Source: Halothiobacillaceae bacterium (lineage in GTDB: Bacteria > Pseudomonadota > Gammaproteobacteria > Halothiobacillales > Halothiobacillaceae). Taken from it: DNA of 50,816 bases. This document shows positions 1-50,816 of this stretch, piece after piece (position 1 is the first letter of the stretch; each line of letters opens with the position of its first letter). The DNA lies in the NCBI GenBank assembly GCA_016938615.1, contig JAFGUH010000265.1, positions 1 to 50,816 of the forward strand, in the 5' to 3' direction. The notes below the pieces were generated by a model, which saw only the letters and a program-made list of their open reading frames with translations, was not told the DNA's origin and made no database searches. A program made the translations under genes and the position numbers.

Positions 1-774
1 ACCACGCTCGAGGGCGAGGGCCTGCAGCACAACGACGGTCACAACATCATGATGTTCTCCGCCGTGCCGAGCTGCCGTGTCTATGATCCGACCTACGGCT
101 ACGAGATGGCCATCATCATTCGCGATGGCCTCAAGGCGATGGTCGAGGAAAAGCAGGACTGCTACTACTACATCACCGCGATGAACGAGAACTACTCGCA
201 CCCGGCCATGCCCGAGGACGTCGAGGAAGGGGTTCTCAAGGGCGCCTACCTGCTGCGCGAGAGCAAGAAGAAGCTCAAGAACCGCGTTCAGTTGATGGGC
301 TCCGGCACCATCCTGCGTGAAGCCGAGACCGCCGCCAGGATGCTCGAGGACGAGTGGAAAGTGGCCGCCGACGTCTGGTCGGCCACGAGCTTCACCGAAC
401 TGGCCCGCGAAGGCCAGGCCTGCGAGCGGTACAATCGCCTGCATCCGGACGCCGAGCCGAAAAAGGCCTACATCACCGCCGCGCTGGATAAGCGTAGCGG
501 TCCGGTCATCGCGGCGACCGACTACATCCAGGCCTACCCCGACCAGATCCGTCGGTTCGTGCCCCGACCGTTCACGACCCTGGGCACCGATGGCTATGGC
601 CGGTCGGACACCCGAGCCGCGCTGCGCCGCTTCTTCGAGGTCGATGCCGCGCATATCGTGGTCGCCGCGCTCAAGTCGCTGGCCGACGACGGCGCCATTC
701 CGGCGACCAAGGTGACCGAGGCAATCAAGACATACGGCATCGATCCGGATTGCGCCCCCCCGATCGAACGCTGA
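1..774 (+). CDS. aceE: Pyruvate dehydrogenase E1 component, 3' part
   Basis: C-terminal 257 residues of the homodimeric pyruvate dehydrogenase E1, the ThDP enzyme that decarboxylates pyruvate and acetylates the lipoyl groups of AceF. The reading frame is open from base 1, so the gene starts outside the window. Recognisable landmarks, close to E. coli AceE, are GLQHNDGH at the start, YYYITAMNENY, the SATSFTELAREGQ stretch, and LGTDGYGRSD followed by FEVDAAHIVVAAL near the end. It lies 112 bp upstream of aceF and belongs to the aceE-aceF-lpdA operon. The N-terminal ThDP-binding part cannot be assessed. Confidence 0.97.
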   Translation, partial: TTLEGEGLQHNDGHNIMMFSAVPSCRVYDPTYGYEMAIIIRDGLKAMVEEKQDCYYYITAMNENYSHPAMPEDVEEGVLKGAYLLRESKKKLKNRVQLMGSGTILREAETAARMLEDEWKVAADVWSATSFTELAREGQACERYNRLHPDAEPKKAYITAALDKRSGPVIAATDYIQAYPDQIRRFVPRPFTTLGTDGYGRSDTRAALRRFFEVDAAHIVVAALKSLADDGAIPATKVTEAIKTYGIDPDCAPPIER

Positions 775-886
775 GACCCGCCGGTTTGCCCCGGTCCATC
801 GCGAGTCGATGGCCGGGCGACGGCCCCATTCGATCTGACGTCCGCTGTGACGCGGACGCGCATGCAACCTTCATGGAGACAGGCTG

Positions 887-2227
887 ATGGCCACCAAGTC
901 GATCACCCTCCCCGACATCGGAAACTACGACAACACGCCCGTCATCGAGGTGCTGGTCTCGCCCGGTGATCGGGTCGAAAAAGAAGACTCGCTGATCACG
1001 CTGGAATCCGACAAGGCCACGATGGAGATCCCGTCCCCCTACTCGGGCGAGATCAAGAAAGTGCTGGTCAAGGTCGAGGACACCCTCAAGCAGGGCGATC
1101 TGATCGCCGAGATCGAGGCCGACGAAGAAGAGGCTGACGAGCCGGCGGAAGAGGACAAGCCGCAAGAGGCCGCCGAAGAACCGGCAGACCAGACCGCAGA
1201 TCAAACCGACGCCCAGCAGCCGAGCGAAGAAGACCCGGAACCGGCGCCGGCCCCGTCGAAAGCCAACGAACCCGCCCCGCCTGCAAACGATCCCCCGACG
1301 CCGATCAACCGGCAGAGCGCCGGTGCCAAATCGCACGCCAGCCCGTCGGTACGCCTGTTCGCCCGCAAGCTGGGCGTGGACCTGTCCACCGTCACCGGCA
1401 CCGGTCCCAAGGGGCGCATCCAGCAGGAAGACGTCGAGGGCGCGATCAAGAAGGTCATGGAAGGCGCGGGCAAGGGTGCCGCCGGTGGCGCAGGCATCCC
1501 TCCGCTGCCGGAAATCGATTTCTCCCAGTTCGGCGAAATCGAGGAGCGTCCGCTCTCGCGCATCAAGAAGCTCTCCGGCAAGCATCTGTCGACTGCGTGG
1601 CTCAACATCCCGCACGTCACGCAGTTCGACGAGACCGACATCACCGAGCTCGAGGCCTTCCGCAAATCGCTCAAACCGCGCGCCGAGAAGGCTGGCATCA
1701 AGATGACCCCGCTGGTCTTCGTCCTCAAGGCGCTGGCGCATGTACTGCGCGAGTTCCCGAACATGAACGCCTCGCTCGCCCCCGACGGCGAGAACCTTAT
1801 CGTCAAGAAGTACATCAACCTCGGCGTGGCCGTGGACACCCCGAAAGGCCTCGTGGTGCCGGTGGTACGCGACGTCGACAAGAAGGGTATCTTCGAGCTC
1901 TCAGAGGAGCTGATGGAAATCTCCGCCCGCGCCCGTGACGGCAAGCTGACCGGGGCGGATCTGTCCGGCGGGACTTTCTCCGTTTCCAGCCTCGGCGGCA
2001 TCGGCGGCACACAGTTCACCCCGATCGTCAACGGACCGGAAGTCGGCATTCTCGGCGTCTCCAAGGCCAGCATGCAGCCGGTGTGGAACGGTTCGGAATT
2101 CGTACCTCGCCTGATGCTGCCGCTGGCGCTGTCCTACGATCACCGCGTCATCGATGGCGCCGAGGGCGCGCGGTTCATGACCACGCTCTCGCGCACGCTC
2201 ACCGATCTTCGCGAACTGATGCTGTAA
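887..2227 (+). CDS. aceF: Pyruvate dehydrogenase E2 (dihydrolipoyl acetyltransferase)
   Basis: Core acetyltransferase of the pyruvate dehydrogenase complex, moving acetyl groups from lipoamide to CoA. The 446 residues hold one N-terminal lipoyl domain with the lipoylated Lys43 in ESDKATM, a long acidic Glu/Ala/Pro linker (about 83-145), a peripheral subunit-binding domain (about 150-185, [12 protein letters not shown]), and the catalytic domain ending in [12 protein letters not shown] with His419 and Asp423. E. coli AceF carries three lipoyl domains; this one has one, a common variation. ATG at 887 follows a GGAG eight bases upstream. The stop is 10 bp before lpdA. Confidence 0.97.
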
Positions 2228-2237
2228 GGAGCGCCGG

Positions 2238-4028
2238 ATGACCATCGAAACCATCAATCTGCCGGACATCGGCAACGCTGACGAAGTCGAGATCATCGAG
2301 GTGCTGGTCGCCGCGGGCGATACGATCGAGGCCGAGGACTCGTTGATCACGCTCGAAACCGACAAGGCAACCATGGAGATCCCGGCCCCGGCTGCCGGAA
2401 CGATCACCGAAATGCTGGTTGGCGTGGGCGACAAGGTCAGCACCGGCAAGCCGATTGCGAAATACGAGCCAGTCGCTGGCGGCGATCAAGGCGACTCCTC
2501 TGACGCACCGACCGAACAGACGCCTCCCGACGCAACCGCTGAGGAGGCACCTGCCGAGAAAAGCGAGTCATCCGCCTCGGCGCATGCTGCCGCTGCGGCC
2601 ACGGATGAAAAGGCCGATGTCGACTGCGACATCTGCGTGTTGGGCTCCGGCCCGGGCGGTTACACTGCCGCCTTCCGCGCGGCGGATCTCGGCAAGAAAG
2701 TCGTGTTGATCGAACGCTTCCCCGTCATTGGCGGGGTGTGCCTCAACGTCGGGTGTATCCCGTCGAAGGCCTTGCTGCATGTCTCCGAGGTACTGAACGA
2801 GACCCGCTCGATGGGCGATCACGGCGTGACCTTCGCCGAGCCGACGATCGATCTCGACAAGCTGCGCGGCTTCAAGGACAGCACCATCAAGAAGCTCACT
2901 GGTGGCCTCGAGGCGCTGGCCAAGCACCGCAAGGTCGAGATCGTGCGCGGCTTTGGCCGCTTCGTGGACCCCCACCATGTCAAAGTGGTGTCCCAGGACG
3001 GTGAAGAAACCCTGGTGCGTTTCGATCATTCCATCATCGCCGCGGGCTCGCAGCCGGTGGAGTTGCCGTTCATCCCGCACGACGACCCGCGCGTGATGGA
3101 TTCCACCGACGCGCTCGAACTCGAGGAAATCCCGGGCAAGATGCTGGTCATCGGCGGCGGCATCATCGGCCTGGAAATGGCCCAGGTCTATCATTCGCTT
3201 GGCGCAGACATCTCGATCGTCGAGCTGGCCGACACGATCATCCCGGGGGCCGACAAGGACCTGACGCGTCCGCTGCTGAAGATCCTCAAGACGCGTTACC
3301 AGGATATTTTCCTCGGCGCGAAGGTCACAAATGTCGAGGCCAAGAAGGACGGCCTGCACGTCACCTTCGAAGGCAAGAAGACGCCGGAAACCGCTGTTTT
3401 CGATCGGATTCTGGTGGCCGTCGGGCGCTCTCCGAACGGCAAGAAAATCGATGCCGAAAAGGCCGGTATCTCGGTGGACGAGCGTGGCTTCATCGCCGTC
3501 GACGAACGTCAGCGGACCAACGTCAAGCACATTCACGCCATCGGCGACGTCGTGGGCCAGCCGATGCTGGCCCACAAGGCGGTACACGAAGGCAAGGTCG
3601 CCGCGGAAGTGATCTGCGGGCTGCCGTCGGCGTTCACGCCGATGGGCATTCCGAGCGTTGCCTACACCGACCCGGAAATCGCATGGGCCGGCAAGACCGA
3701 AGATGAACTCAAGGCCGAGGGTGTCGACTACGAGAAAGGCGCCTTCCCCTGGGCGGCTTCCGGGCGCTCGCTCAGCCTCGGCCGCGACGAGGGTCTGACC
3801 AAGGCCCTGTTCTGCAAGGAGACGCACCGCCTCCTCGGTGCCGGCATCGTGGGGCCGAACGCCGGCGAGCTGATCGCGGAGGCCATGTTGGCCATCGAGA
3901 TGGGCGCGGACATGACCGATATTGGCCTGACGATTCACCCCCACCCCACCCTGTCGGAGACGCTCGGTTTTGCCGCCGAGATGGCCGAGGGCACGATCAC
4001 GGACCTGATGCCGCCAAAGAAGCGCTGA
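2238..4028 (+). CDS. lpdA: Dihydrolipoyl dehydrogenase with N-terminal lipoyl domain
   Basis: E3 component that reoxidises dihydrolipoamide with NAD+. At 596 residues it is about 120 longer than a standard E3, because a complete lipoyl domain (Lys43 in ETDKATM) and an Ala/Glu/Pro linker precede the flavoprotein. The flavoprotein begins near residue 130 with the FAD dinucleotide fold ([15 protein letters not shown]). The redox disulfide is Cys168/Cys173 ([13 protein letters not shown]), the NAD fold is [10 protein letters not shown], and the C-terminal catalytic His is in HPHPTLSE. Lipoyl-E3 fusions are known in Neisseria and some gammaproteobacteria. AAGGAG precedes the ATG. Its lipoyl domain closely resembles that of the upstream AceF, suggesting duplication. 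Confidence 0.96.
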
Positions 4029-4055
4029 TCGCGACGCGATCAAGGGAGGATTCGA

Positions 4056-4841
4056 GTGGAATACCTGCTGTTCGCCATTCTCGGCATGGTCGGCGGGCTT
4101 GCCGCCGGCCTGCTCGGGATTGGCGGCGGGCTGATCATGGTGCCCGTCCTGCTGATGATATTCCCGACCATTGGCATCACCGGCACTCACCTTGTCCACA
4201 TCGCGATCGGGACGTCGCTCGCGGCCATCGTGTTCGCCTCGATTACGTCGGTCTACAGTCATCACCGTCACGGCGGTGTGCTTTGGGACTTGTTCGCGCG
4301 GTTCGCCCCGGGGATGGTGGTCGGTGCCGTGCTGGGTTCCACCGTGGCCCACTACCTGCCCGGCAACGTGCTCAAGCTGGTCTTCGGCGTGCTGGAAATC
4401 GCCGTAGCGCTGCAGATGGCCTTTGGCCGCAGGCCACCGGCGAGTCGCCAATTGCCGGGCATCGTTCCCTTAAGCGGTGTGTCGACGACCTTCGGGGCGA
4501 TCGCCTCGATCATGGGAATGGGCGGTGGCGCCATGACCACGCCGTTTTTCCTCTACTGCAACGTCACCGCCCGCAACGCGATTGCCACCAGTGCCTCCCT
4601 CGGCCTTCCTACCGCCTTCTTCGGGGCGGCAGGTTACGTGGTGAGTGGCTGGTCGAACGCCGCCCTGCCCACTCTGAGCGCAGGCTACGTCTACCTGCCC
4701 GCGCTGGCGGGCATCGCCGTCTTCTCGGTCCTCTTCGCCCCCATCGGGGCGAAACTCGCCCAATTGCTCCCGGCGCACACGCTCAAGCGCATTTTCGCCT
4801 TCGTGTTGATGGGGCTGGGTCTGCACATGATCCTGACTTGA
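4056..4841 (+). CDS. TSUP (TauE/SafE) family membrane permease
   Basis: Integral membrane protein of 261 residues with about eight hydrophobic segments and the family's repeated glycine motifs (GLAAGLLGIGGGLIMVP near residue 15, and ASIMGMGGGAMTTPFF near 150 in the second half). TauE/SafE proteins move small organosulfur or sulfite-like anions, but substrates differ and none can be read from this sequence. The start is GTG at 4056 behind AGGGAGGA, an ideal ribosome-binding site. It sits 27 bp after lpdA and 22 bp before coaD, so it is probably cotranscribed. No sulfur-metabolism gene is adjacent. Confidence 0.9.
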   Translation: MEYLLFAILGMVGGLAAGLLGIGGGLIMVPVLLMIFPTIGITGTHLVHIAIGTSLAAIVFASITSVYSHHRHGGVLWDLFARFAPGMVVGAVLGSTVAHYLPGNVLKLVFGVLEIAVALQMAFGRRPPASRQLPGIVPLSGVSTTFGAIASIMGMGGGAMTTPFFLYCNVTARNAIATSASLGLPTAFFGAAGYVVSGWSNAALPTLSAGYVYLPALAGIAVFSVLFAPIGAKLAQLLPAHTLKRIFAFVLMGLGLHMILT

Positions 4842-4859
4842 TACGTGGGAACGGAGTGA

Positions 4860-5696
<837 letters not shown>

Positions 5697-5726
5697 TCCC
5701 GCACCGGACCTGATTGCCGGAAACCA

Positions 5727-5757
5727 GAAAGGCCCGCCGAAACCCGGCGGGCCTTTC
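5727..5757. terminator. Bidirectional intrinsic terminator between ferredoxin and ACP genes
   Basis: A perfect 13-bp stem (5727-5739 with 5745-5757, core GGCCCGCCG) and a 5-base loop lie 30 bp past the ferredoxin stop and 15 bp past the convergent ACP stop. The A/T edges of the stem supply short U runs on either strand, so it can end transcripts from both sides. Confidence 0.9.
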
Positions 5758-5772
5758 TCGTTGGTCTCGTGG

Positions 5773-7394
<1,622 letters not shown>

Positions 7395-7433
7395 TCAGGC
7401 GAGGCATTAGGGCAACGCAATCAGGCAAAGCAA

Positions 7434-7912
7434 TCAGGCGAGATACTCGACCTCGACGATCTCGAAGGTACGTGTGTTGCCGCCCGGGGCGTTGAACGTG
7501 ACCTCGTCACCCACCGATTTACCGATCAGGGCGCGGGCGATAGGCGAATGGATCGAGATCAGGTCCTGCTTGATGTCGGCCTCGTCGTCGCCGACGATCT
7601 TGTAGCGAATCTCCGCGTCGGTATCCAGGTCGAGCAGTTCGACCGTTGCCCCGAAGATTACCTTCTCACCCGGCGGCATGCGGGTCACGTCGATGATCTG
7701 CGCGTGGGACAGTTTGGCCTCGATCTCCTTGATGCGCCCCTCGACGAAGCCCTGCTCTTCGCGGGCGGCGTGATATTCGGCATTTTCCTTCAGATCGCCC
7801 AATTCACGGGCTTCGGCAATCGCTGCAATGATGCGGGGACGCTCGTTGCTTCGCAGACGCTTGAGCTCTTCCTCCAGCTTGGCCGCCCCGGCGGCCGTCA
7901 TCGGGGTCTGAT

Positions 7913-7916
<4 letters not shown>
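7434..7916 (-). CDS. greA: Transcription elongation factor GreA
   Basis: Rescues backtracked RNA polymerase by stimulating transcript cleavage. The 160 residues comprise the N-terminal coiled-coil hairpin with the acidic tip ([20 protein letters not shown], Asp/Glu near 42-45) and the C-terminal FKBP-like domain ending [20 protein letters not shown]. The ATG at 7916 overlaps the carB stop as ATGA. The carB-greA arrangement is standard for gammaproteobacteria. The frame remains open far upstream inside carB, but that extension has no family similarity and is not used. Confidence 0.97.
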
Positions 7917-11146
<3,230 letters not shown>

Positions 11147-11199
11147 GCTCGGCTCACCTGCCAGCCGCGGCTGGGCAGTTGCGTTGTCTCGGTTCGGGA

Positions 11200-12354
11200 T
11201 TAATGGCGGGCGTCGATGCTCTCGACGAACTGATCGAACAATCGGTCGAGATCGTGCGGCCCGGGACTCGCCTCGGGGTGCCCCTGGAAACTGAAGGCGG
11301 GGCAATCCGTCCGGCGAATCCCCTGGAGGCTCCCGTCGAACAGTGAGCGGTGCGTGGCCTCCAGGTGATCCGGCAGGCTGTCCTCGTCGACCGCAAACCC
11401 GTGGTTCTGGCTCGAAATCAGGACGCGCTTGCCCACGATGTCCTCGACGGGATGGTTTGCGCCGTGGTGGCCGAACTTCATCTTGCTGGTGGTCGCGCCG
11501 CTTGCAAGCGCCAGCAGTTGATGGCCGAGGCAGATGCCGAACAGCGGAATACCGCTTTCCAGGCAGCGCTCGAGGTCGGCGATCGCCTTGGTGCATGCCG
11601 CCGGGTCACCCGGGCCATTGCCGACCAGTATCCCGTCCGGCCCCTGCGCAAGCAGTTCCTCGACCGGCGTGTCGGCCGGGAACAGCGTCACCCGGCAGCC
11701 GCGATCCACCAGTTTGCGGAGGATGTTGTGCTTGATGCCGTAGTCGTAGGCGACCACGTGTCGCGTCGGCGTGGGTCGATCGTCATCACTTACCCACCAG
11801 GACCCAGCGGTCCACTCGCGGATCTCGCGCGTGCCGACCTCCGGGATCAGGTCCATGCCGGCCAGACCCGCGAACTCCTTCGCCTTCTCGACCGCGGCAG
11901 TCGCGTCCAGCACGTCGCCGGCGACGATGCAGCCGTTCATGGCGCCCTGGTCGCGCAACCGCCGGGTCAGTTCCCGCGTGTCGACCTCGGCGATCGCCAC
12001 CACCCCGTGACGTCGGCAGTAGTCCTCGAGGGTCATCTCGCCCCGCCAGGAACTCATCTGGCCGGAGTCGCGAATCACCAGCCCGGCGACGTGGACCGAA
12101 TCGGATTCGGCGTCCTCGTCGTTGGTGCCGACGTTTCCGATGTGGGGATAGGTGAGGGTCACGATCTGGCGACGGTAGGACGGATCGGTGAGGATCTCCT
12201 GGTACCCGGTCATGGCGGTATTGAATACCACTTCGCCCACGGACTCCCCGTCGGCCCCGATCGACGTTCCGTAAAAAACGCTCCCGTCTTCGAGAGCCAG
12301 GAGCGCCGTGTTGGCCGGGAGCCCGGTGTTCGCGTCTGAGACCGTGCTATCCAA
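11200..12354 (-). CDS. carA: Carbamoyl-phosphate synthase small subunit (glutaminase)
   Basis: Glutamine amidotransferase subunit that releases ammonia for CarB. The 384 residues have the N-terminal CarA domain ([25 protein letters not shown]) and a C-terminal class I glutaminase domain with nucleophile Cys275 in GICLGHQ and the His/Glu pair in [11 protein letters not shown]. The most upstream start compatible with the family is an uncommon TTG at 12354, supported by AGGGGA five bases upstream; no ATG or GTG is available between it and the conserved ALLALEDG. A 194-bp region separates it from dapB and contains a plausible promoter. Confidence 0.96.
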
Positions 12355-12433
12355 GAACTTCCCCTCACAGATTGGTCATGTCGCCGGGTCCGAGTCGACG
12401 AGGCGGCGTCGACGCCCTCGGTTTCGGGGCGTA

Positions 12434-12463
12434 ATTATGACTGAAAGGCCCCGATGCTGTCCA
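12434..12463 (-). promoter_or_regulatory. Predicted sigma-70 promoter of carAB
   Basis: Reading the minus strand, TGGACA (12463-12458) and CATAAT (12439-12434) are separated by 18 bp, each one mismatch from consensus. Transcription would begin near 12427, giving a leader of roughly 70 bases before the carA TTG. The leader contains a GGCGTCGACGCC palindrome (about 12404-12415) that could form a short hairpin. No clear ArgR or PurR operator was recognised. Confidence 0.55.
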
Positions 12464-12548
12464 CGACGGATGCCTCGATCACGACTCGTCTGTCGAGCGC
12501 CGAACGGGCCCGTCCCGGCCGTTGATTTCGAACGTCGGTGGCCCGGAC

Positions 12549-13403
<855 letters not shown>

Positions 13404-13414
13404 CTACGTTCCAT

Positions 13415-13960
13415 TCACAGCTTGAAGAAGCCGGCTCGATAATGGGACAACTCGGCCACCGAGCCACGGATGTCGTCCAGGGCCTGGTGGTTCGACTGCT
13501 TGCGAAAGCCGGAGAGCACGTCGGGCTGCCATCGCCGCGCCAATTCCTTGATGGTCGAGACGTCGAGGTTCCGGTAGTGGAAATACGCCTCGAGTTCAGG
13601 CATCAGGCGGGCGAGGAAACGACGATCCTGGCAAATGCTGTTGCCGCACATCGGCGAGGCGCGCGCCGGGACGTGCTGGCGAAGGAACTCGATCGTGCGG
13701 CGCTCGGCGCAACCCAGGTCGCAGCCGCTCGCGCGGACCCGTTCGATCAGGCCGCTCTGGCCGTGCGTACGCTGGTTCCAGTCGTCCATGCCGGCAAGCA
13801 ATGCCTCGGGTTGCGCGATGGCGAGCACGGGCCCCTCGGCCAGCACGTTAAGATGCTTATCGGTAACCAAGGTCGCAATCTCGATGATCGTGTCGTTGAC
13901 CGGGTCGAGACCGGTCATCTCGAGATCGATCCAGATGAGATTGTCTTCCGGGACGTGCAT
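13415..13960 (-). CDS. orn: Oligoribonuclease
   Basis: 3'-5' exonuclease that degrades 2-5-nt RNAs, including pGpG from cyclic-di-GMP turnover. The 181 residues are of family length. DEDDh signatures are visible: DLEMTGLDP (first Asp and Glu), [10 protein letters not shown] and [10 protein letters not shown] (His and last Asp). ATG 13960 lies behind an AGGAGA ribosome-binding site; a longer upstream reading has no family match. It is transcribed away from mgtE, and the 474-bp region between them holds an inverted-repeat element. Confidence 0.96.
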
Positions 13961-14086
13961 GGGGCGTCTCCTGGTGAATGCGGTTGGCGCCGGGGCCGGA
14001 GCGCTCACGAGACTAGCACGCGAGTCGGGTTTCCCGCCGCGAAACGGAGCGATTCCCTTGAGACATGCTGGCTTCGCTATACTGCT

Positions 14087-14366
14087 GGGGACCTCTGCAC
14101 GAATCGATGGTGCCTCTGGCTCGCGGGTTTGTTCGCTTTTCTGGTGCCGGACCGAAGGCGGGCCCAAGGCAATAACTCGGGCCCGTCGAGCGACGGTAAC
14201 GATGAGTGCGGGCAAACCCGCGAGCCCGTCCGGGCGGGCCGCCAAGGACCCATCTTCGGCGTTGCCGCGTGTGCGAATGGCGCCGGGCATCCACCGCGCA
14301 CCGCGCCTTGCATCTGGACCCTTGGCGGTCCCGCTTCAGGCACTATCGACTCGTGCAGCGGTTCCC
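14087..14366. repeat. Inverted-repeat element A (280 bp)
   Basis: Noncoding element in the 474-bp orn-mgtE gap. Its ends are imperfect inverted repeats: 14087-14114 pairs with 14339-14366 at 24 of 28 positions. The core reads TCGTGCAG then GGTTCCC outward. Inside is a second inverted pair (GGCCGCCAAGG near 14238, CCTTGGCGGTC near 14320). The interior shares GCGCCTTGCATCTGG with element D and the GCCGCCAAGG block with element G. No open frame looks coding. The remaining gap sequence (13961-14086) contains a TATACT box at 14078-14083 that ends three bases before the element. Confidence 0.8.
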
Positions 14367-14434
14367 TAGGGTGTCGGCCCGGCCATCCGCCTGACACTCG
14401 CCCACTCGCCAATCCAGCCCGGTAGCGCTCAATC

Positions 14435-15871
14435 ATGGCCGAACTCACCGACGTCGACCGCCAGGACGAACTCGATTCCCTGATCCGTGAGATCCGCGAC
14501 ACCCTCGGCGATCACGATGTCCTCAAGGGCGACGACGATGGAGAGCGGGGGTCGCCCCCGATCGAGGAGCTCCTTCGTGACCCGGATCTGGGTCGGCTGG
14601 CGCGCAAGATCGAATCCCTGCACGCCGCTGACATCGCGATGTTGCTTGAGTCCCTACCCCGGGACGAACGACTGGTTCTCTGGGACCTGGTGCATTCGCA
14701 TCGTGATGGCGACGTACTCCTCGAGGTCTCCGACTCGGTGCGTGACACCCTGATCGAGGCGATGGACCGCGAGGAAATCCTCAACGTCGCCGCGACTCTC
14801 GATACCGACGAACTGGCTGACCTTGCCCCGGATCTTCCCGAGGGCATGATGCAGGACGTCTTCACCGCCCTGCCGATCGACGACCGCGAGAAACTGCGCT
14901 TCGTCATGTCCTACGCCGAGGACACCATCGGGGCGCTGATGGATTTCGACCTCGTCACCGTCCGGGGAGAGGTGACCATCGAGGTCGCCATGCGTTACCT
15001 GCGCCGGATGGACTCCCTGCCCGACCACACTGACAAACTGTTCGTGATCGACCGTGACGGTCTGTTCGAGGGGGTCATCCACCTCAAGACGCTGCTTCTC
15101 AACGATCCGGAGACGATTGTCGAGTCGGTGATGGAGACCGACGTGGTGCGCTTTCATCCGGAGGATAGCGCGCGCGACGGTGCCGATGCGTTCGAGCGCT
15201 ACGACCTGGTGAGCGCGCCGGTCGTCGACGAGGTCGACCGGCTGGTGGGACGCGTGACGATCGACGCGGTGGTCGACTTCATCCGCGAGGCGAGCGATGA
15301 GGAGCGGCTCTCGCAGGTCGGCCTCTCTGAGGAGGAGGACATCTTCGCCCCGGTGCGCAAATCCGTGCGCAACCGCGCGCCATGGCTCGCGGTAAATCTG
15401 GTGACCGCGTTGGTCGCCGCCCAGGTGATAGGGTTGTTCGAGGGATCGATCGAGAAACTGGTCGCGCTGGCTGCCCTGATGCCGATCGTGGCCGGCATGG
15501 GAGGCAACGTCGGCAACCAGACCATCACGATGATCGTCCGTGAGCTCGCCTTCCGAAAGCTCGGCGGCGGCGACATCCGCCTGCTCTACGGCAAGGAGCT
15601 CAAGGTCGCGCTGATCAACGGCGTGGTCTGGGGAGGCGTGCTCGCCCTCGTCACCTTCCTGATGTATCAGAACGCCGGCGTTTCCGGCGTGATGCTGGCG
15701 GCGGTCACCCTGAACTTCCTTAGCGCAGCGTTCTTCGGCGTCACCATCCCGATCCTGCGGACCCGGATGGGACGTGACCCGGCGCTGGGCAGTGCCGTGA
15801 TGATCACGGCGATCACCGACTCGGGCGGCTTTTTCATCTTCCTCGGGCTGGCAAGCCTGCTCCTGCTCTGA
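14435..15871 (+). CDS. mgtE: Magnesium transporter MgtE
   Basis: Mg2+ channel of the inner membrane with Mg2+-sensing cytosolic domains. The 478 residues contain an N-terminal superhelical domain (about 25-150, acidic), two CBS domains (about 155-290, including IGALMDFDLVTV), a connecting helix, and five transmembrane segments from about residue 310. The selectivity region contains the conserved GGNVGNQTITMIVREL stretch. The ribosome-binding site is weak. No M-box-like leader was recognised upstream; element A occupies most of that region instead. It is followed at 35 bp by rsgA. Confidence 0.94.
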   Translation: MAELTDVDRQDELDSLIREIRDTLGDHDVLKGDDDGERGSPPIEELLRDPDLGRLARKIESLHAADIAMLLESLPRDERLVLWDLVHSHRDGDVLLEVSDSVRDTLIEAMDREEILNVAATLDTDELADLAPDLPEGMMQDVFTALPIDDREKLRFVMSYAEDTIGALMDFDLVTVRGEVTIEVAMRYLRRMDSLPDHTDKLFVIDRDGLFEGVIHLKTLLLNDPETIVESVMETDVVRFHPEDSARDGADAFERYDLVSAPVVDEVDRLVGRVTIDAVVDFIREASDEERLSQVGLSEEEDIFAPVRKSVRNRAPWLAVNLVTALVAAQVIGLFEGSIEKLVALAALMPIVAGMGGNVGNQTITMIVRELAFRKLGGGDIRLLYGKELKVALINGVVWGGVLALVTFLMYQNAGVSGVMLAAVTLNFLSAAFFGVTIPILRTRMGRDPALGSAVMITAITDSGGFFIFLGLASLLLL

Positions 15872-15906
15872 CCCGGTGCGATGAATGACCGCGATGCGTA
15901 GTAACC

Positions 15907-16884
15907 ATGGGTAACAAGATCCGCCTGAGCAAGCAGCAACAACGCCACGTCGACCGGCGCCGGCGGGTAGATGGTCCCCCAGACGAATCGCTCCAGTCCG
16001 GCATCGTGGTGACCCACCACGGTCATGACCTGCTGATCGAGGATACGGACCACCAGCTCTTGCGTGGTCGGGCGCGTCGGACCGTCGGCCGGCTGACCAC
16101 AGGCGACCGAATCCGCTGGCGGCGCGACCCGCAGGGCCACATCGTCATCGAACAGATCGAGACGCGACGAAACCTGCTCGTCCGCCCGGACGCCTACGGC
16201 AAAAAACGGATGATGGCCGCAAACATCGACCAGGTGCTCGTGGTCACCTCGGTCCTGCCCTGGATGAATCCCGACGTGGTCGAACGCACCCTGGTCGCGG
16301 TGTTCGCCCTGCCGGCCACCCCGGTGATCGTGCTGAACAAGGTCGACCTGCTCGACGGCCTCGATTATGGTGAGCGCCATCGCATCGCATCCACGCTGGC
16401 GCTGTGGGAATCACTGGGATTCGAGGTGATCCGAACCTCGGTCAAGTCCGGCGTCGGCATCGCTGCATTGCGCGATCGGCTCCACGACCAGATCACCCTC
16501 GCTGTCGGGCTGTCGGGAGTCGGCAAGACGTCGCTCTCGCGGGAGATCACGCCGCGCGCCGAACAAGCCGCCATCGGCGAAATCTCGTCTTTCAATCGAG
16601 AGGGAACGCACACCACCCGGGCCAGCAGCCTCTACCGGTTCACCGACGGCGAGGGTGGCCTGATCGACGCCCCGGGGGTGCGTGATTTCCCGGTGGATCA
16701 CGTCCCGACGGCCGCGATCGACAGGGGCTTTCCCGAAATTCGGGCCGCCTCGGCCTACTGCCGTTTCAATGACTGCCGCCATGTGAACGAACCCGGCTGC
16801 GCGGTCCGTGCCGCCGTGACCGGGGGTGAGATACTCCAACGACGACTCGCTCAGTATCAGTCGATGCGCGAGCCGAACGACTGA
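15907..16884 (+). CDS. rsgA: Small ribosomal subunit biogenesis GTPase RsgA
   Basis: Circularly permuted GTPase that checks maturation of the 30S decoding centre. The 325 residues show an OB-fold N-domain (about 30-100), then G-motifs in permuted order: NKVD (G4), GLSGVGKTS (G1) and DAPGVRDF (G3). A C-terminal zinc-binding segment follows, CRFNDCRHVNEPGC. The basic N-terminal start (KIRLSKQQQRHVDRRRR) is typical. Lies downstream of mgtE on the same strand and converges on the HIT gene. Confidence 0.95.
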   Translation: MGNKIRLSKQQQRHVDRRRRVDGPPDESLQSGIVVTHHGHDLLIEDTDHQLLRGRARRTVGRLTTGDRIRWRRDPQGHIVIEQIETRRNLLVRPDAYGKKRMMAANIDQVLVVTSVLPWMNPDVVERTLVAVFALPATPVIVLNKVDLLDGLDYGERHRIASTLALWESLGFEVIRTSVKSGVGIAALRDRLHDQITLAVGLSGVGKTSLSREITPRAEQAAIGEISSFNREGTHTTRASSLYRFTDGEGGLIDAPGVRDFPVDHVPTAAIDRGFPEIRAASAYCRFNDCRHVNEPGCAVRAAVTGGEILQRRLAQYQSMREPND

Positions 16885-16911
16885 TGTCCGGTCGGACCGA
16901 CTCGCCAAAGC

Positions 16912-17256
16912 TCATCCCGGAGGCCACTGCATCGCCCGGCCGCCGAGAAGGTGCAAGTGCAGGTGATAGACCTCCTGGCCGCCGTCCCGGTTGCAGTTGA
17001 ACACCGTGCGATAGCCCGATTCGTCAATGCCTTCCTGCGCGGCCAACTCCCTTGCGACGACGAACAGTTCACCCACCAGCGCCGCATCGCCCGGATCGAG
17101 GTCGTTCAGGGTCGGGATCGCCTTTTTCGGGATGATCAGCAGATGCACAGGCGCCTGCGGATTGATATCGCGAAAGGCCAGCACCCGTTCATTCTCGAAG
17201 ACGATATCGGCGGGTATCTCGCGGTTGATGATTTTGCTGAAAATGGTCTCGCTCAC
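16912..17256 (-). CDS. hinT: HIT family nucleotide-binding protein (HinT-like)
   Basis: Small purine nucleoside phosphoramidase-type protein of 114 residues. It starts SETIFSKIINREIPADIVFE, and the active-site histidine triad is YHLHLHLLGG near the C-terminus. GTG is the start codon, with AGGA five bases upstream. Stands alone on the minus strand, convergent with rsgA and divergent from the RND operon. Physiological substrate unknown; the family assignment is firm, the gene symbol is by resemblance to bacterial HinT. Confidence 0.92.
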   Translation of the reverse strand: MSETIFSKIINREIPADIVFENERVLAFRDINPQAPVHLLIIPKKAIPTLNDLDPGDAALVGELFVVARELAAQEGIDESGYRTVFNCNRDGGQEVYHLHLHLLGGRAMQWPPG

Positions 17257-17346
17257 GGCTTTCCTGCCTCGAGAAATCGATGAATTCGCCTCCAGCTTAG
17301 CCTACATTCGTCGCGTCTCGGAGAATGGAGCCGGGAGCTGACGGCT

Positions 17347-17375
17347 TTGCTAGTCGCCGCATCCATTAGTATGCT
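17347..17375 (+). promoter_or_regulatory. Possible promoter of the RND operon
   Basis: TTGCTA (17347-17352) and TATGCT (17370-17375) are separated by 17 bp in the 230-bp divergent region upstream of the efflux adaptor. The boxes fit a moderate sigma-70 promoter. No operator for a TetR, MarR or LysR regulator was recognised and no regulator gene is adjacent. Confidence 0.4.
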
Positions 17376-17439
17376 ATCTTTTTCGGCAAGCGTCCTCGGC
17401 AACCCCCACACTCAAACACGCCACGTCCGACCCATGACA

Positions 17440-17458
17440 GGGCGCAACGCGCCCTTTT
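17440..17458 (+). promoter_or_regulatory. Terminator-like hairpin in the RND operon leader
   Basis: GGGCGC (17440-17445), loop AAC, GCGCCC (17449-17454), then TTTT, lying 29 bp before the adaptor ATG and downstream of the predicted promoter. It has the form of a short intrinsic terminator, so it could lower or condition expression of the operon. Stem is only six base pairs. Confidence 0.45.
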
Positions 17459-17486
17459 CCGGTGGCACACACACGGTACCGATCTC

Positions 17487-18647
17487 ATGCCTTCCAGTTT
17501 CATTCGCCCGCCCTACCAGTCGTGCCGACTTGGCTCGGCGCTGCTAGCGGCCGCCTTCCTGATCGCGCCGACGTTTGCGGCCCAGGCGCAATCGGGCGGC
17601 CAGAAGCCGCCTCCGCCCAAGGTGCCGGTCATGACGGTGGAGACCGCCGATGCGACGGTTTACAAGACCTATCCCGGACGCACTGAAGCAAATCGGCATG
17701 TCGAGGTGCGCGCCCAGGTGGATGGCATTCTGGAAAGTCGCGAGTACGTCGAGGGCTCTCGAGTCAAGAAAGGGGACCTGCTGTTCCGTATCGATGCGCG
17801 TCCCTACGAGGCGGCTGTCAGCGAGGCGAAGGCCGACCTCGCATCGGCACAGGCCACGTTGGCCGGGGCACAGCGCGACTGGCGGCGGATCAGCTCTTTG
17901 TTCGAGCGTGGCGTGGCGAGTGAAAAGCAGCGGGACGACGCCCGCTCGGCGCTGGAGACTGCGCAGGCCGGGGTCAAGGTGGCCGAAGCCCAGTTGCAAT
18001 CCGCGCAGATCGACCTCGACTACACCGCCGTGACCGCCCCCATCCCAGGGATCGCTAGCCGTCGCGCGGTCGATCCCGGCAACCTGATCGGGGTGGGCGA
18101 CCGCCTGGTCAGCATCGACGAAATCGACCCGATCCAGGTCACGCTGTCCTATCCGGTAGACGATCCGTTTGTCGATCGCCCGGCCCTCAACCCGTCGCCC
18201 GACCAGACCACGCAGGCAGAGATCGTCGACTTCAAGGGGCCCGACGGTGCGGCGATCACCGGCGAGCTCGACTATCGCTCGGCCAGCATCGAGAGCGGCA
18301 CCAACTCGATCGAGTTGCGCGGGGTGTTCGAGAATCCTGGCGACGTGCTGCGTCCCAACCGGTACGTGCGCGTGCGGATCAAGGTCGACGAGGTCACGGA
18401 CGCGGTGATCATCCCCGAGACCGCCATCGGCACCGGTGCCGAACCTAACAGCACGGTGGTCTACGTGATTGGCGAGGAGAACAAGGCCGAACAGCGGCGC
18501 GTGGAACTGGGGCCGATGAGCGAGCAGGGACGCATCATCCGCTCCGGGCTCGAGGCCGGCGACCGCCTGGTGATCGACGGCCTGCTCAAGGTGCGCGAGG
18601 GCGCCCCCGTGGATCCGCAGGAACCGGAGCAGGACGCCGGCGAGTAA
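17487..18647 (+). CDS. RND efflux periplasmic adaptor subunit (MexE/AcrA-like)
   Basis: Membrane fusion protein linking an inner-membrane RND pump to an outer-membrane channel. The 386 residues start with a signal peptide (hydrophobic LGSALLAAAFLIAPTFAAQA). Next come a barrel-sandwich/lipoyl half (about 60-95), an alpha-helical hairpin rich in Ala/Gln (about 100-170), the second lipoyl half (LDYTAVTAPIPGIASRRAVDPG), and beta-barrel and membrane-proximal domains (LRPNRYVRVRIKVDEV). There is no lipobox cysteine. The pump gene follows at 71 bp. No outer-membrane factor is encoded nearby, so a TolC-like protein elsewhere is presumed. Confidence 0.93.
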   Translation: MPSSFIRPPYQSCRLGSALLAAAFLIAPTFAAQAQSGGQKPPPPKVPVMTVETADATVYKTYPGRTEANRHVEVRAQVDGILESREYVEGSRVKKGDLLFRIDARPYEAAVSEAKADLASAQATLAGAQRDWRRISSLFERGVASEKQRDDARSALETAQAGVKVAEAQLQSAQIDLDYTAVTAPIPGIASRRAVDPGNLIGVGDRLVSIDEIDPIQVTLSYPVDDPFVDRPALNPSPDQTTQAEIVDFKGPDGAAITGELDYRSASIESGTNSIELRGVFENPGDVLRPNRYVRVRIKVDEVTDAVIIPETAIGTGAEPNSTVVYVIGEENKAEQRRVELGPMSEQGRIIRSGLEAGDRLVIDGLLKVREGAPVDPQEPEQDAGE

Positions 18648-18718
18648 CCCGCGCCCTGAATCCGCCCCGTTCCTACCCGACCGAGACGCCCCGCTGATCC
18701 GGGCACCGGAGACCATCG

Positions 18719-21700
18719 ATGTTTTCCAAGTTCTTCATTGACCGACCGATCTTCTCCACCGTCCTGGCGATCGTGATCATGATTGCCGGCGGGGCCGCCT
18801 TCACGGGCCTGCCCGTCGAGCAGTATCCGGAGATCGTGCCCCCCGAGGTCGAGGTCCAGGCTACCTACGCCGGGGCCGACGCCGGCACGCTGGCCGAGTC
18901 GGTGGCCGCGCCGCTCGAACAGGCGATCAACGGCGTCGACGACATGCTCTACATGACCTCGGGCAGCTCGGACGCCGGCACCATGAATCTCTCGGTGACC
19001 TTCGCCACCGGCACCGATCCCGACCAGGCGACCATCGACGTCAACAACCGCGTGCAGCGCGCCCTCCCCCAACTGCCACAGGAGGTGCGCGACCAGGGCG
19101 TGGTAGTGAACAAGAAAAGCAGTGCGCTGCTGATGGTCATCACCCTGATCTCGGAGAACGAGCAGTTCGACACCAAGTTTCTCTCGAACTACGGCCTGAT
19201 CAACATCCTCGACTCGCTCAAGCGGGTGCCCGGCATCGGCGACGCGCGCCTGTTCGGGGCGCAAGACTACTCGATTCGGGTCTGGTTCGATCCGGCGAAA
19301 CTGGCGCATTTCAACCTGACGCAAGACGACATCGCCAAGGCGATCCGCGAGCAGAACGCCCAGTTCGCGGCCGGCAAGTTCAACGACTCGCCCAACAAGG
19401 ACGGCGAGTCGTTCACCTACACCATCACCTCGCAGGGGCGATTCTCCGACGTTGAGGACTTTCGCAACATTATCCTCGCCTCCTCGGAAGACGGCGGCAC
19501 ACTGCGCCTGAGCGATGTCGCCGAAGTCGAACTGGGATCGCAACGCTACGGCTTCAACGCGACCTATAACGGGGCCCCGACGGTACCGATGGGCATCTAT
19601 CTGGCTCCGGGTGCGAACGCACTGGAGACCGTGGCCCAGGTGCGCGAGCGGATGAAGGAGCTTTCTGAACGGTTCCCCGGGGACATGGATTACGAGATCC
19701 CGCTCGATACCACGGATTTCGTGCGTATCTCGATCAAGGAGGTGCTCAAGACCTTCGCCGAGGCCCTGGTGCTGGTGGTCCTGGTCATCTTCGTTTTTCT
19801 GCAGAAGCCACGCGCGACCATCGTGCCGTTGATCGCGATCCCGGTGGCCCTGATCGGAGCGCTGGCGGGCTTGTTCCTCAGTGGAATGTCGATCAACTTG
19901 CTGACCCTGTTCGGTTTCGTGCTGGCGATCGGGATCGTGGTGGACGACGCGATCATCGTGATCGAGAACGTCGAGCGGGTCATGCGCGAGGAGGGATTGA
20001 AGGCAAGGGACGCGTCGATCAAGGCGATGGAGCAGGTGACCGGGCCGATCGTGGCGACCACGCTGGTCCTGCTGGCCGTGTTCGTGCCCGTCGCCTTCAT
20101 CCCGGGACTCGCCGGCGAGATGTATCGGCAATTCGCTGTTGCCCTGTCGATCTCCGTGGTGCTCTCGGGCGTGGTCGCGCTCACCCTGACCCCATCGATG
20201 ACCGCCCTGCTCCTCAAGAACCATGAGGAAAAGGAGCCGGTGCTGCCGTTCCGCCTGTTCAACCGTGGCTTCGAGGCCTTCCGCAACGGCTACATGAAGC
20301 TGGTGCACTTCTTCCTGGTCGCTTGGCCGATCGGGCTGCTGATTTTCGCCGGGGTAGTGATCGCGGCGATCGTGATGTTCCGCAGCACGCCCACGGGCCT
20401 GGTGCCCGAAGAGGATCCGGGGTACTTCATTTCCACGCTGAACCTGGACCCGGCGGCGAGTCTCTCACGCACCAGCGAGGTGCGCGACGAGTACTCGCGT
20501 CTCATACGGCAGAACCCGGACGTGCAGATGCAAGTCGCCTTCGCCGGCTTCGATCTGCTTGCCGGGACCCAGCGTCCGTACAAGGGCGTTGCCTTCACGC
20601 GCCTGAAGGACTGGTCTGAACGTCCCGCCGATGACCAGAGCGTCCAGGCGACGGTCAAGAAGGCAATGGCCGCGGGCAGCCAGATCGAGGAAGGCTTCGT
20701 CATGGCCTTCGTGCCGCCTCCCATCCGGGGCATGTCGACGACCGGGGGATTCGAGGCCTACCTGCAGCAGCGCGGGTCAGCGGACGTCAAGGCACTTGCC
20801 GAGGCTGCCAACGCGCTGGTGGCGGCCGCGAACAAACGACCGGAGTTGGCCGGCGTGCGGACCACCTTCGTCGACAGCACGCCCCAGTTCCGGATGACCG
20901 TTGACCGGGAGCAGGCCTACGCCCTCGACGTCCCGGTCGCCGCCGTGTTCCGCACCATGCAGGGCACTTTCGGTACGCGCTATGTCAACGACTTCACCCT
21001 GTTCGGCCGAAACTTCCAGGTAAACATGGCCGCCCACGCCCCGTTCCGGGCAGACCCACAGGACCTCGAGAATGTCTTCGTGCGCAGCGGCGATGAACAG
21101 CTGGTGCCGATCAGCTCCGTGGTGACCCTGACCCGAACCACCGGCGCCGACGTGATTGATCGCTTCAACATCTTCCCCGCCGCCAAGATCATGGGCAGCG
21201 CGGCAGAGGGCTATTCGTCAGGCCAGGCGTTGACCGCCATGCAGGAGGTGATCGACCAGGCCCTAGGCGGTGGCGATTACACCCTGGGCTGGGTCGGCTC
21301 GGCTTTCCAGGAGCTCTCCAGCGGCGCGGCCGGAGCGATCGCCTTCCTCCTGGGCGTGATCATGGTCTTCCTTATCCTCGCAGCCCAGTACGAGCGCTGG
21401 TCGCTGCCGTTCGCCGTGATCACCGCCGTGCCATTCGCGGTGCTCGGTGCACTGATCGCGATCTGGATGCGCGGACTCAACATCGATATATACTTCCAGG
21501 TCGGCATGCTGGTGTTGATCGCCATGTCAGCGAAGAACGCGATCCTCGTGGTCGAATTCGCCTCGAAGATGCACCTCAAGGAAGGCCTAACGATCAAGGA
21601 GGCGGCGCTCAAGGCCGCGCGCATCCGTTTCCGGCCGGTGGTGATGACGTCGATGGCATTCATCCTGGGCGTGCTGCCCCTCGCGCTGGCCACCGGGGCC

Positions 21701-21883
21701 GGCGAGGCCGCGCGCAACTCGCTCGGCACGCCAATCGTGGGCGGCATGATCCTGGCAACCTACGTCGCGATCCTGTTCATCCCCATGTTCTTCGAACTGT
21801 TGCAGACGAGCAGTGAGAAACTGTTCGGCGGGAAGGACAAGCGTCGCGGTCGCGACACCCCCGAGGAGGACGACAACCGATGA
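18719..21883 (+). CDS. RND efflux permease (MexF/AcrB family, HAE1)
   Basis: Proton-driven inner-membrane multidrug pump, 1054 residues, family-typical. It starts MFSKFFIDRPIFSTVLAIVI, has two large periplasmic loops and twelve transmembrane segments. The proton relay is Asp409/Asp410 in IGIVVDDAIIVIENVERV, with Lys939 in MSAKNAILVVEFA. LPVEQYPEIVPPEV and the early AGADAGTLAESVAAPLEQ identify the hydrophobe/amphiphile efflux subfamily. The last bases overlap the next gene as ATGA. Substrates cannot be inferred; closest by eye are the MexF-type pumps. Confidence 0.95.
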   Translation: MFSKFFIDRPIFSTVLAIVIMIAGGAAFTGLPVEQYPEIVPPEVEVQATYAGADAGTLAESVAAPLEQAINGVDDMLYMTSGSSDAGTMNLSVTFATGTDPDQATIDVNNRVQRALPQLPQEVRDQGVVVNKKSSALLMVITLISENEQFDTKFLSNYGLINILDSLKRVPGIGDARLFGAQDYSIRVWFDPAKLAHFNLTQDDIAKAIREQNAQFAAGKFNDSPNKDGESFTYTITSQGRFSDVEDFRNIILASSEDGGTLRLSDVAEVELGSQRYGFNATYNGAPTVPMGIYLAPGANALETVAQVRERMKELSERFPGDMDYEIPLDTTDFVRISIKEVLKTFAEALVLVVLVIFVFLQKPRATIVPLIAIPVALIGALAGLFLSGMSINLLTLFGFVLAIGIVVDDAIIVIENVERVMREEGLKARDASIKAMEQVTGPIVATTLVLLAVFVPVAFIPGLAGEMYRQFAVALSISVVLSGVVALTLTPSMTALLLKNHEEKEPVLPFRLFNRGFEAFRNGYMKLVHFFLVAWPIGLLIFAGVVIAAIVMFRSTPTGLVPEEDPGYFISTLNLDPAASLSRTSEVRDEYSRLIRQNPDVQMQVAFAGFDLLAGTQRPYKGVAFTRLKDWSERPADDQSVQATVKKAMAAGSQIEEGFVMAFVPPPIRGMSTTGGFEAYLQQRGSADVKALAEAANALVAAANKRPELAGVRTTFVDSTPQFRMTVDREQAYALDVPVAAVFRTMQGTFGTRYVNDFTLFGRNFQVNMAAHAPFRADPQDLENVFVRSGDEQLVPISSVVTLTRTTGADVIDRFNIFPAAKIMGSAAEGYSSGQALTAMQEVIDQALGGGDYTLGWVGSAFQELSSGAAGAIAFLLGVIMVFLILAAQYERWSLPFAVITAVPFAVLGALIAIWMRGLNIDIYFQVGMLVLIAMSAKNAILVVEFASKMHLKEGLTIKEAALKAARIRFRPVVMTSMAFILGVLPLALATGAGEAARNSLGTPIVGGMILATYVAILFIPMFFELLQTSSEKLFGGKDKRRGRDTPEEDDNR

Positions 21884-22116
21884 TCTTCCCGCCGCGCCGA
21901 TTCAACATGGTCTTCTCGTTGTTGATGTCGCTCGTCATGGCGACCCTGATGACCGCGATCATCACACTGATCAACACGGGAGCCGGCCCGGGCTACCTTG
22001 GACGGTTCGCGCATGCCTGGATCATCGCCTGGCCGATCGCATTCGGCATCGTGCTCGTCACCGCACCCCTGGTCCGGCGCACCACCTTGTCGCTGCTGCA
22101 TGACGACGTCGCCTGA
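21880..22116 (+). CDS. DUF2798-type small membrane protein
   Basis: A 78-residue protein with two predicted transmembrane helices (about 10-30, FSLLMSLVMATLMTAIITLI, and about 48-66, IIAWPIAFGIVLVTAPLVRR). It matches what I know of DUF2798 proteins: a PxRF-like start and the second helix ending in a basic VRR motif. Its ATG overlaps the pump stop as ATGA, so it is translationally coupled to the RND gene. The last 17 bp overlap the downstream methyltransferase. Function unknown; the coupling suggests an accessory role, but that is inference. Confidence 0.75.
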   Translation: MIFPPRRFNMVFSLLMSLVMATLMTAIITLINTGAGPGYLGRFAHAWIIAWPIAFGIVLVTAPLVRRTTLSLLHDDVA

Positions 22117-22618
22117 TCTGGCTGTAAGGCTCGGCGACAGCGGCCTTATGGCTGTTCTCTGCTTGCGCGATGGGGTCGTGACCTCCATGACGGTCCGTTT
22201 GGTGGCGGGCGACTCGCGTGGAACCTCTAGTCGCGTGGCGCCCGGCTTGGACGGGCTCGACAGTGTAATGGCGGCATTGTCTGCCTGGCCGCGCAGCGGG
22301 CCCGGCGATGAGTCAGGGGACTGGACCCGACACCGGGCCTTTCCCGCCACAGGTACGTGCTTTCAACGGGACGTGTGGCGGGCACTGTGCGAGATCGCGC
22401 CGGGCGAGACCATCACCTACGGGGAATTGGCCGAGCGTATCGGCCGCCCCCGGGCTGCTCGCGCCATTGGCCAGGCCGTGGGAGCCAACCCCTGGGCGCC
22501 GCTAGTCCCGTGTCATCGGGTAGTAGCCGGGGACGGTTCGCTTGGAGGGTATGCGGGCGGCACGGTGATCAAGGTCGCCCTGCTTGCCCTCGAGGGTATC
22601 GAACGCAAGCAAAACTAG
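22100..22618 (+). CDS. ogt: Methylated-DNA-[protein]-cysteine S-methyltransferase
   Basis: Suicide repair protein that transfers alkyl groups from O6-alkylguanine to its own cysteine. The 172 residues contain the DNA-binding helix region FQRDVWRALCEIAPGETITY and the active site VPCHRVV with acceptor Cys138, followed by LGGYAGG. The start ATG at 22100 overlaps the DUF2798 gene; upstream in-frame starts lie inside that gene and add no family sequence. There is no Ada-type N-terminal domain. Convergent with rarA: the two stop codons overlap in a single CTAG. Confidence 0.92.
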   Translation: MTTSPDLAVRLGDSGLMAVLCLRDGVVTSMTVRLVAGDSRGTSSRVAPGLDGLDSVMAALSAWPRSGPGDESGDWTRHRAFPATGTCFQRDVWRALCEIAPGETITYGELAERIGRPRAARAIGQAVGANPWAPLVPCHRVVAGDGSLGGYAGGTVIKVALLALEGIERKQN

Positions 22619-24051
22619 GGTTTCCCCTCCCCATCTTCGGCCTCGAGGTGCGACCGGGCCCGATCATCGCGATGAGCCCAGTCGGCCATGCGCTCGGCAA
22701 TCGTTCGCTCGAGTCCACGTTCGACCGGACGGTAGAAGCGTTCTGTGGTCAAGGCATCGGGTAGGTAGCTTTCCCCCGCCGCAAAGGCATCTGGCTCGTC
22801 GTGAGCGTAGCGATATCCCTTCCCCCAGCCTTCGCGTTCCATCAGCGCGGTCGGCGCGTTGCGCAGATGCATCGGCACCGGGTCGGTTCCACGCCGTTTG
22901 ACGGTCGCGAGTATCGCGTTATGGGCGTTATAGACCGCATTGCTCTTGGGGGCGACGGCAAGGTAAACCGCCGCCTGGGTGAGCATCAGTTCGCCTTCGG
23001 GCACCCCGAGTCGCTCATAGGCCGTCCAGGCATCAAGGGCCACGCTCAAGGCGCGCGGGTCGGCGTTGCCGATGTCCTCGGAGGCAATCCGCACCAGCCG
23101 TCTGGCAAGATAGGCAGGATCGGCTCCACCGTCGAGCATGCGCAGTAACCAGTACGCGCCGGCATCGGGATTCGAGCCCCGGATCGCCTTGTGCATCGCC
23201 GAAATCTGGTCGTAGAACTCGTCTCCGCCCTGGTCGAATCGCCGCGGCGACTGCGACATCAACGCTTCCAGGGTCTGCTCGTCGACGCGACGAACCCTGC
23301 CTGAGTCATCCGTTTCCCGCGCAAGTTGGGCGGCGAGCTCCAGCAGGGTCAGCAGCCTGCGTGCGTCCCCGTCCGAGGCGGCCACCAAGCGGTCGGCCAC
23401 CTCGGTGGCCATCGCCAGGCTAGCGCCGCCTGTAGTCTCCCGAACGCCTTCCGGATGCTCGAGCGCCCGCTCGAGCAGCGCACGTAAGGCCTCGTCGTCG
23501 AGCGGTGCGAGCCGGTAGACACGTAGCCGAGAGAGCAACGCATTGTTGAGGGAAAACGACGGGTTCTCGGTGGTGGCCCCGACAAGTACGAGCACGCCGC
23601 GCTCCACCGACGGCAAGAGCTGGTCCTGCTGGGACTTGTTGAAGCGATGGATCTCGTCGAGGAACAGCACGGTCAACCGCCCCGCCGCTGCCCGACGCGC
23701 CCGGGCGGCTTCAATCACCCCGCGCAGCTCGCGCACCCCCGCCTCGACTGCGGACAGATGCACGATCTCGGCGTGCAAGCGTTCGGCGTAAAGCCGGGCG
23801 AGCGTGGTCTTGCCCACGCCGGGTGGCCCCCAGAGCAGACAGGAGTGTGCCTGCCCCTTATCCATGGCCACGCGCAGCGGGGCGGCATCGCCGACTACCC
23901 GCGACTGGCCAGCGAACTCGGTGAGGTCACGTGGACGCAGCCGGTCGGCGAGCGGGCGAAAGGCCTCCGGCGGCTCGTCGGCCGGCTTCCCCTCACTCAC
24001 CGACCCCGGTGCTCCGAAAAGATCCTCCTGTGGCGCGGTATCCCGGGTCAT
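22615..24051 (-). CDS. rarA: Replication-associated recombination protein A
   Basis: AAA+ ATPase of the MgsA/RarA/WRNIP1 family acting at stalled replication forks. The 478 residues include a short N-terminal tail and ADRLRPRDLTEFAGQ. Walker A is LLWGPPGVGKTTLARL, Walker B is LFLDEIHRFNKSQQD and sensor 1 is GATTENPSFSLNNALLSR. The C-terminal tetramerisation part includes KAIRGSNPDAGAYWL and EGWGKGYRYAHDEP. It begins 5 bp after lolA, so it forms the end of a ftsK-lolA-rarA series. Confidence 0.96.
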   Translation of the reverse strand: MTRDTAPQEDLFGAPGSVSEGKPADEPPEAFRPLADRLRPRDLTEFAGQSRVVGDAAPLRVAMDKGQAHSCLLWGPPGVGKTTLARLYAERLHAEIVHLSAVEAGVRELRGVIEAARARRAAAGRLTVLFLDEIHRFNKSQQDQLLPSVERGVLVLVGATTENPSFSLNNALLSRLRVYRLAPLDDEALRALLERALEHPEGVRETTGGASLAMATEVADRLVAASDGDARRLLTLLELAAQLARETDDSGRVRRVDEQTLEALMSQSPRRFDQGGDEFYDQISAMHKAIRGSNPDAGAYWLLRMLDGGADPAYLARRLVRIASEDIGNADPRALSVALDAWTAYERLGVPEGELMLTQAAVYLAVAPKSNAVYNAHNAILATVKRRGTDPVPMHLRNAPTALMEREGWGKGYRYAHDEPDAFAAGESYLPDALTTERFYRPVERGLERTIAERMADWAHRDDRARSHLEAEDGEGKP

Positions 24052-24056
24052 CTGAC

Positions 24057-24728
24057 TCAGCGGATCGATGCCGGTCGGCTCGCCTCGACTACGTCCACGT
24101 CGCCGGGTGGATCGAACCGAAAGCGGCTCGCCTCGACCGGTTCGTTGAAAGCGCGGTGGTCGAAGACCACCCGGGTCGTCTGGTCGAGTTGATCGACGAA
24201 CCGCATTTCCTTGATCCCGCGGGCATCGACACCCAGCAGCACCTCGCGGAAGTCGCCGCGGTCCTCGCGGGGTCGTAGTGCAAACCAGGCCATCCCCTGT
24301 TCCCCCTTGAGCGCCCTGATCCGGAACACCTCGTCCACCGGACGTTCACCCATAAGGATGGCGATCGGCGCGCCCCGCGTCGCCTCTAGGGGCGAACGCG
24401 TGGCCTGCTTGAGATCGGGCTCGTACACCCACAGCACGCCGTCGCTGGCGATCAGTTCCTGTACATAGGGCGTCTGGTACCGCCAGAAGAAGCGCCCGGG
24501 GCGATCGAGGACGAACTGCCCAGTCGATTCACGCCGTAGGTTTCCGTTCGCGTCCCGGCTTTCCTGGACAAAGTCGGCGGCGAAGGTGTCGATCGAGGCC
24601 AGCTGCGCGACCAGTCCCTCGACGCTACGCGGGGCCTCGGCCCGTGCCGGGGTTGGGGCAAGCGTCGCAAGCACCAGGCCCAGTGTCAGCAGCACGGCGA
24701 GGGAACGAGAAAACGGTGGGAAAATCAT
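24057..24728 (-). CDS. lolA: Outer-membrane lipoprotein carrier protein LolA
   Basis: Periplasmic chaperone that ferries lipoproteins from LolCDE to LolB. The 223 residues begin with a signal peptide (SLAVLLTLGLVLATLAPTPARA). The mature part shows TFAADFVQESRDANGN, GQFVLDRPGRFFWRYQTPY and DGVLWVYEPDLKQATRSPL, typical of LolA. It lies between ftsK (164-bp gap with element B) and rarA (5-bp gap) on the same strand, the usual order. Confidence 0.93.
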   Translation of the reverse strand: MIFPPFSRSLAVLLTLGLVLATLAPTPARAEAPRSVEGLVAQLASIDTFAADFVQESRDANGNLRRESTGQFVLDRPGRFFWRYQTPYVQELIASDGVLWVYEPDLKQATRSPLEATRGAPIAILMGERPVDEVFRIRALKGEQGMAWFALRPREDRGDFREVLLGVDARGIKEMRFVDQLDQTTRVVFDHRAFNEPVEASRFRFDPPGDVDVVEASRPASIR

Positions 24729-24786
24729 GAGATGAGCCTATGCGTTGCAGGGCATGTTCGATGGGAAAAAGTGCGCCCGGTTCCCA

Positions 24787-24858
24787 AGGGAATCTATGCA
24801 CGAGTTGATCCGGCTCAAGGCGCATTTGATCGGTATGGCATCCGTGCAGAGTTTCCCC
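24787..24858. repeat. Inverted-repeat element B (72 bp, minimal form)
   Basis: The shortest member of the element family, in the lolA-ftsK gap. The ends are inverted: 24787-24803 and 24842-24858 pair at about 13 of 17 positions, with the outward core CGTGCAGAGTTTCCCC. The right arm is preceded by CTCAAGGCGCATTTGATCGG, which matches in inverted orientation the start of element D, whose complement reads CTCAAGGCGCGCTTCAGCGA. It has no coding potential. A perfect 14-bp tandem duplication (GAGTTTCCCCGGCC) begins at its right end. Confidence 0.65.
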
Positions 24859-24876
24859 GGCCGAGTTTCCCCGGCC
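24849..24876. repeat. 14-bp perfect tandem duplication
   Basis: GAGTTTCCCCGGCC occurs twice in direct succession (24849-24862 and 24863-24876). The first copy is the outer edge of element B. The array ends 16 bp from the ftsK stop codon. Confidence 0.9.
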
Positions 24877-24892
24877 GATGACTTGTCGGCAA

Positions 24893-27253
24893 TCACCGGG
24901 GAGGCGGCGGCGCGAGCACCTCGCGGCTGCCGTTGGCGCCCAGTTCGCCAACGATGCCATCGGCCTCCATCTGTTCCACCAGACGCGCCGAGCGGTTATA
25001 ACCGATCTTGAGACGGCGTTGGACGTAGGAAATGGAGGCCTTGCGTGACTCGGTCACGATCGCCACGGCCTGATCGTACAATTCGTCGATTGCCTCGCCG
25101 TCGGCGCCTACCGGCTTCTCCCCCGGCAAGGTAACGTTCGCGGCAGTCGACTCGGCCAGCACCTCCTCGACATAATCCGGCGCGCCAAGCGTCTTGAGTG
25201 CCTCGACCACGCGGTGGACCTCCTCGTCGTCCACGAACGCCCCATGCACCCGCATTGGCATGCCGCTGCCCGGCGGCAGGTAGAGCATGTCGCCGTGGCC
25301 TAGCAGATGCTCGGCGCCCATCTGATCGAGGATGGTGCGAGAATCCACTTTTGATGAGACCTGGAAGGCAATCCGCGTCGGGATGTTGGCCTTGATCAGG
25401 CCCGTGATCACGTCCACCGAGGGCCGTTGCGTGGCCAGGATCAGGTGGATGCCCGCAGCCCGCGCTTTTTGAGCGAGGCGAGCGATCAGCTCCTCGACCT
25501 TCTTTCCCACGACCATCATCATGTCGGCGAACTCGTCGACGACGATCACGAGATATGGCATCGGTTCAAGCGTCGGCGGGGGCTGATCAGGGTCGAAGGC
25601 CTGGGCATGATCGTAGAACGGGTCCTTGATCGGCTGGCCACGGGAAGCGGCTTCGCGGATCTTCTCATTTGCCCCGCCGATATTGCGCACGCCGAGTTTG
25701 GCCATCAACCGGTAACGACGTTCCATCTCGCCCACGGCCCAACGCAGTGCATTGGACGCCTCTTTCATGTCGGTGACTACGGGCGCCAGCAGATGACCGA
25801 TTCCCTCGTAGACCGAGAGTTCCAGCATTTTGGGATCGATCAGGATCAGCCGCACGTCGTCGGCCGTAGCCTTGTAAAGCAGGCTCAAGATCATCGCGTT
25901 GACGCCCACCGACTTGCCCGAACCGGTGGTACCGGCGACCAGCAGGTGCGGCATGCGAGAGAGATCGGCCATGATCGGTTCGCCGCCGATGTCCTTGCCC
26001 AACGCCACGGTCAGCGGCGACCGGGCCTCGCGATAGCGTCGCGATTCGAGCAGCTCCCGCAGGGCGATGATCTCGCGCGTGGTGTTGGGAATCTCGAGGC
26101 CCACGGTCGACTTGCCCGGAATCACCTCGACGACGCGCACCGAGACGATCGAGAGCGCCCGGGCCAGGTCCTTGGCCAAGTTGGATATCTGGCTGACTTT
26201 CACGCCGGGAGCCGGCTGCAACTCGAAGCGTGTGATCACCGGCCCGGGGTGGGCAGCGACGACCTCGACGGCAACGCCGAATTCCGACAAGCGCGCCTCG
26301 ATGACCTCGGACATGTGCTGAAGGTCAGACTGGTCGAAGCCACTGCTCTGCTTGACCGGGCGGTCGAGCAACTCGAGTATCGGCTTACCATCCGCCGTGC
26401 CGAGTTCCGGCTGCGGCGCCTTGGTGGCCACCGCGGATTTCTGCGTCCGCGTCGTGGCCTCTTTCCCAGGGCGATTGACCGGCGAAGCTGCATCTTCGGT
26501 CCTGGCTGAAGTCTTCGTCGAGGTCTTTGATGGTGAGGCCCCGGGTTTTTGGTTTCGACGACGCTGCTCGACCTCGGCGTAGCTCGCCCCCACCTCGGGG
26601 ATGGCGCGTGGCCTGGCCTGGCGAGCCCAGGGCAGCCGACGAGCAAGCCACGCCGTACCGGCCGTGAAGCGCTCCCAGCTCTTGATCAGCAGCGCGCCAA
26701 TCAGGTCGAAGAGCGCAAACCAGGAAAGCCCCGTGGTTGCCGAAACGCCCAGCATTCCCAGCCCGAGCAGGACCAGGGTGCTACCGAGCGCGCCGAGCAG
26801 TCGTACCAGTCCCTCGGCCAGCGTCAGGCCCAGAACGCCACCGGCAGACAACCCTTCGGGAACCGCGAGTGGGGGGTGGTTGATCGCCGCCAGTACACTC
26901 ACGCACAGGATCAGCAGCAACGCCCCCAGCCATTGGACCGCGAACGGCAGGTCGGCCCAGGACTGGCCATGACGAGCGCGACGAAAGGTCCGCCACAACA
27001 ACGGCAGCAGGGCCGGCACGACCATGTAGGCGCCGAACCCGATCAGGTAACGTGACGCATCCGCCGTCCACGCCCCGACAAGTCCGGCCGCGTTCTGCAC
27101 CTGCCCACCGGTCACGCTGAATCCGGGGTCCGAGGGAGAATAGGTAAGCAGCGCCAGTAGATAGACGCCCAGCAACAGCGAGACGACCAACAACGCGAGC
27201 TCCAACAGCGCGAGCTGGGGGCGGAAGATGGCAGGCTTGGTCATTCCGGGCAT
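24893..27253 (-). CDS. ftsK: DNA translocase FtsK
   Basis: Septum-anchored motor that segregates chromosome termini and activates XerCD at dif. At 786 residues it is the compact form without the long E. coli linker. About four to five transmembrane segments (about 15-185) are followed by a short Ala/Thr/Lys linker (about 230-290). The motor domain has [17 protein letters not shown] (Walker A, near 440) and [12 protein letters not shown] (Walker B). The C-terminal gamma winged helix ([22 protein letters not shown]) reads KOPS. ATG 27253 has AGGCGG six bases upstream. First gene of the ftsK-lolA-rarA run. Confidence 0.96.
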
Positions 27254-27466
27254 TACTGTCCGCCTATCTATCGTCTAGTCAATGAGTTAACCCGCATACT
27301 TGCAGTGATGCGTCGGGATCGAATGATACCCGAATCCGCCAATGGCCACCAAAGGAACCTGGGCAAGTGACGAATCGGGCCGCGTCGCTTGACCGCGCCC
27401 GGCACAGGGACCATTGTCGTGACACGACCTCATCCTGCATCCGGCCCTTCATTCACGAGATCATCC

Positions 27467-27871
27467 ATGAGTAACGAACCCGATTTCTGGCGAGAGAACC
27501 TGAGCGAAGAACAATACCGCGTGTGTCGGCTGGGTGGCACGGAACCGCCCTGGTCCGGGGCCCTGAACGACGAAAAGCGCCCGGGGCGCTTCGATTGCGT
27601 GTGTTGCGGCCAGCCCCTGTTTTTGAGCGATGCCAAGTTCGATTCCGGATCCGGCTGGCCCAGCTATTTCCAGCCGGCACACGAGGATGCCCTGATCGAG
27701 CGGCGCGATACCACTCTGGGCATGGTCCGCACCGAAGTCCTTTGCTCGGGATGCCAGGCGCACCTCGGTCACGTCTTCCCGGACGGCCCCCCGCCCACGG
27801 GGTTGCGCTATTGCATCAACAGCGTCTGCCTGGCTTTCCATCCCGCCAAAGACGCACCACAGGCTACTTGA
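27467..27871 (+). CDS. msrB: Peptide-methionine (R)-S-oxide reductase
   Basis: Repairs methionine-R-sulfoxide in oxidised proteins. The 134 residues start [19 protein letters not shown]. Two zinc CxxC pairs are visible (CVCCG, CSGCQ), as are the substrate-site GSGWPSYF and the catalytic cysteine in [12 protein letters not shown] 27467 fits the family's usual N-terminus; an upstream in-frame TTG at 27389 would add 26 residues with no similarity. Its last 8 bp overlap the convergent sspB stop. Confidence 0.94.
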
Positions 27872-28409
27872 CGACCCGCAGGCTTGGACCACCCTTGCCG
27901 CCGCCCCCGCCGGACGGCGGGGGATCGTCGTCCGGTCCATCACCGTCTTCCCGGTCCTCTTTCCGCGAACGATTCACGTCAGCGGCGTCGCGGTCTTCAC
28001 CTCCGCGAACCGCACGCAATCGCGGGCGTCCCTTGCGATCCTCGCCGGTTTCGGAGCTTGACGAATGCCCCACTTCGCTGCCGTCGGGGAAGGTCTCATC
28101 CGTCTCGTCGGCAAAGGTCGCACCCTGCCCCGAATCACGGTCCACGATCGCGCGGATGGCATGCATCGGCACGAAGATCTGCTCGGGATGGCCACCAAAG
28201 CGAGCCTCGAACGAGACGCCCACACGGTCCATGTGAAAGTTCCGAACCGCGTTCGGGCCGACGTTCAGCTGGATATGGCCCTCCTCCACGAAGGCCGCCG
28301 GCACAACGACCCCCTCGGCATCGGCATTCACGACCAGGTGCGGCACGTGCCCTTGGTCGACGATCCAGTCGTAAAAGGCGGGAACCAGGTACGGACGCTT
28401 GGACAGCAT
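27864..28409 (-). CDS. sspB: ClpXP protease specificity-enhancing factor SspB
   Basis: Adaptor that delivers ssrA-tagged proteins to ClpXP. The 181 residues consist of the substrate-binding domain (about 1-105; [17 protein letters not shown], then [10 protein letters not shown] and the [18 protein letters not shown] region). A long acidic, disordered tail follows (about 110-170). It ends in GGPSLRVVK, the ClpX-docking peptide known from SspB. A glycine-rich stretch just before the tail end creates a GC hairpin in the DNA. The start follows the sspA stop by two bases; the pair is an operon. Confidence 0.93.
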
Positions 28410-28411
28410 GA

Positions 28412-29038
28412 TCAGGCTTCGCGCATCTCGCGCTCGACTTCGGTGAGACTCGCCTGGAACGTGGGCCGGTTGAAGACGCGGTCCATGTAATCCAGGATCG
28501 GCTTGGCATTCGGGCCACTGAGTTCGATACCGTATTTCGGCAGGTACCACAGCAAGGCGGCAAGCGTGACGTCGGCGAGGGAAAATTCCTCGGACATGAA
28601 AAAAGGCATGGCCGAGAAGATGGGCGCCGCCGACAGCAGGCTTTCCTTGAGCTGCTTGCGGGCACGAGCCACGGTTTTCTCGCCTCGTTCGAATTCCGGC
28701 AGCAGACCGTACCAGTCGCTTTCGATTCGGTATAGCGCGGTCCTCACCTTGGCCCGACTGACCGGATCGACCGGCATCAGCGGCGGATGCGGGAAGCGCT
28801 CGTCGAGGTATTCCATGATCACGCGGGCGTTGGTGAGTACCAGGTCGCGATCGGCCAGCACCGGTACGGTTCCCTCGGGCGAGAGATCGTAGAAGTCTTC
28901 CGGCGCTTCCTGCTCGGAGAGATCGATGATCTCGGCAGTCAATTCCTTTTCCGCGAGGACAATCCGGGTGCGGTGACAGTCCGGTGAATCCGGACTCGTG
29001 AACAAGGTCATGACCGAACGACGATTGACGGTCGCCAT
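28412..29038 (-). CDS. sspA: Stringent starvation protein A
   Basis: GST-fold RNA-polymerase-associated protein involved in stress and stationary-phase transcription. The 208 residues contain the thioredoxin-like domain (MTLFTSPDSPDCHRTRIVLAE, then PEGTVPVLADRDLVLTNARVI) and the all-helical GST C-domain (LADVTLAALLWYLPKYGI). The surface-exposed PHPP pocket of SspA is present (ERFPHPPLMP). GGGAGG precedes the ATG. Cotranscribed with sspB and located behind petABC, a standard beta/gammaproteobacterial order, but here separated from petC by a terminator and element E. Confidence 0.94.
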   Translation of the reverse strand: MATVNRRSVMTLFTSPDSPDCHRTRIVLAEKELTAEIIDLSEQEAPEDFYDLSPEGTVPVLADRDLVLTNARVIMEYLDERFPHPPLMPVDPVSRAKVRTALYRIESDWYGLLPEFERGEKTVARARKQLKESLLSAAPIFSAMPFFMSEEFSLADVTLAALLWYLPKYGIELSGPNAKPILDYMDRVFNRPTFQASLTEVEREMREA

Positions 29039-29082
29039 TGGCGCCTCCCGTGATGCAGTGTCTTAAAGAGTCATCATAACAA

Positions 29083-29106
29083 AAACCCGGCCTCGGGGCC
29101 GGGTTT
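29083..29106 (-). terminator. Intrinsic terminator after petABC
   Basis: A perfect 10-bp stem (29083-29092 with 29097-29106, core CCCGGCC) with a four-base loop. On the minus strand it is followed by TTTTTGTT. It lies about 220 bp downstream of the petC stop, with element E in between, and just ahead of the sspA leader. Confidence 0.85.
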
Positions 29107-29130
29107 ACGGGGAACGAAATCGCATTCATT

Positions 29131-29307
29131 AGGGACGCTCTGGACGAACGCCACATCGCCCTGCTCAATCCGCCAGGCCACTGCGTGTTCGGCGTTGCGT
29201 TGCCTTGAGGTGGCTACACCGACGACACGGCCACAAGCTCGTCGTGCATCCATCCGAGCCCCTGGCAATCCACACCTTGACACTAACCGTTCGTGCAGGG
29301 CTTACCT
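29131..29307. repeat. Inverted-repeat element E (177 bp)
   Basis: Sits in the petC-sspA gap (287 bp), between the petC stop and the terminator. Ends: 29131-29152 and 29286-29307 are inverted repeats at about 16 of 22 positions, with the outward core GTTCGTGCAGGGCTTACCT. The interior block GCGTTGCCTTGAGGTGGCTA resembles ACGCTGTCTTGACGTGGCCA in element D. No open frame looks coding. Confidence 0.65.
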
Positions 29308-29325
29308 GCACCATGATGTGGTCTG

Positions 29326-30075
29326 TCAGTGCTTGATGTCGCGCCAGTATTCTTTCTTCACCAGATACATCAGCACACTGAAAATGAACAGGAAAACGAG
29401 CACGTACGGACCGTAATGCATTCGAAGCAGCGCCGCCGGTTCGGCCATGTAGACCATGAACGCGGTCAGATCGTGCATCTTCCGTTCGAACGCCTCCTGA
29501 CTCATGGTGCCCGGCCGCTCCGGCGCCTTGAGATCGACCAGTTCCTGCCTCGTGTTCTCGCCCTCGCCGTGAGTCTCGTAGACCGGCTGAAGCAAGCCCT
29601 GTTCGGCGGCAAGCACGTGCGGCATGCCTACGCCGGGAAACGCCGCGTTGTTGACCCCCCAGGGGGCATCGGGATCCGCGTAGAAGGTCGTCAGGTAGGT
29701 ATACAGCCAATCAGCACCCTGGACGCGTGCCACGAGGGTGAGATCCGGCGGAACGATCCCGAAGGTGTTCTTCGCGTAGCCAGCCGGCATGTGGCTCTCG
29801 ATGGTGTCCCCAGGCTTGGTGGTTTCCGTGGGCATCAGCTCGGCGAGCTGCTCGTCGGAGAGGCCAAGATCCTTGCCGATGCGTCCAAAGCGCATCATCG
29901 ACGCGCTGTGGCATGTCGAACAACTATCCATGAACGTCTGTGCACCGCGGTAGAGTGAGGCCTCGTCGCCCAGGTCGACGTTAGCCTCTTTCAACGGGTA
30001 GCTGCCGCTAGCGGCCTTGGCACCGGATGCGACCAACATGCCGAGAACAACGATGAGAAAGGTGAGTCGAGTCAT
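29326..30075 (-). CDS. petC: Cytochrome c1 (ubiquinol-cytochrome c reductase)
   Basis: Membrane-anchored c-type cytochrome that takes electrons from the Rieske protein. The 249 residues start with a signal peptide (LTFLIVVLGMLVASGAKA). The haem motif is CSTCH near residue 52, and the sixth ligand is probably the Met in the HMPAGYAKN or neighbouring region. A C-terminal anchor follows (YGPYVLVFLFIFSVLMYLV, with the basic end KKEYWRDIKH). The ATG overlaps the petB stop as ATGA. Last gene of petABC. Confidence 0.95.
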   Translation of the reverse strand: MTRLTFLIVVLGMLVASGAKAASGSYPLKEANVDLGDEASLYRGAQTFMDSCSTCHSASMMRFGRIGKDLGLSDEQLAELMPTETTKPGDTIESHMPAGYAKNTFGIVPPDLTLVARVQGADWLYTYLTTFYADPDAPWGVNNAAFPGVGMPHVLAAEQGLLQPVYETHGEGENTRQELVDLKAPERPGTMSQEAFERKMHDLTAFMVYMAEPAALLRMHYGPYVLVFLFIFSVLMYLVKKEYWRDIKH

Positions 30076-31283
30076 TGCAGTCGCTCCGGCACGGGCTTGG
30101 TACGTTCAAGGCGGCTGATGACGAACAGCGCGACGAAGAAGCCGAAGTAAACGGTGGACAAGAGTTGCGCGGCGAGCGTGGCGATCGGACCCGGGGGCTG
30201 TGTGCCAAGGTACCCCAGGCCGACGAACGCCGCGACGAAGGCGAACAGGTTCACCTTGAATGCCGTGGAGCGATAACGGATCGAGCGGGTGCGATTACGG
30301 TCGATCCACGGCATCACGAACAAGATCAGGATGGCCGTGACCATCGCCACCACGCCGAAGAACTTGTCGGGGACGGCGCGTAGGATCGCGTAGTGCGGGG
30401 CGAAGTACCACACCGGGGCGATATGTTCGGGCGTCTTGAGCGGGTCGGCCGGGATGAAGTTCGGGTGCTCGAGGAACAGCCCGCCACCGTCTGGCCAGTA
30501 GAACAGTACCGCGGCGAAGATGAACATGAACACGCCCAGGCCGAACAGATCCTTGACGGTGTAGTACGGATGGAACGGGATGCCGTCGACCGGTTTTCCG
30601 GTGGCATCCTTGTTTTCCTTGATGTCGACGCCGTCTGGGTTGTTCGAACCCACCTCGTGCAAGGCCATGATGTGGCCGCCGATCAGGAACAGCAGCACCA
30701 GCGGGAGCGCGATCACGTGCAGGGCGAAAAAGCGGTTGAGGGTCGCGTCGGAGACGACGAAGTCACCCCGAATCCACTGAGCCAGGTCGGGGCCGATCAC
30801 GGGGACCGAACTGAACAGCGAGATGATCACCTGCGCACCCCAGAAGGACATCTGTCCCCAGGGCAGCAAGTAGCCCATGAAGGCCTCGGCCATCAGGACC
30901 AGCAGGATGAGGACGCCGAAGATCCAGATCAGTTCGCGCGGCTTCTTGTAACTGCCGTACATCATGCCGCGGAAGATGTGCAGATATACCGCAATGAAGA
31001 AGAATGACGCACCAGTCGAATGCATGTAGCGCAGCAACCAGCCCCACTCCACGTCACGCATGATGTATTCGACCGAGGCGAACGCGTCCTCGGCCGACGG
31101 CTTGTAGCTCATCGTCAGCCAGATACCCGTGACGATCTGCAGCACGAACACCACCAGCAGCAAGGAGCCGAAGTAGTACCAGAAGTTGAAGTTTTGCGGG
31201 ACGTAGTACTTTGCCAGGTGCGCATTCCAGAAACGCGACACCGGCAGACGATCGTCGACCCACTTACCCAGGTTGTTCATCAT
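30072..31283 (-). CDS. petB: Cytochrome b subunit of the bc1 complex
   Basis: Central quinol-oxidising membrane subunit, 403 residues and about eight transmembrane helices. Haem-ligand histidines appear in YMHSTGASFFFIAVYLHIF and FALHVIALPLVLLFLIGGH. The Qo-site loop reads PVWY (HIAPVWYFAPHYAILRA) rather than the mitochondrial PEWY. Start 31283 is chosen because its ATG overlaps the petA stop (ATGA); a second in-frame ATG follows immediately. Longer upstream readings run into petA. Confidence 0.96.
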   Translation of the reverse strand: MMNNLGKWVDDRLPVSRFWNAHLAKYYVPQNFNFWYYFGSLLLVVFVLQIVTGIWLTMSYKPSAEDAFASVEYIMRDVEWGWLLRYMHSTGASFFFIAVYLHIFRGMMYGSYKKPRELIWIFGVLILLVLMAEAFMGYLLPWGQMSFWGAQVIISLFSSVPVIGPDLAQWIRGDFVVSDATLNRFFALHVIALPLVLLFLIGGHIMALHEVGSNNPDGVDIKENKDATGKPVDGIPFHPYYTVKDLFGLGVFMFIFAAVLFYWPDGGGLFLEHPNFIPADPLKTPEHIAPVWYFAPHYAILRAVPDKFFGVVAMVTAILILFVMPWIDRNRTRSIRYRSTAFKVNLFAFVAAFVGLGYLGTQPPGPIATLAAQLLSTVYFGFFVALFVISRLERTKPVPERLQ

Positions 31284-31891
31284 GCGACATCCTCCTCGGT
31301 ACCGCCCACGCGAAGGATTTGCTCGCTGACGTAGACGTACTGGGGAACCTCCAGGTTGGTGGGTGCCGGAACCCCTTTGTAAACGCGACCCGACAAGTCG
31401 AACTTCGAGCCATGGCAGGGGCAGAAGAAGCCGCCTTTCCACTCGTCTCCCAGATCGTCCGGCGCGACCTCGGGGCGGTAGGTCGGCGCGCAGCCCAGGT
31501 GCGTGCACAGGCCGACGATCACGAGAAAACGCTCGTGGCTCGGGCGCGCACGATAGAGGTTGGTCGCAAAGGCCGGTTGCTGGCTCGAGACGCTAGAGTC
31601 CGGGTCGCGCAGCTTGTCGGTCACCTCGGTCAGGGTCTCGAGCATGCGCTCGGTGCGATGCACCAAATAGACGGGCTTGCCACGCCAGGCGACGGTCGTC
31701 ATCTGACCCGGGGCAAGCTTGCCGATGTTCACGTCGACCGGCGCACCGGCCGCCTGGGCCTTGGCACTGGGCTGGAACGAGCTCAGAAACGGCACGGCGG
31801 CAAAGCCGACGCCCACCGCGCCCACCGCCGTCGCGGCGCCGGTCAGGAACCGGCGCCTTGCCGGGTTGGAGGGAGAATCAGCCATCGTCAC
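31280..31891 (-). CDS. petA: Rieske iron-sulfur subunit of the bc1 complex
   Basis: Carries the [2Fe-2S] cluster that accepts the first electron from quinol. The N-terminus has a Tat-type signal anchor (NPARRRFLTGAATAVGAVGVGFA). The cluster motifs are CTHLGC and CPCHGSKFD. The start was set at a GTG (31891) because AGGAG lies six bases before it; the in-frame ATG at 31885 gives a protein two residues shorter (201 residues) but has twelve bases of spacing. First gene of the petABC operon. Confidence 0.94.
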   Translation of the reverse strand: MTMADSPSNPARRRFLTGAATAVGAVGVGFAAVPFLSSFQPSAKAQAAGAPVDVNIGKLAPGQMTTVAWRGKPVYLVHRTERMLETLTEVTDKLRDPDSSVSSQQPAFATNLYRARPSHERFLVIVGLCTHLGCAPTYRPEVAPDDLGDEWKGGFFCPCHGSKFDLSGRVYKGVPAPTNLEVPQYVYVSEQILRVGGTEEDVA

Positions 31892-32024
31892 GTCGTACTC
31901 CTGGAGGTTGTCCGTCAATCGATCGCAGCGGAAAGACGGTATCCCGGCTGCTCGGTTGGCACGCGCCCGCCGGCGGGGTTCGGGGGCGGCAGCACGCAAC
32001 ACCTGCCATTTTTACGGCCGAGGT

Positions 32025-32052
32025 AGTTTAGACATCTGGCCCGACCGGTCAA
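32025..32052 (-). promoter_or_regulatory. Possible petABC promoter
   Basis: On the minus strand TTGACC (32052-32047) and TAAACT (32030-32025) are separated by 16 bp. This would give a leader of about 125 bases before petA. The boxes are moderate and no regulator site was recognised. The remainder of the 375-bp petA-Nif3 gap upstream is element F. Confidence 0.4.
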
Positions 32053-32092
32053 ACAAGCGGGCTTAATACCCTGGACTCGAGGTTTTATTAGT

Positions 32093-32235
32093 AAACCTCT
32101 GCACGAGTGCCTCACCCCTGGTGCAAGGCGCGGTCTACTGTGAATGGCAGGCGCTCCTTGGCTCAGGTCACAACGACGCAAACGGCCGCTTGGCTGCCCG
32201 GCAGCGACGCGGTCAATTCGCGATAGAGGCTCCCC
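32093..32235. repeat. Inverted-repeat element F (about 143 bp, degenerate)
   Basis: The left end is a clear family terminus (AAACCTCTGCACGAGTGCC, 32093-32111). The right end near 32211-32235 is only partly recognisable (TAGAGGCTCCCC). Read on the minus strand, GACCGCGCCTTGCA is followed by the terminus, matching ACCGCGCCTTGCA near the right end of element A, so F lies in the opposite orientation to A. The element ends about 31 bp from the Nif3-like stop. Right boundary uncertain. Confidence 0.5.
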
Positions 32236-32266
32236 AAACGCGGGCGACAGCTACTGCGAAGACCGT

Positions 32267-33025
32267 TCAGGCCGGATTGTCGATGTCGATGAAGCGGTGT
32301 TCGATCCCGAATTCCTCGGCCAGGCGTTCACCGAGCTGTCGAACCCCGCCGGTCTCGGTGGCATGGTGGCCGGCGGCGAAATACGTGACGCCCGACTCCC
32401 GCGCCATGTGCGTGGTTCGCTCGGAGATCTCGCCGGAGATAAAGGCATCCAGGCCGAGCTCGATCGCCTCGGCGAGCATGTCCTGGGCCCCGCCAGTGCA
32501 CAGGCCGAGTCGCTCGATCGGCCGTTCGACCGGCCCGACCACCAGGGGTGTGCGGCCTAGCTCGGCCTGCAAGCGTGCGGCGAGCTCGCCACCGGTACAT
32601 GGGTCCTCGAGCCGGCCGGCCACGGCGAGTTGCTGGTGCCCAAACCGTTCGGTCACCTGAAGCCCGAGCAAGCCGGCAAGCCACGCGTTGTTGCCAAGCC
32701 CCTCGTGACCGTCGAGCGGCAGATGATACCCGACCAGGTTGATGTCGTGTGCCAGCAAGGTTGCGATCCGCCGGCGCTTCATGCCGGTAATCGTCGATGA
32801 TTCGTTCTTCCAGAAATAGCCGTGATGCACCAGGATCGCGTCTGCCTCTGCCTCGACTGCGGCGTCGAGCAGGGCCTGACACGCGGTCACGCCAGTCACC
32901 AGGCGCCGGACTTCGCGCCGCCCTTCCACCTGAAGACCGTTGGGGGCGTAATCCCGGTAGCGCTCAGGTTCGAGAAGCTGCTCGCAGTATTCGAGTAGCT
33001 CGCGGATATCGACCGTCTCGGGCAT
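32267..33025 (-). CDS. Nif3-like dinuclear metal center hexameric protein (YbgI family)
   Basis: Member of the NIF3/GTP cyclohydrolase 1 type 2-like family, 252 residues. Metal-ligand motifs are visible: LVHHGYFWKNE, GYHLPLDGHEGLGNN and the C-terminal HHATETGG. CTGG(A/G) and FISGEISERTTH are typical of YbgI. ATG 33025 follows AGGAGG; an ATG 36 bases upstream lacks a ribosome-binding site. The biological role of this family is unsettled. It lies upstream of petA on the same strand with a 375-bp gap. Confidence 0.92.
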   Translation of the reverse strand: MPETVDIRELLEYCEQLLEPERYRDYAPNGLQVEGRREVRRLVTGVTACQALLDAAVEAEADAILVHHGYFWKNESSTITGMKRRRIATLLAHDINLVGYHLPLDGHEGLGNNAWLAGLLGLQVTERFGHQQLAVAGRLEDPCTGGELAARLQAELGRTPLVVGPVERPIERLGLCTGGAQDMLAEAIELGLDAFISGEISERTTHMARESGVTYFAAGHHATETGGVRQLGERLAEEFGIEHRFIDIDNPA

Positions 33026-33149
33026 GGGCGCTCCTCCTGTCGTGTCCGGTATGCCGGGCAAACCCTAGCACGTTCTCCGCCCAGTCCGCTTGGCGGGCCT
33101 CACCCGGCATGTTCCAATGCCGACACACACCGGAAGGGTCCCGTCCCAC

Positions 33150-34421
33150 ATGCCCAGCCCTCGTTCGGCCCGCCTGCTGTCGCGCCGCTTCCTGCCTTAT
33201 TTCTTCACCCAGGCGCTGGGGGCGTTCAACGATAACGCCTTCCGGTTTTCGGTGATGTTCCTGATCACCTACCGAATCAGCGAGTCGGGCAGCGGCGAGA
33301 TCGACGTACTGATGAATGTTGCCGCCGGGCTGTTCATCCTGCCGGGACTGATTTTCTCTCCCATGGCCGGGCACTGGACCGATCGGCTCGATCAGGCGCG
33401 CCTGGCTCGGTGGTTAAAATGGACCGAACTCGGACTCATGCTCGTGGCCGCCGTGGCGTTCTGGTGGCAAAGCGTCCCATTGCTGATGTTGTTGGTCTTT
33501 CTGATGGGGACGCAATCGGCCTGGTTCGGTCCCTTGAAGTACGCGATCGTCCCGCGTCACCTGCCTGCCGACATGTTGATGCGCGCCAACGGCTGGGTCA
33601 CTGCGAGCACCTTCGCCGCGATCCTGCTGGGCACGCTGACGGGTGGGCTGCTCGCGGCCACCGGGGAACGCGCCACCCTGATCGCAAGCGCGCTCGTCAT
33701 CGGCGTGGCCGTCGCCGGCGTGGTGGCCTCGCGTCTCATCCCGGCCGCGCCGCCACCGGGGCGCCTGCCGAACCATGTCGGCCCGCTCGAAAGCTGGGCC
33801 GCTACCTGGCGCCTGTTGCTTGCGCAGCCAAGCAGCCTGCGCCAGTCGATGTGGCTGATCAGCTGGTTCTGGTTCGTGGGCGCGGGATATCTCACGCAGT
33901 TTCCCCGCTTTGCCGAGAACGTGCTCGACCTGCCGGCCGACGGGGCCACTGGCCTGCTCGCGTTGTTCGCCCTGAGCATCGGCGCCGGAGGCCTGGCCGT
34001 GGGCTACTTAGGCGGGAGTCGTCCCCCGCGGATACTGGCGCCGTTCATGGCGCTGGGCGTGGCACTGATCGCCATCGACTGGTATCGGGTCGCCTGTGCC
34101 CCGAATCCGGCGCTTTGGCGGATCGGAATCGACGTGGCATTGACCGGTCTTTGCGCCGGTGGCCTGGTCGTGCCGCTCTACAGCCACCTGCAACGCGCCT
34201 CCCGGCCCGCTCAACGAGCCCGGCTGATCGCGGCACTCAACGTGCAGAATGCGCTGGCGATGGTGGTGAGCAGCGGGCTGGGCATCCTGTTGTTTGCCGT
34301 CGTCGCGATCGACCTGCCGACCTTCTTCCTGCTGTTCGGCGGCAGCGGGCTGTTGGTGGCCGCCACCACCTGGTGGCGCTGGGGCGGGATATGGCCGACC
34401 CATCGGACCCAAAGCCGCTAA
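33150..34421 (+). CDS. MFS transporter (LplT-like)
   Basis: Inner-membrane permease of 423 residues with about 10-12 hydrophobic segments. The opening RFLPYFFTQALGAFNDNAFRF and the later MGTQSAWFGPLKYAIVP are typical of the MFS branch that includes the lysophospholipid flippase LplT and the permease halves fused to acyltransferases (Aas-type). No acyltransferase is fused or adjacent here, so the substrate is an inference. ATG 33150 was chosen at the conserved start; GGAAGGG is 12 bases upstream, and alternative ATGs lie at 33117 and 33090. The stop directly abuts element C. Confidence 0.85.
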   Translation: MPSPRSARLLSRRFLPYFFTQALGAFNDNAFRFSVMFLITYRISESGSGEIDVLMNVAAGLFILPGLIFSPMAGHWTDRLDQARLARWLKWTELGLMLVAAVAFWWQSVPLLMLLVFLMGTQSAWFGPLKYAIVPRHLPADMLMRANGWVTASTFAAILLGTLTGGLLAATGERATLIASALVIGVAVAGVVASRLIPAAPPPGRLPNHVGPLESWAATWRLLLAQPSSLRQSMWLISWFWFVGAGYLTQFPRFAENVLDLPADGATGLLALFALSIGAGGLAVGYLGGSRPPRILAPFMALGVALIAIDWYRVACAPNPALWRIGIDVALTGLCAGGLVVPLYSHLQRASRPAQRARLIAALNVQNALAMVVSSGLGILLFAVVAIDLPTFFLLFGGSGLLVAATTWWRWGGIWPTHRTQSR

Positions 34422-34515
34422 GGGCATTTCTGCACGAACCCGATACCGCGCTGCGCGCCTTGATCAGGAACGACTCGCCAAGCCTTCGGTAGTATCGGAT
34501 CCGTACAGAGATTGC
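34422..34515. repeat. Inverted-repeat element C (about 94 bp)
   Basis: Begins on the base after the MFS stop codon. The ends 34422-34445 and 34493-34516 are inverted repeats at about 17 of 24 positions (outward core TATCGGATCCGTACAGAG). The interior GCGCCTTGATCAGGAACGAC and CGCCAAGCCTTC match the right third of element D almost exactly. It separates two convergent genes (MFS and imuB). Confidence 0.65.
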
Positions 34516-34553
34516 GCAAAACGACGGCAACGCCAAGCATCGAAACGCCAGGC

Positions 34554-36068
34554 TCAGCCATCGAGGCCGATCATGTCCCACTCGTCCCTGCCGTGCTCGC
34601 GGCGCAGACAGACGGCTCGCCCTCCGGCCAACTCGCCGGCACAGTAATCGGCCGTCTCCTCGGCCACCGACCACCAACCCGTCTCCACCCGCTCGGCTTC
34701 CCCGCGGTGTCGGATCGGGGCCTCGGGTCGCCTGGCCTTCTCCAGCCACCACAGCGGGCGAAAGGGTCCGATACCGAGCGAGACCGGACCACCGCTGGAT
34801 CGAACCGAGCCGATCGGTCCGATCCGCGAACACGACGGCGGCACCAGGCCCGTTGCCCACTGCAATCGACCGACACCCGCCTCGCCAAGCCGCGCCTGAA
34901 GGCGATGCCACAAGGCCTGTTCGTCCCGGGCGCGCTCGGCGCCATCGGCAAACAGGCTGCCCTGCCCCGACGCAGGCGTCACGAAGCGATCGGCCTCGAC
35001 TCGCAGCCAGGTGACCGGTCTCATTCCGTCGATCGACTCTAGCCGCAAGCGCAACTGCGCCAGCCAGAGTCGTTCGTCGCGCCCTGGCTCGGCGGTGGCG
35101 ATCGCCACCTCGGTGGGCGGGACGACCTCATGGCCCAGCACCACACGGAACCAAGCCGTCGCCAGCCCTCGGAGGCGAAGAAAGTCGACCAGGCCGACCA
35201 TCGGTGCGCGAGCGATCAGCAGCAGGCGGTCGACCTGCCCCGCCGGGTCCCAGAGACTCACTTCCCGGGCATACCGAGTCGGCAGTTCCAGGTCCGGCAA
35301 GGGCCAGTCCCGTTCGGCAAACAGGCGGTCCAGATCGACGAGCAGGGCCGATTCGGCGCGCATGGCCAGCCCGTCTCGCGGCAGACGCCGCACCTCGGCC
35401 AGCCGCTCCAGGCCCAGTTCTTTAAAGCGCCGAATCCAGTCTTCGGGCCAGTCTCCAGACCGCTCAAGCGCGGCAAGCGACAAGCCACCGACCGCCGTTA
35501 CCTGGTGGCGACGATCACACAGCCAGGCTCGTGACTCGTCCGCGACGGCTGCCAGGGCCCAGGCGATCCGCGGATGCGGGGCCCCGGCCGCCCGGACCAC
35601 GAGGTGACGCTCGGCGAGCGCTTGCACCACAGTCTTCGTCAAGGCCGACAATCCGCCGAATAATGCCGCACTGCCCCCTAGCTCCAGCAACAACCCCGGC
35701 ATGCCTTCACCCGGTGGACACGTCACGCGCGAGGTGAACTGGCCGCTCCACTCACCCCATTGGGCCAGCCAATCCGCGATGGCCGCTTCGTCCAGCGACA
35801 GGCAACGCAGCGGTGCCACGCCCGTCGAGGCAGCGTCCCGGTGGCGGGATCGGGCGATGGCCAGGCTCTGGCCCGGCGCAATGCCCAGCTCTTGCGCCGG
35901 GCGATTCGCGGCGACGACCCGGGAGCGACCGGCCTTGTCGATCAACAAGACTGCCGGTGGCCGATGGTGACGGTCGTCTTCTGGACAACGGCATTCGAAC
36001 CAGGCCTCGGGAAAACGCAATGCCAACCAGAAGGACTCGCCCCGAACCGATCGCTGGGAGGTGGACAT
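34554..36068 (-). CDS. imuB: ImuB, catalytically inactive Y-family polymerase-like protein
   Basis: Translesion-synthesis accessory protein that bridges ImuA/DnaE2 and the beta clamp. The 504 residues have the Y-family layout (N-terminal palm/fingers, helix-hairpin region LERLAEVRRLPRDGLAMR, little-finger-like C-domain). The acidic catalytic DxD/DE residues of active polymerases are not seen. QGSLF at 369-373 fits a beta-clamp-binding pentapeptide. ATG 36068 lies 20 bp from an SOS box shared with lexA. It is inverted relative to lexA-imuA, and no dnaE2 follows it; the downstream neighbour is an unrelated convergent permease. Confidence 0.9.
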   Translation of the reverse strand: MSTSQRSVRGESFWLALRFPEAWFECRCPEDDRHHRPPAVLLIDKAGRSRVVAANRPAQELGIAPGQSLAIARSRHRDAASTGVAPLRCLSLDEAAIADWLAQWGEWSGQFTSRVTCPPGEGMPGLLLELGGSAALFGGLSALTKTVVQALAERHLVVRAAGAPHPRIAWALAAVADESRAWLCDRRHQVTAVGGLSLAALERSGDWPEDWIRRFKELGLERLAEVRRLPRDGLAMRAESALLVDLDRLFAERDWPLPDLELPTRYAREVSLWDPAGQVDRLLLIARAPMVGLVDFLRLRGLATAWFRVVLGHEVVPPTEVAIATAEPGRDERLWLAQLRLRLESIDGMRPVTWLRVEADRFVTPASGQGSLFADGAERARDEQALWHRLQARLGEAGVGRLQWATGLVPPSCSRIGPIGSVRSSGGPVSLGIGPFRPLWWLEKARRPEAPIRHRGEAERVETGWWSVAEETADYCAGELAGGRAVCLRREHGRDEWDMIGLDG

Positions 36069-36087
36069 GACGGCTCCGTGATGTGAA

Positions 36088-36107
36088 TACTGTTCTTTTT
36101 TACAGTA
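36088..36107. promoter_or_regulatory. LexA (SOS) box between imuB and lexA
   Basis: A near-palindrome TACTG-N10-CAGTA, containing CTGT and ACAG with the CTG-N10-CAG spacing of gammaproteobacterial SOS boxes (CTG 36090-36092, CAG 36103-36105). It lies in the 72-bp gap between the divergent imuB and lexA starts, so one site can repress both. It overlaps a TATACT -10 box (36106-36111) for lexA, with a weak GTGAAT -35 (36083-36088). A second short palindrome, CAGTATACTG (36103-36112), overlaps it. Confidence 0.85.
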
Positions 36108-36140
36108 TACTGCGCCCTCGTTTCCACCACCGCCAGCCCT

Positions 36141-36764
36141 ATGACCGAATCGCCCCCCAACCGACCGCTCACGCCCCGCCAGGCCGAGATCCTCGCGTTC
36201 ATCCGCGACACAATCCACGAGACCGGCATGCCGCCGACCCGGGCGGAGATCAACACCGCCCTGGGCTTTCGTTCGCCCAACGCGGCGGAGAGCCATCTCA
36301 AGGCCCTGGCGAAAAAAGGGGCGATTGAGCTGCTGGGCGGTCGTTCCCGCGGCATCCGCCTGACCGACGACGGTCACCGCGAGGAGCTGGCCGTCATCGG
36401 GCGGATCGCCGCGGGTAGTCCCGTACTGGCCGCCGAGCATGTCGAGGCCCAGGTGCCGGTCAATCCCGCCTTGTTCCGCCCCCGGGCCGATTACCTCCTG
36501 CGCGTGCGCGGCATGAGCATGCGCGATGCCGGGATTATGGACGGCGATCTTCTCGCCGTGCATCGCACCGAGGATGTCCAAAATGGCCAGATCGTGGTTG
36601 CCCGGCTGGCCGATGAGGTCACGGTCAAGCGCTATCGTCGGCGCGGCGCCAAGGTCTGGCTGATCCCTGAGAACAGCGAAATGACGCCGATCGAGGTCGA
36701 CCTGAAACGCGAGGAATTGATCGTCGAGGGGCGGGTCGTCGGCGTGCTGCGCACCTTCGACTGA
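36141..36764 (+). CDS. lexA: SOS repressor LexA
   Basis: Self-cleaving transcriptional repressor of the SOS regulon. The 207 residues have an N-terminal winged helix (about 8-70, with [24 protein letters not shown] as the recognition region), the Ala91-Gly92 cleavage bond in IAAGSPVLA, and the Ser126 (RGMSMRDAG)/Lys163 (EVTVKRY) catalytic dyad. No Shine-Dalgarno sequence is evident; if the TATACT box is used, the leader is only about 22 bases. It is followed by imuA at 15 bp. Confidence 0.96.
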
Positions 36765-36779
36765 CGGAGACCAGCGGCC

Positions 36780-37604
36780 ATGGGAGAACGGCAACCGAAA
36801 GGACAAGCCCTCACTGCCCTGCTGGCACGACAGGATATCTGGCGTGGACGGCAGATTCAGCCAGGCACGGCGCGCGCCGGCGACGGCTTTCCCAGCGGCT
36901 GGTCCGAACTCGATGGATTGCTGGGCGGCGGTTGGCCGCGCGAGGGTTTGGTTGAATTGTATGCCGACACCCCGTCGGCCCGGTCAGACCGACGCCCCCT
37001 CGACCGACTCGAACGCAGGCCGCTGCTCGAGTTTCGCGACTGGTTCCAGGCCTCCCTGGGCCACGGCCTCACCGACCTGTTGCTCCCCTGGATCGCCGCC
37101 CTGTCCCGGGCCGGGCGGGTAGCGCTGATCAATCCGCCGGCCCGCCCCTGCGTCGAGCGCTGGCGTGAGGAAGGCGTCTCGCTCGAGAACCTGTTGCTGG
37201 TCAGGCCGCGGGACCTGCGCGAACTGGGTTGGGCCACGGAGGAAGTGTTGCAGGCCGGCGTGCATCCCCTGGTGGTGAGCTGGATGCCGCCGTTGGGGTT
37301 CGCCCTGCGCCGTCGGCTGAAACTCGCCGCCGAATCGGGTCGAGCCTGCCTGGTTACCCCCTACCCCGGGCCATCATGTCAATCGGGGCAATCGGGTAAC
37401 GCGGCCAGCCCCGCCGGCTTGCAACTCGCCATTCGACGCGAAACAGACAGCCTCCTCGTCCATCGCCACAAGCCCTTTCACCCCCACGAGGTACGCCTGG
37501 AACTCACCACCGCTCGGCCAGCACAGGCCGCCGAGCACGGTCGACAGACGCGGCCCGGCTTGCCCCTGGCGATGGCCCTGACAGTAGCCGTGGATCGATC
37601 CTGA
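36780..37604 (+). CDS. imuA: ImuA (SulA/RecA-like translesion synthesis factor)
   Basis: RecA-related accessory factor of the ImuA-ImuB-DnaE2 mutasome. The 274 residues begin with a short helix region, then PSGWSELDGLLGGGWPREGLVELYA, the ImuA/SulA-like degenerate ATPase start without a Walker A lysine. Next come LLLPWIAALSRAGRVALINPP and the conserved region around LLVRPRDLRELGWATEEVLQAG. The C-terminus is low in conservation. It lies directly behind lexA and thus under the same SOS box. The usual downstream partners imuB and dnaE2 are not in this orientation here. Confidence 0.88.
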   Translation: MGERQPKGQALTALLARQDIWRGRQIQPGTARAGDGFPSGWSELDGLLGGGWPREGLVELYADTPSARSDRRPLDRLERRPLLEFRDWFQASLGHGLTDLLLPWIAALSRAGRVALINPPARPCVERWREEGVSLENLLLVRPRDLRELGWATEEVLQAGVHPLVVSWMPPLGFALRRRLKLAAESGRACLVTPYPGPSCQSGQSGNAASPAGLQLAIRRETDSLLVHRHKPFHPHEVRLELTTARPAQAAEHGRQTRPGLPLAMALTVAVDRS

Positions 37605-37612
37605 ACGGGAAT

Positions 37613-38395
37613 TCAGCGACCGATGGCCTGACGGTAAGCCGGCATCACCGAAGGAATCGCCTGCTCGAGTGCCTGGATGCGATTGCCGCTCGCCGGGTGG
37701 GTGCTGAGCCATTCCGGCCCGCCCCCGCCACCGTGCGCCTGCATCTTCTGCCACAGCGAGACCGCGGCCCGCGGATCGTAGCCGGCCCGCGCAGCGAGCA
37801 GCAGACCCACCTCGTCGGCCTCGTATTCCATCCGCCGACTGAACGGCAGGTCGATCGCCACGGTCGCCACCTGCTGCGCCATTGCGGCCGTACGACTGTC
37901 GAGCCCGCCCAGTGCCGAGGCGACCGACAGGCCCATCTGCTGGCTCATCGCCATGGACATCTTTTCACGGGTGTGACCCGAGAGCGCGTGGGCGATCTCG
38001 TGGCTGATCACCTGTGCCAGTTCGTCATCGGTCGGCTGCAGCTTCTCGAGCATCCCGGTGTTGATCCCGATCTTGCCGCCGGCCATGGCGAAGGCGTTGA
38101 TCGATTCGTCGCGGAACACGCGTGCCTCCCAGCGCCAATCGGCGGCCTCGGGGTAGATGCGGGTCGCCTCCGGCACGAGCCGCTGGGTGATACTGGTCAC
38201 GCGGCGACTCATCGACGACGAGGCCGGCAGTGTTTCCTTCTGGCGCGACATCTCGGTGTAGGCCTGGTACGCCATCTGGTTGGCCTGTCCTTCGGGCACG
38301 ATCATCAGCTGGTTACGACCGGTGACCGGGTGCGTCGTGCAACCCGCCACGACCGTGACGACGGCCAACAAGGAAACGACGAGCGGAAAACGCAT
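37613..38395 (-). CDS. M48 family metallopeptidase lipoprotein (LoiP/YcaL-like)
   Basis: Envelope zinc protease, 260 residues, with a lipoprotein signal (VVSLLAVVTVVAGC, lipidated Cys19). The zinc site is His132-Glu133-x-x-His136 (SHEIAH), with the third ligand in the EYEADEVG motif, and a STHPASGNR motif follows. These features match the small M48 lipoproteins that degrade misfolded outer-membrane proteins. ATG 38395 was preferred over 38410 because GAGG lies nine bases upstream. It converges on imuA with only 8 bp between stops. Confidence 0.93.
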   Translation of the reverse strand: MRFPLVVSLLAVVTVVAGCTTHPVTGRNQLMIVPEGQANQMAYQAYTEMSRQKETLPASSSMSRRVTSITQRLVPEATRIYPEAADWRWEARVFRDESINAFAMAGGKIGINTGMLEKLQPTDDELAQVISHEIAHALSGHTREKMSMAMSQQMGLSVASALGGLDSRTAAMAQQVATVAIDLPFSRRMEYEADEVGLLLAARAGYDPRAAVSLWQKMQAHGGGGGPEWLSTHPASGNRIQALEQAIPSVMPAYRQAIGR

Positions 38396-38501
38396 GGCAG
38401 GCAACCTCATTTCGCGGAGTCGAATATCCCGGGGCGTGCTCGAACCGGGTTTCGATAAATCAGGATTTCAATGAACAGGGGAAACAATGACAACACCCTG
38501 G

Positions 38502-38776
38502 CTAGGGAAACTCGGCACGAATGCCATATCGCTGAAGCGCGCCTTGAGCCGGGCATCTGCTGCGTTGTCGTCCTTGGAAAGAGAATAACTCGTCCGCGGT
38601 AGACGAACGCCTTGCATCTGCCCGGCGCAAGACGCGCCCTGCAGCTTGGCGAGCCCGCCCCTGCTCCGCGTTACGCTGTCTTGACGTGGCCACCGGCACC
38701 CCGGCGTTCAAGCGCCTTGATCACGAACGACTCGCCCAGCCTTCAGTGGCATGGCAGTCGTGCAGAGGTTCCCTGG
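38502..38776. repeat. Inverted-repeat element D (275 bp)
   Basis: Fills most of the 435-bp gap between the M48 gene and the HDOD gene. Ends 38502-38527 and 38751-38776 are inverted repeats at 22 of 26 positions, with outward core TCGTGCAGAGGTTCCCTGG. The interior contains blocks found in A (CGCCTTGCATCTG), in C (CGCCTTGATCA, GAACGACTCGCC) and in E (CTTGACGTGGCCA), plus the palindromic CTCGTCCGCGGTAGACGA near 38590. No credible coding frame. The flanks (38396-38501, 38777-38830) show no recognised feature. Confidence 0.8.
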
Positions 38777-38830
38777 GAGACCAGGATCGTGCACGCGGGT
38801 TCCTGACCGTCACGCCATACCGCGGTAAAA

Positions 38831-39640
38831 CTACCCGCCTAAAGCGCGGATTGCCTCGTCAAGCTCGTCGTCGATCAGGCTCGACTCCAGATCTACGCCC
38901 AGCTTCTGGGCAGCCATGATCGGCCGGTCGTCTGGCGTTCGGTCGATGCCGCGCGCCTGAGCGATCGCGCAAATGACCACGTCGCTGTAGTTCGGGTCAC
39001 CATCATGCTGGTAACCGAGATCGCCGCAGTGCTCGATCACCTCGGCGAACATGTCGGGAAAATCCCAGGCCTTGACGATGTTTCCGCCCAACCTCGATTG
39101 CAGGTTCTCGACCAGCTCGGTAAGCACCGCGGGCGCCTCCAGCAGCTTGGGGATGTCCTCGGCAACCACGATAACCGGAATGCCGCCCACGCTATGCAGT
39201 AGCCCGGCCAGCAATGCCTGGTCGGGATCCAGCCGTGTATAACGCCTGGCGATGTGATTGGACAGTGCCGCGACCTGCGTCGCGAAGGCCCAGTGATCAC
39301 GCATCACCCGCTTGATGGTCGCCGTTTCGGCCCGAAACAGTTGCTGGGTGGAGAGCGACACGATCAGCTGGCTCACCGTGCGCATCCCTAGCCGCGAAAC
39401 GATCTGGGTGAGGTTGTCGATGTGTTGCGCACCCCGGTACAGCGGGCTGTTCGCCACCTGGATCAGGCGCGCGGCGATAGCCGGATCCTGCGAGATCACG
39501 TCCACCAGGTCACTGGCGGAGCTGTTGGGGTCGTCGATGATCCGACGGGCCCGCAGCGCAACGTCCGGAAGGACCGGCAAGGCGATGCCCTTGTCGCGGA
39601 TCTTGTTGATGATCGCCTGTTCGAGAGCCGGATTGGCCAC
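38831..39640 (-). CDS. HDOD domain-containing protein
   Basis: Soluble 269-residue protein consisting essentially of one HDOD domain (about 18-215), a degenerate HD-superfamily fold found in signalling proteins. Landmarks are LPVLPDVALRARRIIDDPNSSASDLVDVISQDPAI, ANSPLYRG and LLAGLLHSVGGIPVI. The HD metal ligands are replaced (LHSVG), so no phosphodiesterase activity is expected. Start is GTG 39640 behind AGGGAGA. It lies 52 bp downstream of ettA on the same strand. Role unknown; such proteins often affect motility, virulence or stress output. Confidence 0.9.
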   Translation of the reverse strand: MANPALEQAIINKIRDKGIALPVLPDVALRARRIIDDPNSSASDLVDVISQDPAIAARLIQVANSPLYRGAQHIDNLTQIVSRLGMRTVSQLIVSLSTQQLFRAETATIKRVMRDHWAFATQVAALSNHIARRYTRLDPDQALLAGLLHSVGGIPVIVVAEDIPKLLEAPAVLTELVENLQSRLGGNIVKAWDFPDMFAEVIEHCGDLGYQHDGDPNYSDVVICAIAQARGIDRTPDDRPIMAAQKLGVDLESSLIDDELDEAIRALGG

Positions 39641-39692
39641 GTTTTCTTCTCCCTGAAACCGCTGCCAGACAAGGGCGACAGCGGCCTCGATA

Positions 39693-41360
39693 TCAGTGGG
39701 CGAGCCGCGCGTATTTCACGCGCTTGGGCAGGTCGGCGTCGTCGCCAAGCCGCTTCTTCCGGTCAGCCTCGTATTCCTGGAAATTGCCCTCGAAGAACAT
39801 CACCGAGCCGTCGTCCTCGAAGGCGAGGATGTGCGTGGCGATCCGGTCGAGGAACCAGCGATCGTGCGAGATCACCAGGGCCGAACCGGGAAAATCCAGC
39901 AAAGCGGTTTCCAGCGCCCGCAAGGTCTCGACGTCGAGATCGTTGGTCGGCTCGTCGAGTAGGAGCACGTTGCCACCGGACTTCAACAACTTGGCGAGAT
40001 GCACCCGGTTGCGCTCACCGCCCGACAGATCCTTCATGAACTTCTGCTGATCCTGGCCCTTGAAGTTGAACCGGCCCAGGTAGGCGCGCGACGGCATTTC
40101 GAACTTGCCGACCGTGATGAAATCGTGGCCGTCGGAGATCTCCTGCCAGACCGTCTTGGTATCGTCAATGTCTTCGCGCGACTGCGAGACGTAGGCCAGC
40201 TCGACGCTCTCACCGATCTCGATGTTGCCGTCATCCGGCTGCTCCTCGCCGATCAGCATGCGGAACAGGGTCGACTTGCCGACGCCGTTCGGGCCGATGA
40301 TGCCGACGATCCCGCCCTTGGGCACCGAGAACGACAGCCCCTGGTAGAGCTCGCGGTCGCCGAAGGCCTTGCTGAGATTCTCCGCCTCGATGACCTTGTC
40401 GCCCAGGCGCGGACCGGGCGGGATGTAGATCTCGTTGGTCTCCGAGCGCTTCTGGTATTCCTCGGACTGGAGTTCCTCGAAGCGCTTCATGCGCGCCTTG
40501 GACTTGGCCTGACGGCCCTTGGGGTTCTGGCGCACCCACTCGAGTTCCTCCTTCATGGCCTTCTGGTGCGCGGACTCGGCCTTTTCCTCCTGCTTGAGGC
40601 GCTTTTCCTTCGCCTCCAGCCACTGCGAGTAATTGCCTTCGAACGGGATGCCCTGACCTCGGTCGAGCTCGAGGATCCAGCCGGCGACATTGTCGAGGAA
40701 ATAGCGATCGTGGGTGACCGCAACCACGGTGCCGGAGAATTGCTGCAGGAACCGCTCCAGCCATGCAACGGATTCGGCATCGAGGTGGTTGGTCGGCTCG
40801 TCGAGGATCAGCATGTCCGGGTTGGACAGCAGTAGGCGGCACAGCGCCACGCGGCGACGCTCACCACCGGAGAGATTGGTAACGTCGGCATCCCAGGGCG
40901 GCAGGCGCAGCGCGTCGGCGGCCACCTCGAGCTTGCGGTCGAGATCCCAGCCGCCGCCGGCCTCGATCTGGTCCTGCAGCTTGCCCTGCTCTTCCATCAG
41001 CGCCTCGAAATCGGCGTCCGGGTCGGCGAACTGCTCGGAAACCTTGTTGAAGCGCTCAAGTAATTCGGCCATCTCGCCGACACCATCCATGACGTTGCCG
41101 CGCACGTCCTTGTCCGGGTCGAGGTCCGGTTCCTGCTTGAGGTAACCGATCTTGATGCCCGGTTGCGGGCGCGCCTCGCCGATGATGTCGGTGTCGACGC
41201 CGGCCATGATGCGCAGCAGGGTCGACTTGCCGGCACCGTTGTAACCGAGCACGCCGATCTTCGCACCGGGAAAGAAGTTGAGGTTGATGTCCTTGAGGAT
41301 GTGCTTTTTCGGCGGGACGACCTTGCCCACGCCGTTCATGGTAAAGATGTATTGAGCCAT
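39693..41360 (-). CDS. ettA: Energy-dependent translational throttle protein EttA
   Basis: ABC-F ATPase that binds the ribosomal E site and gates entry into elongation according to energy charge. The 555 residues equal E. coli EttA. It has two ABC modules: GYNGAGKST with [16 protein letters not shown], and GPNGVGKST with [15 protein letters not shown]. The interdomain PtIM linker ([19 protein letters not shown]) and the arm region of the first domain are present. ATG 41360 matches the family start MAQYIFTM; the frame extends nine codons further without a better start. A weak ribosome-binding site precedes it. Confidence 0.96.
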
Positions 41361-41498
41361 AGGGTCCGAGACTTTGTGTTGTTGCAAACGAAATGAAGCG
41401 GCACTATCCCGCAGGGACGGCCCGGCGGGCCAGGATCCCCCTCAGTGGGTTTCCCCTGCCCGCAGCGCACTTCCCCGGAATAGCGGAAGCGAATCTGC

Positions 41499-41558
41499 CC
41501 AGAACTTTGCCCAGAACTTTGCCCAGGATTTTTCTCAGGATTTTGCCCAGGGTTTTCT
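41499..41558. repeat. 12-bp tandem repeat array, five units
   Basis: Five consecutive 12-bp units in the 301-bp divergent gap between ettA and the VWA gene. Two are identical (CCAGAACTTTGC) and three are diverged (CCAGGATTTTTC, TCAGGATTTTGC, CCAGGGTTTTCT). The array is much more T-rich than its surroundings. It would encode a four-residue repeat if the VWA frame extended this far, but that extension is not protein-like. The rest of the gap shows no recognised feature. Confidence 0.85.
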
Positions 41559-41661
41559 CAGGTTAGCCGCCGCGTTTGATCACAAGGATACCAGCACTGT
41601 GCCGCGACTTGATGCCCCGCGCCCCACTCAGCCGCTCGCCCGCTCATCCAGGCGGTGGTCC

Positions 41662-43476
41662 GTGCCTTGCGGATACCCATGTGCCCGTCATCTGGCGATC
41701 CCGCGGCTCGCTAGCCTGCTGGCATGGGCCGTCCTGCTGACCTTGCTGGCCATGCCGGCGCCTGCCGCCGAACGACCCGAGCTTCACGTGTTGATCGATG
41801 TCTCGGGAAGCATGAAGAAAACCGACCCGGAAAACCTGCGCGAACCGGCCTTGCGCCTGCTCGGCGATCTGGTCCCCGAGGAGAGCCGGGTGCGGCTCGA
41901 CCTGTTCGGCAGCCGGATCACCTCGGTGCTGCCGGCCTCCGAGGCCACGCCCGAGACCAAGCGGGCGATGCGACAGGCCGCCGCCCGCGTCCGTTCCGAC
42001 GAGCCGTACACCGACATCCCGGCCGCCCTGGACGCCGCGAACGGTGACTGGGGCGAGGAGACGGCGCGCAACGTCATCCTGCTCTCCGACGGCAAGGTCG
42101 ACATCTCCCCGGACGAGGCCGTCAACGCTCGCGCTACCGCGCGCCTGCGCGCTGAGGTGATCCCGGCGCTGATCGATGCCGAGGTCCAGGTGCACACCGT
42201 CGCCCTCTCCGAGGGTGCGGACCAGGCCATCCTCACCGAGATCGCCGAACGCACCGGTGGATTGGCACTGAGCGCGCGCAGCAACGAGGACCTGCAACGC
42301 GTGTTTCTCGCCCTGTTCGAGGCGACCGCTCCCCGTACGGGCGTGCCGTTGGTGGATAACCGTTTTCGTGTCGATGGGAGCATCAGCGAGCTTACGCTGG
42401 TCGTGTTCCGGGCCGAGGACGCCGACCCCACCCGCATCCAGATCCCCGACGGTGGGGAGATCGATATCGAGATCGCCGGCACCCTCGCGGACTGGCGTTG
42501 GGACGACAGCGCCGGTCGCGACCTGATTACCGTGCGCGATCCACCAGCGGGCAGCTGGCGCATCCTTGCAGCCGAAGACCCCGACAACCGGGCGCTGGTC
42601 ATCACCGACCTCAAGCTCGCCATGTCGGGGGTGCCCAGCCGGATATTCCCGGGCGAGGTGGTCGACGGCACCCTTGTTCTGACCAATCATGGTGAGCCGA
42701 TCGTCGAGCCACGGCTGACCCGGGACATTGAGGCCAATGTGGCCGCCCATGATCCTCAAGACACGGTGATCGAGGCGCTCGAACTCAACGATATCGGTGC
42801 CGACCCGGACGTGCTCGGTGGCGACAGCCGCTACGATTTCCGACTGCGCCTCGATGGCGATACGGGCATCTACACCCTAGAGGGCCGGGCAAGCGGCCCA
42901 ACCTTCGAACGAGTCATTAGAAGGAAGATCGCACTGGCCCGGCTGGCGCCTTTCGAAGCGCGCGTGGTGCGTCCGCACCTCGCCGCTTATGACGCCGACA
43001 GCGGTGAGGAAACCTCCGAGCCGAACGCCCAGTTGATCATCGAGCAGGACGTCGCCCTGCTCGACCCTCGCGACTCGCGGTTGGTTGCACGAGTCGAATG
43101 CCGCAACGACGAGCCGACGGGTGTAGAGGTCCCGCTCGATCGGGCCAGGAACCGCGTCGCACTCCCGCCGACCGGGGCGGGCGACTGCCGCGTCGTCGGG
43201 GAGGTCATCGGCACGACTCGGGATGGGCGCGAGGTGAGCCTGCCGCTCGACGCGTCGATCCCGGCGCCCCCGGTCCCGAAGCTGGTCGACGCTCCGGCCA
43301 CCGACCAGCCGGATGACGAGGCAAAGCCGCGTGAACCAGGTGAACCGGGCGGTCCCACGGTGACGGCCATCCTGATCGGTCTGGCCGGGCTCGCCGCTCT
43401 GACAGTGTTCGGCCTCATCTGGGGGGCGCTTGTCCGACGACGCCGTAAACAACTGATCGAGGCGGCGCGGCATTGA
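41662..43476 (+). CDS. VWA domain-containing membrane-anchored protein
   Basis: Protein of about 604 residues with a signal peptide (LASLLAWAVLLTLLAMPAPAAE), a von Willebrand A domain (about 38-225) with an intact MIDAS (Asp46-x-Ser48-x-Ser50 in VLIDVSGSMKK; LLSDGKVD), and beta-rich central regions. A C-terminal transmembrane helix (AILIGLAGLAALTVFGLIWG) is followed by a basic tail (RRRRK). The topology is therefore periplasmic with one anchor. The start is uncertain: GTG 41662 behind AGGCGG is preferred; GTG 41599 or ATG 41374 would add low-complexity sequence. It is followed at 44 bp by a coiled-coil membrane protein. Ligand unknown. Confidence 0.8.
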   Translation: MPCGYPCARHLAIPRLASLLAWAVLLTLLAMPAPAAERPELHVLIDVSGSMKKTDPENLREPALRLLGDLVPEESRVRLDLFGSRITSVLPASEATPETKRAMRQAAARVRSDEPYTDIPAALDAANGDWGEETARNVILLSDGKVDISPDEAVNARATARLRAEVIPALIDAEVQVHTVALSEGADQAILTEIAERTGGLALSARSNEDLQRVFLALFEATAPRTGVPLVDNRFRVDGSISELTLVVFRAEDADPTRIQIPDGGEIDIEIAGTLADWRWDDSAGRDLITVRDPPAGSWRILAAEDPDNRALVITDLKLAMSGVPSRIFPGEVVDGTLVLTNHGEPIVEPRLTRDIEANVAAHDPQDTVIEALELNDIGADPDVLGGDSRYDFRLRLDGDTGIYTLEGRASGPTFERVIRRKIALARLAPFEARVVRPHLAAYDADSGEETSEPNAQLIIEQDVALLDPRDSRLVARVECRNDEPTGVEVPLDRARNRVALPPTGAGDCRVVGEVIGTTRDGREVSLPLDASIPAPPVPKLVDAPATDQPDDEAKPREPGEPGGPTVTAILIGLAGLAALTVFGLIWGALVRRRRKQLIEAARH

Positions 43477-43520
43477 CCCCGCGCCCTTACGCCTAACCGA
43501 TTCATCACGGGAACCGACCG

Positions 43521-45128
43521 ATGTTCGATTACCTTCTTAGCCCAGGCTGGGCCATCATCGCCACCGAATTGCTGGCAGGCTTTGTGGTCATCTCCCTGGT
43601 CCTCGCCGCCCTCGTCTGGCATGGACAACGCCGTCACACGACAGCGGCCGAGCGCCTGCTCGACGATCGGGACCCGATCAGGCGGGCCACCGAGGAAATG
43701 GTCGATCGACAGTTCCAGCGGGCCGGGCCGAGGATCCAGCTCGACGACGAACAACGCGTGGAATACACCGAACGCGGCGTCGACGCGATCGAAGCGATGG
43801 TTGCCCCTTGGCTTGAACCCGGGCGTCACGACCTGTCGGCGGTGGCCCGCCGTTTTCTGCAGGTGCGCCAGGCCGATCTCGAGCAGATGCTCAACCTGGC
43901 GTGTGCCGAAATCGAGCGACAAGCCAAGGAGGACACCCGCCTGACCGAACTCGAGGCAGGTATCGCCGATCTGCGCGAACAACGCGACCGCCAGGCCAAG
44001 CAACTCAACGAGTCGATCGAGACCGTCAACGTCATGGTTCGCGAGTACGGCCGTAAGTTTGACTACGACAAGGAACCGCACGTCGCCACGGTGCTCAAGG
44101 CGATCGTCATGATCGAGGAAATGGATGCCGGCGCGGACTGCGAGACCGCGAAGAAACGGGCCGACGACGTCTTCAGTGAAGACCTGGTCGCGTCGACCGC
44201 CCCAGTCCGCGAACCGGCTGCATCGTCACGCGAGCCAACAGGGCCAGCAGGGAGCGGAGGTCATTCCGGGGAAGCCGCCGAGGATGCGCCCCCGGCGCCC
44301 CCGGGTCGTGAACCGTCACTCGATCAGGCAAGCGGCCGGGAACCCACTACCGAGGCCCAGCCCGGAGACCAGGTGGCTGGGGCTTTGGATCGAGTTGACG
44401 CGCCCCCTGAGTCCGTGGCGACCGACATCCCGACGGCGGCCTCCCCCAAGGCCCCCGCCGAGGCATCCGTCGTTGGCGACGAGCGCCCTGGGGATGTCGG
44501 CCCTGGGACCAGGCCAGCCGCGAAAACGGCTGCATCCCCCGCCGACCCAACCAACGGGCGCTCCTCATCGGAGAAAGACGCTTCCGACACCGACGTCGAC
44601 GACATCGATGCATTGATCGCCGAGGCACGGGAAGCCACGTCTTCCCAACCAGTCTCTCGCCCCAGCGCGCCCCCGATCGAGGATTCACCGGTTGGACAAC
44701 CCCCGGCCGGGAACGCCGCCGACAATGATGTCGACCGCGCTGCTGCCGACCGCCCGGCAGTCACCCCGGCAGTCACCCCGGCAGTCACCCCGGCAGATCG
44801 AACGGACCCTCGACAGGCGGAGGGGCCTGACGAGGCCGACGGCGAGAAACGAACAGACGGAGCAACCGGCGCAGACACGCCGACGCGTTTGGCTACCGAT
44901 GCGGCGACCTCCCAAGATCCTTCCGCTGACCGGTCGCCCGGGGCAAGCGAAACACGCCGTGAAACCGACGAAGAGGCGGAAGAGAACGGCGTGATCGATC
45001 TCGACGAGGTCGAGATTCCCGACGATGACCAGGACACGCAGGAGACATCGGCCGAGACGTTCGACCTCGACGACATCGACGCGTTGCTCGACGCCGAGAT
45101 CGCCAAGAAACACGGCAAGCCCGACTAA
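43521..45128 (+). CDS. Membrane-anchored coiled-coil protein with acidic low-complexity tail
   Basis: Unrecognised 535-residue protein. It has an N-terminal transmembrane helix (about 10-33), a helical region rich in Glu/Gln/Arg with probable coiled coil (about 110-175, LTELEAGIADLREQRDRQAKQL), then about 330 residues of disordered Pro/Ala/Asp/Glu/Ser sequence. That tail includes PAVT repeats near 413. Two copies of a DDIDAL motif occur, VDDIDALIAEAREA near 361 and LDDIDALLDAEIAKK at the C-terminus. The motif resembles the EIDALL sequence by which FliM binds CheY, so it may be a docking peptide; that is inference. Probably cotranscribed with the VWA gene. Confidence 0.75.
   Translation: MFDYLLSPGWAIIATELLAGFVVISLVLAALVWHGQRRHTTAAERLLDDRDPIRRATEEMVDRQFQRAGPRIQLDDEQRVEYTERGVDAIEAMVAPWLEPGRHDLSAVARRFLQVRQADLEQMLNLACAEIERQAKEDTRLTELEAGIADLREQRDRQAKQLNESIETVNVMVREYGRKFDYDKEPHVATVLKAIVMIEEMDAGADCETAKKRADDVFSEDLVASTAPVREPAASSREPTGPAGSGGHSGEAAEDAPPAPPGREPSLDQASGREPTTEAQPGDQVAGALDRVDAPPESVATDIPTAASPKAPAEASVVGDERPGDVGPGTRPAAKTAASPADPTNGRSSSEKDASDTDVDDIDALIAEAREATSSQPVSRPSAPPIEDSPVGQPPAGNAADNDVDRAAADRPAVTPAVTPAVTPADRTDPRQAEGPDEADGEKRTDGATGADTPTRLATDAATSQDPSADRSPGASETRRETDEEAEENGVIDLDEVEIPDDDQDTQETSAETFDLDDIDALLDAEIAKKHGKPD
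44754..44789 (+). repeat. 12-bp in-frame tandem repeat (PAVT x3)
   Basis: CCGGCAGTCACC occurs three times without mismatch, plus a partial fourth unit, inside the low-complexity tail of the coiled-coil membrane protein. Because the unit is 12 bp, copy-number changes would keep the reading frame. Confidence 0.9.
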
Positions 45129-45365
45129 GGAAGATCTGCACGATCCGGCAGCATCGCTGTCTCGCCGCCTGGTCCGCAGTCTCGATGATGGATCGGAACA
45201 CTGGCCCATCGCCCGTCGAGAGTTCGCGTTGCAGCTGCGGGCAAGCCAGTGGGGCGCCGGACCGGACAGGCCGCCAAGGCCCCATCGGCGCAATTGCCGC
45301 GCTAGAAAAGCGCCAAGGCCTCGTCACGGCGGACAGCATCATGTCTCTGGGCCCTTGGCGTGCCC
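45129..45365. repeat. Element G, family member with one recognisable end
   Basis: Begins directly after the stop codon of the coiled-coil protein. The left terminus GGAAGATCTGCACGATCCGG matches the family end. The interior repeats blocks of element A in the same order: GGCCGCCAAGGCCCCATC near 45272, TTGCCGCG near 45295, and GGGCCCTTGGCGTGCC near 45350. The first and last form an internal inverted pair. No right terminal repeat was found; a 7-bp tandem array follows instead. This and the array make up the 346-bp gap before the peroxiredoxin gene. Confidence 0.55.
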
Positions 45366-45372
45366 ACCTCGG

Positions 45373-45406
45373 GCGTCAGGCGTCAGGCGTCAGGCGTCAG
45401 GCGTCA
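45373..45406. repeat. 7-bp tandem repeat GCGTCAG, four to five units
   Basis: Four perfect GCGTCAG units and a fifth with one mismatch, located where the right end of element G would be expected. Noncoding. Confidence 0.9.
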
Positions 45407-45421
45407 TCAAATCGTCTAACC

Positions 45422-45446
45422 AAAAAAACCCCGGCCAATGCCGGGG
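45422..45446 (-). terminator. Intrinsic terminator of the peroxiredoxin gene
   Basis: On the minus strand a 7-bp stem CCCCGGC/GCCGGGG with a four-base loop is followed by seven T residues (the A run at 45422-45428). It begins 29 bp past the peroxiredoxin stop. Confidence 0.88.
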
Positions 45447-45474
45447 TGTTCGTTTCAGGGATCGACTCTGGCGC

Positions 45475-46152
45475 TTAGAGCGACTTGGTGCAGAAATACC
45501 AATCGGTGCACTCGTAGCCTTCGTTCTTGCGCTTCTCGGCCTCTGCGACCGTGTTCGGCGGCGGGACGATGACCTTGTCGCCGGGTTTCCAGCCTTCGGG
45601 CGTTGCCACGCCGTGCTCGGTGGAGGTCTGCAGCGAGTCGACCAGTCGAACGATCTCGTCGATCGAGCGACCATTGGTCTTCGGGTAGTAGAGCATCGCC
45701 CGCAGAGTGCCTTTCGGGTCGATCACGAAGGTCGCGCGAACCGCCGAGGTGTCAGACACACCCGGGTGGACCATTCCGTAGGCGTTGGATACCTGCATCG
45801 AGATGTCTTCGATGATCGGGAACGGAATCTCCTGGCCGAACTTCTCCTTGATGTTCTGCACCCAGGCCAGGTGGGCGTGGATGCTGTCGATCGACAGGCC
45901 GAGCAGATCGCAGTTGCGTTCCTGGAATTTGTCGAATGCTCGCGCAAACGCCATGAACTCGGTGGTGCAGACCGGCGTGAAGTCGGCCGGGTGCGAGAAC
46001 AGTACCAGCCAGCGTCCGTCGTAGTCCGAAAGCTGCTTCATCCCGTGCGTGGTGTTCGCCTTGAAGTCAGGGGCACGCTCGTTGAGGCGCGGCATCGCGA
46101 GCCGCGGCTGATTCTGGGTTACTTGATCCTGGGTTGCCTGCGTATCGGTCAT
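45475..46152 (-). CDS. Peroxiredoxin (Prx6/1-Cys type)
   Basis: Thiol peroxidase reducing hydrogen peroxide and organic peroxides. The 225 residues include the peroxidatic Cys62 in SHPADFTPVCTTEF and FVIDPKGTLRAML. The long C-terminal domain ends in YECTDWYFCTKSL with Cys215 and Cys221, as in Prx6-like and archaeal AhpC-type enzymes. ATG 46152 has GGAGG eleven bases upstream; a longer reading to 46239 adds unrelated sequence. An AT-rich upstream region carries an OxyR-like motif, and an intrinsic terminator follows. Confidence 0.93.
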   Translation of the reverse strand: MTDTQATQDQVTQNQPRLAMPRLNERAPDFKANTTHGMKQLSDYDGRWLVLFSHPADFTPVCTTEFMAFARAFDKFQERNCDLLGLSIDSIHAHLAWVQNIKEKFGQEIPFPIIEDISMQVSNAYGMVHPGVSDTSAVRATFVIDPKGTLRAMLYYPKTNGRSIDEIVRLVDSLQTSTEHGVATPEGWKPGDKVIVPPPNTVAEAEKRKNEGYECTDWYFCTKSL

Positions 46153-46247
46153 GGTCTGTTGAACCTCCGGTTTTGGATGATGGACGCAGCGAGCGGGAAC
46201 CCCGCCCGACACAACAGACTCTAGCTTATGCTGGATCAATATATCTA

Positions 46248-46284
46248 ATTAAATGTTTCTTTCTGGACGATAGGAATAATCTAT
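46248..46284 (-). promoter_or_regulatory. OxyR-like binding site upstream of peroxiredoxin
   Basis: The strongest half is a perfect ATAG-N7-CTAT (46270-46284). Continuing toward the gene with N7 spacers come AAAG (read on the minus strand) and TAAT, giving ATAG-N7-CTAT-N7-AAAG-N7-TAAT. The OxyR consensus has four such tetranucleotides at seven-base spacing; here 13 of 16 bases match. It lies about 100 bp upstream of the peroxiredoxin ATG, in the only markedly AT-rich stretch nearby, just past the murB stop. Confidence 0.5.
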
Positions 46285-46287
46285 CAA

Positions 46288-47403
46288 TCATTTGCTCTGA
46301 GGAAAGATCGGACCACATTCCTCACCCAGGCATTCCGGCTCGACCACCAACGCGATCCCGAACGCCTCGAACACCCGGTCGCGCACCTCGCGGGCGAATC
46401 CAACGAACCCCTCGCCACTGGCTCCCCCGTAATGCAGGAGCACCAGCGCGTGCCGCGCCGAAACACCGACGCCGCCCTCGCGCCATCCCCTCAACCCGCA
46501 ACGTTCGATCAACCAGCCGGCAGGGATCTTGATGCCGTCACTCACCGGGTATTGCGGCATCTCCGGCCAATGCCGGGCGAGCGTCTCGGCGCGCGACGGC
46601 GAGACGACCGGGTTATGGAAGAAGCTCCCGGCGCTGCCCGGCAAGCCGCCCCGCCAATCGGGGAGCTTGGCGAGCCGAACGCGGGTGATCATATCCGCGT
46701 AGGCCAGCGGCGTCATCGCGACGGGCGGCCGACCGGTCGCCGCCTGCCACGCCTCGAGAGCGGCCGAAAGCCCAGGGTAGTCGACCGGCGGCCAGTCCGC
46801 CGGCGGCCGGGTCGCGAGCGTCAGACCCACCCGCAGGATCAGCCAGCGACCTGCCTCGTCCTTGAATCGGCTGCGTCGGTACCCGAAGTCACAATCGTTC
46901 CGGTCGAGCCGTCGCAGGCGACGCTCTCGTCGATCCCAGGCATCCACCCAACGCACGCGATCACCCAGCTCGACCCCGTAGGCGCCGACGTTCTGCATGG
47001 GCGCGGCAGCGACCGTGCCGGGGATCTCGGCCAATGCCTCCAGCCCATACCAACCGCGCCCCGACGTCTCGCGCACCAACCGATCGAGACCCATTCCGCC
47101 CTCGGCGACCAGATCAACGCGATCGGCCGTTTGTGTCTCGAGCCACCAGGCGTCCGCGGCGAGATGCGCGCTGCGCTCGACGAACGGCTGGACGAATACC
47201 ACGTTGGAGCCCCCGCCCAACACGCGCGTTGTCGGTTCGGCGAGCCAATCCGTGACTGCAGGCTGGTCGAACACATCGGCATCGAGACGATCGAGGATCA
47301 GCGCGGCCCCGGACCTGGCCGGCAACCGCAGGGTGTTGACCAGCGGCATGTGCTCGCGCCATCGCCAGCCGGGTGACGGGCTATCCGTTGCCGACCGGTT
47401 CAT
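46288..47403 (-). CDS. murB: UDP-N-acetylenolpyruvoylglucosamine reductase
   Basis: FAD enzyme completing UDP-MurNAc synthesis. The 371 residues correspond to the E. coli (type I) form. It shows the N-terminal FAD domain (RVLGGGSNVVF), LEALAEIPGTVAAAPMQNVGAYG, the substrate-domain segment FGYRRSRFK, and the C-terminal GSAGSFFHNPVV with the catalytic serine, then IPAGWLIERCG. The ATG overlaps the stop of the upstream glycosyltransferase as ATGA, so the two are translationally coupled. The C-terminal LVVEPECLGEE is typical of the family. Confidence 0.95.
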   Translation of the reverse strand: MNRSATDSPSPGWRWREHMPLVNTLRLPARSGAALILDRLDADVFDQPAVTDWLAEPTTRVLGGGSNVVFVQPFVERSAHLAADAWWLETQTADRVDLVAEGGMGLDRLVRETSGRGWYGLEALAEIPGTVAAAPMQNVGAYGVELGDRVRWVDAWDRRERRLRRLDRNDCDFGYRRSRFKDEAGRWLILRVGLTLATRPPADWPPVDYPGLSAALEAWQAATGRPPVAMTPLAYADMITRVRLAKLPDWRGGLPGSAGSFFHNPVVSPSRAETLARHWPEMPQYPVSDGIKIPAGWLIERCGLRGWREGGVGVSARHALVLLHYGGASGEGFVGFAREVRDRVFEAFGIALVVEPECLGEECGPIFPQSK

Positions 47404-48380
47404 GCACCGATGCCGGCGCCGGGTTGCGACTGCGGTGAGGAATCGTCCGCCGCGTCAGCTTCTTTCGGTAGTTCGATCGGTGCCTCGCCGTGCGTGATTA
47501 CCTGGATGATCGATTCGACCACGATCTCCGGCTGGTTCATCGGGGGATGGTCGACATTGATCAGTTTCTGCTTGGAGCGCCGGGTCGTGATCACACCCAG
47601 TGTTTTTGCCTCGTCGGGCCTGCAGACGCATACCCCGGGAATACCCAGCGCGGCGGCCAACCACCCACTCAAGTGATTGCCCGCGAGCACGTAGCGGCTC
47701 TGGGTGACCCGCCGCTGCCATTCATCGGCATCGGCCGGCGGGCAGGCCGATACGTCGTCGATGCTCACGCCAGTCTGCTGGAGCCGACGGCGGATCATGT
47801 CGATATCCTCGGCCGCGAACGGCAGGGAGTCGGGATCGATGAGCAAGTCGGTGACTACCGGTTCGGCCTCGATCGAGAGACCGTAGTCGGGATTGAGATC
47901 GTGCAGGGAATACTCGAGCACTGCCGCCAACAAAACACGCACGGACTGGACCCGGTGCAGATCGTCCGGGATCGGGTACTGCGAGTCATAGGGTTGGCGA
48001 ACGGGCAGTTTCCCTCGCGACGGACGGGCGATTCCAACGGTCCTGCCCGGCAGGCGTCTGCTGGCGGCGAGGGTTCCCGGCAGACCGAAGGGATCGACGA
48101 CGTAGTCGATCTCCCCCAGCCGTGGATCGCCGGCCAGTATCCGTTTCCAGGCACGGGCGGTACGCCAGCCCGAGGGCGTCAGACGCGATGCGGCCAAATG
48201 GGCGGGATCGAAGACCACCACGTCGTCCACCGCCGGGTGGCGACGGAACCACGGCGCGGCCGCCGGGCCGGTGATCACGCTGAACGCGAGGCCGGGACGG
48301 CCGCGGACCGCATCCGTCAGGGCCGGGAAGGTGGGAATGACCTCGTCCGGGAGATCGGGGGCGACTATCGCGATACGCAT
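47400..48380 (-). CDS. Glycosyltransferase family 9 (heptosyltransferase-like)
   Basis: 326-residue protein with the GT-B fold order of ADP-heptose:LPS heptosyltransferases. The N-terminal MRIAIVAPDLPDEVIPTFPAL is followed by a domain with VDDVVVFDPAHLAASR and YVVDPFGLPGTLAASRR. The C-terminal part has YVLAGNHLSGWLAAALGIPGVCV and ITTRRSKQKLINVDHP, resembling heptosyltransferase and related sugar transferases. The C-terminal tail is low complexity. Start 48380 is the first ATG matching the family; its ribosome-binding site is weak. Likely acts in LPS core or another cell-surface glycan; the donor is not determined. Confidence 0.8.
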   Translation of the reverse strand: MRIAIVAPDLPDEVIPTFPALTDAVRGRPGLAFSVITGPAAAPWFRRHPAVDDVVVFDPAHLAASRLTPSGWRTARAWKRILAGDPRLGEIDYVVDPFGLPGTLAASRRLPGRTVGIARPSRGKLPVRQPYDSQYPIPDDLHRVQSVRVLLAAVLEYSLHDLNPDYGLSIEAEPVVTDLLIDPDSLPFAAEDIDMIRRRLQQTGVSIDDVSACPPADADEWQRRVTQSRYVLAGNHLSGWLAAALGIPGVCVCRPDEAKTLGVITTRRSKQKLINVDHPPMNQPEIVVESIIQVITHGEAPIELPKEADAADDSSPQSQPGAGIGA

Positions 48381-48633
48381 GCGGTCGGACGTCCTGAAGT
48401 GAAAGCGATTGACGTTGCCTGCCGCCCAGCCGCCGGGGGACAGGCGGATGGTCGAGGTGTCGGAATCCGGGGCAAGGCTGCATGCTAAACTGCCGCGCCC
48501 TGAATAACCAATCATCACCACTGTTGCCCCGAATGTTGCCCGGAACGCTGGCCCGGTCGCATCGTTACCTCGCAGCCAGAACATTCCGATCAGCGACATC
48601 GTTCCCCAACCACCACAAGCCACTCGGACCCGC

Positions 48634-50685
48634 ATGGAAAATCAACGCCGGATTCTCGTCACCTCCGCCCTGCCCTACGCCAATGGCCCGCTGCACCTCG
48701 GCCATGTGATCGAGACGATCCAGACCGATATCTGGGTGCGCGCACAGAAGCTCGTCGGCAACGACTGCCGCTACGTCTGCGCCGACGATACCCACGGCAC
48801 CCCGATCATGCTGCGCGCCAAGCAGGAAGGCATCACGCCCGAGCAGCTGATCGCCAAGATCCATCAGCTCCACGAGGCCGACTTCCAGGGCTTCGGCATC
48901 GGTTTCGACAACTTCGGCTCCACGCACACCGACGACAACCGCAAGATGGCCGAGGAGATCTTCGGCAAGCTGGACGCCGCCGGGCTGATCAGTCGCAAGA
49001 CCATCAAGCAGGCATTCGACGAGACCGAACAGATGTTCCTGCCGGACCGGTTCATAAAGGGTACCTGCCCCAAGTGCGGCGCGGATGACCAGTACGGCGA
49101 CAACTGCGAGGCCTGCGGCGCGACCTATTCGCCCACCGAGCTGAAGCACCCGAAGTCGGTACTCTCTGGGACCACCCCGGTCGAGCGCGACTCCGAGCAC
49201 TACTTCTTCGACCTGCCCAAGATCGGCGACCGGCTCAAGGCCTGGCTCGACAACGCCCAGGTGCAGCCTTCGATCAAGGCCAAGCTCAACGAATGGTTCG
49301 AGTCGGGCCTGCAGTCCTGGGACATCTCCCGTGACGCCCCCTACTTCGGATTCGAGATCCCGGGCGCGCCCGGCAAGTTCTTCTACGTCTGGCTGGACGC
49401 ACCGATCGGCTACATCGGGTCGTTCATCGAGCTGGCGCGTCGCGAGGGGCTCGATTTCGACGCGTTCTGGGGCAAGGATGCCGACACCGAGCTGGTGCAC
49501 TTCATCGGCAAGGACATCGCCTACTTCCACACCCTGTTCTGGCCGGCGACCCTGATGGGCGCGGGCATGCGCACCCCGGATGCGATCCACGCCCACGGCT
49601 TTCTTACCCTGAACGGCGAGAAGATGAGCAAGTCGCGCGGCACCTTCATCAAGGCGAAGACCTACCTCGAGCACCTCGATCCGGAAGCCCTGCGTTACTA
49701 CTTCGCGGCCAAGCTCGGTTCGGGCATCGACGACATCGACCTCAACCTCGAGGACTTCCGCTACCGCGTCAATGCGGATCTGGTCGGCAAGGTGGTCAAT
49801 ATCGCCAGCCGCTGCGCGGGCTTTATCAAGAAGCATTTTGACGGCCGGCTGGCTGCGGAACTGGAGCGCCCGGAACTCCACCGCGAGATGACGCAGGCCG
49901 CCGCCGGCATCGCCGAGCGCTACGAACGCCGCGAATACTCGGCTGCCATGCGCGAGATCATGGCGCTGGCCGACCGGGCCAACCAGTACATCGACGAGCG
50001 CAAGCCCTGGGTGCTGGCCAAGGACGAGGCCACCCGCGCTGAGGTACAGGCCATCTGCACAGACGGGATCAATGCCTTCGCCGTGCTGATGACCTACCTC
50101 TCGCCGGTGCTGCCCAAGCTTGCCGCCAAGGCCGCCGAGTTCCTCAATGTCGAGGCATTGACCTGGCAGGGACTGAACGAGCCGCTGCTCGACCACCCGG
50201 TCAACAAGTTCAAGCCGATGATGCAGCGGATCGAGGAGTCCTCGCTCGAGGCCCTGCTCGAGGCAGCCAAGCAGGACGCCGCCGACGAAGCCAGGACCAA
50301 GGCCGGGAACAACGCCCCGAGGAAGACCGAGAAACGCGAGATCGAGCCGATCGCCGAGACCATCGACATCCAGCAGTTCGGCGCGGTCGACCTGCGTATT
50401 GCGAAAATCCTCGAGGCCGACCACGTCGAGGGCGCGGACAAACTGCTGCGCCTGTCGCTCGACATCGGCGAGGACAAGCCCCGCCAGGTGTTCGCGGGCA
50501 TCAAGGCCGCCTACGACCCGGCCACCCTGGTGGGTCGTCACACCGTCATGGTCGCCAACCTCGCCCCGCGCAAGATGAAGTTCGGTCTCTCGGAGGGCAT
50601 GGTGCTGGCCGCGGGCTCGGGCGGCTCGGACTTGCACATCCTGTCACCCGACGAGGGGGCCACACCGGGCACGCGGGTGAAGTGA
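48634..50685 (+). CDS. metG: Methionyl-tRNA synthetase
   Basis: Charges initiator and elongator tRNA-Met. The 683 residues have the HIGH-like HLGH (21-24), the KMSKS loop at 330-334, and a zinc knuckle region with [21 protein letters not shown] near 145-165. The C-terminal tRNA-binding (Trbp111-like) domain covers about 570-683 ([32 protein letters not shown]). Length is normal for the dimeric type with the extra C-domain. It is divergent from the glycosyltransferase gene and stands 58 bp before the initiator tRNA gene. The 253-bp upstream gap shows no clearly supported promoter. Confidence 0.97.
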
Positions 50686-50709
50686 TAGCCATGTCTGGAT
50701 GACGAAGGC

Positions 50710-50737
50710 GTGACGTCGACGCCAAGTTATGTATAAT
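50710..50737 (+). promoter_or_regulatory. Promoter of the initiator tRNA gene
   Basis: A perfect -10 TATAAT (50732-50737) with GTGACG (50710-50715) as -35 at 16 bp. The tRNA 5' end is six bases beyond the -10, and the discriminator is GC-rich (GCGTCT), as in stringently controlled stable-RNA promoters. Confidence 0.75.
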
Positions 50738-50743
50738 GCGTCT

Positions 50744-50816
<73 letters not shown>

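Follow-up and report, generated by a model that had tools for sequence, protein, structure and literature searches.

Intergenic elements of a Guyparkeria genome are probable IS5-type MITEs with a two-module interior that can fold into three arms

Copies and conserved ends

What are the intergenic inverted-repeat elements that recur in an otherwise compact Guyparkeria chromosome, and does their interior carry any meaning? The window (the whole 50,816-nt stretch of DNA analysed here) is one entire contig of a Guyparkeria MAG. All seven elements listed for it in the preliminary description, which left open whether they are MITE-like or REP-like, are present where they had been placed (Table 1), and a scan of the window for additional copies found none. 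The inverted tips read GGAACCTCTGCACGAAT; the element proper extends from GG to CC, and the CTAG-like outer tetramer is the target duplication.

The terminal core shared by these elements is real. Genome-wide, the 17-mer end TCGTGCAGAGGTTCCCT has 264 matches with up to three mismatches (135 + 129), compared with 5 (4 + 1) for a control pattern, the same 17-mer read backward. In the window, there are 11 matches against 0.22 expected, and none of 100 shuffles reached 11; hence, the ends exceed those of shuffled sequence, and their genome-wide number goes far beyond the tens anticipated in the preliminary description. Very roughly, the genome contains about 130 elements. Both termini were recognized in five of the seven window copies, as originally described, those starting at 14087, 24787, 29131 and 38502 in a search with up to three mismatches and the right side of the one at 34422 by eye only. 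Only three of the seven (14088, 24789 and 38506) pass the tighter requirement for two ends on which the counts of target duplications are based, and an exact two-ended pattern with no mismatches is too strict, finding a single element, in the genome of the window itself, among 57 genomes.

Table 1. Elements and hairpin modules in the window (R1, covariance model of the module)
Feature	Position	Strand	Details
Full-length element, 278 bp, both ends	14088..14365	.	Decayed duplication, with GCTG on the left and CTAG on the right; no R1 match for the second module
Hairpin module of the 14088 element	14237..14332	-	83 bits, R1
Two-ended short derivative of 68 bp lacking a module	24789..24856	.	End search and module search
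Decayed one-module-sized derivative	29131..29307	.	3 mismatches per end; no R1 match
Decayed element	32090..32235	.	Recognisable left end and very degenerate right end; part of a module matched at 32117-32185 (23.3 bits, E 0.021)
Short derivative, 94 bp, part of one module kept	34422..34515	.	Abuts the stop codon of the gene ending at 34421
Full-length element, 267 bp	38506..38772	.	Flanks CTAG and CTGG
First module of the 38506 element	38540..38636	-	79.8 bits; inverted relative to the usual order
Second module of the 38506 element	38645..38741	-	63.4 bits
Right-truncated element, without right end	45129..45365	.	CTAA as left tetramer; abuts the stop codon of the gene ending at 45128
Module of the 45129 element	45269..45365	-	32.5 bits, E 0.00014

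Target duplications and empty sites

Both flanks of the elements read YTAR, and a 4-bp YTAR target duplication is exact in 34 of 118 elements (shuffled mean 7.8, maximum 17), which bears out the target-site duplications that the preliminary description proposed to look for. Duplication of a 4-bp YTAR target is the rule for IS5-family elements and was also observed at the autonomous IS5-family elements examined here. Since TAA and TAG conform to this target, a stop codon can serve as an insertion site with the gene remaining intact. For three window sites, the orthologous site was empty in 8 of 9, 9 of 9 and 7 of 8 relatives retaining both flanks, in a comparison of flanks that are ~70-90% identical and thus too coarse for the exact target bases. 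The presence/absence polymorphism previously sought between strains therefore exists between species, with orthologous sites mostly empty in relatives.

Of the two classes suggested originally, the MITE-like one is supported by the inverted ends, the 4-bp duplications, the copy number, the presence/absence pattern and the lack of a matching transposase in the genome. Like REP, BIME and REPIN sequences, the elements are intergenic, reach high copy number and contain paired inverted hairpins. REP-type sequences, however, are short palindromes (about 20-40 nt) without transposon ends or target duplications and are associated with RAYT transposases, a description that does not apply to full copies, which measure ~266 bp, terminate in inverted transposon ends and are flanked by 4-bp duplications, so that the REP-like alternative fits less well. 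Judged from tips, duplications and empty sites, these are probably non-autonomous MITEs of the IS5 type, mobilized by a putative IS5-family enzyme.

A literature search (titles, beginnings of abstracts and some passages) yielded no description of these elements. Passages of published accounts present, as small mobile intergenic sequences with MITE-like features, RU-1 (ERIC), RU-2 and RU-3 of enterobacteria (103-168 bp; PMC2759123), which differ from the Guyparkeria elements in size. Further bacterial MITEs introduced in such passages are the Tn3-derived TIMEs (PMC4133298) and the QMITEs of Coxiella; among the latter, QMITE2, with a transcript predicted to fold stably, has direct repeats of 7-9 bp (PMC10969869), in contrast to the 4-bp duplications of the Guyparkeria elements.

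Search for an autonomous partner

The preliminary description noted no transposase with such ends in the window, and this holds for the whole genome, which has no matches to the transposase families PF01609 and PF05598. Among 11 Guyparkeria genomes, some of them 64-87% complete, PF01609 was detected in one (L062), without such ends within 3 mismatches, and PF05598 in one (L178), without such ends within 5 mismatches. Neither the genus nor the family yielded an IS with exactly these ends; partly matching IS5-type ends occur elsewhere. Autonomous elements of the IS5 family (NCBIfam transpos_IS5_4) from other genera have similar tips, sharing GGAA..TCTG and part of the sequence beyond. Examples are L276 (tip GGAAGGTCTGCACAAC, duplication CTAG), L033 (GGAACCTCTGAACAAT, CTAA) and L177 (GGAAGGTCTGATCAAT, TTAA); the exact element tip is absent from every autonomous element found, and the L276 transposase has no match in the 11 Guyparkeria genomes. 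IS5-family elements and their derived MITEs thus share the GGAA..TCTG.. tips and the 4-bp YTAR duplication with the Guyparkeria elements, which differ in lacking a transposase gene and in having an interior made of two structured modules. No transposase remnant was detected in this interior by tblastn with two IS5-family transposases.

Under the mechanism that we propose, an IS5-family DDE transposase supplied in trans would recognize the tips GGAA(CC or GG)TCTGCACGAAT and insert the element into YTAR sites, producing the 4-bp duplication; this enzyme is presumably now absent from the genomes.

The two-module interior

Full-length copies contain two inverted hairpin modules of ~97 nt between inverted ends of ~30 bp, with a median length of 266 bp (59 two-module copies). 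The blocks that the preliminary description saw shared in different combinations are these modules, whole or partial; that description captured the copies and the class of mobility but missed the conserved two-module fold. RNAalifold on a mixed alignment gave the outer stem only, so the structure was assigned by hand from column pairing. The stems differ between module types yet remain complementary, with the internal-loop motif CAAGGCG / CAACGC retained and nearly constant arm lengths. Stem covariation is 0.693 within the genus (0.229 shuffled) and 0.892 outside it (0.200 shuffled), and two window elements have folding z-scores of -5.9 (RNA) and -6.6 (DNA). Matches in two orientations suggested common internal inversion, which was ruled out: among 77 elements of 255-295 bp, the modules are arranged '--' in one and '++' in one, making inversion an exception.

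Complementary stems could arise without selection if each arm of a hairpin served as template for the other when DNA is replicated or repaired, leaving a functionless fold. The freely changing stem sequence and the one window copy with an inverted module, a possible product of hairpin-templated repair, are consistent with such self-correction. It should, however, also erase unpaired internal loops, which are the most conserved positions (a result biased by hit selection), and most stem changes within Guyparkeria remain uncorrected; we consider this explanation unlikely. In an ungapped count that scores indels as broken pairs and includes only modules keeping the motif, most stem changes within Guyparkeria break pairs, which we take to mean that individual copies decay and that only multiplying lineages maintain the fold.

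Strong covariation and fixed loop motifs are also the look of a structured RNA, and the module might be a functional RNA or a binding site for a host protein that benefits the host or regulates neighbouring genes, with the MITEs as mere carriers. Passages of a review mention stable MITE transcripts and suggested roles as terminators or riboswitches (PMC10969869). Against this stand the apparent decay of copies within the genus, the sites empty in most relatives, and a gene context like that of all gaps (with an in-house, unvalidated gene caller and background gaps that include elements). Moreover, at the gathering score, Rfam identifies only a tRNA in the window and nothing in 14 loci from other genera; the best prokaryotic match, M23 RNA, covers half a module at 27.9 bits against a gathering score of 41.2 and was rejected. 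A host function of this kind thus appears improbable, still more so than self-correction.

The same layout in other genera

The three-armed shape, with differing sequences and ends, is present in many other proteobacteria. The covariance model R1, built from one genus with short calibration and rewarding pairing and the loop motif, has matches in at least 88 of 369 gammaproteobacterial genomes. Given that modules outside the genus were mostly chosen, and the hits ranked, by this model, they could be unrelated GC-rich hairpins with a coincidentally similar layout. This seems very improbable: none of 63 control loci (237 kb) scored below E 0.65; a second module in opposite orientation is present in 31 of 43 loci searched, and weakly in one more; and inverted ends lie at a similar distance in 29 of these 31, end distance being no part of the model. 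Conversely, 15 of 16 elements picked by their ends alone (two-ended, at least 150 bp, outside Guyparkeria and Halothiobacillus; 53 sources, excluding L126, L127 and L157, as well as L121, where the nearest end pair is only 120 bp apart) hold the module.

Across 23 other genomes, 29 elements (median 269 bp) combine the same layout with clearly different ends. Other end types are TACTAAGACAAACG, TAGTGT and TAGTAC, and some non-IS5 types apparently have TA duplications; G148 is an example of a genome with recent copies. Plasmid searches with two elements as queries gave no matches. For IS630-type partners (PF13358), 3 of 12 module-holding genomes have matches, and in none of 10 loci do both ends fit the local elements; one candidate (L393) was rejected because its one matching end belongs to an element beside a transposase fragment.

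Proposed explanation and implications

In our reading, what defines this group of non-autonomous elements is structure: propagating lineages retain the fold, whereas individual copies lose it. Our main reading, to which we assign a probability of roughly 60%, is that they are IS5-type MITEs using a transposase supplied in trans, with a three-armed fold that persists only in multiplying lineages and whose likeliest role would be in movement. The two inverted modules and the paired ends could form three arms of nearly constant length, and this fold, which occurs behind several kinds of ends, would have been maintained by compensatory changes that distinguish module types as well as genera. The fold would serve the element rather than a host site: in single-stranded form, as at a replication fork, the element may extrude its arms and thereby draw its two ends close to each other. 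A broader proposal is tentative and has, in our view, somewhat less than an even chance: the group would be defined by a three-armed body of ~269 bp with nearly fixed arms and a fixed loop motif, the tips changing as unrelated transposase families are borrowed (4-bp duplications for the IS5 type, apparently TA duplications for others), and the fold promoting movement, perhaps from single-stranded DNA at forks.

In the usual view, MITEs are remnants of a single IS and their interior carries no meaning; in the elements described here, the interior is constant and the ends are variable. The covariance model could serve to annotate many unnamed intergenic repeats. If the pattern of constant interior and variable ends holds, some bacterial MITEs may use any transposase at hand, relying on DNA folding, and the survival of MITEs beyond their parent IS becomes a testable question.

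A mobile element family in Guyparkeria

All seven intergenic elements claimed for the window in a preliminary description are present in the sequence, and their end similarity is well above chance, with 11 occurrences of the 17-base end motif at up to three mismatches against 0.22 expected. The further genomic copies anticipated there exist as well: the Guyparkeria metagenome-assembled genome (2,395,148 bases in 267 contigs), of which the window is contig C158 in full, contains 264 end motifs, against 5 for the reversed pattern. Several of its contigs (L003, L004, L007, L012 and L018) begin inside or beside an element, so that the assembly was probably broken by these repeats and the copy number is underestimated. 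In the ten other Guyparkeria genomes, where a 15-mer with two mismatches was counted, there are 1 to 164 ends each and the reversed control gives 2 to 16, with a clear excess in seven (G001, G002, G003, G005, G007, G009 and G010) and counts at or hardly over the control in G004 (64% complete), G006 and G008. Among other genera of the family, the excess is clearest in G021 (37 versus 5), smaller in G019, G015, G022 and G024, and the remaining genomes are near the control.

From stretches of Guyparkeria genomes, we gathered 119 two-ended elements, 70 of them from the genome of the window, where three of the seven window elements satisfied the criterion used. Target-site duplication, for which flanks were to be inspected, is borne out: flanking tetramers are identical in 34 of the 118 elements having both flanks (shuffled mean 7.8, maximum 17), other duplication lengths are not conspicuous, and other offsets yield at most 12 matches. 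Either flank has the consensus YTAR. A single duplication can be common to neighbors, as in the arrangement TTAT-element-TTAT-element-TTAT on contig C174. Presence also varies at orthologous sites, as had been predicted. Among relatives where the two flanks could be located, the element is missing from 8 of 9 at site 32093, 9 of 9 at site 34422 and 7 of 8 at site 38502, with G001 and G003 carrying an element elsewhere in the same space at the first and third site, respectively.

A simple gene-calling procedure of our own places 93 of 100 elements between genes and 2 inside genes, with the other 5 at locus edges; tandem, convergent and divergent contexts (56/18/19) occur in the same proportions as in all gaps of at least 20 bp (446/148/141). 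Of 92 flanking gene 3' ends, 15 directly abut the element (distance 0), as do two additional ones in the window (genes ending at 34421 and 45128), because the target can contain TAA or TAG; none of 94 flanking gene starts lies within 4 bases.

Kinship with IS5

Tips of the same type, together with a 4-bp duplication, are found on autonomous IS5-family elements from other gammaproteobacteria (see the table). The tips, the YTAR duplication, the empty sites and this likeness jointly point to the Guyparkeria elements being IS5-type MITEs.

An insertion sequence with the same ends, which the preliminary description sought, was not found in the 11 Guyparkeria genomes with PF01609, PF05598 or the transposase of L276, a locus with an autonomous IS5-family element of another genus. 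PF01609 matched one of the 11 at a locus without element-type ends; PF05598 matched 7 of 27 family genomes, including one Guyparkeria, again at loci without such ends, the nearest being GGAACCTCTGATTGAAT in G021; and the L276 transposase had no match at 1e-30. The exact 17-base end is present in 90 stretches of named genomes, of which 80 contained no acceptable end pair more than 600 bp apart; two weak pairs were all that the remaining ten yielded, both with unequal tetramers and with six mismatches in one end or more. Two IS5-family transposases gave no tblastn match to any of the 90.

Individual features and end groups (positions without a locus number are in the window)
Feature	Position or locus	Observation
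tRNA gene	50744-50816	Continues past contig end
Tandem repeat	44753-44796	12-bp unit CCCGGCAGTCAC, near end of gene ending at 45128
Tandem repeat	45366-45395	Short GGCGTCA repeats after cut-off right side of last window element
First module	38540-38636	Inverted relative to most copies
Abutting element pairs	L004 235-268; L002 1501-1534; L213 10157-10694	One common target tetramer
143-bp element	L055 (G047) 1501-1643	Ends AGAACCTGTGCACGA related to Guyparkeria tip; different AT-rich interior; no R1 match
Variant outer tip	L252 (G003); L254 (G001)	GGAAGGTCTGCACGAAT replaces GGAACC..., as in some autonomous IS5-family elements
Autonomous IS5-family tip		GGAAGGTCTGCACAAC; duplication CTAG
Autonomous IS5-family tip		GGAACCTCTGAACAAT; duplication CTAA; transposase NCBIfam transpos_IS5_4, 345 bits
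Autonomous IS5-family tip		GGAAGGTCTGATCAAT; duplication TTAA; transposase NCBIfam transpos_IS5_4, 298 bits
IS5-like ends	L306, L308, L331, L348	
TAGTGT ends	L309, L310, L311, L325, L326, L343, L360, L367	
TAGTAC ends	L316, L319, L320, L321	
ACTAAGACAAACG ends or near	L315, L323, L330	
GGCCACTCGCCC ends	L318, L352	Flanks alike

A paired hairpin module

The body of the elements is built of hairpin modules of about 97 nt, each formed by a 16-pair outer stem, a CAAGGCG/CAACGC internal loop, a second, inner stem and a hairpin at the apex. Two modules in plus-minus order are carried by 54 of 77 elements of 255-295 bp, and one by 8 of 9 elements of 163-180 bp. In 59 two-module elements, the motif begins 52-55 bp from the left end, and the middle half of total lengths spans 266-268 bp (extremes 258 and 346). 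The inverted window module is a sign that flipping of entire hairpin modules can occur. Across 39 diverse modules, 94.3% of cells are paired, and the covariation score of 0.693 exceeds those of the shuffled (0.229) and slid (0.155 or less) versions. Two window elements, one folded as RNA and one as DNA, fold better than 200 of 200 shuffles, their paired ends closing two arms.

R1, a covariance model describing the module, finds it at E 1e-5 in 88 of the 369 gammaproteobacterial genomes searched, including four Guyparkeria, and in 45 of a 398-genome sample of the phylum (22 belong to the same class and 23 to other classes); the two samples overlap by a few genomes, and copy numbers are lower bounds, no more than 10 or 11 candidates having been scored per genome. 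The best R1 match in 237 kb of control sequence (63 loci) reached only E 0.65. Independently of the module, two-ended elements of at least 150 bp were chosen outside Guyparkeria and Halothiobacillus by the 17-base end alone, in Acidovorax, Diaphorobacter, Thiomicrorhabdus, Nitrosomonas and others. Sixteen of them were searched with R1, which detected the module in 15 with an E of 1e-4 or lower; the exception, L117, has 0.1. In 77 modules from outside the genus, aligned to R1 and mostly picked by it, a model that rewards pairing and the loop motif, 95.8% of cells are paired, all 16 outer pairs vary on both sides, covariation is 0.892 versus 0.200 shuffled, and the commonest base has a frequency of 0.89-1.0 in CAAGGCG, 0.79-1.0 in CAACGC and 0.36-0.87 in the outer stem.

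No Rfam family matched at the gathering score. The 2024 MITE review, in the part available, treats stable MITE folds in general (PMC10969869), and the available part of the Guyparkeria pangenome paper has no mention of "transpos", "insertion" or "mobile". Our literature search found no description of such a common body; it largely covered literature outside subscription, so that single-genus elements may already have names.

One body with different ends

The plus-minus pair was detected by R1 in 31 of 43 loci outside Guyparkeria and, weakly, in L370. Ends could be traced in 29 of the 31, from 23 genomes, with lengths of 265-274 bp in 25 and of 249, 277, 284 and 289 in the others (median 269); end tracing found none in the remaining two, from Thiomicrorhabdus, which are of the Guyparkeria kind by their 17-base ends. 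The 29 elements form clearly distinct end groups, plus some fitting none. L318 and L352 are perhaps one insertion, because their flanks are alike. Judged from the few copies compared, several groups look like TA duplications, with exceptions. Three copies in the complete genome G148 are 98.6-99.6% identical to a fourth, which indicates that elements of this kind have moved recently.

Apparent decay of copies and persistence of the fold

In Guyparkeria, the three common module types show 68/83, 87/150 and 146/206 departures from the stem consensus that break the pair, and a rare fourth type shows 1/7, in an ungapped count in which indels inflate the broken class. Compensatory changes in the four types number 5, 8, 31 and 0, where independence expects 2.6, 3.7, 11.1 and 0.0. 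From this pattern, single copies look like decaying insertions, yet the fold persists between lineages. The main rivals in explaining this persistence are self-correction of the hairpin arms and an RNA function of the module. The simplest account is that selection acts on the propagating copies, and thus that the fold serves the element itself. The fold may help transposition, for example by emerging from single-stranded DNA and joining the ends.
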